A DNA stretch of 56,305 nucleotides from Prevotellaceae bacterium. Its GTDB lineage: Bacteria; Bacteroidota; Bacteroidia; Bacteroidales; Bacteroidaceae. Below, one piece after another: positions 1 through 56,305 of the stretch (its first letter is position 1; each line of letters opens with the position of its first letter). Position numbers and translations under genes: made by a program. Location of the stretch: the NCBI GenBank assembly GCA_003150315.1, contig QAML01000078.1, positions 76,822 through 133,126 of the forward strand, in the 5' to 3' direction. The notes beneath the pieces are model-generated. The model was not told the DNA's origin. It ran no database searches and saw nothing but the letters and a program-made list of their open reading frames with translations.

Positions 1-72
1 AAATACAAGGCACTTATTTTAAAATATGTGCCTTGTATTTTTTACAACAAGCCATGTGTGTTTTTGCACATC
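1..72 (-). repeat. Intergenic 21-bp-unit repeat, copy 1 (cut by window start)
   Basis: First of 13 copies. The palindrome occupies 1-40, with arms AAATACAAGGCACTTATTTT and AAAATATGTGCCTTGTATTT that differ from perfect symmetry at one position. A degenerate outer unit (ACAAGCCATGTGTGTTTTTGCAC) follows to about 72, split here only by the usual spacer. The distal tail that should lie to the left is outside the window. Strand is my orientation call: plus means the ACTTACAAAA tail is at the right. Confidence 0.9.
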
Positions 73-209
73 CGAAATGCGGCTTTCAAAATACGGTTTT
101 CATGATTTTCATAACCTACTCTGATAATGTCGCATGGCTTGAATTTTACAAATTCTTTCATGCGCACTACATATATATGTATGTCCTCCCTGATAACGGG
201 GATTATTTT

Positions 210-218
210 TATCTTTGC
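210..218 (+). promoter_or_regulatory. Bacteroidales -7 promoter element for the TSCPD gene
   Basis: TATCTTTGC fits the Bacteroidota -7 consensus TAnnTTTG and lies 23 bases before the start codon at 242. No clear TTTG -33 element is visible at the usual distance. Confidence 0.7.
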
Positions 219-241
219 ACTAACAAGAAACATCAAAAATC

Positions 242-499
242 ATGCACAAGACATACACAACAACAGGAACATGTTCAAAACAAATTGATTTTGACATAGA
301 CAACGAGGGTAAAATAAGAAACCTGCACTTTCTCGGAGGCTGTTCGGGCAATACGCAGGGCATAGCAAGCCTTTGCGAGGGAATGAATGCCGAAGATGCG
401 GCAAAAAGACTCAAAGGCATTTGCTGCGGAACCAAGGGTACGAGTTGCCCCGACCAGCTTGCCATTGCCTTGGAAGAGGCTTTGAACGAAAAACAATAA
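242..499 (+). CDS. TSCPD domain-containing protein (TIGR03905-like)
   Basis: An 85-residue protein built around one TSCPD domain, the small Cys-rich module also found at the C-terminus of some ribonucleotide reductases. The naming motif TSCPD is at residues 68-72. Candidate metal ligands are Cys11, Cys34 in GGCSGN, Cys61/Cys62 and Cys69. Its length is normal for stand-alone members, whose cellular role is not established; metal binding is an inference from the cysteine pattern. It is a single-gene unit with its own -7 element and a strong terminator, and is convergent with dnaG. Confidence 0.88.
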   Translation: MHKTYTTTGTCSKQIDFDIDNEGKIRNLHFLGGCSGNTQGIASLCEGMNAEDAAKRLKGICCGTKGTSCPDQLAIALEEALNEKQ

Positions 500-517
500 T
501 CCTCCGAAACCGGAAAA

Positions 518-566
518 ACCAAACCGCGCCGCCCAAGTTTGCATTTGGGCGGCGCGGTTTTACTTT
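518..566. terminator. Bidirectional terminator between TSCPD gene and dnaG
   Basis: A 16-bp perfect GC-rich stem pairs 521-536 with 545-560 around an 8-base loop. A T-rich stretch follows on the plus strand and TTTGGTTTTT on the minus strand. It sits between two convergent genes, so it can serve both. Confidence 0.9.
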
Positions 567-583
567 ATTTTGGAAGCAAAACA

Positions 584-2572
584 TCAGGAAAGCATCACAC
601 GTCCTCCCGCCTGCTCAGCCAATACCATTTCTATCCTTTTCATCTCATTATAACGCCCCATAAGTTCCGCCGATTTTTCATCATCATTGGCAACTTCCGG
701 CTTGGCAAGCTCTGCGAGAATACGGTTTGCCTCCTCCTCCACATAAGCCAGCTTGTAATTGTTCAGAGCAAGCAACACCACCTCGCCAATCTTGTCCTCT
801 ATCTTATCAATATTGTTCTGCTCCTTTTTGCTAAGCTGATATTTCTCACTTTCAAGCAAAGCCGCCGTCCTGCTTATGTTCTGGTCGGGATGATAAAGGA
901 AATATTTTCGCGGAGAAAAGTCCGACTCGTGCGAATGAGCCACCGCTTCGTTCATAATCTGCTTGTATTCGGGCGAAGAAAACTCCAGACTGTCGGTGTC
1001 AAGGCTGTATTTCACCATATCTATGACATTCATTCTGCGCACTCCGTCTTCGGTTTCCACATCTCCCACCTCGAGAGTGCCGTAAAGCAAAACGAACTTC
1101 ACAAGAACACTCTCCAATTTGTAAGATTTGCTCGGAGGAGACACAACCGCACTTGCCGTCACGCCATTTGCATTCTCACCGTCGCTTTGCGGCACATCTC
1201 CGCCGTTTGACGGCTCTGCGGCTGCGGCATTCTGCGTTCTCTCCTCCTCGCGTCGGCGTTCCATGATTTTTTCGCGCTTCACTTTCGCCACAGCATCGAG
1301 CAAAAGACTTTCCTCAACGTTCATTGTCTGGCTGCACTCCTTTATATACATGGAACGGAGTATTTTGTCGGGAATCAAAGCAATACTCGTAACCATATTG
1401 TCAATTAAAGAAGCCCGGCTTACAGGGTCGTCTGCACTGTCTTCCATGAAAAGACGGGTCTTAAAACGAATGAAATCGGTTTGGTGGCTATCGATATATT
1501 CTCTGTACTCTTTGGCATTGTGCTTACGGGCAAAACTGTCGGGATCGTCCCCGTCCGGGAGCAACAAAACCTTTACGTTCATTCCTTCAGCCAACAACAT
1601 ATCGATTCCTCGTATAGACGCTTTGATTCCTGCCCTGTCTCCGTCGTACAATACGGTAATATTGTTCGTGAATCTGCGAATCATTCTGATTTGTCCGGGA
1701 GTTAGCGAAGTTCCCGACGAAGCTACGACATTTTTAACGCCGCTTTGGTGCATGGAAATCACATCTGTGTAACCTTCTACAAGGAAACAGCGGTCTTCTT
1801 TCTGTATTTCGCGCTTGGCAACAAAGATTCCGTAAAGTTCGCTACGCTTGTTGTAGATTTCTGATTCGGGAGAATTTACATATTTCGCCGTTTCCTTATC
1901 AGTTTTCAGCACCCTGCCGCCAAAAGCCACCACTCTGCCGCCAACAGTATGGACAGGGAAAATCACACGTCCCGAAAAACGGTCAACAAGTCTGCCGTCG
2001 TCGCGTTTATAACAGAGACCGGTTTTTAGAATAAACTCTTCTTTGAAACCTTTCGCGAGTGCCGCGTCGGCAAGTGAGTTTCGTTCTCTCGGACAATAGC
2101 CGAGTCCGAACTCGTGTATGGTATCATCGCGAAAACCTCTGCTGCGGAAATACTGCATTCCTATTGCCACGCCGTCGGGACTGTTGTGAAGAACATCCTG
2201 AAAGTATTTCGCCGCCCAATCATTGAGAACGAACATACTCTCACGCACATTTTCCGCCTCGCGTTCTTCATCGGTCATTTCCTTTTCCCTTATTTCTATA
2301 TGATATTTGCGAGCCAGCCAGCGGAGTGCCTCGGGATATGTAATTTGTTCGTGTTCCATAAGAAAGTGAACCACATTTCCGCCCTTGCCACAGGAAAAGC
2401 ATTTACAGATTCCCCTGGCGGGAGAAACATAAAAGGAAGGCGTTTTCTCGTCATGGAAAGGGCACAAACCGCGATAGTTCACGCCGGCACGGCGAAGCGT
2501 TACAAATTCCGACACAACGTCCACAATGTTGGACGCATCCATTATCTTTTGTATGGTTTCTCTGTCTATCAT
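584..2572 (-). CDS. dnaG: DNA primase DnaG
   Basis: Synthesises RNA primers at the replication fork. An N-terminal CHC2 zinc finger shows CPFH and CFSC (about residues 37-61), followed by the primase core. The TOPRIM part carries FLVEGYTDV, then SSGTSLT and LYDGDRAG, the acidic residues that bind metal. A low-complexity Gln/Asn/Ala-rich linker precedes the C-terminal helicase-binding region. I start at the Met of MIDRETIQ (2572), the usual primase N-terminus; an in-frame ATG three codons upstream (2581) is possible. It begins just after the GH43 stop (2585), so the two genes are probably cotranscribed. Confidence 0.97.
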   Translation of the reverse strand: MIDRETIQKIMDASNIVDVVSEFVTLRRAGVNYRGLCPFHDEKTPSFYVSPARGICKCFSCGKGGNVVHFLMEHEQITYPEALRWLARKYHIEIREKEMTDEEREAENVRESMFVLNDWAAKYFQDVLHNSPDGVAIGMQYFRSRGFRDDTIHEFGLGYCPRERNSLADAALAKGFKEEFILKTGLCYKRDDGRLVDRFSGRVIFPVHTVGGRVVAFGGRVLKTDKETAKYVNSPESEIYNKRSELYGIFVAKREIQKEDRCFLVEGYTDVISMHQSGVKNVVASSGTSLTPGQIRMIRRFTNNITVLYDGDRAGIKASIRGIDMLLAEGMNVKVLLLPDGDDPDSFARKHNAKEYREYIDSHQTDFIRFKTRLFMEDSADDPVSRASLIDNMVTSIALIPDKILRSMYIKECSQTMNVEESLLLDAVAKVKREKIMERRREEERTQNAAAAEPSNGGDVPQSDGENANGVTASAVVSPPSKSYKLESVLVKFVLLYGTLEVGDVETEDGVRRMNVIDMVKYSLDTDSLEFSSPEYKQIMNEAVAHSHESDFSPRKYFLYHPDQNISRTAALLESEKYQLSKKEQNNIDKIEDKIGEVVLLALNNYKLAYVEEEANRILAELAKPEVANDDEKSAELMGRYNEMKRIEMVLAEQAGGRVMLS

Positions 2573-2584
2573 CGTCCGCAACGC

Positions 2585-3568
2585 TTATTTCACGATTTTC
2601 AACTTGCCGGATTTCGTGAATTTCAGTTTGTCTATGCACACCACCCTGTCCCAATTAGGTTTTTCACAGTTGGGATTTGCATGACGATGGTAAACAATGT
2701 AAAGATTCCCGTCGTTGCCCTCAACAATACTGTTATGTCCGGGCGAAGATACACCGCGTTTCAAATCGGTTGCGAGCTGCGGGTTGTCGGAATACTTTTT
2801 CCACGGTCCGAGAGGCGAAGCGGCTTCCGATATTCCTATGCCGTAATAGCCGTAACCTGTGTCGTTTGCCGAATAAGTCATTACGTATTTACCGTTATGC
2901 TTAATAACCCACGGACCTTCGTTGCAGCGGTTTTTATTCCAGTTTACGCGCTCCCATTTCTGCGAAGCTCCCGAAATATATACCGGTTCGCCTATTATCC
3001 CGCTCAAATCTTTCTTGAGTTTTGCCGCATAGATTTCACCAATTGCCATTGTGTCCTTAACATAATTGTGGCTGTAATAAAGATATGGCTCGCCGTCATC
3101 ATCCACAAATATATCGCAATCGATAGCCGAGTACTTCGTATCAATCCAAGGCACATATATGTCCTTATATTCGCCTTCGGGTTTGTCGCTCACTGCAAGA
3201 CATGTGATGAGACTCTTGTATTTGGGACTGTAACAGCTGAAAGTTAGATAATACCTGCCTTTGTACATTCTCACCTCGGGAGCCCAGAAACAATTTGCGC
3301 CCACATAAGCTTCGCCTTTGGGTTCATAGAGCATGCCGCACCTTGTCCAATTTTTCAAATCCGTGGAAGTGTAATACTCAAATCCCTTGTCGGCAGTGGA
3401 AGTTCCCGTCAGGTAATAAACATTACCGCTTTTGAAAACACAAGGGTCGGCAACATGAATGGGCTTCCCATCGGAAAGGCACAAAGATTTGTCTTGCGCA
3501 CAAACATTCACGCACGCAACCACCAATAAAAACAACATTGAAAATGTTCTGCTCATGAATCCTGTCAT
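2585..3568 (-). CDS. Secreted glycoside hydrolase family 43 protein
   Basis: A five-bladed beta-propeller glycosidase of the GH43 type, typically an arabinofuranosidase or xylosidase; the substrate cannot be read from sequence. A signal peptide covers about residues 1-24 (hydrophobic MLFLLVVACV, cleavage near CAQ). Likely catalytic residues are Asp41 in ADPCVF as base, Asp150 or Asp152 in AIDCDIF as pKa modulator, and Glu217 in NEGPW as acid. SPGHNSIV is the propeller His motif. Start: ATG at 3568 or, four codons later, at 3556. A -7 element lies just upstream. Pairing with dnaG downstream looks like positional chance rather than shared function. Confidence 0.9.
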   Translation of the reverse strand: MTGFMSRTFSMLFLLVVACVNVCAQDKSLCLSDGKPIHVADPCVFKSGNVYYLTGTSTADKGFEYYTSTDLKNWTRCGMLYEPKGEAYVGANCFWAPEVRMYKGRYYLTFSCYSPKYKSLITCLAVSDKPEGEYKDIYVPWIDTKYSAIDCDIFVDDDGEPYLYYSHNYVKDTMAIGEIYAAKLKKDLSGIIGEPVYISGASQKWERVNWNKNRCNEGPWVIKHNGKYVMTYSANDTGYGYYGIGISEAASPLGPWKKYSDNPQLATDLKRGVSSPGHNSIVEGNDGNLYIVYHRHANPNCEKPNWDRVVCIDKLKFTKSGKLKIVK

Positions 3569-3584
3569 ATCTTTTTATTTGTTT

Positions 3585-3593
3585 GCAAAGATA
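3585..3593 (-). promoter_or_regulatory. -7 promoter element for GH43-dnaG
   Basis: TATCTTTGC on the minus strand, 17 bases before the upstream ATG of the GH43 gene. Confidence 0.7.
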
Positions 3594-3689
3594 ATCAATT
3601 CCCCGACAAACGTATGCCGATTCCCGTTTACAACAACGCGCACACCCTTTCTCTTTCCCCTCACCGCGCCTATCGGAAAGACCCAAAAA

Positions 3690-3820
3690 TCCGCCTTTGT
3701 AAGTCATTGAAAATCAAAGGTCATTTTTCGCAAAAAATACAAGGCACTTATTTTAAAATAAGTGCCTTGTATTTTAAAATATATGGCTTGTATTTTTTAC
3801 AAGATGCCTTATGTTTTTTC
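3690..3820 (-). repeat. Intergenic 21-bp-unit repeat, copy 2
   Basis: Contains a perfect 40-bp palindrome at 3735-3774, then a third unit (AAAATATATGGCTTGTATTT, 3776-3795) and a degenerate fourth to about 3820. The tail is on the left, as TTTGTAAGTCATTGAAAATC from about 3695. It lies in the divergent gap between GH43 and the flippase and ends about 40 bases before the flippase -7 element. Confidence 0.93.
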
Positions 3821-3858
3821 GCACTCGTCTTTTCGTTTTCCGGAAACGGGAAAAAAGC

Positions 3859-3867
3859 TATCTTTGC
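3859..3867 (+). promoter_or_regulatory. -7 promoter element for flippase-glycosyltransferase
   Basis: TATCTTTGC nine bases before the ATG at 3876. A TTTT at 3836-3839, 19 bases upstream, is a weak -33 candidate and overlaps the palindrome TTTCCGGAAA at 3837-3846. The element fixes the start, because upstream in-frame ATGs would lie before or within the promoter and in the repeat. Confidence 0.7.
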
Positions 3868-3875
3868 AAGTAAAC

Positions 3876-5396
3876 ATGGGGAATTTTAACGCAGAAAAAA
3901 AAGAGAGCAAAAGTTCCGCCGCAAACACCTACGGCAAGATTTTGAAGTACACCGGTCTTTTTGGCGGCGTACAGGTTCTCCAGGTGCTAATTTCTGTTGT
4001 CCGCAACAAATGCGCCGCATTGTTTATAGGGCGTGTGGGAATGGGCATTACCGATGTGCTTAATCGTACAACCGACATGTTCTCCGCTCTAACCAATCTC
4101 GGCATTCCCCTAAGCGGAGTCAGGACCATTTCCGCACAGCAAGCCTCGGAAAACCGCGCAAAAGTGCTTGCGTCAATAGCCACAATAAGATTGTGGTGTC
4201 TTATGACGGGATTGGTTGGCATGATTCTCTGTGCCGCTTTGTCAGAGGTGGTGAACAAATACTTTTTTTCAGCCACATTGCCCCAAGGATTCATAACTCT
4301 CGTTTCTCCCGTAATATTTATGATGGCTGTTTACGGGGGCGAAGCTGCAATTTTGAAGGGAACGCGAAATCTCAAACGACTTGCATCGGTGTCGGTAACA
4401 GGTTCGGCGATTTCACTTTGCGCAACAATTATACTCTACATCTCTTTCGGCATTGACGGAATACCTTGGGCTTTGCTCGCCGGGACATTTGCGCTGCTCG
4501 TTTCGGCACTCCACGCCACGACCAAGCTTTTTCCGTGGAACAAGAATATGTTTTCGGCATCGCATCTCCGCGCCGGCAAAGCCCTTTTGGCTCTCGGCGT
4601 TTCGTATGTGGCGGCGGGATTTGCAGGAACCGGGGCAGAAATGGCGGTGAGAGCGTTCATAGCCGGAACAAAAGGTTCGTTGGGCGATGTGGGTATATAT
4701 GCGGCGGGATTTGTGTTGTGTGTAACATATACCAGACTTGTTTTCGTGGCTATGGATGCGGACTTCTTTCCGCGTCTGTCGGCTGTGGCAGACAACCGAA
4801 CCGAAAGAAACGCCATTGTGTCAAAGCAAATAGATGTTTGCGTGCTCATGATGGCTCCCATGCTTGTTGCGTTCATAATGTTTCTCCCTTTGGCGGTAAA
4901 GATTCTTTACAGCGGGGAGTTTAAGGGTGCAGTCGGAATGTGTCTCGGGGCAGTGGGTTATCTTTTTATCAAAGCTGTTATCGCCCCAATCGAATATATT
5001 CCGCTCGCCAAGGGAGATTCGCTCACTTATTTCGTTATGGAACTGGCATATGATGTAATTTTTGTAGTGCTTGTCATATTTGGTTATAACCGTCTGGGAC
5101 TTGAGGGCGCGGGAATGGCTCTTACCGCCTCGTATATGCTCGACCTCGCAATGGTTTATGCCGTATATCGCAAAATATACGGCTACGCCTTCTCGGCAAA
5201 TACATTGAAAATAATAATTGTTCAGTTCTGTACGATAGCCATTGCCTTGGCGACATTCATTTCCGGCTACGGATTCATACAATATATATTAGGAACGATT
5301 TTATTTGCCCTATCGCTGTTGTTCAGCATAAGAAAATTAAATCTGACATGGAACCAAATAAAGCAGACATTTGCAAGACGGATGCAGAGGAAGTAA
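3876..5396 (+). CDS. Lipopolysaccharide/oligosaccharide flippase (Wzx-like, MOP superfamily)
   Basis: A 506-residue multi-spanning membrane protein with a dozen or so hydrophobic segments. The N-terminal region GKILKYTGLFGGVQVLQVL and the GRVGMGITDVLN segment are typical of Wzx/O-antigen flippases that move lipid-linked glycans across the inner membrane. I chose ATG 3876 (MGNFNAEKK). The reading frame stays open for 38 codons upstream only because it runs through the repeat, whose 21-bp units contain no stops. The downstream glycosyltransferase start lies inside this gene's 3' end, which indicates coexpression. The transported glycan is unknown; no wider surface-polysaccharide locus is present. 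Confidence 0.85.
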   Translation: MGNFNAEKKESKSSAANTYGKILKYTGLFGGVQVLQVLISVVRNKCAALFIGRVGMGITDVLNRTTDMFSALTNLGIPLSGVRTISAQQASENRAKVLASIATIRLWCLMTGLVGMILCAALSEVVNKYFFSATLPQGFITLVSPVIFMMAVYGGEAAILKGTRNLKRLASVSVTGSAISLCATIILYISFGIDGIPWALLAGTFALLVSALHATTKLFPWNKNMFSASHLRAGKALLALGVSYVAAGFAGTGAEMAVRAFIAGTKGSLGDVGIYAAGFVLCVTYTRLVFVAMDADFFPRLSAVADNRTERNAIVSKQIDVCVLMMAPMLVAFIMFLPLAVKILYSGEFKGAVGMCLGAVGYLFIKAVIAPIEYIPLAKGDSLTYFVMELAYDVIFVVLVIFGYNRLGLEGAGMALTASYMLDLAMVYAVYRKIYGYAFSANTLKIIIVQFCTIAIALATFISGYGFIQYILGTILFALSLLFSIRKLNLTWNQIKQTFARRMQRK

Positions 5397-6370
5397 AAGT
5401 GAGCGTACTCATGACGGTTTATAACGAGGAAAACTATCTTCGTCAAAGCATAAACTCTATACTTTCGCAGAGCGAGCAGCACATTGAGCTCGTTGTGGTG
5501 GATGATGCATCGTATGACCGTTCTCCGGAGATTCTGAAAGAATATGCCGACAAAGATTCGCGTGTAAGAGTTTACAGAAATCCTCAAAACGAGGGACTTG
5601 TGAGGAGCAGGATTTCCGCTTTGAAACATGCGCGGGGCAAATTCACTCTCATCACCGATGCCGACGATTTTCTTTCAGCTGATGCCGTAAGTTCCGCACT
5701 CGAAGCTTTACACCGTACAGGAGCTGACGCAGCTGTGCTCGAACTAATGATGTATTTTTCGGAAAACGACATACGTCCTTACAACGACACACCGTTTGCG
5801 GAAACAATAGACGGTAAAAAGGCGTTCGACATGTGCATACACGGAAAACTGCACGGGCTTTGCGTGGAAGACAAAAGGCTTTACGACAAAATTCCATTCG
5901 ATGATTCGTGCAGACTATACAGTGATGACAACACTGCGCGGCTGCATTATTATATAGCAAACAAGGTTTGCTTTTGCAAAGGCAGGTATTATTACCGCCA
6001 GCATGCCGCAAGCGAAACGCACAAAGTGTCAATAAACCGTTTTGACTACCTACGCGCCAATATGAGTTTGAGAAAACAAATGCTTGAACTGCATGCCGAC
6101 CGCAAAAGCATGGAAAGCGTGGAAACGCACAGGTGGAAAAATATTGTGGCACACTATAAGTTGCTCATGGAAAACCGCAACGTTTTCACGAAAAAGGAAC
6201 GCGCCGAAGCCGAAAGCATCATTGCCGAAAGCATAAGTACGATTGATTTTTCGGTGATACCCCGGAAACTGAAAATCCGCCCTCCCTATCTGCCGGCTCA
6301 CAATATGAAAACATTCGTGGTGCTGCAAAAATTTTACAGGGTGCTGCGCAAAATTGCCGGCAAAGACTAA
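5348..6370 (+). CDS. Family 2 glycosyltransferase
   Basis: A GT-A fold inverting transferase that adds a sugar from a nucleotide donor. It begins with VSVLMTVYNEENY. Acidic VVDDAS lies at about residues 50-55 and the metal-binding DADD at 104-107. The C-terminal third is basic, without a clear membrane span. The ATG at 5348 makes a 49-base overlap with the flippase gene; a GTG at 5399 or ATG at 5411 would remove it, but would leave almost nothing before the first beta strand in the ATG case. The pair probably modifies a surface glycan. Donor and acceptor cannot be told. Confidence 0.88.
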   Translation: MEPNKADICKTDAEEVKVSVLMTVYNEENYLRQSINSILSQSEQHIELVVVDDASYDRSPEILKEYADKDSRVRVYRNPQNEGLVRSRISALKHARGKFTLITDADDFLSADAVSSALEALHRTGADAAVLELMMYFSENDIRPYNDTPFAETIDGKKAFDMCIHGKLHGLCVEDKRLYDKIPFDDSCRLYSDDNTARLHYYIANKVCFCKGRYYYRQHAASETHKVSINRFDYLRANMSLRKQMLELHADRKSMESVETHRWKNIVAHYKLLMENRNVFTKKERAEAESIIAESISTIDFSVIPRKLKIRPPYLPAHNMKTFVVLQKFYRVLRKIAGKD

Positions 6371-6582
6371 AGCATCTGTCGTTTCGGTTGGACACGAAAC
6401 GGGATTAGCTAATTTACGGGAAGAATGCCTAATAAAACAGATTCCATGCTTTCAAAGGCAGTCCCTCCCGTTTCTGAAAATTCTTTCCTGCGAAACAGGC
6501 AGTAAAAGTCGGGAAGCATTTCAAACGGCAACGCTTTTTGCCACAAAAATGCCGCATGCTTTTTTGTCGCCAAAGGACATCG

Positions 6583-6710
6583 AAAAAAACACAAGGCATG
6601 TTGTAAAAAAATACAAGCCATATATTTTAAAATACAAGGCACTTATTTTAAAATAAGTGCCTTGTATTTTTCGCCGAAATTGATATCTGATTTTCAATAA
6701 CTTACAAAAG
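6583..6710 (+). repeat. Intergenic 21-bp-unit repeat, copy 3
   Basis: The clearest full-length copy: three direct units (starting near 6589, 6611 and 6632) and one inverted unit. The last two form a perfect 40-bp palindrome at 6630-6669. The tail ends CAATAACTTACAAAA near 6708. It lies between the convergent glycosyltransferase and serine palmitoyltransferase genes; apart from the terminator at 6880, nothing else is recognisable in the 6371-6956 gap. Confidence 0.95.
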
Positions 6711-6879
6711 CGAATTTTTCAGGGGTTTCTATACCCCGAAAACAGGAGCGAACAGAATGATTTGCCTGCACAAATTTTCGACAACAATTCAAGGAAACGC
6801 CCCTTTCCGCAATGTTTTCACAAAGCCGGAAACCGTGGGCATCTTTTGGTATCCCGCCGCAATTTTCAAGGATGTGCAC

Positions 6880-6921
6880 AAAAAATACCGCCCTTTCGGA
6901 AAAAAGTCGCGAAAGGACGGT
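6880..6921 (-). terminator. Terminator of the serine palmitoyltransferase gene
   Basis: Arms 6887-6898 and 6910-6921 pair over 12 positions with one mismatch. On the minus strand the hairpin is followed by ATTTTTTG, 35-75 bases past the stop codon. Confidence 0.85.
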
Positions 6922-6956
6922 ACACACAAACCTTTTTATAAGCCGCTATTAACGAC

Positions 6957-8144
6957 TTATTTTATAATCTCAAGCTCTTTGAAAACCTTCAACAGCTTGT
7001 CAACTGCAGTTTTAACCTGTTCTTTTGTATGAGTTGCCATAAGTGCGAAACGAACCAAAGTATCCTGCGGCGCACATGCGGGAGGAATTACGGGATTAAT
7101 GAATACCCCTTCCTCGAAAGCGCGTCTTGTTACGAGGAATGTCTTATCCACATCGCGTACATACAAAGGTATAATAGGCGATTCGGTAGCTCCGATTTCG
7201 AATCCGTTTTCACGGAAAAGTTTCAAGGCATAATTGGTTACATCCCACAGATGTTCTATGCGCTCAGGCTCGTTCTGGATAATGTGCAAAGCCTCCATGG
7301 CGCAAGCAGTTGCCGCCGGAGTGTCGCTGGCACTGAATATATAAGTACGCGCATTATGACGCAGCCAGTTTATGATGTATTTGTCCGAAGCAATGAAGCC
7401 ACCTATCGATGCGAGACTCTTGCTGAAAGTACCCATAATAAGGTCTACCCCGTCGCGAAGTCCGAAATGGTCGCAAACACCACGTCCCTGTTTTCCAAAC
7501 ACACCGAGACCGTGAGCCTCGTCAACCATAACCGTGGCATTATATTTATGTTTCAAACGAATAATCTCGGGAAGGTTTGCAAGATCTCCCTCCATGGAGA
7601 AAACACCATCGACAACAATAAGTTTTACTGCCTCGGGACGACATTTCTTAAGTTGTTTCTCAAGATCTTCCATGTCGTTGTGCTTATACTTAAGGCAAGT
7701 GGAAAACGAAAGTCTGCGTCCGTCCACAATGGAAGCGTGATCGCGGTCGTCGCAAATGACATAGTCATCACGACCAGTGAGACACGAAACAACACCACTG
7801 TTTACGCTGAAGCCGGTTGAGAAACAAAGAGCCTCATCTTTGCCTTCAAATTCGGCAAGTTCCTTTTCGAGTTGCACATGGAGGTCTAAAGTTCCGTTCA
7901 AGAAGCGTGATCCTGCACAGCCGGAGCCATACTTTTCAAGAGCTTTTATGCCCGCCGCAATAACACGCGGGTCGGAAGTGAGACCTGTATAGGCATTGCT
8001 ACCGAACATAAGCACTTTATGTCCGCCCATATTCACTTCTGTATCCTGCTTTCCGTCTATTTCACGGAAATAAGGGTATACGCCTTTTGCCATATACTGC
8101 TGCGGCAGGTCGTATTTCTTTAATCTTTCCTGTAATAATCCCAT
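6957..8144 (-). CDS. spt: Serine palmitoyltransferase / alpha-oxoamine synthase
   Basis: A PLP-dependent enzyme that condenses serine with a fatty acyl-CoA or acyl-ACP to 3-ketosphinganine, the first step of sphingolipid synthesis. It is 395 residues from ATG 8144 (MGLLQERLKKYDLP). Visible active-site elements are His136 (DRDHAS), Asp208 and His211 (VDEAHGLG), and PLP-binding Lys242 (GTFSKSLAS). I reject the longer frame to 8216 because the promoter (-7 at 8187-8195) lies inside it. Other oxoamine synthases such as KBL are close relatives; the Bacteroides SPT-like N-terminus favours SPT. A lipid kinase is encoded divergently. Confidence 0.9.
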   Translation of the reverse strand: MGLLQERLKKYDLPQQYMAKGVYPYFREIDGKQDTEVNMGGHKVLMFGSNAYTGLTSDPRVIAAGIKALEKYGSGCAGSRFLNGTLDLHVQLEKELAEFEGKDEALCFSTGFSVNSGVVSCLTGRDDYVICDDRDHASIVDGRRLSFSTCLKYKHNDMEDLEKQLKKCRPEAVKLIVVDGVFSMEGDLANLPEIIRLKHKYNATVMVDEAHGLGVFGKQGRGVCDHFGLRDGVDLIMGTFSKSLASIGGFIASDKYIINWLRHNARTYIFSASDTPAATACAMEALHIIQNEPERIEHLWDVTNYALKLFRENGFEIGATESPIIPLYVRDVDKTFLVTRRAFEEGVFINPVIPPACAPQDTLVRFALMATHTKEQVKTAVDKLLKVFKELEIIK

Positions 8145-8186
8145 TATTTCTATACAAGATTGTCGAGAGACAAATTCTAAAACTGT

Positions 8187-8217
8187 GCAAAGGTAGTTAT
8201 TTTTGTTAAAACGCAAA
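8187..8217 (-). promoter_or_regulatory. Promoter of the serine palmitoyltransferase gene
   Basis: On the minus strand TTTG (8217-8214), an 18-base spacer, then TACCTTTGC (8195-8187). This two-box match gives a leader of roughly 35 bases and sets the ATG at 8144. Confidence 0.8.
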
Positions 8218-8292
8218 GTCCCACCACTCTAAAAACATACACATCCTATTAATTTAGCACCTTAACCCACCGGGCAATTGAAAAATTAGGCG

Positions 8293-8300
8293 TAAATTTG
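8293..8300 (+). promoter_or_regulatory. -7 promoter element for the lipid kinase gene
   Basis: TAAATTTG eight bases before the ATG at 8308, which implies a very short or absent leader. No -33 box is seen at the right spacing. Confidence 0.6.
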
Positions 8301-8307
8301 CAACACT

Positions 8308-9321
8308 ATGTTGACTAAAAAACAAATCACATTCATCATAAACCCCATATCGGGAACACGCGACAAAAGGTTTATAGTCCGGGACATACAAAAGTTTCTG
8401 GACTGCGACAAGTTTGACTACAACATAGAGATGACCGAATATGCAGGGCATGCATGCGAGATTTCGCAACGCGAAAAGGACAAGGGAACAGACATTGTCG
8501 TTGCCGTGGGCGGCGACGGGACTGTTAACGAAGTGGCATCGGAGCTTGTGAACAGCAACACGGCTCTCGCGCTCATTCCATGCGGTTCGGGAGACGGCTT
8601 GGCGCGTCATCTGCAAATACCGTTGAATACAAAAGGCGCGATAGAGACCATAAATCTTTGCAACATAGAATCGCTCGATTACGCAACGGTTTGCGGTCGT
8701 CCGTTTTTCGTTACCTGCGGCATGGGATTTGACGCATACGTCAGCTACAGGTTTGCCGAAGCCAAGACACGCGGTGTGCTTACTTATCTGGAGCAAGCTC
8801 TCACGGAATGGTTGCGATATAAACCGGAGACATACACCGTGGAAGATGCCAACGGCACAGAAAAATACAAGGCGTTCCTCATTACCTGTGCCAATTCCTC
8901 CGAATACGGAAACAACGCCTACATAGCTCCCCAGGCATCAATGAACGACGGAATGTTGGACGTTACAATAGTAGAGCCATTCAATGCTATAGAAGCACCG
9001 CAACTTGCCTTGCAGCTTTTCAGCAAGACTTTGCGACCGGGAAGCCATGTAAGAATGATAAGAACCAACAAACTCACCGTGCATCGCGAAAAAGAAGGCG
9101 TGATACACTGCGACGGCGATCCGATAAAGGCGGGAAAGGATTTAGAGTTCGAACTTATTCATCACGGAATTAAAATGGTTACGAATCCGAACGCCAAATC
9201 GGACAGGACAAACCTTTTCCAGAACATCATGAACTTTGCCGACGAACTTCAAACCCGCAGCCGCATTTTTGCAGAGAAGAACAGCCCAATTAATGTCATA
9301 AACAAACTACGGGGCAAGTAA
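8308..9321 (+). CDS. Diacylglycerol/sphingoid-base kinase family protein
   Basis: A DagK/YegS-type lipid kinase that transfers phosphate from ATP to a lipid hydroxyl. The N-terminal catalytic domain shows INPISGT at 11-17 and the nucleotide-binding GGDGTVNE at 68-75, followed by PCGSGDGLARHL. The C-terminal beta-sandwich has MNDGMLDV and HCDGDPI. Its 337 residues are a normal length plus a short extra C-terminal tail. It is divergent from spt with a 163-base shared control region. By position, a sphingoid-base or ceramide substrate is plausible, but diacylglycerol is equally compatible with the sequence. Confidence 0.85.
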   Translation: MLTKKQITFIINPISGTRDKRFIVRDIQKFLDCDKFDYNIEMTEYAGHACEISQREKDKGTDIVVAVGGDGTVNEVASELVNSNTALALIPCGSGDGLARHLQIPLNTKGAIETINLCNIESLDYATVCGRPFFVTCGMGFDAYVSYRFAEAKTRGVLTYLEQALTEWLRYKPETYTVEDANGTEKYKAFLITCANSSEYGNNAYIAPQASMNDGMLDVTIVEPFNAIEAPQLALQLFSKTLRPGSHVRMIRTNKLTVHREKEGVIHCDGDPIKAGKDLEFELIHHGIKMVTNPNAKSDRTNLFQNIMNFADELQTRSRIFAEKNSPINVINKLRGK

Positions 9322-9430
9322 CCCCGGCAGACACTTCACAGAATTATCTTTTGCGGCACTCTTTGTCCGCTTAGCCACAAGAGACAAAATGCACATTTTT
9401 CCCTTCATTTCTTATGCATAAAGGGACATC

Positions 9431-9558
9431 TGAAAAAACATAGGGCATATTGTAAAAAATACAAGCCATATATTTTAAAATACAAGGCACATATTTTGAA
9501 ATAAGTGCCTTGTATTTTTCACGTTTTCAGACCCACTGATAAACAATAACTTACAAAA
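9431..9558 (+). repeat. Intergenic 21-bp-unit repeat, copy 4
   Basis: Units start near 9437, 9459 and 9480, with an inverted unit to 9517. The 40-bp palindrome (9478-9517) has a few mismatches. The tail contains TTTTCAGACCCACTGA and ends AACTTACAAAA at about 9557. It lies between the lipid kinase and rlmN; the rest of the 9322-9800 gap holds only the rlmN promoter. Confidence 0.93.
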
Positions 9559-9766
9559 CGCATAAATATTCCATCCCCCCTGACGTTTTCCTTGCAAATG
9601 TGCGTTTTTTTTCGTTGCTTTTTTGCGTAAGAACAATCAGGGAATGCCGGCAAATGTTTCCCTCGGCATGCAAACGGTTTTCGTTTTTCATCCGGGGCAA
9701 AACGGCAACAGCGCATCGGTGAGGACGATAAACATGTCTCGTTAATAAATTATCACGGAAAATTCG

Positions 9767-9775
9767 TAATTTTGC
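9767..9775 (+). promoter_or_regulatory. -7 promoter element for rlmN
   Basis: TAATTTTGC 25 bases before the rlmN ATG. The -33 region is not a good match. Confidence 0.65.
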
Positions 9776-9800
9776 ATCTTGGAAATCAGAAAAACAAATT

Positions 9801-10895
9801 ATGACGGAAACAATCAACAGCACCCCTCTGCTGGGTATGACATTGGCAGAATTGCGCAATGTGGCAGAAACATGCGGAATGCCGCGCTTTGCCGCAAAGC
9901 AGATGCTTGACTGGATATATAAAAAAGGCGTTATGTCCACGAGCGAAATGACCAATCTCAGCAAAACCTCGCGCGAAAAACTCGCGGAGAACTATGTGAT
10001 AGGTGCCAAAGAGTTTGTCGATGTGCAGGACTCCCGCGACGGAACGAGAAAGTTCCTGTTTCCCGCATCGTGCGGCGGACTTGTTGAAACCGTTTACATA
10101 CCCGACGGACAAAGAGCCACGGTTTGTGTGTCATCACAAGTGGGCTGCAAAATGCACTGCGCCTTCTGTCTGACCGGCAAACAGGGATTTACCGGACAAC
10201 TCACCACCTCCGACATTCTGAATCAGATTTACAGTCTGCCCGAAAGGGAAAAGATAACCAACATAGTGTTCATGGGACAGGGCGAACCGCTCGACAATTA
10301 CGACAATGTGGCTAAAGCCATAGAAATACTAACTTCCGAAGACGGATTTGCAATGAGTCCCAAGCGCATTACACTTTCAACCTGCGGAATTCTGCCTGCG
10401 CTCAAAAAAATAGTGCGTGAAAGTCGCTGCAACATAGCAATAAGCCTGCATTCTCCCTATCATGAAGAAAGAATGGAGATAATGCCCATAGAAAAAGCCT
10501 ATGAAGTTTCGGAAGTGGTGAAATATCTCAAAACGTGCGAGGAGTTTCGCGACATTCGCGGAGGACGCGCAAGAGAAACAAGCCATCAGCGCAGACTTTC
10601 GTTCGAATATGTGTTGCTGAAAGACAAGAACGACAGCCAGAAACACGCCTCCGACATAGCCGCAATGCTTAAAGGGCTGGACTGCAGGGTGAACGTCATA
10701 CCGTTTCACACTTACAAAGGCGGAGAGTTCAAAAGTCCCGCGCATGCCGACGCAGAGGCTTTCTGCGAACTGCTGTGCAGACGCGGACTAAATGCCACAC
10801 TGCGCCGTTCGCGAGGGCAGGACATATCGGCGGCATGCGGAATGTTGGCGGCAAAACGCAAGAGCGAAGAAGCCGCAAAGGAAAACGCCGATTAA
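9801..10895 (+). CDS. rlmN: Dual-specificity rRNA/tRNA adenine C2-methyltransferase RlmN
   Basis: A radical-SAM enzyme that methylates C2 of A2503 in 23S rRNA and of A37 in some tRNAs. The [4Fe-4S] cluster motif CKMHCAFC has Cys116, Cys120 and Cys123. The second catalytic Cys, which forms the protein-RNA intermediate, is Cys346 in DISAACGML. GQGEPLDNY is the SAM-binding GGE-like stretch. Its 364 residues are typical. It is monocistronic with a -7 element upstream and a small hairpin after the stop. The C-terminal 15 residues are charged and dispensable-looking. Confidence 0.97.
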   Translation: MTETINSTPLLGMTLAELRNVAETCGMPRFAAKQMLDWIYKKGVMSTSEMTNLSKTSREKLAENYVIGAKEFVDVQDSRDGTRKFLFPASCGGLVETVYIPDGQRATVCVSSQVGCKMHCAFCLTGKQGFTGQLTTSDILNQIYSLPEREKITNIVFMGQGEPLDNYDNVAKAIEILTSEDGFAMSPKRITLSTCGILPALKKIVRESRCNIAISLHSPYHEERMEIMPIEKAYEVSEVVKYLKTCEEFRDIRGGRARETSHQRRLSFEYVLLKDKNDSQKHASDIAAMLKGLDCRVNVIPFHTYKGGEFKSPAHADAEAFCELLCRRGLNATLRRSRGQDISAACGMLAAKRKSEEAAKENAD

Positions 10896-10902
10896 ATACC
10901 CG

Positions 10903-10928
10903 TGCGGCAACGCCGCATAAGCTATTTT
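10903..10928 (+). terminator. Possible rlmN terminator
   Basis: A 6-bp GC stem, TGCGGC-AAC-GCCGCA (10903-10917), followed by TAAGCTATTTTAT. The stem is stable but the T-tract is interrupted. Confidence 0.5.
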
Positions 10929-11015
10929 ATATGTAAATTTACACCGCAAAAATCATAAGAAACAATAAAGGCAAAGCACATGAGCAGCCTTTGAGCCACC
11001 ATAAACTCACTAATA

Positions 11016-12122
11016 ATGGACAATAAAAAGATACGTGTAGCCATAACCCATGGCGATACAAACGGCGTGGGATACGAAATAATTTTCAAAGTATTTGCCG
11101 ACAGCGCAATGCTTGACCTCTGCACCCCAATCATATATGGTTCGCCCCGTGTGGCTATATTCCACCGCAAGGCGTTGAATCTGCCCACAAACTTCAATAC
11201 CGTTCAATCCGCCAACGAGGCTGTGGACGGAAAAGTGAACCTTGTTTCATGTTTTGACGAAGAAGTGAAAGTGGACATGGGACAACCCACCGCCGAAAGC
11301 GGACGCGCAGCCTATCTTGCGCTTGAACGCGCCATGGAAGACTATGAAAAAGGCTACTATGACGTACTCGTAACCGCGCCAATCTGTAAATCGGCAATCC
11401 AAGGCGAGGATTTTCATTTTCCCGGACACACTGAATTTTTGCAGCAACGCCTTTCCGCCAACGGCGAAAAGGCTCTGATGATACTGATGAACGACAAAAT
11501 GCGCGTGGCATTGGTTACAACTCATCTTCCGATAAGCCAGGTGGCAAACGCAATAACAGAAGAAGCCGTGGAAAACAAACTGCGTCTTCTCCACACCTCA
11601 TTGCGCAGGGATTTTCTGATTTCCGAACCGCGTATTGCGGTACTTTCACTCAATCCTCATGCAGGCGACAACGGGCTGATTGGAAACGAAGAAGCGGAAA
11701 GCATAGTTCCCGCCATACAGAAGCTGAACGAGGAAGGTATTAACTGCTTCGGTCCCTATCCTGCCGATGGCTTTTTCGGCGATGCCGCATACAGAAAATT
11801 CGATGCCGTTCTTGCTATGTATCACGACCAGGGACTTGCACCGATGAAGGCACTCGGAATGGCTGACGGTGTGAATTTTACCGCAGGATTGAAGTTAGTA
11901 CGCACTTCTCCCGACCATGGCACAGCTTACGACATAGCAGGAAAAGGAATTGCCGACGAAAATTCCATGCGACAAGCCATATACAAGGCAATAGATATAT
12001 TCCGCAACAGAAATTTCGACGATGAAGCAAAAGTAAACCCGCTTCGCGAAGAATATCAAAACCGTCGGGAAGAAAACTTTCGCCCGAGAAACAACGCGGA
12101 AGAGCATAATCGCAAAGAGTAA
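11016..12122 (+). CDS. pdxA: 4-hydroxythreonine-4-phosphate dehydrogenase PdxA
   Basis: An NAD-dependent enzyme of the DXP-dependent pyridoxal 5'-phosphate pathway. THGDTNGVGYE is at the N-terminus. The three metal-binding histidines are visible in FPGHTEFL, LNPHAGDNG and MYHDQGLAPMK. Its 368 residues include a non-conserved charged C-terminal tail after the usual end near YKAIDIFRNR. The next gene starts four bases after the stop, so pdxA probably heads the following lipid- or glycan-headgroup operon, although its reaction has no obvious link to it. A weak -7-like TAAATTTA lies at 10934. Confidence 0.95.
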   Translation: MDNKKIRVAITHGDTNGVGYEIIFKVFADSAMLDLCTPIIYGSPRVAIFHRKALNLPTNFNTVQSANEAVDGKVNLVSCFDEEVKVDMGQPTAESGRAAYLALERAMEDYEKGYYDVLVTAPICKSAIQGEDFHFPGHTEFLQQRLSANGEKALMILMNDKMRVALVTTHLPISQVANAITEEAVENKLRLLHTSLRRDFLISEPRIAVLSLNPHAGDNGLIGNEEAESIVPAIQKLNEEGINCFGPYPADGFFGDAAYRKFDAVLAMYHDQGLAPMKALGMADGVNFTAGLKLVRTSPDHGTAYDIAGKGIADENSMRQAIYKAIDIFRNRNFDDEAKVNPLREEYQNRREENFRPRNNAEEHNRKE

Positions 12123-12126
12123 CAGT

Positions 12127-12873
12127 ATGAAATTTGCAATATTGGCGGCAGGAGAAGGTTCAAGATTGGCTAACGAAGGCTCTTTTACGCCCAAACCGCT
12201 GACAAAAATAAACGGCGAAGCAATGATAGACCGTCTGCTCGGAATTTTCAGCCGTAACGGAGCAGACGAAATAATTGTGATAGTAAACAAACTCACCGGA
12301 CTAGTGAGACAACACCTTATTGCCAACTACAACACGATTCTGGAAGACGGAAGTTCAAACACATGCCGCCGCAAACCGCTTATAGACACCCCCGTAAGGC
12401 TCGTGTCGAAAACAACAAAGAGCAGCATGCACAGTTTCTTTGAGATAAGCGGTTTTCTGAAAGACGGTAAATTCTGTCTGACAACTGTTGACACAATTTT
12501 CAGGGAAAACGAATTTGCGGAATACATAAAAGCTTTCAAAGAAAGCCCTGATGACGGATTAATGGCGGTAACTCCTTTCGTGGATGACGAGAAACCGCTG
12601 TACGTTGCCACAGATGAAAACATGAACATCACTGCTTTTAACGACGAAAACCTGAATGACAAATACGTTTCGGGAGGTATTTACAGCCTTACACCAAAAG
12701 CCTTGCAAACTCTCGAATCCTGTATAGAAAAAGGCATGAGTAGAATGCGCAATTTCCAAAGGCAGATGATTGCCGACGGACTTAAATTGAAAGCTTACTC
12801 TTTTGGCAAAATCATCGACGTGGATCATATTGACGATGTGGCAAAAGCCGAGCAATTCATCAATGAAAAATGA
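12127..12873 (+). CDS. Sugar- or polyol-phosphate nucleotidyltransferase
   Basis: A Rossmann-like nucleotidyltransferase (NTP_transferase, PF00483-like) that would activate a phosphorylated small molecule as an NDP derivative. The signature LAAGEGSRL is at 6-14 and PKPLTKING at 22-30. Asp122 in TTVDTIF and Asp in DVDHIDD are likely metal ligands. At 248 residues it is a single-domain form without a hexapeptide-repeat tail. With a CDP-alcohol phosphotransferase two genes downstream, CTP is the likely nucleotide and an inositol- or glycerol-type phosphate the likely substrate. That is inference. It overlaps the next gene by ATGA. Confidence 0.8.
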   Translation: MKFAILAAGEGSRLANEGSFTPKPLTKINGEAMIDRLLGIFSRNGADEIIVIVNKLTGLVRQHLIANYNTILEDGSSNTCRRKPLIDTPVRLVSKTTKSSMHSFFEISGFLKDGKFCLTTVDTIFRENEFAEYIKAFKESPDDGLMAVTPFVDDEKPLYVATDENMNITAFNDENLNDKYVSGGIYSLTPKALQTLESCIEKGMSRMRNFQRQMIADGLKLKAYSFGKIIDVDHIDDVAKAEQFINEK

Positions 12874-13727
12874 AAGCAAATAGGGTTACAGCAATAAGCC
12901 GAGCCGTGGAATATTCGCCAAATTGCGAAAGAAACGACGCACTTATATTCGGTGAAGTCTGTAACGGCTTGCAAAAAAAAGGATTCCAGACCGAGATTGT
13001 TTGCGAAGCCGACATCGATTTTATAGAAAAGACCAACACAAAACTTTATATAAGTATGGCGCGGGGAAGAAGGGTTCTCGACATACTTAAAAAGAAAGAA
13101 AACTCCGGTGCATTGGTCATAAACTCTGCGAAATCGCTCATAAAATACAATAGAATAGAGATAACAAAAAAGATGATTGAATGCGGAGTGCCCATTCCCC
13201 AAAGCGAAATAACGGAAACGGGAAGCACGCCGGGCATAAGCCATCATTTTTGGGTGAAACGCGGAGACGAATGTGCACAAAATGCAAAAGACGTTTGCTT
13301 TGTGGAAAATGCGGAGCAGCTTGAGCGTGTTTGGAAAGATTTTGAGGCAAGAAATATTTCCCAAGTAGTAATAAGCAAACACGCAGAAGGCGACCTTGTG
13401 AAATTTTACGGCGTGGAAGATACTGGATTCTTCTTTACGTGTTTCCCTACCGAGAACGGAGGCTGCGGGAAATTCGGAGCAGAAGCGATAAACGGCGAAC
13501 CGCACAAATATAGTTTCTCACACAGCAAATTACGTGAGGAATGTAACCGTCTTGCCAGGATTCTAAACATTCCCATATACGGCGGCGACTGCGTTGTGGG
13601 AGAAAACGGAGATTTCAAAATCATTGATTTTAACGACTGGCCAAGTTTTTCGCGATGCAGAACCGATGCGGCGGAAGCCATAACCGAGTTCTTCTGCAAG
13701 CAGGCGGACAAGTTTCATTCCATATAG
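12870..13727 (+). CDS. ATP-grasp-fold protein of unknown substrate
   Basis: 285 residues. The C-terminal half looks like an ATP-grasp domain: FWVKRGDE with Lys130, VVISKHAEGD with Lys170 (candidate ATP-contacting lysines), and IPIYGGDCVV with IIDFNDWPSF at 235-260, where Asp240, Asp253 and Asn255 would hold Mg2+. This resembles RimK/carboxylate-amine ligases, which form an amide through an acyl-phosphate. Start and stop overlap neighbours tightly (ATGA with the nucleotidyltransferase), so it belongs to the same pathway. I do not recognise a named family; the substrate is unknown. Confidence 0.65.
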   Translation: MKANRVTAISRAVEYSPNCERNDALIFGEVCNGLQKKGFQTEIVCEADIDFIEKTNTKLYISMARGRRVLDILKKKENSGALVINSAKSLIKYNRIEITKKMIECGVPIPQSEITETGSTPGISHHFWVKRGDECAQNAKDVCFVENAEQLERVWKDFEARNISQVVISKHAEGDLVKFYGVEDTGFFFTCFPTENGGCGKFGAEAINGEPHKYSFSHSKLREECNRLARILNIPIYGGDCVVGENGDFKIIDFNDWPSFSRCRTDAAEAITEFFCKQADKFHSI

Positions 13728-13751
13728 AACATACAAGATATATACAATATA

Positions 13752-14717
13752 ATGCTTAAAGAATACAGGGCGCGAATCAGTGCCACATACAAAAACGCAG
13801 ACACGGAAGAGTGGATTGACATTCGCTTTACCCGTCCAATAGGATATTTGTGGGCTTTGTTTTTCAAGAAGCTCCATGTTGTTCCGAACGTAGTTACCAT
13901 CCTATCCATTATTATAGGTATTGCAGCCGGTTGGATGTTTTATTATCAAGACATATACCACAACATTGCCGGTGTGTTGCTTCTGATGTGGGCTAATTTT
14001 TATGACAGTGCGGACGGGCAGCTTGCGCGAATGACAGGAAAGAAAACCCGTTGGGGAAGAATGCTCGACGGGTTCGCTGGAGACCTTTGGTTCGTTGCCA
14101 TATACCTTGCCATTGTTCTCAGACTATGGAACGAGTTCATTCCTTTAACTCATGTTCATTGGAAATTCCTGATTCTTTTCCTTGCAATCTTTTCCGGTGT
14201 GTTCTGTCATGCAAAACAGTGCCAACTTGCCGATTATTATCGCAACGTTCACATGTTTTTTGCGTTCGGCAAGGAAGACAGCGAACTTGACAACTCACGT
14301 CAACAGCGCGTTTTGCTTAACACCACACCCAAGAAAGGAAACTTCTGGTGGCGTGCCTTTTTGTATTTCTACGGCAACTATACACATTCCCAGGAATCTC
14401 TCACTCCCTATTTGCAAGACCTGATGAATGTGATAAACAATAAGCGCGGAGGAAATATTCCAGAGGAGTTCCGCCTTGACTTTCGCAAGGAAAGCAAACC
14501 CATGATGAAATACGCAAACATTCTGACGTTCAACTGGCGCGCCATAACGCTTTACGTTTCCTGCCTGTTGAACATTCCATGGCTTTACATCGTCATAGAA
14601 ATTGTGGTGTTCACATCTCTTGCATATTATCTGCGCGAACGCCACGAAAAACTTTGTCGTCAGATGACAATGCTCCTTGAAAAAGGATATTACGACGAGA
14701 CTCCAACACTCATATAA
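13752..14717 (+). CDS. CDP-alcohol phosphotransferase family membrane protein
   Basis: An integral membrane enzyme that should transfer a phospho-alcohol from a CDP-linked donor to an acceptor alcohol. The CDP-AP motif runs from Asp85 to Asp111: D85xxD88G89xxA92R93, then G102xxxD106. The fourth Asp is one position later than the canonical DxxxD (Gly110, Asp111). About six hydrophobic segments are visible. Its 321 residues exceed those of PgsA or PssA because of a long soluble insert around residues 165-245. It is 24 bases after the ATP-grasp gene and 11 before the next. Confidence 0.85.
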   Translation: MLKEYRARISATYKNADTEEWIDIRFTRPIGYLWALFFKKLHVVPNVVTILSIIIGIAAGWMFYYQDIYHNIAGVLLLMWANFYDSADGQLARMTGKKTRWGRMLDGFAGDLWFVAIYLAIVLRLWNEFIPLTHVHWKFLILFLAIFSGVFCHAKQCQLADYYRNVHMFFAFGKEDSELDNSRQQRVLLNTTPKKGNFWWRAFLYFYGNYTHSQESLTPYLQDLMNVINNKRGGNIPEEFRLDFRKESKPMMKYANILTFNWRAITLYVSCLLNIPWLYIVIEIVVFTSLAYYLRERHEKLCRQMTMLLEKGYYDETPTLI

Positions 14718-14728
14718 CCCGTTTCCCC

Positions 14729-15751
14729 ATGCGCAACAAGCTGATGAACGTGTTTCTTGCCGTCGGAGTCGTGGCTATAGCCGTGATGCTGTGCACGTTC
14801 GACGTTTCATATTCCGAGATATGGCAAAACCTCAAAAACGCAGGCTGGTGGTTCTTCGCCGTAGTGCTTGTATGGATTCCCATATACGCCATAAACGCCT
14901 GGTCGTGGCGTGTGATAATTAACAACGGCAACAACGGGCGGAGGCTGCCCTTTTGGCTCGTGATGAAATACACCATTTCCGGCTATGCACTCAATTATGT
15001 AACCCCCGTGGGCGTTCTCGGCGGAGAGCCATACCGGATAATGGAGCTGACTCCCTACTACGGCGCGGCGAAAGCCACTTCATCGGTCATACTGTACGCC
15101 ATGATGCACATCTTTTCGCATTTCATTTTCTGGGCATTCTCCATTGGGCTGTATTTAATAATGTATTTCAATGCCATAACCACTGCAATGGGAATCATGC
15201 TGCTCATAGTGGCAGCTTTTTGCTGTTTGGGAATTTACTTTTTCATGAAAGGCTATCGCAACGGTTTGGCAATGAAAACGTTGAAAGTATTCACGCACAT
15301 TCCGGGTTTACGACGAAAAGCACGGAAGTTCGTGGAGGACAAACGAGAAACCGTGGAACGCATAGACTCACAGATAGCCGAACTCCACCGTCAGAACAAA
15401 CGCACGTTCTATCTGTCGCTTTTTCTTGAATTTGCGGCACGAATAGTGGGATGTCTTGAGATATGGTTCATTTTCATGATTCTCACTGACAGCGTATCGT
15501 TTTGGGACTGCATTTTAATCCAGGCTTTCACCTCTTTGTTTGCCAATCTTTTCTTTTTCATGCCTATGGAAATGGGCACGAGGGAAGGCGGATTTGCCCT
15601 CGCCGTTGGCGGACTTGCCATGTCGGGAGCTTTTGGAGTTCTCGCAGGTTTGCTCACCAGAGTGAGGGAACTTATATGGGTGGCAATAGGAATATTACTC
15701 ATTAAAATAGGAAAGACCGGAAAAACGAGCCAATCAAAAAGCAACGCATGA
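14729..15751 (+). CDS. LPG-synthase-type transmembrane protein (UPF0104/YbhN-like)
   Basis: A 340-residue polytopic membrane protein of the lysylphosphatidylglycerol-synthetase transmembrane-domain family (PF03706-like). These have around eight spans and in some systems act as lipid flippases. Conserved features visible are LNYVTPVGVLGGEPYRI at about 88-104 and a C-terminal MEMGTREGGFALAVGG. There is no catalytic GNAT domain, so aminoacyl transfer is not expected. A charged cytoplasmic loop lies at about 190-228. Position between the CDP-AP enzyme and the HAD protein suggests it translocates the product lipid. The stop overlaps the next start by four bases. Confidence 0.82.
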   Translation: MRNKLMNVFLAVGVVAIAVMLCTFDVSYSEIWQNLKNAGWWFFAVVLVWIPIYAINAWSWRVIINNGNNGRRLPFWLVMKYTISGYALNYVTPVGVLGGEPYRIMELTPYYGAAKATSSVILYAMMHIFSHFIFWAFSIGLYLIMYFNAITTAMGIMLLIVAAFCCLGIYFFMKGYRNGLAMKTLKVFTHIPGLRRKARKFVEDKRETVERIDSQIAELHRQNKRTFYLSLFLEFAARIVGCLEIWFIFMILTDSVSFWDCILIQAFTSLFANLFFFMPMEMGTREGGFALAVGGLAMSGAFGVLAGLLTRVRELIWVAIGILLIKIGKTGKTSQSKSNA

Positions 15752-16470
15752 ACGAAAACTTCAAAAACATCAAAGGCATCATATTCGATTACGGAGGAAC
15801 CCTCGATTCCGAAGGTCGCCATTGGTCGTACATACTGCGCGAAGGGCTGAAAGAAGCAGGTATAGAAACCGACAACGACACTTGGAAAGACGCATACGTG
15901 TTTGCCGAACGCGCACTTGCCAAAGAGCGTATAATATTCGAGGAAGATACTTTCCGAGATGTGATGTTAAAGAAAACAGGGATAGAAATAGCCCGGCTTT
16001 CATGCCTCGGGGCTATTGCGCTTTCGGATATTCAAATGAAAGAATGCTCCGCCAAGGCTTCCGAATACTGCTATAATTACGCGGCAAACTGCATTGAGCG
16101 CAGCCGAAAGGTTTTGGAAGAAATCGGAAACCGCAACATGGTGCTCGTTACCAATTTCTACGGCAACATACAGTCCGTTCTCAGAGACTTCCGTCTTGAT
16201 TTTTTCAAAGAGATAGTGGAATCATCGCGCGTTGGCGTAAGAAAACCCGACCCTCGCATATACGAGCTTGGCGTGGACAGACTTGGCATGGACGCAAAGG
16301 AGATTGTCGTGGTGGGAGACTCGTATGATAAAGACATCATACCCGCAAAAGCCATAGGATGCAAGACTGTCTGGTTGCAAGGCGAGGGATGGGGAAAAGC
16401 ACCCGAAGATGTTTCGGCGGCAGATGCCGTGATTACAAGCATAGCCAGGCTTCCGCAAATATTGTTATAA
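15748..16470 (+). CDS. HAD-superfamily hydrolase-like protein
   Basis: 240 residues with all four HAD motifs: DYGGTLD (nucleophile Asp14), Thr135 in LVTNFYG, Lys166 in GVRKPDP and VVGDSYDKD (Asp191, Asp194 or Asp196). A helical cap lies at about 20-120. The usual acid/base Asp two residues after the nucleophile is Gly16, as in some DxGGT subfamilies. Phosphatase activity is therefore plausible but less certain. It is the last gene of the module, overlapping its upstream neighbour. A role as the phosphatase after the CDP-AP step would fit. Confidence 0.82.
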   Translation: MNENFKNIKGIIFDYGGTLDSEGRHWSYILREGLKEAGIETDNDTWKDAYVFAERALAKERIIFEEDTFRDVMLKKTGIEIARLSCLGAIALSDIQMKECSAKASEYCYNYAANCIERSRKVLEEIGNRNMVLVTNFYGNIQSVLRDFRLDFFKEIVESSRVGVRKPDPRIYELGVDRLGMDAKEIVVVGDSYDKDIIPAKAIGCKTVWLQGEGWGKAPEDVSAADAVITSIARLPQILL

Positions 16471-16835
16471 AGTTTTCTGTTTCCGACATTCGATATTCGG
16501 AAAACGGAAGTCATTTTCAGGCAAGTATTCGCAACTTTATTTTCCACTGATTAGGAATAAAAAAGAATCTTCGCCGCACAACCTGAAACAAATGCCACAC
16601 TGTCCGAAATCACCGCATTGTTTTCGGCATTTTCCGCATTGTTTTTCACACCCCTACCCTTTTGTCATTAACGGCAAGCCGCATTCGCAAGAACATTATC
16701 CCCTGCGTTCGGAAGTCTGCCGGTTATAACGGCAATTATAAATGAATATACGACTCATAAAACTGCATATATTCAAAACCAAATGTCGAAAAAAACAAGC
16801 AGAAATGCTTCGGTTTTCTCAGCCGGTGCTTCATA

Positions 16836-16960
16836 GAAAAAAACATAAGGCACCTTGTAAAAAATACAAGCCATATATTTTAAAATACAAGGCACTTATT
16901 TTAAAATATATGCCTTGTATTTTTGTCCTCACAAATATTTAATGTACAGCAACATACAAG
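16836..16960 (+). repeat. Intergenic 21-bp-unit repeat, copy 5
   Basis: Three direct units and an inverted unit, with palindrome 16883-16922 (AAG in one arm is ATA in the other). The tail is diverged (CAACATACAAGA near 16950). It lies in the convergent gap 16471-17112. The remaining 365 bases before it hold only a weak TTTCCGA/TCGGAAA inverted pair near 16490. Confidence 0.9.
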
Positions 16961-17066
16961 AGGGGTTCAAAATGCCTTGAAAATTCAGAAAAAGCGCATC
17001 CGATACAAAACATATTATTCATGTTTTGTTGCATACGGTAAAACAAATTGAATGATTATAAGAAGC

Positions 17067-17107
17067 AATCATGTTCAAGCCGGAAAAACGCGCCGGCAAA
17101 CATGATT
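17067..17107 (-). terminator. Hairpin downstream of the lipoprotein gene
   Basis: AATCATGTT..GCCGG at 17067-17083 pairs with CCGGC..ACATGATT at 17093-17107 around an A-rich loop. It starts six bases past the stop on the minus strand but has no T-tract, so it may be a weak terminator or an mRNA end-protecting structure. Confidence 0.45.
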
Positions 17108-17112
17108 CCGTA

Positions 17113-17517
17113 TCACTTTAGCCGCCACCTGCCATTGTATTTAATGACAGGAACGACAATCTCCTCTTTCGTGCTGTCGCCATAGGTTATGTAAATGCGG
17201 ACAACCGAATACGTAGCCTTTTCGTTAGTATTTTCGGCTATGGCTTTGGCACTTACCATGCCCTTGCGCTCTTTCTTTTCGTTTTCAGCCGCCTGTTTCA
17301 GCACATTCACAAGGCTGTTGTGATAGCGTTGCGGGATGCTGTCATAACTCTGTACGCACGAAAGATATTCGTCATACTCTCCCTTTATGAGATGGGCGTA
17401 TGCAGTTTCGGCAATCTCGGAAGGCGTTGATTTTTCAACGATTCCCTTCTTGTTTTCAGACTTGCACGAAAGCAGGAAAATCACTGCGGATAACGCCGCA
17501 ACAAGTCTAAGATTCAT
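17113..17517 (-). CDS. Lipoprotein, DUF4878-like
   Basis: 134 residues with a type II signal peptide: hydrophobic LVAALSAVIFLLSC with lipidated Cys18. The mature part resembles small NTF2-like DUF4878 proteins: helices around PSEIAETAYAHLIKGEYDEYL, then strands ending in PVIKYNGRWRLK, the typical last strand of that fold. Function is not known. It begins two bases after the der stop, so it is the last gene of the yceD-rpmF-fabH-era-der run. Confidence 0.75.
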   Translation of the reverse strand: MNLRLVAALSAVIFLLSCKSENKKGIVEKSTPSEIAETAYAHLIKGEYDEYLSCVQSYDSIPQRYHNSLVNVLKQAAENEKKERKGMVSAKAIAENTNEKATYSVVRIYITYGDSTKEEIVVPVIKYNGRWRLK

Positions 17518-17519
17518 TT

Positions 17520-18833
17520 TTACTTATGACGAATGAAAACATTTATGGGAGTGCCGCAGAAATTCCAATTCTCGCGAATGCGATTCTCGAGAAAGCGGCG
17601 GTAATGTTCCTTAACATACTGCGGAAGGTTGGCAAAAAATGCAAACGACGGCACACGTGTGTTGGGAAGTTGGGTGCAATACTTAATCTTTATATACTTG
17701 CCCTTGGTTGCAGGGGGCGGCGTTTCCTCGATAATGGGAAGCAGAATATCGTTAAGCTTCGGAGTAGGAACTTTGGTGGTTCGGCGCACATACACGTCTT
17801 TTGCTGTTTCAAGCACCTTGAATATGCGCTGTTTCGTCATTGCCGAAGCAAAAATTATGGGGAAATCCACAAACGGAGCCATGCGAGAGCGAATGGCGTT
17901 GATGTATTCCGTTTGCGCCTGTTGGGATTTATCCTCTACCAAATCCCATTTGTTCACCACCACAACAAGTCCCGTTGAGTTTCTCTGAATTACCTGGAAA
18001 ATATTCATGTCTTGCGTACCGATTCCGCGCGTTGCGTCAATCATGAGAATTGACACATCGGCAGACTCAATGGCGCGAATGGAGCGGAGAACGCTATAAT
18101 ATTCCAAATCCTCGTTTACCTTGTTCTTCTTGCGGATTCCCGCTGTATCAACAATATAGAAATCAAAGCCAAACTTGGTATATCGTGTTGAAATAGCGTC
18201 GCGCGTTGTGCCCGCTATATCAGTTACGATGTTTCTTTCCTCGCCTATAAAAGCATTTATGAGACTGCTTTTTCCAACATTGGGGCGACCGACCACAGCA
18301 AAATGGGGAATGCTTTCGTCATCTTCAGCCTTGCTCTCCTTGGGAAGTTTCTCGATAATGGCATCAAGCAATTCGCCCGTACCACTACCCGTTGCCGCAC
18401 TCACAGCCATGGGTTCGCCCAGACCGAGACGGTAAAATTCCGCGCTTGAAAAGACATCGGCGCTGTTGTCTGCCTTGTTGGCAACAAGAATAATGGGAAG
18501 TTTTGCACGACGAAGTATGTTGGCAACCTCGTCATCGAGATCAGTGATGCCATTCTTGACATCAACCATGAACAGAACCACATCAGCCTCTTGGGTAGCC
18601 ACCATTACCTGCTTGTGAATCTCTTCCTCAAAAATATCATCGCTGTTGACAACCCAACCTCCTGTATCAACAACCGAAAAAGTTCTGCCGTTCCAAAGAA
18701 CTTTGCCATATTGGCGATCGCGAGTGGTACCGGCTTCATCACTCACAATAGCGCGACGCGTTTCTGTAAGACGATTGAAAAGAGTTGACTTGCCCACATT
18801 CGGACGTCCAACGATAGCTACTAAATTTCCCAT
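17520..18833 (-). CDS. der: Ribosome biogenesis GTPase Der (EngA)
   Basis: A tandem-GTPase protein needed for 50S subunit assembly. The first G domain has GRPNVGKST at about 8-16, VDTGGW and ANKAD. The second has GRPNVGKSS near 180, VDTAG and NKWD. A C-terminal KH-like domain ends in [12 protein letters not shown]. Its 437 residues are standard. It lies in an operon with era and a ribosomal protein gene, which fits ribosome assembly. Confidence 0.98.
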
Positions 18834-18873
18834 TGTTGATAGTTCGGATAGTTTGTTTTATGAATTGTAAAAA

Positions 18874-19755
18874 TTACTTCGGTTCGTAACCGAAGCTTTC
18901 GAGCGATTTTGAAGAGTTTCTCCAATTGGGATTCACCTTAACATACAGCTGCAAAAAGACTTTCTTGTCAAAAAACTTCTGAATGTCTCTCCTGGCTTCC
19001 TCGCCCACTCGTTTCAAAGCCACACCGCCATGACCTATTATAATGCCTTTCTGACTTTCACGCTCAACGAATATCGTTGCAGCAATACGGATGAGTTTTT
19101 TATCCTCTTTGAACTCCGTTACAAGCACCTCCACTGAGTAAGGAATCTCTTTGTCATAATACAAAAGTATCTTTTCGCGGATGATTTCGGATACTATGAA
19201 GCGTGAAGGCTTGTCGGTGAGCTGGTCTTTGTCAAAGTAATCGGGAGATTCGGGAAGCAATTCCACAATACGCTTCTGCACATTGTCAACATTGAAACGG
19301 GCTTTTGCAGAAAGCGGAACAATTTCCGCCTGAGGAATCTGCTCATGCCAATATTCCACGAGCTTCGTAACTTCTTTCTCGTTGCTCAAATCAATCTTGT
19401 TTATAAGCACAAGAATCGGAATATTGAGCTTCTTGACTTTGGAAATGAAATCCTCGTTCTTGGATTGCTTCTCTACGGTATCGGTTACATAAAGAAGTAT
19501 GTCCGCATCCTCAAGCGACGAAACCGAGAATGCGAGCATATCTTCCTGTAGTTTGTAATTAGGCTTAAGCACGCCGGGAGTATCAGAAAAGACAATCTGA
19601 TAATCATCCGTGGAAACTATTCCCATAATCCTGTGGCGCGTGGTCTGCGCTTTGAAAGTGGCAATAGAAATTCTCTCGCCGACGAAAAGATTCATCAACG
19701 TGGACTTTCCCACATTGGGATTCCCAACAATGCTAACAAAGCCTGCCTTATGCAT
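18874..19755 (-). CDS. era: GTPase Era
   Basis: Binds the 3' end of 16S rRNA and promotes 30S maturation. The G domain has GNPNVGKST at about 11-19, DTPG and NKID. The C-terminal KH domain includes GIIIGHGGVALKRVG, the RNA-binding GxxG region. 293 residues, standard length. The start is six bases after the fabH stop. Confidence 0.98.
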   Translation of the reverse strand: MHKAGFVSIVGNPNVGKSTLMNLFVGERISIATFKAQTTRHRIMGIVSTDDYQIVFSDTPGVLKPNYKLQEDMLAFSVSSLEDADILLYVTDTVEKQSKNEDFISKVKKLNIPILVLINKIDLSNEKEVTKLVEYWHEQIPQAEIVPLSAKARFNVDNVQKRIVELLPESPDYFDKDQLTDKPSRFIVSEIIREKILLYYDKEIPYSVEVLVTEFKEDKKLIRIAATIFVERESQKGIIIGHGGVALKRVGEEARRDIQKFFDKKVFLQLYVKVNPNWRNSSKSLESFGYEPK

Positions 19756-19761
19756 TACCTA

Positions 19762-20772
19762 TTATTTTGCACTTTTATAGTCGTAAGCCCATTTCAGATA
19801 GGACGCGCCCCATACAAATCCCGCACCAAATGCACAGAATATAAGGTTGTCGCCTTTCTTAAGTTGGCTTTCGTAGTCCCACAACGCCAAAGGAAGTGTA
19901 GCTCCCGAGGTATTTCCGTAACGTTGTATGTCCATCATGACTTTTTCCATGGGAACTTCGAGACGTTTTGCAACAGCTTCGATAATTCTTACGTTTGCCT
20001 GATGAGGAACTATCCAGGAAATGTTATCCTTATTGAGATTGTTGCGCTCGGCTATGACATTGCAGGCATCACTCATGTTTGTTACCGCAAACTTAAAGAC
20101 AGTGCGACCCTCCTGATGCAAATAATGCAAATGATGATCGATTGTGAAATGAGTAGGAGGACAAACGGAGCCACCACCTTTCTGAACGAGGAAAGGAAGT
20201 CCCTTGCCGTCGGTGCGAAGATAAGAATCAATCAAACCGTAATCCTCTTCGGTGGGTTCAAGAAGCACTGCTCCCGCGCCATCGCCGAAAATCGGGCAGG
20301 TGGAACGGTCGGTGTAATCCACGATAGAGGAAAGTTTGTCTGCACCACAAACAATTACTTTCTTATAACGCCCGCTACGAATAAGGTTTGCGCCGAGTTC
20401 GAGTCCGAAAAGAAAACCGCAGCACGCGGCTTCCATATCGAAAGTATAGGCATTGGTCATTCCCAAACGTCCAAGGACAATAGAGCCGGTGGAAGGGAGA
20501 TGATAGTCGGGAGTTGAGGTTGCCATTACGAGACAGTCTATTTCTTTCGGGTCGGTTCCCGTGCGTTCAAGAAGTTGTTTGACTGCTTTGCGTGCCATAT
20601 AGCTTGTGCCGAGTCCTTCTTCGTTCAGAATGCGACGCTCCTTAACTCCTATACGAGTCATAATCCACTCGTCGTTGGTGTCAACCATTCTTGAAAGTTC
20701 GTCATTGGTCAGCACGTATTCGGGAACGTAACCTCCTACTCCTGTTATTATAGCGTTTATATTATTAGCCAT
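19762..20772 (-). CDS. fabH: Beta-ketoacyl-ACP synthase III FabH
   Basis: Starts type II fatty-acid synthesis by condensing an acyl-CoA with malonyl-ACP. The thiolase-fold triad is visible: Cys117 in EAACCGF, His in WIVPHQAN and Asn in YGNTSGAT. I start at ATG 20772 ([17 protein letters not shown]), giving 336 residues. The 20 extra codons back to 20832 do not look like a FabH N-terminus. It follows rpmF by about 95 bases. plsX, often between them in other phyla, is absent. Confidence 0.97.
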
Positions 20773-20867
20773 TTCCTCTTTTTTAATAATACGACAACTT
20801 GAAGACCATGCGACTTTCCGCGCAGTCTCCAAGCATTCATACTGTTTTTACTTCGGGACGAAGCAAA

Positions 20868-21053
20868 TTATGCTTCCGCTCCTTTTTCGATTGCCACCTT
20901 GCCGCGGTAATAACCACAATCGGGGCATACTGTGTGATACACGTAAAGTGAGCCACAGTTAGGGCAAACTGCCAACGTAGGTGCTACAGCCTTATCGTGT
21001 GTTCTGCGCTTAAGGGTGCGGGTCTTGGATTGTCTTCTTTTAGGATGTGCCAT
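20868..21053 (-). CDS. rpmF: Ribosomal protein bL32
   Basis: A 61-residue basic 50S protein beginning MAHPKRRQSKTR. It is a zinc-ribbon form, with Cys30, Cys33, Cys43 and Cys46 in CPNC and CPDC. It follows yceD by 32 bases, a pairing conserved across bacteria. Confidence 0.98.
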   Translation of the reverse strand: MAHPKRRQSKTRTLKRRTHDKAVAPTLAVCPNCGSLYVYHTVCPDCGYYRGKVAIEKGAEA

Positions 21054-21085
21054 TTTATTCTAAATGTTTATTTGTTTATTATTTT

Positions 21086-21562
21086 TTACTGTATTTCTGC
21101 CGAATGACTTTCGAGCCATTTCGTCATTGCAGGGTTGCATTCACCTTCTTCATGCACATGAACCGACGGAACATTGAGAGCAAGCGTTTCGAACACTCTG
21201 TGAGACAAATCAAGTGTGCCGTCGGCACGAGCCTCAAGCATGTCTTCGTCGTCGGTTTCCATGTCGGCGTTTGTGCATACCACCTTTACAGTATCTTCTA
21301 CCTCCGTGTCGTAATTCATTTCGTCAAGACAGCGGGTACAAGTTATACGCAAAACGCCTTTCACCTTTATTTCCACAAGATAATCGTATTTCGAATCCTG
21401 TGATTTCCTTGCAGTGGCAACAACATCCACTTCACCGCCAACTACGTCCTCATTGCCGAATTGTTTGAAGAATTCATTCTCCAAACGAACGCTTTTTTCT
21501 TCGTTTTTCTCGGCTAATTCCTTGACGTTTACTGTGCAATGTATCATATCTGTTGCGTACAT
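21086..21562 (-). CDS. yceD: YceD/DUF177 family rRNA accumulation protein
   Basis: 158 residues. The family is required for normal 23S rRNA levels in other organisms. Visible marks are CTRCLDEM (CxxC) in the middle, a DLSHRVFETLALNVPSVH stretch, and a final HEEGECNP. Its place immediately before rpmF supports the call. The ATG at 21562 lies about 16 bases after a -7 element; an alternative ATG is five codons in (21547). Confidence 0.88.
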   Translation of the reverse strand: MYATDMIHCTVNVKELAEKNEEKSVRLENEFFKQFGNEDVVGGEVDVVATARKSQDSKYDYLVEIKVKGVLRITCTRCLDEMNYDTEVEDTVKVVCTNADMETDDEDMLEARADGTLDLSHRVFETLALNVPSVHVHEEGECNPAMTKWLESHSAEIQ

Positions 21563-21578
21563 ACCACTAAAAGCGACC

Positions 21579-21587
21579 GCAAATTTA
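21579..21587 (-). promoter_or_regulatory. -7 promoter element for the yceD-der operon
   Basis: TAAATTTGC on the minus strand, 17 bases before the yceD ATG. It shares the gap with a divergent element for dedA. Confidence 0.7.
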
Positions 21588-21703
21588 TGATTTTTTGTGC
21601 TAATACGGAAGTTTATCCTTGGAAAATCATCAAAAAAGCGTATTCCACAATGTGTTTTGTACTTTTCCCGGGGCTTGTGGCGGGGTGTTAGGAATAATAT
21701 TTC

Positions 21704-21711
21704 TATTTTTG
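21704..21711 (+). promoter_or_regulatory. -7 promoter element for the dedA operon
   Basis: TATTTTTG 18 bases before the dedA ATG at 21730. This places the start there rather than at the upstream in-frame ATG at 21619. Confidence 0.65.
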
Positions 21712-21729
21712 CGTCAAATTACACATGAT

Positions 21730-22377
21730 ATGAGTGCAATAATAATGTGGTGTCTGGCCCACCTTAACTATTGGACAATAATTTTGTTCATGGCCGTTGA
21801 GAGTTCGTTCATTCCTTTTCCTTCCGAAGTGGTTGTGCCGCCGGCGGCATGGCTTGCCGCAAACGGCGAAAACGGTTTGAACATCGTTGGAGTTATAATT
21901 GCCGCAACTTTGGGTGCGGATATTGGCGCCACTATCAATTATGTTCTCGCCAAACTCCTTGGCAGACCCATTGTTTATGCTTTTGCCCGTTCCAAGATGG
22001 GGCACATTTGCCTGATTAACGAGGAAAAGGTGAAGCATGCCGAGACTTTCTTTGAGCATCACGGTGCTTCCTCCACATTTTTCGGTCGTCTCGTGCCTGC
22101 CGTAAGGCAGTTGATTTCCATTCCTGCCGGTTTGGCAAACATGCACTTCGGCAAGTTTATTCTTTTCACCACTCTCGGCGCGGGTGCATGGAACATTGTG
22201 CTTGCCACAATAGGTTATTCGCTGTCAAAAGTGCCAGGAATGAAAAGCACGGAGGATATTGCCAATCTTTCTGCCAAATACAGCCACACCATAGGCTATG
22301 CCATTCTTGCCATTGTGGCTGTGGTGTTGTTGGTGATTATTATCAAGGAGACAAACAAAAAGCATAAAAAACAATAA
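21730..22377 (+). CDS. DedA family membrane protein
   Basis: 215 residues from MSAIIMWCLAHLNYW. DedA (SNARE-associated, PF09335) proteins are integral membrane proteins now linked to lipid carrier recycling (undecaprenyl phosphate or phosphatidylethanolamine translocation). Characteristic motifs are ESSFIPFPSEVVVPPA near the N-terminus and FFGRLVPAVRQLISIPAG in the centre, with a C-terminal hydrophobic segment and a basic tail. The specific lipid is not determinable. It leads a four-gene run with spacings of 7, 8 and 4 bases. Confidence 0.9.
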   Translation: MSAIIMWCLAHLNYWTIILFMAVESSFIPFPSEVVVPPAAWLAANGENGLNIVGVIIAATLGADIGATINYVLAKLLGRPIVYAFARSKMGHICLINEEKVKHAETFFEHHGASSTFFGRLVPAVRQLISIPAGLANMHFGKFILFTTLGAGAWNIVLATIGYSLSKVPGMKSTEDIANLSAKYSHTIGYAILAIVAVVLLVIIIKETNKKHKKQ

Positions 22378-22384
22378 CTTCATC

Positions 22385-22585
22385 ATGGACCATCTGCCAA
22401 AGGACCCTGCAATTTTGGTTTCAAGTGTAAACATGCTTCTGCGCGATAACGAATATGATTCTTTCGAAGAACTTTGCCACTGCTTCAATCGCAATCCAGA
22501 CGAGTTGAAAGCTTTTTTGAAAGAGAACGGATATGTATATAGCGAGGAACAGAAACAAATACGCCCTTGCGGCTTTGACGAATAA
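22385..22585 (+). CDS. DUF4250 domain-containing small protein
   Basis: 66 residues matching DUF4250: MDHLPKDPAILVSSVNMLLRD, then a helical HCFNRNPDELKAFLKENGY and YSEEQKQI. The family is short, cytosolic and of unknown function. It starts seven bases after dedA. Confidence 0.8.
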   Translation: MDHLPKDPAILVSSVNMLLRDNEYDSFEELCHCFNRNPDELKAFLKENGYVYSEEQKQIRPCGFDE

Positions 22586-22593
22586 GGAAAAGC

Positions 22594-22839
22594 ATGATTA
22601 GCCGGGACGCAATAGAAACTGCCTACAGTTTCTTTCACCAAAAACAGAGAATATACGCCCATTCCACGATTGCAAGCCAGAAAGACGACATTGAGTACGC
22701 CATTTCTTCATACGTAGAGGGCATGAGTCCTGAGTTGTACCTCAAGATTTCGGAGGGGAAGGACGGTTTTCTGCTCAGACACGATTCTTTCGGCTGCGAC
22801 ATTGCCAATGCGGTGGAAAGACTCGAAAAAATGCTTTGA
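22594..22839 (+). CDS. Small conserved-looking hypothetical protein
   Basis: 81 residues, acidic, mostly helical, with no signal or membrane segment. It contains the aromatic stretch AYSFFHQKQRIYAHST and a C-terminal DIANAVERLEKML helix. I do not recognise a named family. Tight spacing (eight bases after DUF4250, four before the acyltransferase) and good codon use support a real gene. Confidence 0.75.
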   Translation: MISRDAIETAYSFFHQKQRIYAHSTIASQKDDIEYAISSYVEGMSPELYLKISEGKDGFLLRHDSFGCDIANAVERLEKML

Positions 22840-22843
22840 AGAT

Positions 22844-23806
22844 ATGGGCACGGCGCACAATGCAACGCTTCCCGCACGAAAGCCGAGGGAATCGAACTTC
22901 GAACTGCTGCGTATTGTGGCAATGATATTCATTGTAGCCCACCACTTTCTCATCGCCTCGGGAAATATAAACTATTACAGCCCAACCCTTTGCGGCGGCG
23001 AATTTGCCAATTCCTTTCTTGTGTGTGGCGTTGACTGTTTCATTCTTATTTCGGGGTATTTCGGCATAAAGTGCAACGTTTACAAATTTCTAAAGATTGT
23101 TTTTCTCATTCTTCTGACGGTTTTCATAGAGTATATACTCGCAACCATTCCCGCCACAAGCCGCTTCATAAATCTGCACTACGCCGTCCACCACATAGTG
23201 CCCCTGTTCAAAGACACGAACTGGTTCATACCGTCATACATAGGACTTATGCTCCTGTCTCCAATTCTCAACAAGGCTCTCGAACACGCTTCGTCCAAGG
23301 AGTTGACCGTTTGGACGGCAGCCATGACCGTTCTTTGTCTCTACTCATACTTTTTCAGCATTACACCGGTGGACACAACCGGATACAATCTCATTCAATT
23401 CATATACCTATATATATTAGGGAGATTTCTGAAGCATATCGGTAACGACATCAATGCCCCCCGCGCCGCCGCCATGTATATATGCGGAAGCCTTGCTGCC
23501 TACGCTGTATCGGTTTTAGTGAAACCGGGATTCACGGCATTTGCTTACAACAGCCCGCAAATACTCATCGCTTCTTCGGGACTGTTTCTGCTTTTCAGCA
23601 AAATAAAACTGCGTAGCAACGCAGTGAACATTGCTGCATCGACAACGTTCTGCGTATTTTTGTTTCACTATTCCATAATCTACAATCTTAAAAACGACTG
23701 CACCCTCTCCCAAGTTATACTTCTTTTTCTCGTTTCCTTTGGCATGGGGTTCGTAATCGGGCGATTTGCATCCGCGATTCTTGCAAAAACCGGCATAATA
23801 AAATAA
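22844..23806 (+). CDS. Acyltransferase 3 family membrane protein
   Basis: 320 residues with about ten membrane segments (PF01757 type), proteins that O-acylate surface glycans or other exported molecules. The first span carries FELLRIVAMIFIVAHHF, with the conserved His pair. VDCFILISGYF lies in the second span. I start at ATG 22844 (MGTAHNAT), four bases after the previous stop; the in-frame ATG at 22802 would overlap the upstream gene by 38 bases. The acceptor is unknown. Repeat copy 6 starts 16 bases after the stop. Confidence 0.85.
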   Translation: MGTAHNATLPARKPRESNFELLRIVAMIFIVAHHFLIASGNINYYSPTLCGGEFANSFLVCGVDCFILISGYFGIKCNVYKFLKIVFLILLTVFIEYILATIPATSRFINLHYAVHHIVPLFKDTNWFIPSYIGLMLLSPILNKALEHASSKELTVWTAAMTVLCLYSYFFSITPVDTTGYNLIQFIYLYILGRFLKHIGNDINAPRAAAMYICGSLAAYAVSVLVKPGFTAFAYNSPQILIASSGLFLLFSKIKLRSNAVNIAASTTFCVFLFHYSIIYNLKNDCTLSQVILLFLVSFGMGFVIGRFASAILAKTGIIK

Positions 23807-23822
23807 GCGCGTATAGCTTCAT

Positions 23823-23950
23823 AAAAAAAACTACATGCCTTGTTGTAAAAAACACAAGGCACTTATTTCAAAATACAAGGCACATATTTTAAAATATATG
23901 CCTTGTATTTTTCGTCTTTTCAAACATCTGAAACGCAACAACTTACAAAA
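23823..23950 (+). repeat. Intergenic 21-bp-unit repeat, copy 6
   Basis: Starts only about 16 bases after the acyltransferase stop, with no other terminator in between. It has three direct units, and palindrome 23871-23910 has small mismatches. The tail includes TTTTCAAACATCTGAAA and ends CAACAACTTACAAAA at about 23950. The remainder of the 23807-24281 gap holds only the galM promoter. Confidence 0.95.
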
Positions 23951-24199
23951 ACAACTTTTTTGACCTCAAAAATCGTGTTCGGAGACATACGGAAAAGCCC
24001 GTTTCCGCAAAAATCAGCGCATCGAGCGGACATGTCTTTTAATTCCACCCACAGGGGCATCACAAAAAACAGCGTCAACATGTTTTTCAGACAAATACGC
24101 AGAAATTAGTGGCAAATTCATACAAAAGCATGCTAAAACGCCACATTTTTCCCGACAAACACAAGCAGGAAAATAAATAGTGCTTTTTTCCGCAAATGC

Positions 24200-24230
24200 T
24201 TTGTCAAATCAAAATAAATAATTTACTTTG
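24200..24230 (+). promoter_or_regulatory. Promoter of the galactose operon
   Basis: TTTG at 24200-24203, a 19-base spacer, then TTACTTTG at 24223-24230 (one mismatch to TAnnTTTG). It gives a leader of about 45 bases before galM. No operator is obvious. Confidence 0.7.
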
Positions 24231-24281
24231 CAATACAGACATTAAAAATCAGCCATTCACTAACCTTAAAAAATTAGCATT

Positions 24282-25367
24282 ATGGTAGAAGGACAGTTAA
24301 ACAAAAGTGGATTGAATCCTGACAATTTCCGTAAAACCCTTAACGGAAAGGAGATTAATTTATATACTCTGCGCAACAGCGAGGGTAATGAAGTTTCACT
24401 GACAAACTATGGCGGCGCAGTTGTAGCCATAATGGTGCCCGACAAAAACGGACGCCTGGCAAACGTCATACAAGGTCATGACAATATAGACGATGTAATA
24501 AACAGCCCCGAGCCGTTCCTCAGCACGCTGGTGGGACGCTATGCCAACCGCATTGCAAAAGGAAAATTCGTACTCAATGGCAAGGACTACTATCTTGCAA
24601 TAAACAACGGTCCGAACCATTTGCACGGCGGTCCCACGGGTTTCCATACAAAAGTGTGGGAAGTGGAGAGAGTGGACGAGCGCGCCATTGTGTTGAGAAA
24701 TGTGTCGCCCTACTACGAAGAAGGCTTCCCCGGCGAACTGAGCATGACTGTCATGTTCACATTCACCGACAACAACGAACTGATAATTGACTACAAAGGC
24801 ACTTGCAACAAGAAGACAATCGTTAACATGACTCATCACGGATTTTTCTCGCTTGCAGGAATAGCCAACCCCACCCCGTCGGCAGAAAACGTGATTTGCC
24901 AAATAAACGCAGACTATTATCTGCCCATAGACGAGACATCCATTCCCACGGGAGAGATTCTGAAAGTGGAAGGAACACCGTTTGACTTCCGCAATCCCCA
25001 TGCTGTGGGCGACCATATCAACGATGACGACATACAGATTAAGAACGGCGCGGGATACGACCATTGCTTTGTGCTCAACAAGCACGAACCGGGCGAACTT
25101 ACCTTTGCCGCAAAAATCAAAGAGCCGGAAAGCGGCAGAACAATGGAAGTTTACACCACCGAACCGGGAATACAATTCTACTCAGACAACTGGGCAGACG
25201 GCTACAAGGGACAAAACGGCGCAACATTCCCGCGTCGCAGCGCACTTTGCTTTGAAGCGCAGCATTTCCCCGACAGCCCGAACCACGCATACTTCCCCGC
25301 AGTGGTTTTGAAACCAGGAGAAATCTACACACAAAAGACTATATATAAATTCGGTGTGGAAGACTAA
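24282..25367 (+). CDS. galM: Galactose mutarotase (aldose 1-epimerase)
   Basis: Interconverts alpha and beta anomers of galactose before phosphorylation. Active-site residues visible are His in NHLHGGPTGFH, His in MTHHGFFSL, the substrate-binding Asp in GYDHCF, and Glu in CFEAQHFPDSPN as base. It is 361 residues and apparently cytoplasmic, since no signal peptide is seen. It is first in a galM-transporter-galK operon of the arrangement known in Bacteroides. Confidence 0.95.
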   Translation: MVEGQLNKSGLNPDNFRKTLNGKEINLYTLRNSEGNEVSLTNYGGAVVAIMVPDKNGRLANVIQGHDNIDDVINSPEPFLSTLVGRYANRIAKGKFVLNGKDYYLAINNGPNHLHGGPTGFHTKVWEVERVDERAIVLRNVSPYYEEGFPGELSMTVMFTFTDNNELIIDYKGTCNKKTIVNMTHHGFFSLAGIANPTPSAENVICQINADYYLPIDETSIPTGEILKVEGTPFDFRNPHAVGDHINDDDIQIKNGAGYDHCFVLNKHEPGELTFAAKIKEPESGRTMEVYTTEPGIQFYSDNWADGYKGQNGATFPRRSALCFEAQHFPDSPNHAYFPAVVLKPGEIYTQKTIYKFGVED

Positions 25368-25422
25368 AAGACAACAACAGACAAAATTCATTCACTAATA
25401 AAATAATCTAAAAAATAAATTA

Positions 25423-26682
25423 ATGGCACAAAAAACTAAACAATGGGCAGCGATTGTTATGATGGTCGCGCTCTTCGCTATGATTGCCTTCGTAACGAAC
25501 CTTTGCTCACCTATGGCGGTAATCGTACAGAATCAATTCGGAGCTTCCGAGTTCCAATCGCAAATTGGTAACTATGCAAACTTCATAGCTTACCTTGTAA
25601 TGGGTATTCCCTCAGGTATGCTCATCGTGAAGTTCGGTTACAAAAAGACAGCACTCCTTGCGCTCATCGTAGGAATTATCGGTATGGTGCTAGAACTCCT
25701 CTCCGGGACTCTTGAAAGCATGTGGATTTATCTTCTCGGCGCATTTATCGCCGGTTTCTGCATGTGTATGCTCAACACCGTAGTAAATCCTTTGCTCAAT
25801 GTCCTTGGCGGCGGCGGCAACACGGGAAACCAGTTGATTCAGATAGGCGGTGCTTTCAACAGCGCAGCAGCTGTGGCTGTTTACATTATCCTCGGAGCTT
25901 TGATTGGTGAGGTAACGAAAGACACGGCAATTGTTGACGCAGCTCCCGCAATGTACATAGCATTGGGAATCTTTGTTGCAGCATTCATCGTATTGTTCTT
26001 TACTAAAATCGAAGAGCCCAAACAGGAACCCGTAAAGGCAGAACTTATAAAAGGAGCCTTGAGCCATCGCCACTTTGCCTTAGGTGCTTTGGCAATATTC
26101 CTTTACATGAGCGTTGAAGTAGGTACTCCTACCTACATGATCAAATATCTCATCAGCGATGTAGGCATTTCAGCCGGCGTAGCTTCGTTGATAGCAGCAG
26201 TATATTGGTTTGCCATGTTCATAGGTCGTTCAATCGGCGGTTCAATCGGCGGAAAAGTTTCCAGCCGTGCCATGGTTTCAACCGTAGCTATAGCAGCAAT
26301 CATATTATTGGCGTTCGGTATGTTGGCACCAAGCACATTGACTGTACAAGTTCCCGGTGTTGACTGGGCAAATCTCTCCGTAATCTGGGTAGATGTGCCT
26401 GTCGGCGTTGCAGCATTCATTTGCGTAGGTCTTTGCACCTCTGTAATGTGGGGCGGAATCTTTAACATGGCTGTCGAAGGACTTGGCAAATACACAGCAG
26501 CAGCTTCAGGAATCTTTATGACAATGGTTTTCGGTTGCGCAATAATGGTTGCACTCCAGGCAGTGGTTGCAGAACAAACCGGAAGCTACCTCGTAAGCTA
26601 CATAATCCCGCTTGCTTGCGCAGCATACATTCTTTTCTATGCTTTGGTGGGCAGCCGCGTGAAAAAGACAGAAGCAGAATAA
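25423..26682 (+). CDS. gluP: Glucose/galactose MFS transporter (FucP/GluP type)
   Basis: A 12-span major-facilitator permease of 419 residues, of the fucose/glucose-galactose H+-symporter group. The N-half has NFIAYLVMGIPSGMLIVKFGYKK, containing the MFS loop 2-3 basic motif. The C-half has VEVGTPTYMIKYL and FIGRSIGGSIGGK. Flanking galM and galK make galactose (and probably glucose) the likely substrate. A stem-loop separates it from galK. Confidence 0.9.
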   Translation: MAQKTKQWAAIVMMVALFAMIAFVTNLCSPMAVIVQNQFGASEFQSQIGNYANFIAYLVMGIPSGMLIVKFGYKKTALLALIVGIIGMVLELLSGTLESMWIYLLGAFIAGFCMCMLNTVVNPLLNVLGGGGNTGNQLIQIGGAFNSAAAVAVYIILGALIGEVTKDTAIVDAAPAMYIALGIFVAAFIVLFFTKIEEPKQEPVKAELIKGALSHRHFALGALAIFLYMSVEVGTPTYMIKYLISDVGISAGVASLIAAVYWFAMFIGRSIGGSIGGKVSSRAMVSTVAIAAIILLAFGMLAPSTLTVQVPGVDWANLSVIWVDVPVGVAAFICVGLCTSVMWGGIFNMAVEGLGKYTAAASGIFMTMVFGCAIMVALQAVVAEQTGSYLVSYIIPLACAAYILFYALVGSRVKKTEAE

Positions 26683-26700
26683 TAAGAAACTTAATTAAAA

Positions 26701-26730
26701 TGTCCGGCAGAGGAAATCCTCTACCGGACA
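26701..26730 (+). other. Intercistronic stem-loop between transporter and galK
   Basis: Arms 26701-26714 (TGTCCGGCAGAGGA) and 26717-26730 pair over 14 positions with one C-A mismatch. No T-tract follows. It could protect or process the mRNA, or tune the ratio of transporter to kinase. Confidence 0.75.
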
Positions 26731-26751
26731 TAACCTAAAAAATAAAAGATT

Positions 26752-27912
26752 ATGAAATTAAAAATAGATGACGTTCGCAGCCGTTTCATCAAACACTTTG
26801 ACGGTAGCACTGGAAACGTTTATGCTTCACCGGGACGTATTAATCTTATCGGCGAACATACAGATTACAACGACGGTTTCGTATTTCCGGGAGCCGTTGA
26901 GCAGGGAATTATCGCAGAAATCAAACCTAACAAATCCCGTAAGGTTTGCGCTTATTCCATTGACATGAAAGATTACGTAGAATTCAGTCTTGACGACGAA
27001 CAAGGTCCTTCTGCTACTCATTTCCGCTTCGTTTACGGTGTTTGCCGTGAGATGATGAAACTCGGAGTTCCCGTAGAAGGATTCAACACTGCCTTTGCAG
27101 GTGATGTGCCTCTTGGTGCAGGAATGTCTTCGTCCGCTGCTCTTGAAAGCACATTCGCTTTTGCGTTGAACGATCTCTTTGGCGGAAATAAAATAGACAA
27201 GTTTACTCTTGCAAAAGTAGGTCAGGCTACCGAGCATAACTATATCGGCACAAACTGTGGCATTATGGATCAGTTCGCATCGGTTTTTGGTAAAGCAGAG
27301 AACCTTATGCGTCTTGACTGTCGCTCTTTGCAGTATAAATATTTCCCCTGGCATCCGAAAGATTACCGTCTTGTTTTACTCAACTCGCAGGTTAAGCACG
27401 AACTTGCAAATTCTGCCTACAACCAACGTCGTAAGAGTTGCGAAAATGTCGCAGAAGTTTTGAAACAACGCTTCCCCGGTGTTAAATCTCTGCGCGATGC
27501 AAACTATGACATGCTTGATGCTGTTAAGAACGAAGTAAGCGAGGAAGACGCTTTGCGCGCAAAATATGTTATTGGTGAGAAATATCGTGTAATGGAAGTA
27601 TGTGTTGCGCTCGAAGAAGACGATTACGAAGAAGTGGGACGCAAGATGTTTGAAACCCATCACGGACTTTCCAAGGAATATGAGGTTTCTTGCCCCGAAC
27701 TCGACTTCCTTAACGACGTGGCAAAGAGTTGCGGTGTAACCGGTTCCCGTATTATGGGCGGCGGTTTCGGAGGTTGCACAATCAATCTCGTAAGCAACGA
27801 ATTGTACGACAATTTTGTTGGAACGGCAAAGCAAGCTTATAAAGAGAAATTCGGTATCGAGCCTATCTGCATCGATGTTGTTATCGGCGATGGTTCTCGC
27901 AGACTCTGCTAA
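26752..27912 (+). CDS. galK: Galactokinase
   Basis: A GHMP kinase making galactose 1-phosphate. The galactose signature PGRINLIGEHTDYNDGF is at about 24-40, the ATP loop is GAGMSSSAALES and the C-terminal motif is GGGFGGCT. 386 residues, standard length. It is the last gene of the operon, followed by a clear terminator. galT and galE are not in this window. Confidence 0.97.
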   Translation: MKLKIDDVRSRFIKHFDGSTGNVYASPGRINLIGEHTDYNDGFVFPGAVEQGIIAEIKPNKSRKVCAYSIDMKDYVEFSLDDEQGPSATHFRFVYGVCREMMKLGVPVEGFNTAFAGDVPLGAGMSSSAALESTFAFALNDLFGGNKIDKFTLAKVGQATEHNYIGTNCGIMDQFASVFGKAENLMRLDCRSLQYKYFPWHPKDYRLVLLNSQVKHELANSAYNQRRKSCENVAEVLKQRFPGVKSLRDANYDMLDAVKNEVSEEDALRAKYVIGEKYRVMEVCVALEEDDYEEVGRKMFETHHGLSKEYEVSCPELDFLNDVAKSCGVTGSRIMGGGFGGCTINLVSNELYDNFVGTAKQAYKEKFGIEPICIDVVIGDGSRRLC

Positions 27913-27932
27913 TTACCGTAAAAAGTAAATAC

Positions 27933-27968
27933 ACAACGCCCTGCTCCGTTTGCGGGGCGTTGTTTTTA
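27933..27968 (+). terminator. Terminator after galK
   Basis: ACAACGCCC (27933-27941) pairs perfectly with GGGCGTTGT (27954-27962) around a 12-base loop, then TTTTTAT. Only about 20 bases separate its T-tract from the next start codon. Confidence 0.88.
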
Positions 27969-27987
27969 TATCCTCTCCCTTTTCTTG

Positions 27988-28893
27988 ATGAGCGAAATGA
28001 GTATCCTGCAATTTGCAACAATCTTCGGCTTTGCGATATTTGTCATCGCAACTTTCTGTCTTGCTTTTTTTAATAAGCCGAAACACAAAACTCCCCGACC
28101 GCACGCATTCGGCAGCGCGGAAATCAAATTTTCGGAAAAGGAAAACCGTTTCGTCATACGCGGCAGGCGTTTCATTCCCGTCAGCGTGGCTGTAAATTTG
28201 TTTTTCAATGCTTTTGACAAAGACCTCTATGCCGCAAGAAAATCGGAAGAAACAGGTATGTCCAAAGACAAAATCATTGAAGAATGGGACTTACACCGCG
28301 AACGCGCGAGGGCAACGGGAATATTTCTACACAAAGAGGTTGCAGCATTCTTCACAGGCTCAAACATGAAAGGAAGTTTCCGTTTCACTTTCAACGGCAA
28401 GTATTATCAGGCTGACGAAATCATAAACATTGAAAAGGAGGAAAGCCTTTTCAGACAATTCATAAGTCAGAATCCGTTGCAAGTCTATCGCACTAATTTT
28501 CTTGTTGCCGACAGTACGTGGCGACTTGCGGGACGTGTGGCTTTTATTGGCAAATGCTCCGACGGTTATGTGCTTTACGATTGGAAAAGAAGGAACGGAA
28601 TTACCGACAAATACGGCAATGCTATCACCGAAAACGCTTTCGACCAAAAAGGAACAAACGGACTTGAAAACATTTGGGACACTCCTTTCTGGCACTACGC
28701 TCTGCAGCTCAATTTATACCGCGCCATTTTGGAAAAGAACCACCATCTGAAAATCTGCAGCATTTATCTCATTGACATTAGCCCGCAAAGAGACAACTTT
28801 GCAAAGATTCCGATTCCCTTGCTTGACAACGAACTGAAAGCCGCGCTTAAATTTCTCGCAGGTAAGGACAATTCTGCCTTTCCGAGCCTTTAA
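27988..28893 (+). CDS. Membrane-anchored PD-(D/E)XK nuclease-like protein
   Basis: 301 residues from ATG 27988 (MSEMSILQF). A single N-terminal membrane span at about 7-27 precedes a soluble domain. The domain resembles RecB-like PD-(D/E)XK nucleases: ATGIFLHKEVAAFF, LAGRVAFIGKCSDGYVLYDWKRR, and the late helix YALQLNLYRAILE. The D-x-K pair (Asp198, Lys200) is kept. The Asp normally found in a GTID-type strand is Ala185 and an upstream Glu position is Asn170. It may therefore be inactive or altered. It starts right after the galK terminator with no visible promoter of its own. Confidence 0.65.
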   Translation: MSEMSILQFATIFGFAIFVIATFCLAFFNKPKHKTPRPHAFGSAEIKFSEKENRFVIRGRRFIPVSVAVNLFFNAFDKDLYAARKSEETGMSKDKIIEEWDLHRERARATGIFLHKEVAAFFTGSNMKGSFRFTFNGKYYQADEIINIEKEESLFRQFISQNPLQVYRTNFLVADSTWRLAGRVAFIGKCSDGYVLYDWKRRNGITDKYGNAITENAFDQKGTNGLENIWDTPFWHYALQLNLYRAILEKNHHLKICSIYLIDISPQRDNFAKIPIPLLDNELKAALKFLAGKDNSAFPSL

Positions 28894-28900
28894 CACGCAT

Positions 28901-30163
28901 TTATTTCTTCGCTGCCTTTTCCGCCTCTGCCTTGGCTTTCTCCGCGTCTGCTATTATCTTTTCCACTTCTTCGAATTTGCTGCCCATATTAAGCGCAAGA
29001 TAAATATTATATAGCGGACGTCCCCACCATTCCACCGAATTCGGGTTCAGCAAACGGTAATGTTCCATATAGGGAAGCGCGGTGCGCAACAGTTTATCCT
29101 CCTCACGTTTAATATTTCGTATCTCTTCCAGCTTCATATCCGATTTCACCTTTTCGCGAAGCATTGTGGCTTTGGCAAGATAGGCAGCCCCAACATTATA
29201 ATAAGCCTCCGAATAAGCGGAATCGCTCTGAATTATGCTCTTCGACAATTCTATGCAGTCGTCATAGCGTTTCATTTTAAGCAAAACCAGACTTCTGCCA
29301 TATTGTGCCATTACCGAACGGGGATCGTGCTTCAGCAGATTGTCGGCAAGAGCCATGGCTTTGTCAAACTCCCCTTCATTGTTGTAGCAGTCTATCAGGT
29401 TTGTGAAAAAGTAGTCCAACTGCGGATATTCCTTTGAACCTATTTTCAAAATTTCCTTCAATGCCGCCGTATCTTTCCCTGCTTTGTATATCCTGGCGGT
29501 CAATTCCAATTCCTTTTGCCTGTATGTCGTGTCTTTCAACGCCGCAGCGTTATATTTGAAGAAATTCTCCCTGTTGTTGGTCTGATAGGCGCATACCGTA
29601 GCCCAATATGCGGCACGGATCATGCTAAGACTGTCTTTTTTCGACACCTTGCTTCTGCCGAAAAGCGGGTTGGTACGTATGTCGTAATACATGGAGAAAT
29701 AATTATATGCGTTGGCAAAATCCTTTTTAAGCAGAAGAAACTGTCCGCCATTATATAAATTGGTGTATTGCGACCTTATCAAATCGCCATGTGAGCCGCG
29801 ATACTTGTAGCTCACCTTTTTCTTTCCTTTTTTCCTCGCAGCATACGCCTCCATTGTGTCGCATCTCACGGCATAACTATACATGTTCAGCACACTGTTG
29901 AAAAGTCTTGCCGTGTCATACTTCTGTTTCAGATAAGCATTCCTGTTTTGGTTTTCGTTTACCACAAGCCACGCCTCAACTCCGTAGTGCAGCAACTCCG
30001 GGTCGTCTTTGAATTTATCGTTTTTAAGGCAGTTTTCCACCGTTCCCGTAACACCCTCGTTTTTATTCTTCAGTTGCTCACGAATCTGACGGTATTCTTT
30101 TTGGGCATAAGCACAAGAGCCGATCATTAACATCAAAACACTCAGAGATACAATCTTTTTCAT
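28901..30163 (-). CDS. Secreted tetratricopeptide-repeat protein
   Basis: 420 residues. The signal peptide is about residues 1-20 (LSVLMLMIGSCAYAQ). The mature protein is almost all helical with several TPR-like pairs, clearest at LDYFFTNLIDCYNNEGEFDKAMALADNLLKHDP and the following two repeats. It ends in an Ala/Lys/Glu-rich helix. The SCAYAQ end suits signal peptidase I; Cys17 could alternatively be a lipid site. It is probably periplasmic or outer-membrane associated as a scaffold. Its 3' end is seven bases from that of the convergent nuclease-like gene. Confidence 0.85.
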   Translation of the reverse strand: MKKIVSLSVLMLMIGSCAYAQKEYRQIREQLKNKNEGVTGTVENCLKNDKFKDDPELLHYGVEAWLVVNENQNRNAYLKQKYDTARLFNSVLNMYSYAVRCDTMEAYAARKKGKKKVSYKYRGSHGDLIRSQYTNLYNGGQFLLLKKDFANAYNYFSMYYDIRTNPLFGRSKVSKKDSLSMIRAAYWATVCAYQTNNRENFFKYNAAALKDTTYRQKELELTARIYKAGKDTAALKEILKIGSKEYPQLDYFFTNLIDCYNNEGEFDKAMALADNLLKHDPRSVMAQYGRSLVLLKMKRYDDCIELSKSIIQSDSAYSEAYYNVGAAYLAKATMLREKVKSDMKLEEIRNIKREEDKLLRTALPYMEHYRLLNPNSVEWWGRPLYNIYLALNMGSKFEEVEKIIADAEKAKAEAEKAAKK

Positions 30164-30187
30164 AAAATCTCAACCTTAAAAACTTGT

Positions 30188-30196
30188 GCAAAGATA
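30188..30196 (-). promoter_or_regulatory. -7 promoter element for the TPR gene
   Basis: TATCTTTGC on the minus strand, 25 bases before the ATG. Confidence 0.7.
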
Positions 30197-30368
30197 AGTA
30201 TTTATAACGAAATCGCAGATTTCCTCACCATGTCCAAGCCCACATTACCGCAAACCACCCCGTTTCTGCCACCGTCATTCCCTTTCTCCGCTCTGCTTCC
30301 CCATGCACAAAATGGAGCAAAACACAAGCTTTTCCGCAAAAAGCTGATATACAGAAAATTACCCGTTT

Positions 30369-30510
30369 TTACAAGACTTCCATAAGTTGTTGTACATCAG
30401 ATTCTTATGATTGCAAAAAATACAAGGCACTTATTTCAAAATATAAGGCACATATTTTAAAATACATGGCTTGTATTTTTTACGACAAGCCATGTGTTTT
30501 TTCGCACATC
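30369..30510 (-). repeat. Intergenic 21-bp-unit repeat, copy 7
   Basis: Units at 30418-30437 and 30438-30458, with the inverted-type unit AAAATACATGGCTTGTATTT at 30459-30478, then a degenerate outer unit to 30510. The tail lies on the left and includes AAGTTGTTG near 30384. It sits in the divergent gap between the TPR gene and tsaB. The rest of 30164-30687 holds two promoter elements and nothing else recognised. Confidence 0.92.
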
Positions 30511-30648
30511 CCCAAAACTCAAGTATTTTTCCCGCAAATACGCCGAAAACGAACGCAAACATTCTTCGAAAAAAGCATATATCATTGCAGTCAACACACA
30601 TTGAACAAGGTTTTTCGGCATACCCGAATCTATCCCGCTTATTTTGAT

Positions 30649-30657
30649 TAAATTTGC
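30649..30657 (+). promoter_or_regulatory. -7 promoter element for the tsaB-rseP operon
   Basis: TAAATTTGC 31 bases before the tsaB ATG. No good -33 box. Confidence 0.65.
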
Positions 30658-30687
30658 AAGGTGAATTAAAAGGCTAAAATTAAAAAC

Positions 30688-31380
30688 ATGTCATGTATTC
30701 TCTTCATTGAAACCTCCACGAAAGTGTGTTCCGTGGCAGTAAGCGAAGACAACCACATAATCTATCATAAAGAAGATTACGAAGGTCCCAACCAAGCCCG
30801 CATACTCGCCCCAATGGTTAAAGAAGCCCTGTCGTTTGCCGACAGCCACGCCATACCGCTCAACTATGTAGCCGTAAGCGAAGGTCCGGGTTCATATACG
30901 GGACTGCGCATCGGGTGTTCCACAGCCAAGGGACTGTGTTACGGCAGAAACGTAAAGCTCATAGCCGTGCCCACACTCAAAATCTTAGCCGTGCCGCTGC
31001 TTTTGTATCGCGAGGACATTGAAGACGACGCACTGTTTTGCCCCATGATCGATGCCAGACGCATGGAAGTTTACTGCGCAGTCTATGATCGCGCACTACG
31101 CGAAGTAATGCCGGTGAAAGCACAAGTGGTGGAAGCCGACACATTCACCGAAACAGCCGGAGGCAAACCTATATATTTCTTCGGCAACGGGGCGGCAAAA
31201 TGCAAAGACGTGATAACATGTCCCAATGCTCACTTCATTGACAACATAGAGCCTTTGGCAAAAAACATGCTCCCGCTCGCCAATCAGACCATACGCAACG
31301 AAAAATTTGAAGATGTGGCTTATTTCGAACCTTTCTACCTGAAAGACTTCATAGCAACCATGCCCAAGAAACTCCTATAA
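30688..31380 (+). CDS. tsaB: tRNA threonylcarbamoyladenosine biosynthesis protein TsaB
   Basis: Partner of TsaD and TsaE in making t6A37 of ANN-decoding tRNAs. An ASKHA-fold pseudo-enzyme: ILFIETSTKVCSVAV at the N-terminus and the diagnostic SEGPGSYTGLRIGCSTAKGL at about 64-83. 230 residues. It leads a six-gene operon with gaps of 5 to 23 bases. Confidence 0.96.
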   Translation: MSCILFIETSTKVCSVAVSEDNHIIYHKEDYEGPNQARILAPMVKEALSFADSHAIPLNYVAVSEGPGSYTGLRIGCSTAKGLCYGRNVKLIAVPTLKILAVPLLLYREDIEDDALFCPMIDARRMEVYCAVYDRALREVMPVKAQVVEADTFTETAGGKPIYFFGNGAAKCKDVITCPNAHFIDNIEPLAKNMLPLANQTIRNEKFEDVAYFEPFYLKDFIATMPKKLL

Positions 31381-31385
31381 CGTAT

Positions 31386-31889
31386 ATGGAATACAACACT
31401 ACAAGAGAAAAAATAATAATGCCGGAGTACGGCAGACTCGTGCAGAATCTCGTGGAATTTGCAATCACCATTCCCGACCGCGATGAGCGTAACCGCTTTG
31501 CCGAAAGCATAGTAAGGGTAATGGCAAACTGCAATCCACAAAATCGCAACATACCCGGTTTTCGCCACAAGCTTTGGGATCACCTTGCAATGATTTCCGA
31601 TTACAAACTCGATATTGACTATCCGTTTCCTGTGAACAGAAAAGCCATAGAAGAAAAGCCGGAATGTGTGCCCTATCCCACAAACAAAATAAAATATCGC
31701 CATTACGGACACCTTGTTGAGACACTCCTCGACGAAATAGCCCGTATGCCCGAAAGCGACGAGCGAAACGAACTCACAAAACTCGCCGAAGGACAAATGC
31801 GAAGAAGTCTTGAAATGTGGAATAAGGATTCTCTTAACGACAAGAAAATCCGAAAGGACTTTGATCAGTACACAAACAGGAACAAATAG
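31386..31889 (+). CDS. DUF4290 family protein
   Basis: 167 residues, soluble, highly charged and helical. It matches the Bacteroidota-specific DUF4290 family by its opening YNTTREKIIMPEYGRLVQNL and by KYRHYGHLVETLLDE. Function is unknown. It lies between tsaB and murA, a position conserved in Bacteroidales, so a link to envelope or translation is possible but unproven. Confidence 0.85.
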   Translation: MEYNTTREKIIMPEYGRLVQNLVEFAITIPDRDERNRFAESIVRVMANCNPQNRNIPGFRHKLWDHLAMISDYKLDIDYPFPVNRKAIEEKPECVPYPTNKIKYRHYGHLVETLLDEIARMPESDERNELTKLAEGQMRRSLEMWNKDSLNDKKIRKDFDQYTNRNK

Positions 31890-31903
31890 CAACTTCCCGA
31901 AAA

Positions 31904-33211
31904 ATGGCTTCATTCCTCGTAGAAGGCGGGCATCAGCTCACAGGCGAAATCACACCTCAGGGCGCAAAAAACGAAGCGTTGCAGGTTATCTGTGCCACAT
32001 TGTTGACCGCAGAAGAAGTAAAAATCTCAAACATTCCCGAAATACTCGACGTGGCAAACCTTCTGGATTTGCTGAGACAAATGGGTGTGAGAGTCGATAA
32101 GCTTTCCAAGGGCGAATATGTGTTTTGTGCCGACAGAATAGACGAGAACTATGTGGGCAGCGAGGAATTTGCATCACAGTGCGCCAAACTTCGCGGAAGC
32201 GTAATGCTTACCGGTCCGCTGCTTGCCCGTTTCCATAAAGCCACACTTGCAAAACCGGGAGGCGACAACATAGGTACGCGCCGCCTTGATACACATCTGC
32301 GCGGACTTGCCGCACTCGGAGCCAAATTCGAGGTAAACGAAAACAGCGACACCTGCCACATCACCGCCGAAAAGATAAAAGGAACATACATCCTCCTTGA
32401 CGAAGCATCGGTAACGGGAACCGCCAACATAATAATGGCAGCCGCAATGGGCGAAGGGGTAACAACCATTTACAATGCCGCCTGCGAACCATATTTGCAG
32501 CAACTATGCAGAATGCTTGTGGGAATGGGTGCAAAAATCGAAGGAATAGCCTCAAATCTTCTCACAATAACGGGAGCTAAAGTGCTTCACGGCACAACCC
32601 ACACCATACTTCCCGACATGATTGAGGTAGGAAGTTTCATTGGCATGGCTGCAATTTTGGGTGGAGGCATTACTATTAAAAATACTTCGCCATGCAATCT
32701 CGGCATAATCCCCGAAACTTTCAAACGTCTCGGAATTCGCCTGCGAATAAAGAACAACGATATAATAGTTCCCAAACAGAATCACTACCAGATAGAAACT
32801 TTTATCGACGGTTCCATAATGACTATCAGCGATTCGCCTTGGCCCGGTCTCACTCCCGACCTTCTGAGTGTGCTTATAGTAACTGCCACACAAGCCAACG
32901 GAACTGTGCTTTTTCATCAAAAGATGTTTGAGAGCCGTTTGTTTTTTGTTGACAAACTAATCTCAATGGGTGCGCAAATAATCCTTTGCGATCCCCACAG
33001 GGCGGTAGTTGTGGGACACAATCACAAATTTCATCTCAAAGCAAGGCGCATGGTTTCACCCGACATCCGAGCCGGCATCGCCCTTCTCATAGCTGCGATG
33101 AGCGCAGACGGCACAAGCCGCATAGACAACGTGGAACAAATTGACAGAGGTTACTCCGAAATAAGCGAAAGACTGAATAAACTCGGAGCAAAAATAATCA
33201 GAATTGACTGA
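31904..33211 (+). CDS. murA: UDP-N-acetylglucosamine 1-carboxyvinyltransferase MurA
   Basis: Catalyses the first committed step of peptidoglycan synthesis, transferring enolpyruvate from PEP to UDP-GlcNAc. GAKNEAL near residue 20 contains the catalytic Lys. The loop residue equivalent to E. coli Cys115, the fosfomycin target, is Asp121 in PGGDNIGTRRLD. That change is known in naturally fosfomycin-insensitive MurA enzymes. 435 residues, full length. The rimM ATG follows one base after the stop. Confidence 0.97.
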   Translation: MASFLVEGGHQLTGEITPQGAKNEALQVICATLLTAEEVKISNIPEILDVANLLDLLRQMGVRVDKLSKGEYVFCADRIDENYVGSEEFASQCAKLRGSVMLTGPLLARFHKATLAKPGGDNIGTRRLDTHLRGLAALGAKFEVNENSDTCHITAEKIKGTYILLDEASVTGTANIIMAAAMGEGVTTIYNAACEPYLQQLCRMLVGMGAKIEGIASNLLTITGAKVLHGTTHTILPDMIEVGSFIGMAAILGGGITIKNTSPCNLGIIPETFKRLGIRLRIKNNDIIVPKQNHYQIETFIDGSIMTISDSPWPGLTPDLLSVLIVTATQANGTVLFHQKMFESRLFFVDKLISMGAQIILCDPHRAVVVGHNHKFHLKARRMVSPDIRAGIALLIAAMSADGTSRIDNVEQIDRGYSEISERLNKLGAKIIRID

Positions 33212-33212
33212 C

Positions 33213-33734
33213 ATGCTTTTTGACGATGCAATATTAGTAGGAAAAATCATAAAATCTCGCTCTGCAAAAGGCGACGTTCAGATTAATCTTTCAAACATAA
33301 CAAGTGATATGTTTGACGGAAAGTTTCTGCTGCTCGACATAGAGGGCATAAAAGTTCCGTTTAAGATTGCGAGCCTTGACGAAAGGGCTAACTGCATGTT
33401 TGTAAGCTTTGAAGAATGCCGCAAAAGCCATGACGAAATCGTGGGATGCCCCGTGTATTGCCGCAAAGAGGATTTGCAAGGCATGACAGAGGATTCGATA
33501 AGCATTAACCCGAACATATTAAAAGGCTTTAAGGTTCTCGACTCGAAACTCGGGGACATAGGAACGATTAAAAGCATTGACACTTCTACCATAAACACCG
33601 TTGTGTATGTTCAAGGGCACACGGGGCGGGAGATTCTAATTCCTCTTGCAGAAGAATTTATTGAAGACCTTGACATAACCGACAGAATTCTCCGGCTCTC
33701 CATTCCCGAAGGGCTGATAAGTGTCAACGACTAA
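33213..33734 (+). CDS. rimM: Ribosome maturation factor RimM
   Basis: Binds ribosomal protein uS19 and assists 30S head maturation. The N-terminal barrel has ILVGKIIKSRSAKGDVQI; the C-terminal PRC barrel has LKGFKVLDSKLGDIGTIKSI and REILIPLAEEFI. About 173 residues from ATG 33213, just after the murA stop; a TTG nine bases upstream is in frame but unlikely. Confidence 0.93.
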   Translation: MLFDDAILVGKIIKSRSAKGDVQINLSNITSDMFDGKFLLLDIEGIKVPFKIASLDERANCMFVSFEECRKSHDEIVGCPVYCRKEDLQGMTEDSISINPNILKGFKVLDSKLGDIGTIKSIDTSTINTVVYVQGHTGREILIPLAEEFIEDLDITDRILRLSIPEGLISVND

Positions 33735-33754
33735 AGAAACACCAACTAAAACCG

Positions 33755-34918
33755 ATGAACAAAAGACGTATTGCAATTTTAGGCTCTACCGGTTCGATAG
33801 GCACCCAAGCTTTGAAAGTCATTGAGGAACATCCCGATGTTTTCACGGCAGAAGTGCTGACGGCAAACAGTAATGTTGCACTCCTTGCCCGACAAGCAAG
33901 AAAATTCAAGCCCGATTCGGTGGTCATTGCCGATGAAAGCAAATACAACGAGCTGAAAGATTTGCTTGCTGACGAAGATGTGAAAGTTTATGCCGGGCAA
34001 CAGGCAATTTGCGACGTGGTTGGGTTGGGCAACATAGATTTGGTTCTTGTTTCTGTGGTAGGATTTGCGGGGCTTTTGCCTACAATCAGTGCCATTGAAG
34101 CACATAAGCCAATTGCTTTGGCTAACAAGGAAACGCTTGTGGTAGCCGGCGAAACCATCAACAGGCTTATTGCAGAAAACAAGGTTCCTCTTCTTCCAGT
34201 CGACAGCGAACATTCGGCAATATTCCAATGTCTTGCCGGCGAAGGAGACAATCAGATTGAAAAAATTCTGTTAACGGCTTCGGGAGGTCCGTTCCGCAAT
34301 TTCACAAAAAAGGAACTCGAAACCATAACCGTGGAACAGGCTCTTCATCATCCCTCATGGAACATGGGAGCCAAGATAACTATCGACTCGGCTACCATGA
34401 TGAACAAAGGATTCGAGGTTATCGAAGCCAAATGGCTGTTCGGAGTGAGTGAAAAACAAATAGAAGTGCTCGTACATCCCCAAAGCATAGTACACTCTGC
34501 GGTACAATTTGGCGACGGTGCCGTCAAGGCGCAGCTCGGAATGCCCGACATGCGAATTCCTATTCAATATGCGTTCAGCTATCCCTGTCGTCTGCCTATG
34601 AAAAGCGAAAGGCTCGACCTTGCAACGCTCGGACAACTTACTTTCTCCGCTCCCGACACCGACAAATTCCCGTGTCTGGCACTCGCTTTCCAAGCCATAG
34701 AGCGCGGAGGTTCGTTGCCATGCGTCATGAATGCCGCCAACGAAGTGGCTAATCAGGCTTTCCGCAACGGAGAAACGAGTTTCACGTCAATAGGAGACAT
34801 CATAGGCGAAACCATGACCGTCGTGCCGTTCACCGCAAAGCCCACTGTGGAAAATCTTTTGGACATAGACCGTGAGGCACGCGCCAAAGCCTCGGAAATA
34901 ATCAATAAAAAACATTAA
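33755..34918 (+). CDS. dxr: 1-deoxy-D-xylulose-5-phosphate reductoisomerase
   Basis: Converts DXP to MEP in isoprenoid synthesis. The NADPH loop GSTGSIGTQAL is at the N-terminus. Metal and substrate residues are in PVDSEHSAIFQCL, with TASGGPFR and a C-terminal NAANEVANQAF. 387 residues, standard. It precedes rseP, a common pairing. Confidence 0.97.
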   Translation: MNKRRIAILGSTGSIGTQALKVIEEHPDVFTAEVLTANSNVALLARQARKFKPDSVVIADESKYNELKDLLADEDVKVYAGQQAICDVVGLGNIDLVLVSVVGFAGLLPTISAIEAHKPIALANKETLVVAGETINRLIAENKVPLLPVDSEHSAIFQCLAGEGDNQIEKILLTASGGPFRNFTKKELETITVEQALHHPSWNMGAKITIDSATMMNKGFEVIEAKWLFGVSEKQIEVLVHPQSIVHSAVQFGDGAVKAQLGMPDMRIPIQYAFSYPCRLPMKSERLDLATLGQLTFSAPDTDKFPCLALAFQAIERGGSLPCVMNAANEVANQAFRNGETSFTSIGDIIGETMTVVPFTAKPTVENLLDIDREARAKASEIINKKH

Positions 34919-34941
34919 TCTCGAAATAACAAACTTAACGG

Positions 34942-36336
34942 ATGGAATCTTTTTTGATACGCGCCCTGCAACTTATCTGCTGTTTTTCAATATTAATATT
35001 CCTGCATGAGGGCGGGCACTTTCTTGCTGCCAAACTTTTCAAAGTCAGAGTGGAAAAATTCTGCCTTTTCTTCGACCCGTGGTTCACGCTCTTCAAGTTC
35101 AAACCCAAACATAGCGACACGCAATATTGCCTTGGCTGGCTTCCGCTCGGCGGATATGTCAAGATAGCCGGCATGATTGACGAGTCGATGGACACAGAGC
35201 AAATGAAACGTGCGCCACAGCCTTGGGAATTTCGCACAAAGCCCGCATGGCAACGCCTGATAATTATGGTGGCAGGCGTAGTGGTTAACTTTCTGCTTGC
35301 ACTCTTCATCTATTCCATGGTGCTCTATGTATGGGGCGAGACATACACTCCCGTAGAAAAAATGACCCATGGCATGGCATACAGCGAGCAGGCTCACAAA
35401 CTAGGATTCAGGGACGGCGATATACTGATAGGCACCAACACTGAAAAATTCCGCAGTTTCGACAGCAGCGAAAGCGTTACCAACGCATATCGTGCGCTTT
35501 CCAACTCCACCGAAGCCTATGTGCTGCGCAACGGAAAGCAGGAGACGATAAAACTTCCCGGCAATATGAACATGCTGTCAATGATAAAATCCGTGCCTCC
35601 CTTTGTTCAAACCCTCATACCCTCGACGGTTGACAGCGTAATGCCCGGTTCGCCGGCGGCAAAAGTAGGAATAAAAGCAGGAGACCGCATTGTGGCGTTC
35701 GGAAACCGCACCGTGGCTTCGTGGAACGAGATTAACGACGAGCAGGGGCGCATTGCCGATACGCTGACCACTGCCAACCATGCCGACAGCCTTGCGCTGC
35801 GAAACATAACGGTTGCCGTGGTTCACAAAGGCGCAACCACGCCCGACACATTGCACATGACCATGACTACCGACTATAAAATAGGAGTTACATACGGCAT
35901 GGCACTGAAAGACTACGAACAGAAAACCATAAGATTCGGTCTTTTGGAATCCATACCCGCAGGCGTGGACCACGGTATCAGAGTATTGAAAGGATATGTG
36001 GACGATATGAAATACGTGTTCACCAAAGACGGAGCAAAAAGTGTGGGAAGCTTCGGAGCCATAGGCAGCATGTTCCCCGCCAATTGGGTATGGCAGCGTT
36101 TTTGGGAGCTTACCGCATTCATAAGCATAATACTTGCTTTCATGAACATCCTGCCAATTCCCGCGCTCGACGGAGGACACGTGTTCTTCCTGCTCTACGA
36201 AATGATAACCCGGCGCAAACCGTCGGAAAAATTCCTGACCTACGCGCAAGTCGTGGGCATGACACTGCTAATACTCCTCATGCTGTTTGCTATTTCGAAC
36301 GACGTGAGGAACTTCCTTCTGAAATTCATAATGTAA
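34942..36336 (+). CDS. rseP: Site-2 intramembrane metalloprotease RseP
   Basis: A zinc metalloprotease of the inner membrane that cleaves anti-sigma factors and remnant signal peptides. The zinc motif HEGGH (His22, Glu23, His26) is in the first span. NILPIPALDGGH in the C-terminal span gives the third ligand. PDZ-like segments lie in the periplasmic part (one includes MPGSPAAKVGIKAGDRIVAF). 464 residues. It is last in the operon, followed by a good terminator. Confidence 0.96.
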   Translation: MESFLIRALQLICCFSILIFLHEGGHFLAAKLFKVRVEKFCLFFDPWFTLFKFKPKHSDTQYCLGWLPLGGYVKIAGMIDESMDTEQMKRAPQPWEFRTKPAWQRLIIMVAGVVVNFLLALFIYSMVLYVWGETYTPVEKMTHGMAYSEQAHKLGFRDGDILIGTNTEKFRSFDSSESVTNAYRALSNSTEAYVLRNGKQETIKLPGNMNMLSMIKSVPPFVQTLIPSTVDSVMPGSPAAKVGIKAGDRIVAFGNRTVASWNEINDEQGRIADTLTTANHADSLALRNITVAVVHKGATTPDTLHMTMTTDYKIGVTYGMALKDYEQKTIRFGLLESIPAGVDHGIRVLKGYVDDMKYVFTKDGAKSVGSFGAIGSMFPANWVWQRFWELTAFISIILAFMNILPIPALDGGHVFFLLYEMITRRKPSEKFLTYAQVVGMTLLILLMLFAISNDVRNFLLKFIM

Positions 36337-36363
36337 GAGTCTGAAATACAATCGTCTATATAG

Positions 36364-36403
36364 CACGCCGCACACAGTCTGTCTGTATGCGGCGTGTTTT
36401 TGT
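36364..36403 (+). terminator. Terminator after rseP
   Basis: CACGCCGCA (36364-36372) pairs with TGCGGCGTG (36388-36396), followed by TTTTTG. Confidence 0.88.
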
Positions 36404-36494
36404 TTCCCACTTTCAATCCTCTGATAATCGCATCATTTTTTTGAACACGCAGAGACGAATTTTCTATTCAAATTGCGGTTTTCATAAGCCTTTA

Positions 36495-36612
36495 TTTTTC
36501 AGTTACTTACTTCGTCCGAAAAATCACACGGCTTTTTTTCGAAAATATATGGCTTGTATTTTAAAACAAGTGCCTTGTATTTTGAAATATATGCCTTATG
36601 TTTTTTACGAAA
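36495..36612 (-). repeat. Intergenic 21-bp-unit repeat, copy 8 (lacks the palindrome)
   Basis: A divergent copy. Three units all point the same way (AAAATATATGGCTTGTATTT at 36542, AAAACAAGTGCCTTGTATTT at 36563, then GAAATATATGCCTTATGTTT), and the opposite-facing unit that makes the palindrome is missing. A tail trace, CAGTTACTTAC, is near 36500. It shows that the palindrome is not always kept. The rest of the 36337-36857 gap holds the rseP terminator and serC promoter. Confidence 0.85.
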
Positions 36613-36766
36613 TCCGCAAACAAAAATTTCCGCATCATAAAGCGTCATTCCTCCTTTCCCTTTTAGTTCAAATTGTCATTCATCCGTTACATTTCCCGAC
36701 AAAAATCCACGAAAATCTTTCTCGTGCAAAACAACGCGCATCATACGGTCAGTTTTCCTTTTCAAA

Positions 36767-36798
36767 TTTGCGGAAGACGTTTATTTTTCGTAATTTCG
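36767..36798 (+). promoter_or_regulatory. Promoter of the serC operon
   Basis: TTTG (36767-36770), 20 bases, then TAATTTCG (36791-36798), one mismatch to the -7 consensus. About 60 bases before the serC ATG. Confidence 0.6.
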
Positions 36799-36857
36799 CA
36801 ACATAAATCCATCGAAACGCGAAAACAGAAACAATAAACAACAAAACATACAGAGTA

Positions 36858-37925
36858 ATGAAGAAATATAATTTCAACGCGGGACCGTCCATACTGCCCC
36901 AGCAAGTAATCAAAGCCACCATTGACGCTTGCACTGACTTTGAGAACACCGGTCTCTCGCTTATGGAAATAAGCCACCGCAGCAAAGAATTCCAGCCTGT
37001 CATGGACAATGCCGAAGCACTTATGAAAGAGATTCTCGACATTCCCGAAGGCTACAGAGTGCTCTTCCTCGGCGGCGGTGCCAGCACACAGTTCTGCATG
37101 GTGCCTTTCAACCTCTTGGAAAAGAAAGCCGCTTATCTCAACACCGGCACATGGGCAAAGAAAGCCATAAAAGAGGCAAAACTCTTCGGAGAAGTTGTTG
37201 AAGTGGCTTCGTCTGCCGCAGACAACTATACATATATTCCAAAAGATTACACAGTACCTGCCGACGTGGACTATTTCCACATCACCACCAACAATACTAT
37301 TTACGGAACTGAAATACGCAAGGAACTCGACAGCCCCGTACTGATGGTTGCAGATATGTCGAGCGACGTACTTTCACGCCCTGTTGACGTATCAAAATAC
37401 GCCCTCATCTACGGCGGTGCACAGAAGAACCTTTCTATGGCAGGCGTAACATTCGTAATAGTCAAGGAAGACGTTCTCGGAAAGGTTAGCCGCCCCATCC
37501 CCACAATGCTCGACTATCGCACACACATTGCAAAAGGTTCAATGTTCAACACTCCTCCCGTTGTGCCCGTTTACTGCGCAATGAAAACCCTTGAGTGGAT
37601 TAAAGAAAAAGGCGGAGTGAAAGCCATGGACAGACTCGCTCACGAACGTGCAGACATACTTTACAGCGAAATAGACCGCAACAAACTTTTCCGTGGCACA
37701 GTGAAAGAAGAAGACCGTTCGCTCATGAACATCTGCTTCGTAATGAACGACGAATACAAAGAACTCGAAGCCGATTTCATGGCATTTGCCACCGAAAAAG
37801 GAATGGTGGGAATCAAAGGTCATCGTTCTGTCGGCGGTTTCCGTGCTTCCTGCTACAACGCCATGCCTGTGGAAGGTGTGAAAGCACTTGTTGAAGCAAT
37901 GAAAGAATTCGAAGCAAAACATTAA
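36858..37925 (+). CDS. serC: Phosphoserine aminotransferase SerC
   Basis: A PLP enzyme of serine synthesis converting 3-phosphohydroxypyruvate to phosphoserine. [10 protein letters not shown] at the start and GGGASTQF are typical. The PLP lysine lies in [12 protein letters not shown], and [17 protein letters not shown] is near the end. 355 residues. It is followed by serA after a large hairpin. Confidence 0.97.
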
Positions 37926-37935
37926 CAAACAACTT

Positions 37936-37985
37936 TCGGGTTGGAAAGCCGTACTGCAATGCAGCGTGGCTTCCAGCCCGATTTT
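37936..37985 (+). terminator. Terminator-like hairpin between serC and serA
   Basis: TCGGGTTGGAAAGCC (37936-37950) pairs with GGCTTCCAGCCCGA (37968-37981), with one bulge and one wobble. An inner CTGCA-A-TGCAG stem caps it, and TTTT follows. It sits only 20 bases before the serA start, so it may attenuate rather than end transcription. Confidence 0.75.
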
Positions 37986-38005
37986 GATATAAAGAAACCC
38001 TGAAA

Positions 38006-38926
38006 ATGAAAGTATTAATAGCAACAGAAAAGCCTTTTGCACCCGCAGCAGTGGAAGGCATCAAAAAAGAAGTAAGCGAAGCTGGTTACGAACTCGCACT
38101 TCTTGAAAAATATACCGAAAAGAAACAACTTCTTGACGCAGTGGCTGATGCCGATGCGCTTATCATCAGAAGCGACAAAATAGACAACGAAGTTTTCGAC
38201 GCAGCCAAACAACTTAAAATAGTTGTTCGTGCAGGCGCAGGATATGACAATGTGGATCTTGCAGCAGCTACAGCCCACAAAGTAGTGGTGATGAACACAC
38301 CGGGACAGAACTCAAACGCAGTTGCAGAACTTGTGCTCGGACTTTTGGTATATGCCGTGCGCAACTTCTATAACGGAAAAACCGGTACGGAACTCAAAGG
38401 AAAGAAACTCGGCATTCTAGCTTTCGGAAATGTAGGTCGCAACGTGGCACGCATAGCCAAAGGTTTCGGAATGGACGTTTACGCTTTCGACGCGTTCTGT
38501 CCTGCAAGTGCCATAGAAGCAGCCGAAGTTACACCCGTGGCTTCACGCGATGAACTTTTCGAGAAATGCGACATTGTAAGCCTTCATATTCCCGCTACCG
38601 ATGAAACGCGCAACAGCATAAACTATGACGTAGTTACCAAACTGCCTAAGAACGGCATACTTATCAATACCGCGCGCAAAGAAGTGATTGACGAAGAAGG
38701 TTTGATCAAAGCCCTTGCAGAACGCGAAGATTTGAAATACATTGCCGACATAGCTCCCGAACGCGCTGCAGAATTTGCAGAGAAATTCCCCGGACGCTAT
38801 TTCGCAACTCCCAAGAAAATGGGTGCACAAACCAAAGAAGCCAACATCAATGCGGGAATTGCTGCCGCTTGTCAGATTGTCGGATTCTTAAAAGACGGCA
38901 TCACGAAATTTCAGGTAAACAAATAA
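38006..38926 (+). CDS. serA: D-3-phosphoglycerate dehydrogenase (short form)
   Basis: An NAD-dependent D-2-hydroxyacid dehydrogenase that makes 3-phosphohydroxypyruvate for SerC. The nucleotide loop is LGILAFGNVGRNVARIAKG. The catalytic Arg lies in INTARKEVID. The canonical Glu/His stretch is not obvious after IADIAPERAAEF. At 306 residues there is no C-terminal ACT domain, so allosteric serine feedback through ACT is not expected. Genomic pairing with serC supports the role. Confidence 0.9.
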   Translation: MKVLIATEKPFAPAAVEGIKKEVSEAGYELALLEKYTEKKQLLDAVADADALIIRSDKIDNEVFDAAKQLKIVVRAGAGYDNVDLAAATAHKVVVMNTPGQNSNAVAELVLGLLVYAVRNFYNGKTGTELKGKKLGILAFGNVGRNVARIAKGFGMDVYAFDAFCPASAIEAAEVTPVASRDELFEKCDIVSLHIPATDETRNSINYDVVTKLPKNGILINTARKEVIDEEGLIKALAEREDLKYIADIAPERAAEFAEKFPGRYFATPKKMGAQTKEANINAGIAAACQIVGFLKDGITKFQVNK

Positions 38927-38943
38927 AACAAACCGCAAAAGAC

Positions 38944-40191
38944 ATGGCAACAGTAAAACCGTTTCGCGGTTTACGTCCACCCCAGAATCTTGTGGAAAAG
39001 GTGGAAAGCCGCCCCTACGATGTGCTCAATTCGCAAGAAGCACGCGAGGAAGCCGGCGACAACGAAATGTCGTTGTACCATATTATAAAGCCAGAAATAA
39101 ATTTTCCGGAGGGGACGAGCGAATACGATCCGCGTGTGTATGAAAGCGCAAAGGAACAATTTGCAAAGTTTCAGGAGAAAGGTTGGCTCGTACAGGACGC
39201 AGAGGAAAACTATTACCTCTACGCCCAAACCATGAACGGGAAAACCCAATACGGAATTGTAGTTTGTGCAGCGGTTGAGGATTACATGAACGGAGTAATC
39301 AAACGTCATGAACTTACCCGCAAAGATAAGGAAGAAGACAGGATGAAACATGTGCGTACTACCAATGCTAATATGGAACCTGTCTTTCTTGCATATCCCG
39401 ATGACAAAGAGCTGAACGAACTAATCTCTCGTTATGCCGCCCAGGAGCCTGTTTACGATTTCATTGCGCCTATTGATGGATTCGGACACAAGTTTTGGAT
39501 AATTTCAAACGGAGATGACAAGAAACTCATCACAGAGCGTTTTGCCCAAATGTCTTCGCTTTACATTGCCGACGGACATCATCGCTCGGCTGCGGCAGCT
39601 CTTGTAGGCGCAGAGAAAGCCAAGAACGATCCTAACCATAACGGTAAAGAAGAATACAATTATTTTATGGCGGTTTGCTTTCCAGCCAACCAACTTACCA
39701 TTCTTGATTACAACCGCGTGGTAAAAGATTTGAATGGTCTCACTCCTCGTCAGTTCCTTAACGCTCTCACCGATGATTTTGTTATTATTGAGAAAGGCAC
39801 AGAGAATTTCCGCCCCACACGCCACCATGAATTTTCACTTTATCTCTGTGGCAAATGGTACGCTCTCGAAGCTAAAGACGGTTCTTTCGATGAAGAGGAC
39901 CCGATAGGAGTACTTGACGTGGACATTTCCTCACGACTTATTCTCGACAAGATTCTCGGCATAAAAGATTTGCGCTCTTCCGACCGCATAGATTTCGTTG
40001 GCGGTTTGCGCGGACTTGATGAATTGCGTCGCAGAGTCGATTCCGGAGAAATGGTAGCGGCCCTCGCACTCTATCCGGTGTCTATGAATCAAATCATGAC
40101 CATTGCCGACAGCGGGAAAATCATGCCGCCGAAAGCCACATGGTTCGAGCCAAAGTTGCGCAGCGGTCTGATTGTTCACAAACTCGACTAA
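38944..40191 (+). CDS. DUF1015 family protein
   Basis: 415 residues from ATG 38944 (MATVKPFRGLRP). It matches DUF1015, a soluble family with a conserved YIADGHHRSAAAAL segment in the middle and EDPIGVLDVDISSRLILD towards the end. Biochemical function is not established. It follows serA by 17 bases; a serC-serA-DUF1015 run is a recurring Bacteroidota arrangement, which ties it loosely to serine metabolism. Confidence 0.88.
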   Translation: MATVKPFRGLRPPQNLVEKVESRPYDVLNSQEAREEAGDNEMSLYHIIKPEINFPEGTSEYDPRVYESAKEQFAKFQEKGWLVQDAEENYYLYAQTMNGKTQYGIVVCAAVEDYMNGVIKRHELTRKDKEEDRMKHVRTTNANMEPVFLAYPDDKELNELISRYAAQEPVYDFIAPIDGFGHKFWIISNGDDKKLITERFAQMSSLYIADGHHRSAAAALVGAEKAKNDPNHNGKEEYNYFMAVCFPANQLTILDYNRVVKDLNGLTPRQFLNALTDDFVIIEKGTENFRPTRHHEFSLYLCGKWYALEAKDGSFDEEDPIGVLDVDISSRLILDKILGIKDLRSSDRIDFVGGLRGLDELRRRVDSGEMVAALALYPVSMNQIMTIADSGKIMPPKATWFEPKLRSGLIVHKLD

Positions 40192-40228
40192 GCGCAGCGC
40201 AGAACAAGAAAACATTAACTACAAATAG

Positions 40229-40263
40229 AATGCGCAGAATTTTTACTCTGCGCATTTTTGTTT
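40229..40263 (+). terminator. Terminator after the DUF1015 gene
   Basis: AATGCGCAGA (40229-40238) pairs with TCTGCGCATT (40247-40256) around an ATTTTTAC loop, then TTTGTTTT. It ends the serine operon 13 bases before the next ATG. Confidence 0.88.
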
Positions 40264-40276
40264 TAACTTACATATC

Positions 40277-42649
40277 ATGAATTTTTATAAGAAAGCGGCG
40301 ATACTCTCTACCATTGTTCTTTCAACCGGTGCCGCAGCCCAAAACAAAGCAGAAGTAATAACCGAAAAATCTCCGTCGCGAGCGGAATATTTTTCTTGGA
40401 TTAACAACACCAACGAGGGAGCAAGCGAAGAGCAGACCCTTATTAACCTCGATTTTTTCCGTTGGCTGAAAAACACCTACGGCATGCAGCTTGACATATA
40501 TGCCTTTGACGCAGGTGCAATTGACGGTGCAAACATCTACGGATCCACAAATCAACCGCGTTTCAAGAAACATTTTCCAAACGGTTTCGGACCTGTGGCA
40601 AAAAGTGCGGCAAGTCTCGGCACCCGTCTCGGCATTTGGTGCGGTCCCGACGGTTTCGGCAACACGGAACAAGAGGCTAACGAGCGAATAGATATGATGG
40701 CGGGACTTGTAGAGAAGTATAATTTCGGACTTTTCAAGATGGACGGCGTTTGCGGAGCGTTGCGAAGCACAAAGTGGGACTACTTTGACAAAATGATGAC
40801 CCGCATACGCAAGACATCGCCCGATTTCATTCTTCTCAATCACCGTCTCGACCTCGGACCGGGCACAAAACATTCCACCACGTTCCTTTTGGGCGGCGAG
40901 GAAACCTACATCGACATCCTGATGACTAACTCCATGACTGCGCCACACCACCGTGCGCAAGCCATAAGCCGAAAAGCTCCAGACAATCTCACTCGTCTCA
41001 CAGAGGACCACGGTGTATGCCTATCCTCATGCCTTGACTTTTGGGAAGATGACCTTGTGCTTCAGGCGTTCGGGCGTGAACTTATCCTTGCACCCGAGCT
41101 TTACGGCAACCCGTGGCTCCTGCGCGATGACGAATTCCCCCAGTTGGCTTTCTTCTTTAATCTCCACCGCCAGTACGCCGATATTCTCGTAAACGGACAA
41201 AGGTTGCCGGAAAACAATTACGGTCCCGAAGCCCTGACACGAGGCGACGGAAACACAAGATTCATTACACTCAGAAATCTGACCTGGAACACCGTTACCT
41301 ATCACGTAAACCTTGGCAAGGAAGTGGGACTTGAGCAAAACGGTAACAAGGTTAAAGCGCGCCTTTACCATCCTTACATCTACGACATGGGAAATCATTC
41401 CTACGGTTCTACGATAGACGTGAAAGTTTTGCCTTTCCGCGCCGCGCTTCTCAAAGTTACCAATGTTAAAGAGAAAGACAAAGTAGCACTTAGCGGAATA
41501 CCTTATAATATAGTCAATGATTACAGCGGCAATCCCACGATAAAACTGCTCGGCATGCCGGGTATGAGCTACAAGGTGAAATTTGACGGCGGCAACATCA
41601 GTTTCAAATCTGCCGACATTGACGGCAAGAAAGTTGGAACCAAAGGTGCTAATGTCAAATTCCCGGGTGAAAAGCTCAAGGAAGATTTCTATCGCCACAT
41701 AGGCGAGATGAATGCATGCGACATCCCTGCCGATGCACAGACTCTCTATTATTCCACATGCTATGCCGCAGACAACAACGCCCTTGAGACACGTTCGCTG
41801 CTCCGCTCGGGAGAAACTAAGATTCCGCAGGTGAAAGCCGCGCGCGATGCTTTCTTTAATCAGAAAATTTTCAAGGAACGCGAAATCTGGGACAAATATC
41901 TCTTTGACGGAGATTTGAAATCGGCGTTCTCGGTAGCCGTTCGCTGGGGCGACCATAAGGCTGACGGCTCCACGGCATTCATGGTTGACATGGGCAAAGT
42001 GCAAAAGCTCGACAAAATAACCTTCGACAGCCCTGACGAATACTCCATAAGTCCATACAAGTCGGAAGAAGGCACAAGACTTTATGTATCCTCCGACCTC
42101 AAAGATTGGAAAGCAATATCTTTCTACATAGGAACTCACACCGAAGCCGATGTTTCGCAAGCCGGTCCCATAAGATATTTGCGCCTTGACCGCACTCCTT
42201 TAAGAGTGTCCGAAGTTTCCGGTTTCGTAAACGGGCAGGAAGTAGACCGCACAAACTGGCGCGCGTCAAACTTGTTCCGCAATTATTACGGAGCAAAGAA
42301 AGCGTGGAGCAATTCATTCAAGCTTGACGAAATTCCCGACAAGGCATATCTCTGCATAGCCGTTAACGGCGAGAGCGGAGAGGACGGCGCATGGGCAGCA
42401 ATAAAAGTTGACGGAAAATACATTGGCTGCCCCGACCGTGCACCCTCTTTCAACGCCAACACATGGGAATACCGCGTTCAGCCGGTTAACAAAAACTACA
42501 CGTTCTACGTTCCCCTCACTCCCGACATGAAAGGCAAGAACATCGAAGCCTTTGTTCTCGGGCTCAACGACTCGAATCTCAAACCCGAAGTCTATCTGAG
42601 CACATACCCCATACCTTTCAAGCAAAAGCAACTCACGCTTCACAAATAA
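40277..42649 (+). CDS. Secreted alpha-galactosidase-like glycoside hydrolase (clan GH-D-like)
   Basis: 790 residues with a signal peptide (about 1-21, cleaved near GAAAQ). The first part is a (beta/alpha)8 barrel of the alpha-galactosidase type: IYAFDAGAIDG, LGIWCGPDGFGN and GLFKMDGVCGA. Asp156 of FKMD fits the clan-D nucleophile. LLNHRLDLGPG and the GGEE/YIDI stretch near 207-214 may hold the acid/base. A beta-sandwich follows, then a discoidin (F5/8 type C)-like carbohydrate-binding region at about 540-690 and a final beta domain. Exact GH family and substrate are uncertain. No SusC/SusD genes are near. Confidence 0.75.
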   Translation: MNFYKKAAILSTIVLSTGAAAQNKAEVITEKSPSRAEYFSWINNTNEGASEEQTLINLDFFRWLKNTYGMQLDIYAFDAGAIDGANIYGSTNQPRFKKHFPNGFGPVAKSAASLGTRLGIWCGPDGFGNTEQEANERIDMMAGLVEKYNFGLFKMDGVCGALRSTKWDYFDKMMTRIRKTSPDFILLNHRLDLGPGTKHSTTFLLGGEETYIDILMTNSMTAPHHRAQAISRKAPDNLTRLTEDHGVCLSSCLDFWEDDLVLQAFGRELILAPELYGNPWLLRDDEFPQLAFFFNLHRQYADILVNGQRLPENNYGPEALTRGDGNTRFITLRNLTWNTVTYHVNLGKEVGLEQNGNKVKARLYHPYIYDMGNHSYGSTIDVKVLPFRAALLKVTNVKEKDKVALSGIPYNIVNDYSGNPTIKLLGMPGMSYKVKFDGGNISFKSADIDGKKVGTKGANVKFPGEKLKEDFYRHIGEMNACDIPADAQTLYYSTCYAADNNALETRSLLRSGETKIPQVKAARDAFFNQKIFKEREIWDKYLFDGDLKSAFSVAVRWGDHKADGSTAFMVDMGKVQKLDKITFDSPDEYSISPYKSEEGTRLYVSSDLKDWKAISFYIGTHTEADVSQAGPIRYLRLDRTPLRVSEVSGFVNGQEVDRTNWRASNLFRNYYGAKKAWSNSFKLDEIPDKAYLCIAVNGESGEDGAWAAIKVDGKYIGCPDRAPSFNANTWEYRVQPVNKNYTFYVPLTPDMKGKNIEAFVLGLNDSNLKPEVYLSTYPIPFKQKQLTLHK

Positions 42650-42670
42650 TCTCACCCTACACAATGCAAA

Positions 42671-42708
42671 AACCACCCCTGTCCGCAAGTCAGGGATGGT
42701 TTGTTTTC
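42671..42708 (+). terminator. Terminator after the alpha-galactosidase-like gene
   Basis: AACCACCCCTG (42671-42681) pairs with CAGGGATGGTT (42691-42701) with one mismatch, then TGTTTTC. Confidence 0.85.
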
Positions 42709-42748
42709 AAACGCAAATGCAGGGTGTTTTCAAACACATGGGAAATAA

Positions 42749-42855
42749 GAAAAAACATAAGGCATATATTTTAAAATACAAGGCACTTATTTTAAAATAA
42801 GTGCCTTGTATTTTTCGCCATTTCAAGCATCTGAAAAACAACAACTTGCAAAGAG
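42749..42855 (+). repeat. Intergenic 21-bp-unit repeat, copy 9
   Basis: A shorter array: two direct units and the inverted unit, with a perfect 40-bp palindrome at 42774-42813. The tail includes ATTTCAAGCATCTGAAAAA and ends CAACAACTTGCAAA at about 42852. It lies about 40 bases after a separate terminator. The rest of 42650-43116 holds only the transketolase promoter. Confidence 0.95.
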
Positions 42856-43060
42856 CATATTTTTCGCCGTAAAAAACGGCGTTTTTGCGCTATACAATAT
42901 TATATATAACTTGCCCGTCCCACCATTCATCACACGCCGCCGTTTGCAAGCCGTAATGAACAGCCCTCATGGCAATACCGCCACATAACACAGGAACTTC
43001 TTATTATATATAGCATTGCAGGCACACCTAAAAGGGACATTCGGATATTTTTTGTTGATA

Positions 43061-43094
43061 TTTGTCCGAAATTGCTACGATAATGTTAACTTTG
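43061..43094 (+). promoter_or_regulatory. Promoter of the transketolase-rpiB operon
   Basis: TAACTTTG (43087-43094) fits the -7 box exactly; TTTG at 43061-43064 is 22 bases upstream, slightly long. Confidence 0.65.
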
Positions 43095-43116
43095 TACTTG
43101 AATTTATCGACTTGTG

Positions 43117-45174
43117 ATGAACAATACTGATAGTTTGAGGGCATACACCGCCCTCCATTCCAAAGAAACCCTTAACAAAGCCGCAGACAATATAAGAATG
43201 TTAACTGCAGCAATGGTTGAACGTGCTAATTCGGGACATCCGGGAGGAGCCATGGGAGGAGCAGACTTTATAAATGTGCTCTTCTCAGAGTTTTTGGTTT
43301 ACGACCCGGAGGAACCGCTATGGAAATGTCGCGACAGGTTTTTCCTCGACCCGGGACACGAAAGTGCCATGCTCTATTCCACGCTCATGCTTACGGGACG
43401 CTTCACAATGGACGAACTCAAACAGTTCCGCCAATGGCAGTCTCCCACTCCGGGACACCCCGAAGTTAATCAGGCAAGAGGCATAGAAAATACCTCGGGA
43501 CCGTTGGGACAAGGACATACTTTCGCAGTGGGAGCAGCAATAGCAGCAAAATTCCTCGCAGCACATACAGGCAATAAATCATTCGAGAAAGAAAAAATAT
43601 ATACCTATATCTCCGACGGAGGCATACAGGAAGAAATATCGCAAGGAGCCGGAAGACTTGCAGGCTATCTCGGTCTTGACAACCTTGTAATGTTCTACGA
43701 CTCAAACGGAATACAATTGTCCACAACATGTGAGGATGTGAGCGCGGAAGATACCGCCATGAAATATCGCGCATGGAACTGGAACGTTCTCGAAATAGAC
43801 GGAAACGATTGCGAAGCCATTCGCGGCGCACTCCTTGCCGCACACGAGGAACACAACCGCCCCACCCTGATCATAGGAAAATGCGTGATGGGCAAAGGAT
43901 GTCTGCGTGCCGACGGAACTTCATACGAAAACGATTGCGGAACACACGGATGTGCACTCGGCGAAGGCGCATACGAAAACACAATAAAGAATCTCGGCGG
44001 AAATCCCGGGAATCCTTTTGTAATTTGGAAAGAAACAGAGAAACTTTATGCCGAACGCAAACTCGAGCTAAAGGAACTCGTGGCGCAACGCAAGAAAGAA
44101 GAAAACGAATGGGCGGCAGCAAATCCCGAAAAAGCAAGGAAACTTGAAGACTGGTTCGCAAATCGTCTGCCAGAAATAGATTGGGAAACCATAGAACAGA
44201 AACCCGGCAAAGCCACGAGGGTAGGTTCGCAGATAGTTTTGGGGCGTCTTGCAGAAAAAGTTGAGAATATGGTTTGCTCCTCGGCAGATCTTTGCAACTC
44301 CGACAAGACAGACGGATTCTTGAAAAAGACCCACGAAATACACAACGGCGATTTCAGCGGAAACTTCCTGCAAGCCGGTGTGAGCGAATTGACTATGGCA
44401 TGCACACTAATGGGTATGACACTTCACGGAGGCGTTATCACTGCCATGGGAACGTTCTTCGTATTCTCGGACTACATGAAGCCTGCCATTAGAATGGCTG
44501 CGCTCATGGAGTTGCCCGTTAAATTTGTGTGGAGTCATGATGCTTTCCGCGTGGGAGAGGACGGTCCGACCCACCAGCCCGTTGAGCAGGAGGCACAAAT
44601 CCGTCTGCTCGAAAAGCTAAAGAACCACAGTAACAGAAATTCTCTCCTTGTGCTTCGTCCGGCTGACGTTAATGAAACCACAGAGTGCTGGCGCATGGCA
44701 ATGGAGAACACAAAAACTCCCACTGCCCTTATTTTCTCGCGCCAAGCCGTCAGGAATCTTCCCGAAAGCACCGACTATTCAAAAGCAACCCAAGGCGCAT
44801 ACATAGTAAAGAGCGTTGACAATCCCGCATGCTATGCCGTAGCTTCCGGATCAGAAGTTTCCACGCTCATAGAGGCTTCGGAAATTCTCGAAAAGGAAGG
44901 TATAGGCATCAACATCGTGAGCTGTCCGAGCGAAGGGCTTTTCAAAACCCAATCTAAGGAATATCGTGAGAGCGTATTGCCCTCCGGCGCAAAAACATAC
45001 GGACTTACAGCAGGATTGCCTGTTACACTTGAAAGTCTTGTAGGCATTAACGGATATGTTCACGGTCTTGACAGTTTCGGACAGAGTGCTCCGTACAAAG
45101 TTCTCGATAAAGAATTCGGCTTCACGCCCGAATTTGTTGCCGAAGACATTAAGAAATACATAGCAAACAAATGA
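43117..45174 (+). CDS. tkt: Transketolase
   Basis: A thiamine-diphosphate enzyme of the non-oxidative pentose phosphate pathway. NSGHPGGAMGGAD is near residue 40, GPLGQGH follows, and the pyrimidine-domain VGEDGPTHQPVEQ is in the second half. I start at ATG 43117 (MNNTDSLRAYT), 685 residues; an adjacent GTG one codon upstream is less likely. The last four bases (ATGA) overlap the rpiB start, and both enzymes act in the same pathway. Confidence 0.97.
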   Translation: MNNTDSLRAYTALHSKETLNKAADNIRMLTAAMVERANSGHPGGAMGGADFINVLFSEFLVYDPEEPLWKCRDRFFLDPGHESAMLYSTLMLTGRFTMDELKQFRQWQSPTPGHPEVNQARGIENTSGPLGQGHTFAVGAAIAAKFLAAHTGNKSFEKEKIYTYISDGGIQEEISQGAGRLAGYLGLDNLVMFYDSNGIQLSTTCEDVSAEDTAMKYRAWNWNVLEIDGNDCEAIRGALLAAHEEHNRPTLIIGKCVMGKGCLRADGTSYENDCGTHGCALGEGAYENTIKNLGGNPGNPFVIWKETEKLYAERKLELKELVAQRKKEENEWAAANPEKARKLEDWFANRLPEIDWETIEQKPGKATRVGSQIVLGRLAEKVENMVCSSADLCNSDKTDGFLKKTHEIHNGDFSGNFLQAGVSELTMACTLMGMTLHGGVITAMGTFFVFSDYMKPAIRMAALMELPVKFVWSHDAFRVGEDGPTHQPVEQEAQIRLLEKLKNHSNRNSLLVLRPADVNETTECWRMAMENTKTPTALIFSRQAVRNLPESTDYSKATQGAYIVKSVDNPACYAVASGSEVSTLIEASEILEKEGIGINIVSCPSEGLFKTQSKEYRESVLPSGAKTYGLTAGLPVTLESLVGINGYVHGLDSFGQSAPYKVLDKEFGFTPEFVAEDIKKYIANK

Positions 45175-45620
45175 GCAACGATAAAAAGACTATAGGTTTG
45201 GCATCAGACCACGCAGGTTTCCTGCTGAAACAGTATGTAAAAGAGTATCTTGCCGCACGCGGATATGAAAGCGAGGACTACGGATGTTTCAATGAGGATT
45301 CGTGCGATTATCCCGACTTTGCCCACAAACTCGGCGGTGCCATTGACAACGGCAGCATTGACACGGGAATTGCCATTTGCGGCACGGGACAGGGAATGGC
45401 TATTTCGCTTAACAAACACTCTAATGTAAGAGCCGCCCTTTGCTGGATGCCGGAAATTGCCCACATGGCGCGTTTGCACAACAATGCCAACATTCTCGTA
45501 ATGCCGGGCAGATATATTTCGGAAGAAGAGGCAAAAGCCATTATGGACGAGTTTTTCGACACCGCTTTCGAGGGAGGACGACACGAACGCAGGGTTGCAA
45601 AAATTCCACTTGCCAAATAA
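45171..45620 (+). CDS. rpiB: Ribose-5-phosphate isomerase B
   Basis: Interconverts ribose 5-phosphate and ribulose 5-phosphate. LacAB/RpiB fold with GLASDHAGFLLKQ at the start and the anion-binding ICGTGQGMAISLNKH. RAALCWMPEIAHMARLHNNAN is the typical later part. 149 residues. Translation-coupled to transketolase by ATGA. Confidence 0.96.
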   Translation: MSNDKKTIGLASDHAGFLLKQYVKEYLAARGYESEDYGCFNEDSCDYPDFAHKLGGAIDNGSIDTGIAICGTGQGMAISLNKHSNVRAALCWMPEIAHMARLHNNANILVMPGRYISEEEAKAIMDEFFDTAFEGGRHERRVAKIPLAK

Positions 45621-45633
45621 TTTCACAACACAT

Positions 45634-45690
45634 AAAAAAGCGGATGCAAACACCGGTTTGTATCCGCTTTTTGTTTCTTTGTTTTTTTAG
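45634..45690 (+). terminator. Terminator after rpiB
   Basis: A-rich arm with GCGGAT at 45640-45645 pairs with ATCCGC at 45662-45667. The stem extends through the A and T tracts, with CAAAC/GTTTG also paired in the upper stem, and is followed by repeated T runs. Confidence 0.88.
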
Positions 45691-45752
45691 GGCTGTCGCA
45701 CACGGTTTTTCGCAACACGCTCTGCGTCAATCGTTTAAGGCACTTTGAAACA

Positions 45753-45880
45753 TTTTTGTAAGTTACTGTATCACAGACATTTGTAATGTCCAAAAATATA
45801 AGGCATATATTTTGAAATACAAGGCACTTATTTTAAAATAAGTGCCTTGTATTTTTTGCGATAAGCCTTATGTTTTTTCC
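45753..45880 (-). repeat. Intergenic 21-bp-unit repeat, copy 10
   Basis: Perfect 40-bp palindrome at 45815-45854, an extra unit on the left (AATATAAGGCATATATTTTG) and a degenerate outer unit on the right. The tail on the left reads TTTTTGTAAGTTACTG at 45754. It lies after the rpiB terminator and before the phoH promoter; nothing else is seen in 45621-46060. Confidence 0.95.
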
Positions 45881-46006
45881 GATGTCGCGAATCTTCGAAA
45901 ATTTTCGCCATGCCGGAACGGAATTTCCTAACGCCGCAGGCTACGAAACTTTTGTCTTTTCGACCCAACGGTAATAAATATTCATGACAAATAGGCGGCT
46001 ACAAAT

Positions 46007-46037
46007 TTTGTGGTTATGCAAGTTTGAAGTAACTTCG
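46007..46037 (+). promoter_or_regulatory. Promoter of phoH-purC
   Basis: TTTG (46007-46010), 19 bases, then TAACTTCG (46030-46037), one mismatch to the -7 box; 23 bases before the phoH start. Confidence 0.65.
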
Positions 46038-46060
46038 CATAATAAAATTCAATTACGCCG

Positions 46061-47068
46061 GTGATAGAAAAACATATAGTCATTGATGAAATTGACCCGC
46101 GTGTGCTCTACGGGGCAAACAACACGTATCTGCGTATGCTCAAGGCTCTTTACCCCAAGCTGCGTATCGTGGCGCGCGACAACGTTATAAAAGCCATTGG
46201 CGACGAGTTGGCAATCACGGACTTTGAAAGCACGATAGAATTGCTCATAAGCCGCTGCGCAAAATACAACACGCTGCGCGAAACAGACATCATAGACATT
46301 GTGAAAGGCAAGAAGCCATACGATGAAGAGGACGAAGGAGTCATTGTATATGACATAAAAGGCAGACCTATCCGTGCAAAAACCGAAAACCAGCAAATGC
46401 TGGTTAAGGCATACAACAAACAAGATTTGATGTTCGTTGTGGGTCCCGCCGGAACAGGCAAAACCTACACCGCAATAGCACTGGCGGTAAAAGCTCTCAA
46501 AAACAAGGAGGTAAGAAGGCTTATTTTGAGTCGCCCGGCGGTGGAAGCGGGAGAAAAACTCGGTTTCCTGCCCGGCGACATGAAAGAAAAAATCGATCCT
46601 TACCTGCGTCCGCTCTACGATGCACTCGAAGAAATGATACAACCGGCGAGATTGAAAGAAATGCTTGAGGACGGCACAATTCAGATAGCCCCTCTGGCTT
46701 TCATGAGAGGGCGAACGCTGAGCGACGCAGTGGTTATTCTCGACGAAGCACAGAACACAACTTCGGCACAAATAAAGATGTTTCTCACCCGCATGGGTTT
46801 CAACACAAAAATGATTGTTACCGGCGACTGCACACAGATAGATCTTCCTGTGGCACAGCGTTCCGGGTTGGAAGAAGCCATGCGAATCTTGAAAGGAGTC
46901 AAAGGCATTTCGTTCATAGAGATGAACAAAAAAGATATAGTTAGGAATTCGCTCGTTACACGCATAGTTGATGCTTACGAAAAAGACAACGAAATGAAAA
47001 AAGTGAATATCAACGTGCACGAAGACCCGGATGAAACAGAACCGGATGCCGATGACAAATCAGACTGA
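46061..47068 (+). CDS. phoH: PhoH family ATPase
   Basis: A PhoH-like P-loop ATPase associated with RNA metabolism in other bacteria. Walker A GPAGTGKTYTA is at about 128-138 and Walker B VILDEAQNTT at about 226-235. An N-terminal RNA-binding-like segment precedes it and an acidic tail (DETEPDADDKSD) ends it. 335 residues. Translation starts at a GTG at 46061 (read as Met-Ile-Glu-Lys-His); no in-frame ATG lies nearby upstream. purC follows after 21 bases. Confidence 0.93.
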   Translation: MIEKHIVIDEIDPRVLYGANNTYLRMLKALYPKLRIVARDNVIKAIGDELAITDFESTIELLISRCAKYNTLRETDIIDIVKGKKPYDEEDEGVIVYDIKGRPIRAKTENQQMLVKAYNKQDLMFVVGPAGTGKTYTAIALAVKALKNKEVRRLILSRPAVEAGEKLGFLPGDMKEKIDPYLRPLYDALEEMIQPARLKEMLEDGTIQIAPLAFMRGRTLSDAVVILDEAQNTTSAQIKMFLTRMGFNTKMIVTGDCTQIDLPVAQRSGLEEAMRILKGVKGISFIEMNKKDIVRNSLVTRIVDAYEKDNEMKKVNINVHEDPDETEPDADDKSD

Positions 47069-47089
47069 ATATATAAAACCACAAACAAT

Positions 47090-48034
47090 ATGAACAAAGC
47101 ATTAATCAAAACAGACTATCATTTTCCCGGACAGGTTAGCGTGTACAACGGAAAGGTTCGCGATGTTTACAACATCAACAACGAGAAACTCGTAATGGTT
47201 GCCACCGACAGAATCTCGGCTTTCGACGTGATTCTTCCCAAAGGAATCCCTTTCAAAGGGCAGGTGCTCAACACCATTGCCTCACGCGAACTTGACGCAA
47301 CCAAAGATATTTGTCCCAACTGGAAACTTGCCACTCCCGATCCCATGGTTACTGTGGGCTACATGTGTAAAGGTTATCCCGTGGAGATGATTGTGAGAGG
47401 TTATCTTTGCGGCAGCGCGTGGAGAGCCTATAAAGCCGGCGCACGCGAGCTGTGTGGCGTGAAACTTCCCGAAGGCATGCGCGAAAACCAGAAGTTCCCC
47501 ACGCCCATCATCACTCCTACCACAAAAGCAGAGATAGGCGACCATGACGAAAACATATCACGCGAAGAAATTCTTGCAAAAGGTCTCGTGCCCGAGAAAG
47601 AATATGAAATCATGGAGAAATATACTCTTGCACTTTTCGAACGCGGCACAGAAATAGCGGCAAAACGTGGTTTGATTCTCGTGGATACGAAGTACGAATT
47701 CGGACTTCACAACGGCGAAGTTACGCTTATGGACGAAATTCACACTCCTGATTCGTCGCGCTACTTCTATTCGGAAGGCTATGAGGAGAAATTCGAGAAA
47801 GGCGAGCCGCAGAAGCAACTTTCCAAGGAATTTGTGCGCGAATGGCTGCTGAGCAATAATTTCCAAGGTCAGGAAGGGCAGAAACTTCCCGAGATGACCG
47901 ACGAAATTGTTGAGAATATTTCGAACCGCTATATTGAACTGTACGAAAACATAACGGGTGAAAAATTCAACAAAGAGGCTCACGAAGACCCCGCAAAGCG
48001 CATAGAGAAAAACGTGCTCGAATATTTGGGATAA
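47090..48034 (+). CDS. purC: Phosphoribosylaminoimidazole-succinocarboxamide synthase (SAICAR synthetase)
   Basis: Step 8 of de novo purine synthesis, joining aspartate to CAIR with ATP. Key motifs are GKVRDVYNI near the N-terminus, [13 protein letters not shown], and [23 protein letters not shown] and [11 protein letters not shown] carry the catalytic acidic residues. 314 residues, the longer form usual in Bacteroidota. Shares a transcript with phoH without obvious functional link. Confidence 0.96.
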
Positions 48035-48059
48035 ACTTCCCTGATGAAATTATAAAGAC

Positions 48060-48093
48060 AGCCTCGCCCTGCAAAAGGGTGAGGCTCTTTTTA
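48060..48093 (+). terminator. Terminator after purC
   Basis: AGCCTCGCCCT (48060-48070) pairs with AGGGTGAGGCT (48076-48086) with one mismatch, then CTTTTTAT. Confidence 0.9.
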
Positions 48094-48195
48094 TATCAAT
48101 TGCTTAATAATAAAACGGAGCTGCGGAATTTCATTTCTGACATGCTCTTTTGCCCACTTCGAATGCGCACAAAAAACCATCGCCATAAGCCTTAC

Positions 48196-48323
48196 GAAAA
48201 AACACATGGCTTGTTGTAAAAAATACAAGGCACTTATTTTAAAATATGTGCCTTATATTTCAAAATATATGCCTTATATTTTTCGCTTTTTCAGACACCT
48301 GAAACACAACAACTTACAAAAGC
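48196..48323 (+). repeat. Intergenic 21-bp-unit repeat, copy 11
   Basis: The first palindrome-forming unit starts at 48221, and the right arm to 48260 has two changes. Another unit of the same sense follows (AAAATATATGCCTTATATTT). The tail contains the small hairpin TTTCAG-ACAC-CTGAAA and ends CAACAACTTACAAAA at about 48321. It lies well after the purC terminator; the rest of 48035-48524 holds only the next promoter. Confidence 0.94.
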
Positions 48324-48498
48324 CCCAAAATCAGCATCAAAAACGCCCCCGCAACGAGGTAAATTCCGACGTTTTGCCACACATTTTATCCGTATCTCCG
48401 GGCATTTTGTCTGCCATTACTTTCGCAATTTACGCCGTGATTCAGCCCTACCCTCTTTCAGCACACCGCATACGGACATTGCGAAAGAGATTATTTCT

Positions 48499-48507
48499 TA
48501 TCTTTGC
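48499..48507 (+). promoter_or_regulatory. -7 promoter element for the BspA-like gene
   Basis: TATCTTTGC 18 bases before the ATG at 48525. It overlaps an upstream in-frame ATG (48504), which rules that one out as the start. Confidence 0.75.
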
Positions 48508-48524
48508 ACCAACATTCCACAAGC

Positions 48525-49676
48525 ATGAAACAGAAAAAGTTCCTTATTGCGGCAATCGGTCTTTCCCTGATTGCCCCAAGTATATTTGCGCAAACATTCG
48601 TTGCAGGCGGTTTGCAATACACCATAGACGGAGACAGTGCGGTTGTTAAAGCCAACAGCAAAGCCGATGAAAGCATTACGATTCCCGACAGTGTGGAATA
48701 TAGCGACGGCGAAACGCAGAAAAAATATGCAGTGAAAGGCATTGCGGCAAGCGGATTCTTCGGATGTACAAAGTTGAAGGACATAGTTCTTCCGAAAACA
48801 CTCACCAACATAGGGCGCGCCGCTTTTTGGAACTGCAAATCGCTTGAAGAAATAGACATTCCCGAATCGGTAACAGCCATAAACCCCGCCGTGTTCACAG
48901 CATGCCGCAGCATAAAACGCATATCGGCAGGGAAAAACCTGAAATACATAGAGCCGGGAAGTTTCATGCAATGTACATCGCTTGACAATATAGAAATTCC
49001 GGGTGAAAACCCGTATTTCAAAGCCGAAGGCGGCACCGTGTACACAAAAGACGGCGAAACATTACTCGCCCATGCGGGGAGCGCAGAATCATTCGCCATA
49101 CCGCAGGGAGTGAAAACCATTGCGAACTCCGCATTCTGGTATTGTGAAAACCTGAAAGCCGTTACCCTCCCCACAAGCCTCACAACTATCGAAAAAGATG
49201 CATTCAACGGCAGCGGACTAAGCACTGTGAGCATACCGCAAAGCGTTGAAACCATCGGAGATATGGCTTTTGCCTACTGCAAGAGCCTTGACACTGTAAA
49301 AGTATGGTGGACGAACCCGCCAACAATAGCCTTGGCAACATTTCAAAACAACGCCAAGACCCTTATAACCCCTGCCGGCACCACGGAAACCTACAAAAAG
49401 ACCATGGGATGGAATATGTTTCAAAACATAACCGAACCAACGGGGATAGAAAGCATCAAAGCCGCAGGCAAAACGCTCAATATATTGCCACAGAAGGGCA
49501 TGATAGAGCTTGAATCGCTTTCGTTTCAAGGCAAAATAAGAATATTTTCCGCCACAGGAGAAAGTATGCAGGTCATAACGCTCAAACGCGGCAGCAAAAC
49601 CGTTTGCAGCCTTTCCGCAGGCATATATATAATAGACGCAGACGGTATTTCGGCAATGAAAGCTGCGGTAAAATAA
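48525..49676 (+). CDS. Secreted BspA-type leucine-rich-repeat protein
   Basis: 383 residues with a signal peptide (MKQKKFLIAAIGLSLIAPS, cleaved near FAQ). The body holds about seven LRR_5/BspA repeats, seen as recurring CTKLKDIVLPKTLTNIGRAA-like and CKSLEEIDIPESVTAI-like units to about residue 290. The last 70 residues (TGIESIKAAGK, then IRIFSATGE and LSAGIYII) resemble a type IX secretion C-terminal domain. This predicts surface display or release. BspA proteins bind host matrix proteins in some oral species; the ligand here is unknown. Confidence 0.85.
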   Translation: MKQKKFLIAAIGLSLIAPSIFAQTFVAGGLQYTIDGDSAVVKANSKADESITIPDSVEYSDGETQKKYAVKGIAASGFFGCTKLKDIVLPKTLTNIGRAAFWNCKSLEEIDIPESVTAINPAVFTACRSIKRISAGKNLKYIEPGSFMQCTSLDNIEIPGENPYFKAEGGTVYTKDGETLLAHAGSAESFAIPQGVKTIANSAFWYCENLKAVTLPTSLTTIEKDAFNGSGLSTVSIPQSVETIGDMAFAYCKSLDTVKVWWTNPPTIALATFQNNAKTLITPAGTTETYKKTMGWNMFQNITEPTGIESIKAAGKTLNILPQKGMIELESLSFQGKIRIFSATGESMQVITLKRGSKTVCSLSAGIYIIDADGISAMKAAVK

Positions 49677-49701
49677 CCGCTGCACCATAGATTTATAAAA
49701 C

Positions 49702-50346
49702 ATGAGCATTCCCCAAAAACGAAGACTGATTGCGGTATTCCTGACATTCCTGATAGTTTTACTACCGGCGCACACAAGAGCCAACAACCCTGTCAACGCC
49801 AAAACGGCAAGACAGTTGTTCAACACGGCATACAAGTCCGTTTACGGCGCACAAGGTTCCACGCTTAGCTACGCCGTTAATCTGGTGGGGCTTTACAAGA
49901 CAACCGGCACCATAAGCATGAAAGGCAAAAAGAAACGCTTTTTCGAACCGCGATACAGCGCATGGTGCAACGGCAAAGACTATTACAAGGTGGACAACAA
50001 AAGGAAAGAAATAGAAATTCATAGTGCCACATCGCCCAAGAAAGATAAGTATTCCGAAAAATTCTCCTTCTCTCCTAACAATTTCAACTACAGTTACTCC
50101 GAAAACCGCAACGAATACATAATAACACTTGATGCCAAACCCAAGACATCGGGAAACATAAAGCACGCACAGATTTACCTGGACAAAACAACCAAAGCTC
50201 CCAAAAGTTTGAAGATAAAAGTACTGTTTTTTTGGACAACAATAAAGATTTCGAACTTTCACAGCGGAGGCATAAACGACGAAATTTTCAACTTTCCCAA
50301 AGGGAAATTCAAGGATTACAAAATCACAGACAAAAGACCCGATTAA
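49702..50346 (+). CDS. LolA-like periplasmic carrier protein
   Basis: 214 residues with a signal peptide (hydrophobic LIAVFLTFLIVLLPAHTRAN). The mature part is a half-barrel-like series of beta strands: TLSYAVNLVGLYKTTGTISMKG, RYSAWCNGKDYYKVDNKRKEIEI and APKSLKIKVLFFWTTIKISNF. This is the pattern of Bacteroidota LolA-like outer-membrane lipoprotein carrier proteins. It is 25 bases after the BspA-like gene, so probably cotranscribed. Whether it serves general lipoprotein transport or only its neighbour is unknown. Confidence 0.75.
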   Translation: MSIPQKRRLIAVFLTFLIVLLPAHTRANNPVNAKTARQLFNTAYKSVYGAQGSTLSYAVNLVGLYKTTGTISMKGKKKRFFEPRYSAWCNGKDYYKVDNKRKEIEIHSATSPKKDKYSEKFSFSPNNFNYSYSENRNEYIITLDAKPKTSGNIKHAQIYLDKTTKAPKSLKIKVLFFWTTIKISNFHSGGINDEIFNFPKGKFKDYKITDKRPD

Positions 50347-50358
50347 GGGTCTTTTTTA
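50332..50358 (+). terminator. Terminator overlapping the LolA-like stop codon
   Basis: AAAAGACCC (50332-50340) pairs with GGGTCTTTT (50347-50355), followed by more T. The stop codon is in the loop. Confidence 0.9.
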
Positions 50359-50410
50359 TGCACCTCTGCGAACGTTTCCAAGCGTTTGAGCACAACCCAA
50401 AGTCATATAC

Positions 50411-50760
50411 TTTTGCACACTCCGCGCCCTTTTTTCAGGGCAACAGGCATGCGAATTATCTCGTGCCCAACTTTACACACTTACACTTACACAGACATCC
50501 GCAAAAAATAACACTTCGCTTTTGACAGGACTACAGGCACAGCAGAATCCTTGCGGCGCACTCTTCGTGCTTATCCCTGCATCCGCAGTAGAACACATGA
50601 CACTTTTTATAGGGTAACAGACACACGAAACACCACACTACACATACTCCGCCCTTTCACAAACATTCGTAGAGAAATACTCAATACTTTTGGCATAACA
50701 AACGGCACCAAACCTTCCAAATGGCACAGTCCACACACTTTCGCGTACATCCGCAGAAAA
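50411..50760. repeat. Decayed 84-bp tandem repeat
   Basis: The phrase ACATCCGCA or a close variant recurs with near-exact 84-base spacing: 50495, 50579 (CATCCGCA at 50580), 50663 (ACATTCGTA) and 50747. A second landmark, like CAGGGCAACAGG, recurs at about 50436, 50526 and 50610 and, degraded, at 50691. Between landmarks the units have diverged strongly. No reading frame spans them. Confidence 0.6.
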
Positions 50761-51875
50761 TAATGCCGTGAACGCGCTCCAATACGGCAACTATTCCTTC
50801 TCGCATGCGGACACCGCAAAAAACACAAGCCATATATTTCAAAACATAAGGCATGTATTTTAAAATAAGTGCCTTATATTTTCAAACAAAAGCCTTTTAT
50901 TTTTCGATAAAAAAGAAAGTCTGAAAATCAGTTCCTTACAAAGGACAAAAGTTTCGTCATATCGTTCAAACACCACCGCTTCTTTTTTCTGTCGATTCTG
51001 CTTTTTACGTCATTTTTTACTGTCATATACGATACTTTCCTATAGCAACCGCCGTCAAAACGCATTACGCTTTCAAAACATCAGGAGAAATATCAATAAA
51101 ACACTTTATCCACGCTGTTATTTCCGAAAATACCGCCTTGATTTTCTCATTTTCCCGAGCCGGCACATATGCAAAAGTAATTACCTGACCCATGCCAACT
51201 ACCTTTGAGCATTAAACAACTGTACATTACTGGAATCACACCTATTTTTTCGCAAAAAAACGCACGAAAAACAGCCTTTGCCTCAAAATAACCAAGATAA
51301 AAATCTTGAGAAAACTCATTATTCACATCTTTTCAAGCGTTTTCCACCTCAATCTTCATTTTCATACGGGACTATTACACATGTACAAACAATCACAAAC
51401 ATGAAAACAATTACCCAAACGCATAACATAACCCAAATTCAAGGATACAAAATGACAACACGCAACTTAGCAGTTGCTGCAAGTCTATATCCGAAAATGT
51501 GAAAGCATCAAACAAGGAAACCACCGTAAAAGACGAATTTCAGACAGGCAACGAAGCAAGATCTTTAGCAGTTTTAGGCGTTATTTGCGGCTTCAGAAAC
51601 AAACATTGCGTCGTTTTGCCGTCATATTATGCCTCTTGTTTTTAATGCAAAACAAATGAAATTCGCTTCTATTTGAGAGATAGAAAAGGAAGTTATTTAT
51701 ACTCCTTTTTTATTTACTATAATGAATTTTGTTCTACTAATACAGGAATATTATAACGCAAAAACTACTGTCCGTAAACGTCATGTCCGCAAGATAAAAC
51801 GTTCAAAGGTTTAATAATACAGACAATGAGACAGCGAAGTGAAATTGCTTCCTTCTGTCATTTTGTCATGTATGT
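50761..51875. other. Gene-poor stretch before the XRE regulator
   Basis: About 1.1 kb with repeat copy 12 at its left. It holds short open frames around 51278-51659 that break into one another and match nothing I know. A-rich, T-rich and low-complexity sequence dominates (repeated ACAAAC and AACATAACCC words near 51380-51450). I see no tRNA, no convincing gene and no mobile-element gene. Confidence 0.5.
50817..50946 (+). repeat. Intergenic 21-bp-unit repeat, copy 12
   Basis: Four units: CACAAGCCATATATTTC, CATAAGGCATGTATTTT, then two inverted-type units (ATAAGTGCCTTATATTTT and AAAAGCCTTTTATTTTTCG). The palindrome at about 50842-50880 is imperfect. The tail has TCTGAAAATCAG and ends TCCTTACAAAG at about 50944. 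It follows the 84-bp repeat. Confidence 0.9.
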
Positions 51876-52385
51876 TTAGCGTGAAACATTGTGCTTCTCG
51901 GACGGCACAAAACTTTCAAATGTTTGGTCGTCATAAAAAACACGTATCTCTACAACTTTCGGACGTACGATTTTTGTTTCGGTTATAACCTTAGTGGCAA
52001 CTTGTTTTTCCTGATTTGAATTTCCGACAACGGGATTGGAAATTCCGTCAAACAATCCGAATCCTCCAATTTCGTTTTTAGAACTTCCGTTATTGCCCCC
52101 CGGCAAATTTGAATTTGAGTTCAGACTTCCGGAAGCGGAGTCGGGCATAGCGGAATCGGAACTTTTTTTTGCGTCATCGTTCAACATCGTTCCTTCACCA
52201 AACATCAACCAATTTGTGTTGATATTCGGAAACGCGCGATGAATTGCCTGAACATGATTGTTGGTCGGATTCGACCGTCCATTGAAAATATTGGAAAGTG
52301 AAGCAGGAGACATTCCGAGTTTCTGCGCAAATTCTTGTTGCGACAAACCCATGGAATCCATAACTTGTCTGATACGTTCTCTCAT
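51876..52385 (-). CDS. XRE-family transcriptional regulator
   Basis: 169 residues. The N-terminal helix-turn-helix (about 5-63: IRQVMDSMGLSQQEFAQKLG, then MSPASLSNIFNGRSNPTNN) is the Cro/C1 type that binds DNA as a dimer. A Ser/Asn/Gly-rich linker follows (about 73-110). The C-terminal piece KVVEIRVFYDDQTFESF may be a strand-rich contact region. It stands alone in an AT-rich 3.2-kb zone with no other gene, so its targets are not evident; autoregulation is plausible. Confidence 0.9.
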   Translation of the reverse strand: MRERIRQVMDSMGLSQQEFAQKLGMSPASLSNIFNGRSNPTNNHVQAIHRAFPNINTNWLMFGEGTMLNDDAKKSSDSAMPDSASGSLNSNSNLPGGNNGSSKNEIGGFGLFDGISNPVVGNSNQEKQVATKVITETKIVRPKVVEIRVFYDDQTFESFVPSEKHNVSR

Positions 52386-52412
52386 TTTTTACTACTTTTC
52401 CTGAGATTTAGT

Positions 52413-52421
52413 GCAAATTTA
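52413..52421 (-). promoter_or_regulatory. -7 promoter element for the XRE gene
   Basis: TAAATTTGC on the minus strand, 28 bases before the ATG. Confidence 0.7.
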
Positions 52422-53497
52422 CGGAAAAGTCGTATTATTTACAAGTATAAACACAGAAAACTAATAACAAAAACATAAATCCTCAAAACACAAACCCAAA
52501 GATTTATATTTTACACCTTGCGTAACAATCGTAAAAGTAATAGTTTTGATTTTACAACTATACAATTTACGACCATAACACTTACAAACTAAAACTACTA
52601 TATAACAAGCATTTAACAAACAGACGTATTCTTTTGAGTCTTATTTTATTGTTATTAGCTGTCAATTCCATTTTCTATTACTACAAAGACATTATGAACC
52701 AAAACAGACCTGTTTTTCGTAGAAAAGCTTGTACAAATCCACATAAAACATTGGTTTTTCGTTATATATATTCTTTCTTTTTATTTGAATTCGTTTTATA
52801 TTTATATTTTACAGTTTCAAAAATCCCGTCTCCTTTATCTTTTGCAATTCGATTTAATATTTTACAATCATGTATCCCGTTAAAGCTTTTATGCTTTATT
52901 CTTTTATATTCGTATTTAGATGCATTCTTGTGATACAAAACCATAAATCTTAAAAAATACTACCACTAAATTTTTGATTTGACATTGTGGTAAATTTAAG
53001 GAATTTCGGCTCAGATAAAACAAGTGTTCGAAATGCCAAAAGCCACGCAATTCTACAGCGGTCAAATTCTGTCTAAACGCCCTAAGATAGAGGGAAAAAC
53101 ACATCAAATTCTTGTTTGATATTTCGAGTAAAATAGAAAATCACAAGCTTAAAAAGCCGTTTTTTAAGCCTTCCCAACCATATTTTGGGGCATTTCCAAG
53201 CGATTTTTCCTCACGATCTTTCTCTTACAAGCCATAATTTCACTCTCGTTTACCAACTTTTTCTACTCAAAAGCTACAGTATCCTGGTGCCAACCCTAAG
53301 AATTCTACCATTAAACCAATATCAAAAAAGAAATTGGCATGTCGTAAGAAAACATCGCACAAGCAATAAAACAAAATTAGAATGAACGACTAACCCACCC
53401 GGAGAAATAAGAAAACAAACAAGAATGGGCAACAAAGCAAACAGAAACGATTATAAAAGCAAACCGGAACAAGCGAAAAATCATCCCATACCGGGAA
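52422..53497. other. AT-rich gene-free stretch between XRE gene and holA
   Basis: About 1.1 kb, the only long gap in the window without a copy of the 21-bp-unit repeat. It contains a GCTTAAAAA/TTTTTTAAGC hairpin (53147-53169) and a CCCT-AAGATA-GAGGG pair near 53081. From about 53330 the plus strand becomes A- and purine-rich up to the 53498 inverted repeat. Short frames at 52634-52933 look like low-complexity chance. An untranslated RNA is possible but I cannot identify one. Confidence 0.45.
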
Positions 53498-53550
53498 CGA
53501 GAATCAATAAAAAAGCACGCGGAATCCGCGTGCTTTTTTATTGATTCTCG
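53498..53550. terminator. Perfect 25-bp-arm inverted repeat, bidirectional terminator
   Basis: Arms 53498-53522 and 53526-53550 are exact reverse complements around AAT. The GC-rich inner stem (GCACGCGG/CCGCGTGC) is flanked by A6 and T6 on the two sides, so it can terminate in both directions. It lies 48 bases past the holA stop. No gene on the left strand is known to use it. Confidence 0.88.
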
Positions 53551-53597
53551 TCTAATTTTCGCCTTGCTTCTGTTTGTTTCTTTGCAAAGAGATTTCC

Positions 53598-54626
53598 TTA
53601 ATGAAGTATGAAATATATTAGATCCATTCCGAGTTCTGCTTCCGAAGCAGCATCGAAACCTATCCCCTTTTGATGCTCGTCAGTCTCCCTAATCTTGCCT
53701 ATAATTTCCATTACTTTCCTTGCCGAATAGTTTCCAAGTGCAGGAATAATATTTTTCTTTACCTGCCATTCTGTCATGCCCGTCCATTTTGCAATTCCCA
53801 TAGGGCTTTTATCAGGAGAATAGTATGAAATCATAAGTTTGGAGAAAAAGCGGAACAGTTGCACCAAATTTCTTTGCAACGGATTGGCTTTTGAATTAGC
53901 TCCAAAATATTGTACTATTTGAAAAGCCTTAAAAACGTCTCTTCTAACTATCGCATCCTGGAGTTCGAAATAATTAAAATCTTTGCTTATTCCGATATTC
54001 TTCTCCACTATTTCGGGAGTAACATTGTTTTGTCCCTGCGGCATAGAAATCACAAGCTTGTCAAGCTCGCCATTCATACGATTCAAATCCGCGCCTATGT
54101 TTCCGGCAATCATTTCCGTGGCTTTCGGTGTTATCGAAAGTCCGTGCTGTTTCATATAAACGCTTATGAATCCCGAAAGCTGATTGTCGTAAAGTTTTTT
54201 TGCTTCAAACAAAACACCATTCTTCTGCGCGAGTGTGGCAAGACGCTTTCTTTTATCCACGGTTCCGTTCTTGTAACAAATAACAAGTATAGTGCTCTCG
54301 AGCGGTCGCTGCAGATAATAAGCCAAATCTTCCAAACGTTCCATTAGTTGCGCCTCGCGCACTTCAATCAAAAGGTGCTCCGTGCCAAGCGGACTGCTTT
54401 TCGCTGTGTTCACAATTTCTCCCACATCGGCATCCGAGCCGTAATAGGTAAAATAGTTAAACGCCTTGTCCTCTTCGGGCATAACTCTTTTCGATAGGGC
54501 TTCGGCTATTTTATCTATGAAATAACTCTCCTCTCCTTCGAGAAGATATACCTTTTCGAACTTTCCGGCATTTATATCGCGCATTATTCCTTCATACGAA
54601 GGTCCCGTTTGTTTTGTGTAAGCCAC
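53598..54626 (-). CDS. holA: DNA polymerase III subunit delta
   Basis: The clamp-loader subunit that opens the beta sliding clamp. It has an N-terminal inactive AAA+-like domain with KVYLLEGEESYFIDKI and LLIEVREAQ, a middle part with TEMIAGNIGADLNRMNGELDKL, and a C-terminal collar region with QRNLVQLFRFFSKL. 342 residues, typical. About 50 bases separate it from the upstream AMP nucleosidase gene on the same strand. Confidence 0.93.
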   Translation of the reverse strand: MAYTKQTGPSYEGIMRDINAGKFEKVYLLEGEESYFIDKIAEALSKRVMPEEDKAFNYFTYYGSDADVGEIVNTAKSSPLGTEHLLIEVREAQLMERLEDLAYYLQRPLESTILVICYKNGTVDKRKRLATLAQKNGVLFEAKKLYDNQLSGFISVYMKQHGLSITPKATEMIAGNIGADLNRMNGELDKLVISMPQGQNNVTPEIVEKNIGISKDFNYFELQDAIVRRDVFKAFQIVQYFGANSKANPLQRNLVQLFRFFSKLMISYYSPDKSPMGIAKWTGMTEWQVKKNIIPALGNYSARKVMEIIGKIRETDEHQKGIGFDAASEAELGMDLIYFILH

Positions 54627-54676
54627 GTTGTATTCGTAAAAATCCGCCCGTCCCGTTTCTTTTCGGTCTGCGGCAT

Positions 54677-55453
54677 TTAATAATCATATTTCAGATGACG
54701 CACCGTGCGCCCGTCATTCTTTATAAGTTTGAGTGCAGCAATTCCGAAAGCCACATGTTCCGGCGCAAAGTCCTTAGTAACCTTTTCATCGCTCTCCATT
54801 GTTTTCACGCCTTCGGGAATCATAGGATTATCACTCACGAGCAGCAAAGCCCCTGTGGGAATATGGTTATAGAATCCGCAACTGAAAAGCGTGGCAGTCT
54901 CCATATCCACAGCCATGGCGCGGGTTTTCAACAAATAATCCTTGAACTTTCCGTCATGTTCCCACACACGCCTGTTCGTAGTATATACAGTGCCCGTCCA
55001 ATAATCGTGGTTGGCATCGCGCAAAGAAGTGGAAACCGCCCTTTGAAGCATAAAAGCAGGAAGAGCCGGGATTTCCGGCGGGAAATAATCGTTGCTTGTA
55101 CCCTCACCTCTTATTCCTGCAAGCGGAAGAATGTAACTCCCTAATCTTGCTTTGTCGGAAATTCCGCCGCATTTGCCCAAAAACAAACAAGCAGCCGGTT
55201 TCACGGCACTCAGCAGGTCCATGACGAGAGCGGCATTGGGACTTCCCATTCCGAAATTCACAATGGTTATCCCGTCAGCCACAGCTGTGCGCATATTTGC
55301 ACCATAGCCCACGGCTTCCACCCCACACTGTTCACAAAACAAGTCAACATAATTGTTGAAATTCGTCAACAGTACATAAGGAGTGAAATCTTCGAGAGGT
55401 CTGTGAGTATATCTCACAAGCCAATTGCCCACTATTTCCTCGCGAGTTTTCAT
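54677..55453 (-). CDS. amn: AMP nucleosidase (short Bacteroidota form)
   Basis: Hydrolyses AMP to adenine and ribose 5-phosphate; a nucleoside-phosphorylase fold. NFGMGSPNAALVMDLL gives the phosphate region. MAVDMETATLFS carries the ribose-contacting Glu, and LVSDNPMIPEG has the purine-contacting Asp. 258 residues from ATG 55453 (MKTREEIVGNW); eight further codons to 55477 are possible but less like the family. It lacks the N-terminal regulatory domain of the longer E. coli enzyme. Confidence 0.85.
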   Translation of the reverse strand: MKTREEIVGNWLVRYTHRPLEDFTPYVLLTNFNNYVDLFCEQCGVEAVGYGANMRTAVADGITIVNFGMGSPNAALVMDLLSAVKPAACLFLGKCGGISDKARLGSYILPLAGIRGEGTSNDYFPPEIPALPAFMLQRAVSTSLRDANHDYWTGTVYTTNRRVWEHDGKFKDYLLKTRAMAVDMETATLFSCGFYNHIPTGALLLVSDNPMIPEGVKTMESDEKVTKDFAPEHVAFGIAALKLIKNDGRTVRHLKYDY

Positions 55454-55478
55454 TATAATTCCTAAATTTGCACTCATC

Positions 55479-55511
55479 GGCGCAATGCGCCAAAGAATAA
55501 TTGCAAAAATA
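55479..55511 (-). promoter_or_regulatory. Promoter and small palindrome upstream of amn
   Basis: TATTTTTGC on the minus strand (55511-55503) is a -7 box. Downstream of it, GGCGCA-A-TGCGCC (55479-55491) is a perfect 6-bp-arm palindrome in the expected leader, a possible operator or leader hairpin. Confidence 0.5.
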
Positions 55512-55515
55512 GCAA

Positions 55516-55971
55516 ATGTTTGCGTTAAACCTGCCAGTTGCCGACATAAAAATAAGCCAAAGCCAAGGCAAGCCCACTGTTTACGACTTCCTTCGCCGCC
55601 GTTACGTAGCTCTCACCCCCGAAGAATGGGTGCGCCAACAGTTCACCCGTTTCCTCACCGACCACAAGGGCTACCCCGCAGCCCTAATGGGAAACGAAAT
55701 GGAGCTTACCGCCAACGGCAAAAAGCGACGTTGCGACAGCGTGGTCTTCAACGCCAAGGGCGCCCCCCTCTTAATCATAGAATACAAAGCTCCCTCCATA
55801 AGCATAACCCAAAAAGTTTTCGAGCAACTAAGCTCCTACAACATCATACTCCACACAAAATATCTCATAGCCACAAACGGCATGAACCATTACTGTTGTC
55901 GTGTGGACTACGAAGCAAAGTCTTTTAGTTTTTTGCGGGATATTCCTAATTATCAAGAGCTTGAACAATAA
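55516..55971 (+). CDS. Stand-alone type I restriction HsdR N-terminal-domain protein
   Basis: 151 residues corresponding to the HSDR_N endonuclease domain alone (PF13588-like), without the helicase or any HsdM/HsdS partner nearby. PD-(D/E)XK residues are visible: Glu61 or Glu63 in GNEMELT, Asp74 in RRCDSVVF, and Glu89 with Lys91 in LIIEYKAP. Bacteroidota often keep such a solo gene beside holA and amn, which suggests a housekeeping DNA or RNA role rather than phage restriction. Its activity is unknown. Confidence 0.8.
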   Translation: MFALNLPVADIKISQSQGKPTVYDFLRRRYVALTPEEWVRQQFTRFLTDHKGYPAALMGNEMELTANGKKRRCDSVVFNAKGAPLLIIEYKAPSISITQKVFEQLSSYNIILHTKYLIATNGMNHYCCRVDYEAKSFSFLRDIPNYQELEQ

Positions 55972-56242
55972 ACGCAAACCACACCCGTAAAGAAATACAC
56001 AAACATAATTCACACATTATTAGACATTCCCGTTCTCTTTTCCTCACGCTTCAGCATTATATATCCGACAATTTCTCCCCTGTTTATCATTCAAAACCGC
56101 ACACCTCAAACCGTCGAAACCTTCCCTCTTCTGCCCCGGATTTTTCTAAATACATGCAAACAGGCATGAGATTTGAGCGGTAAATTTCTTGTTTTTGGAA
56201 ACAGGGAACGTGTTCTTTTTTCATGCGGATTAGCACACAGGA

Positions 56243-56305
56243 AAAAACACATGGCTTATCGCAAAAAATACAAGGCACTTATTTTAAAATAAGTGCCTTG
56301 TATTT
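56243..56305 (+). repeat. Intergenic 21-bp-unit repeat, copy 13 (cut by window end)
   Basis: A degenerate outer unit (AAAACACATGGCTTATCGC) and then a perfect 40-bp palindrome that ends exactly at the last base (56266-56305). The tail is outside the window. The 55972-56242 sequence before it holds nothing recognised. Confidence 0.93.

Follow-up and report, generated by a model that had tools for sequence, protein, structure and literature searches.

The window, by which we mean the whole analysed stretch of 56,305 nucleotides, carries 13 copies of an intergenic element of about 125 bp, 11 of them full and two cut by the window edges (c1 and c56243); the window evidence thus covers 56 kb of one genome. 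All 13 positions given in the initial annotation, after which the copies are named here, correspond to real copies, and the two edge-cut ones are likewise recovered by a profile made from the 11 full copies. Each of the following intervals is a profile match.

c1: 1..62, minus strand, edge-cut, with the leader unit, U2 and U3 present
c3690: 3696..3818, minus strand, divergent gap
c6583: 6585..6708, plus strand, convergent gap
c9431: 9434..9557, plus strand, co-directional gap
c16836: 16839..16959, plus strand, convergent gap
c23823: 23827..23949, plus strand, co-directional gap
c30369: 30380..30501, minus strand, divergent gap
c36495: 36482..36605, minus strand, co-directional gap, the most diverged copy, with a degenerate last unit
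c42749: 42732..42852, plus strand, co-directional gap, with a degenerate first unit
c45753: 45755..45877, minus strand, co-directional gap
c48196: 48198..48320, plus strand, co-directional gap
c50817: 50819..50942, plus strand, convergent gap, with a degenerate last unit
c56243: 56243..56305, plus strand, edge-cut, with the leader unit, U2 and U3 present

Eight copies (6583, 9431, 16836, 23823, 42749, 48196, 50817 and 56243) are in orientation A and five (1, 3690, 30369, 36495 and 45753) in orientation B. When each of the 11 full copies was left out of the profile in turn, it was found again at E = 3.4e-30 to 2.9e-17, c36495 being the weakest. Outside the elements the best window site for the 11-copy profile had E = 1.3, so that no truncated or decayed copy was found elsewhere in the window, and the best match in a joint profile search of 20 simulated windows had E = 2.3. 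At two or fewer mismatches the 21-bp unit pattern described below occurs 36 times inside the elements and nowhere else in the window (simulated windows, mean 0.6); at three mismatches there are three matches outside the elements, fewer than the simulated mean of 5.5. The GC content of the elements is 0.256-0.295, against 0.449 for the window as a whole. No Rfam family matched the window at the gathering threshold. Together with the gap census presented next, the profile E-values and unit-pattern counts bear out the initial description of a conserved, structured, dispersed and strictly intergenic family.

Placement between genes

With genes taken as open reading frames (ORFs) plus Pfam matches, the window has 12 interior gaps longer than 300 bp, and 11 of these hold exactly one copy; the gap 52386-53597 holds none, and no copy lies within a gene. 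The earlier claim of one copy per long gap, with 52386-53597 as the sole exception, holds provided that the 81-aa ORF 22594-22839 is a gene. The census counts this ORF, which has no Pfam or NCBIfam match, as one; otherwise the copy-free long gaps number two, with 22378-22801 as the second. Uniform intergenic insertion would rarely produce one copy per gap (P = 0.008), and this statistic weakens to P = 0.04 once the two gaps above 1 kb are removed.

Copies occur at a density of one per 4.3 kb, 19-471 bp from the upstream gene end. Eleven of the 13 face a gene 3' end on at least one side, and two of the 11 interior copies lie in divergent gaps, where the element is placed between outward-facing -7-like boxes. 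The gap 6371-6956 counts as convergent, since the aminotransferase gene at 6957-8216 lies on the minus strand. In their gaps the elements sit clear of recognisable promoter-like and terminator-like sites. Within several arrays there are sigma-70-like matches, by consensus only, and -7-like matches (TAnnTTTG) occur inside c16836 and c45753; inspection of the tail by eye revealed no conserved promoter.

Anatomy of the array and tail

The array is made of four contiguous, near-palindromic 21-bp units, AAAATA-NNN-GSC-NNN-TATTTT, and the phase of 21 bp is kept in 23 of 24 neighbouring-unit distances. Across 37 units the frame is almost invariant and the inner bases variable: positions 2, 4, 6, 10, 12 and 16 carry 2.0 bits each, positions 7 and 15 only 0.59 and 0.47. 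A polarity can be read in 35 of the 37 units, U2 always pointing one way (13/13) and U4 the opposite way (9/11). Consequently, the units are not symmetric operators, and an inverted hairpin arrangement has been retained. On its left side the element has no sharp boundary.

Beyond the array lies a directional tail motif, CTGA-N4-CAAYAACTTACAAA, as in the following example within c6583.

6687..6708, plus strand, tail motif CTGA-N4-CAAYRACTTACAAA

At three or fewer mismatches the motif has 11 sites in the window, nine of them in element tails, compared with a mean of 0.21 in shuffles. Spacing and identity were analysed in nine of the 13 copies, leaving out both edge-cut copies, c36495 and c50817. 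The array-to-tail distance is 28 nt in seven of these nine registered copies, and 27 and 29 nt in the remaining two. Identity is 0.39 in the spacer, 0.72 in the tail motif and 0.35 in the DNA beyond the element, the expectation from composition being 0.27. RNA covariation in the window copies did not rise above the position-specific expectation (U3-U4, P = 0.37).

Occurrence in other sequences

In a metagenome protein set the same architecture appears again, translated as spurious ORFs, with 944 and 760 clusters for two reading frames (E up to 10); the details below rest on the best 120 of 944 and the best 120 of 760 protein matches. The family is found in other metagenome contigs, among unrelated flanks. 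Arrays were parsed in 107 of 120 and 97 of 120 listed proteins, with a first parser that was blind to fewer than four units. Among the matches listed, exactly four units are present in 65 of 72 and 73 of 79 distinct parsed arrays in the two frames, where distinct arrays are defined by their flank letters and strains of one locus may count repeatedly. Of 74 distinct tails among the matches listed, 54 share one exact offset and four more are one base off. For the other reading frame, the tail offset is fixed in 70 of 94 distinct flanks, again among the matches listed. The offset analysis set aside six short flanks and 14 tails with no recognisable motif, several of the latter from one locus.

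About five window loci have their copy at the corresponding position in other contigs as well. Single loci differ in unit number, with four, five and six units between common flanks on both sides; the orthologue of c3690 shows three versus four units, and that of c23823 four versus five. Among the matches listed, the inverted unit arrangement is present in all 72 distinct parsed arrays, and central-base pairing between U3 and U4 is kept through changes (49 and 5 paired, 2 not; Fisher 5e-6, ignoring kinship). In the other frame, within the same limits, V1-V2 covariation is weak (P = 0.03) and V3-V4 covariation is absent (P = 1.0). The left flank MRMIPLVFPFVKGHE is joined to six clearly different tails, and other left flanks likewise to several. 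Since four of the five minor forms of MRMIPLVFPFVKGHE come from contigs no longer than 4.2 kb, assembly chimeras are a simpler reading than recombination between copies.

In the genome-contig collection, one exact 21-mer gave a single match (Eubacteriales, L001), one unit inside an ORF, which we take as chance; every other stretch of the collection lacks this exact unit. Unit searches of viral contigs returned, L007 apart, only one or two single-unit matches, likewise taken as chance, and other scans none; a pattern scan of these contigs yielded 136 stretches, none confirmed, and the tail pattern 60 loci, among which the best element-profile match had E = 0.1. BLAST against plasmids and phages gave partial matches only, at E = 0.03 or worse. 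The literature searched contained no description of the element, and its sequence words appeared once each in three unrelated papers. A coding role was rejected, since the ORFs that cover the element differ in frame and strand and stops interrupt the frame in some copies.

Interpretation and rival explanations

We hypothesize that the element belongs to the general BIME/BOX class, as a composite repeat dispersed between genes in Bacteroidales, and is kept under selection as a two-part DNA site, a tentative reading to which we give somewhat less than an even chance. Its sequence, phase, spacing and location, and its presence in other contigs, are direct observations; from them we infer a putative DNA-binding protein on the phased units and a bound element that forms a boundary between neighbouring operons. 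Part one would be the four contiguous near-palindromic units, equal to 8 helical turns, so that equivalent bases would face the same side; part two would be the directional tail motif at its fixed distance of about 28 nt. The protein would occupy the phased units, and the bound element would separate neighbouring operons in a topological or nucleoid-organising role, as proposed for BIMEs. Several features argue for a two-part site, namely the 21-bp phase, the fixed frame with variable inner bases, the fixed tail distance across an unconserved spacer, the four-unit rule, the lack of decayed copies in the window, the presence of one copy per gap, the occupation of divergent gaps and the same-locus copies elsewhere. 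The reading is weakened by the P value of 0.04 without the largest gaps, by the degenerate units and by unit polarity, the retained inverted arrangement counting against a simple protein-binding array, which would not need one. Among the three readings offered by the initial annotation, a protein-binding array nevertheless gives the best fit, in view of the 21-bp phase and the fixed tail spacing across a variable spacer; binding itself is putative, predicted from the sequence. The stronger proposal, a boundary element whose protein-occupied phased array and fixed tail mark nearly every operon boundary of a Bacteroidales lineage, selected for insulating operons or for anchoring or organising the nucleoid, we regard as rather unlikely. 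If true, it would imply several hundred copies per genome, extrapolated from the window density.

The retained hairpins could also belong to a selfish, non-autonomous mobile repeat, either a MITE whose ends go unrecognised or else an atypical REP/REPIN that an enzyme of the TnpAREP type (e.g. of Bacteroidetes subclass 2.6) mobilises; the enzyme would recognise array hairpins and tail, and the long gaps would be the places that tolerate insertion. This we consider possible but doubtful. The element is short (about 125 bp), AT-rich and non-coding, occurs in both orientations among unrelated flanks, has inverted units in all 72 parsed arrays among the matches listed and at U4 in nine of 11 full copies, and conserves U3-U4 central pairing through changes in the metagenome set, again among the matches listed. 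In Bacteroidetes, TnpAREP genes are reported to have atypical structures at their flanks, and further copies of these occur at other sites of the genome (PMC6006769). A mobilising enzyme could equally require fixed spacing. The REP/MITE-like suggestion of the initial annotation stands as regards palindromic units in opposite orientations and short, AT-rich, non-coding intergenic DNA; a plain MITE and a tagged REP fit poorly. In none of the 11 full copies do the outer 48-nt ends match as inverted repeats over at least 7 nt, and these copies have no consistent flanking duplication (shared flanking words of 6-7 nt occur in 8 of 11, uncorrected for chance, and differ each time). A consistent GTAG/CGTC tag is absent as well, GTAG occurring in none of the 11 copies, CTAC in one, and CGTC and GACG in two each, at differing places. 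Mobility would further have to accommodate the even one-per-gap distribution, the absence from the window of fragments or decayed copies, which is unusual for an old family with spacers at 39% identity, and a scan of window genes in which no transposase came to notice. A neutral minisatellite lying in gaps by accident is very improbable: unit number does vary at single loci, but four units prevail in 65 of 72 and 73 of 79 arrays among the matches listed, and slippage cannot yield a common fixed-distance tail and the same architecture at unrelated sites.

A bidirectional intrinsic terminator between transcription units, its hairpin formed by an inverted unit pair and followed by T-runs, would account for the negative fold z-scores in all 22 strand/copy folds (-1.9 to -12.7) and for the 11 of 13 copies that face at least one gene 3' end. 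In 10 of the 11 full copies a hairpin of -12.5 kcal/mol or lower directly precedes TTTT in at least one direction (A, 6/11; B, 10/11, mostly inside the array), and to this extent the initial suggestion of an RNA 3'-end element fits in part. Termination nevertheless appears unlikely to be its role. Two of the 11 interior copies have divergently transcribed genes on either side, and three gene ends have strong terminator-like hairpins of their own ahead of the element.

521..560, strand not given, terminator-like, GC-rich hairpin lying between the dnaG-like gene, whose 3' end it closely follows, and c1
45635..45672, plus strand, terminator-like hairpin that follows the 3' end of the rpiB-like gene and precedes c45753
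48060..48086, plus strand, terminator-like hairpin that follows the 3' end of gene 47090-48034 and precedes c48196

Moreover, an incoming plus-strand transcript meets nine interior copies, and a strong hairpin before a T-run awaits it in six but is weak or absent in three (c48196, -3.3; c50817, none; c36495, -6.0). Nor does termination call for a tail motif at a distance of 28 nt.

Known repeats share parts of this design. The enterobacterial BIME/REP (palindromic unit) elements and tagged REPs are likewise composite, intergenic and present in many copies, with palindromic units of about 20-40 bp in opposite orientation and varying unit number (PMC3733652). They lie mostly within 20 bp of the upstream gene end, whereas the present element is found at 19-471 bp and also in divergent gaps; it has no consistent GTAG/CGTC tag, its units are contiguous at exactly 21 bp, and it has a separate tail at a fixed distance. 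The likeness to BOX of Streptococcus pneumoniae, compared here by architecture, consists of a leader, a tandemly repeated module and a tail, intergenic location, strain variation in the repeat module and potential stem-loops. BOX elements end in inverted repeats and are flanked by target duplications, neither of which is clear in the Bacteroidales element, and the number of boxB modules varies widely, whereas four units are the rule here among the matches listed (PMC3049150). The BrickBuilt MITEs of Porphyromonas gingivalis are likewise intergenic, from Bacteroidales, and built of a leader, a spacer-free contiguous tandem repeat and a tail; they have 23-nt repeats, 1 to 22.8 per array, and IS5-like terminal repeats, as opposed to four units of 21 bp (PMC4596501). 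The window matches the IS5-like end GAGACCTTTGCA about as often as chance predicts (6 against 5.1 expected). The repeats reported for Bacteroidetes TnpAREP subclass 2.6 are atypical structured repeats dispersed around the genome of a Bacteroidetes host (PMC6006769).

If the constraint on the element is functional, it would mark operon boundaries densely and regularly in a group of abundant gut bacteria that have seen little work on chromosome organisation; if it is selfish, we would be dealing with a high-copy family of unusual anatomy and no visible ends. Either way, the element may cause misassembly in short-read metagenomes, and it accounts for a number of hypothetical proteins in public databases that are spurious (e.g. 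record P0142, named in NCBI and nr).

Anatomy and spacing of the element

The window (56,305 bp, GC 0.449) holds 11 full copies of the element and two cut by its edges. When full copies were left out one at a time, a profile from the others recovered each at E = 3.4e-30 to 2.9e-17; across the whole window no further site beat E = 1.3, and no truncated copies were seen. A copy consists of four contiguous 21-bp units (U1 to U4; consensus AAAATA-NNN-GSC-NNN-TATTTT), the first more degenerate than the others (AAAACAYAWGGC...TTGTAA), followed by a T-run and then a tail ending in CTGA-N4-CAAYAACTTACAAA. With copies named by approximate start, the last unit is degenerate in c36495 and c50817, and the first in c42749. 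The polarity AGSCA (or its complement TGSCT) is present in 35 of 37 units at positions U2-U4; it is constant in U2 (13/13), opposite to U2 in U4 (9/11), and either way in U3.

The array lies 28 nt from the tail in 7 of 9 registered copies, and 27 and 29 nt in the remaining two. Pairwise identity is 0.39 in the spacer, slightly above the DNA beyond the element (0.35), and 0.72 in the tail motif. A constant distance across a nearly unconserved spacer points to a need for fixed spacing.

Location relative to genes

Genes were called from ORFs, Pfam and NCBIfam. Exactly one copy occupies 11 of the 12 interior gaps longer than 300 bp (2 divergent, 3 convergent, 6 co-directional); this count treats ORF 22594-22839 as a gene, and would include one more empty long gap if it is not. 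If insertion were uniform over intergenic DNA, a spread of 11 copies with none sharing a gap would have P = 0.008, or P = 0.04 when the two gaps >1 kb are set aside. The window copies follow no firm rule of orientation to genes: in co-directional plus-strand gaps four are oriented with the genes and two opposite. The empty gap, 52386-53597, is AT-rich (GC 0.316) and gene-poor, and adjoins an HTH_3 regulator gene (51876-52385).

The consensus of the Bacteroidota-type -7 box is TAnnTTTG. Eight element gaps contain a gene start, and in 4 of them a box identified by consensus match only lies between element and gene. Strong terminator-like hairpins separate stop codon from element at three gene ends.

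Sites between the element and neighboring genes
c3690, both sides: -7-like box (match to TAnnTTTG)
c9431: -7-like box (same match)
c30369, both sides: -7-like box (same match)
c42749: -7-like box (same match)
521-560: terminator-like hairpin
45635-45672: terminator-like hairpin
48060-48086: terminator-like hairpin

From these positions the element lies outside both kinds of site where they are recognizable, and in divergent gaps it sits between the two promoter-like sites.

Relatives and unit number

Among the best 120 of 8000 matches to the window's AMP nucleosidase, relatives at 84-86% identity are nameless, and those named Bacteroidaceae, Bacteroidales and Alloprevotella stand at 78-79%. 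Judged by sequence, the window belongs to the Bacteroidales.

Since the element is readable as an open frame, its translations served as queries against a metagenome protein set. With a cutoff of E = 10, one frame matched 944 protein clusters and another 760, and the best 120 of each (all E < about 1e-12) were examined. They show the entire architecture again (leader unit, units, tail), with the tail at one exact offset in 54/74 distinct tails in one frame (4 more off by one base) and in 70/94 distinct flanks in the other. The carrying contigs reach 735,761 bp, and the single named match among the examined clusters is P0142, from a Prevotellaceae MAG. By eye, counterparts with the same flanks were found for c3690, c16836, c23823, c30369 and c48196, the translated search showing filled sites only. 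Many predicted hypothetical proteins (P0121-P0360) are the translated non-coding element, an annotation artefact that extends to NCBI and nr, as for P0142. One left flank is joined across the array to several different right flanks (P0126, P0129, P0157, P0177 and P0221, among others); because these contigs are mostly short, assembly chimeras or recombination between copies would account for the pairings.

Exactly four units occur in 65/72 parsed distinct arrays in the first frame, whose parser was blind to arrays of fewer than four, and in 73/79 in the second. One locus with both flanks common to the contigs has 4, 5 and 6 units; the counterparts of c3690 and c23823 have 3 vs 4 and 4 vs 5, and contigs with only one flank in common have 7 vs 4. 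Slippage thus occurs yet four units are kept, since single loci vary while most distinct arrays have four.

Interpretation and related repeats

Spacing, phase, intactness and one-per-gap location lead us to favor a DNA site of two parts kept by selection, in the simplest case an array that a protein would bind. By analogy with the proposal made for BIMEs, it could act as a boundary. The element may instead be mobilized by an enzyme acting on such repeats, or may be a terminator, and either would need inverted polarity and hairpins to be kept. In both directions every copy folds more stably than shuffled sequence (z -1.9 to -12.7), as expected of inverted units. Across the metagenome arrays, U3 and U4 stay complementary at their central base (49 and 5 paired vs 2 not; Fisher 5e-6, uncorrected for relatedness of sequences); no such signal appears at the other end of the array (P = 1.0), nor for U3-U4 among the window copies (P = 0.37). 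As for termination, a hairpin of -12.5 kcal/mol or better precedes TTTT in some direction in 10/11 copies, and is missing in the transcript's direction for 3 of the 9 copies met by a plus-strand gene transcript.

The element resembles BIME, BOX and BrickBuilt in build. However, it lacks the BIME-defining tag and the clear terminal repeats of BOX (compared by description of architecture), and its unit differs in size from the BrickBuilt-defining repeat. Rfam gave zero matches, and no description was found in the literature searched. For these reasons we file the element as a variant of composite interspersed repeats, outside all named families tested.

In the virus-classed contig L007 (11067-11128; IMG/VR record 3300032038_000602, GC 0.616), three units in 21-bp phase, AAATAAGTGSCAC(TTATTT), lie between genes, close to a TAACTTTGC -7-like box. 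The unit is a symmetric version of the element's, and the tail is absent. Adjoining proteins had zero Pfam matches, and any PHROGs they matched were of unknown function. The array could be a related, putative binding-site array.

Within the window, 55516-55971 encodes a 151-aa protein whose sole match is HSDR_N_2, the domain at the N terminus of type I restriction R subunits (E = 8e-40); no other restriction gene was seen beside it in the window. At 50090-50763, a 29-nt repeat (ACACTTACACAGACATCCGCAAAAAATAA-like) occurs three times, spaced by 393 and 252, at and past a LolA-like gene's 3' end.
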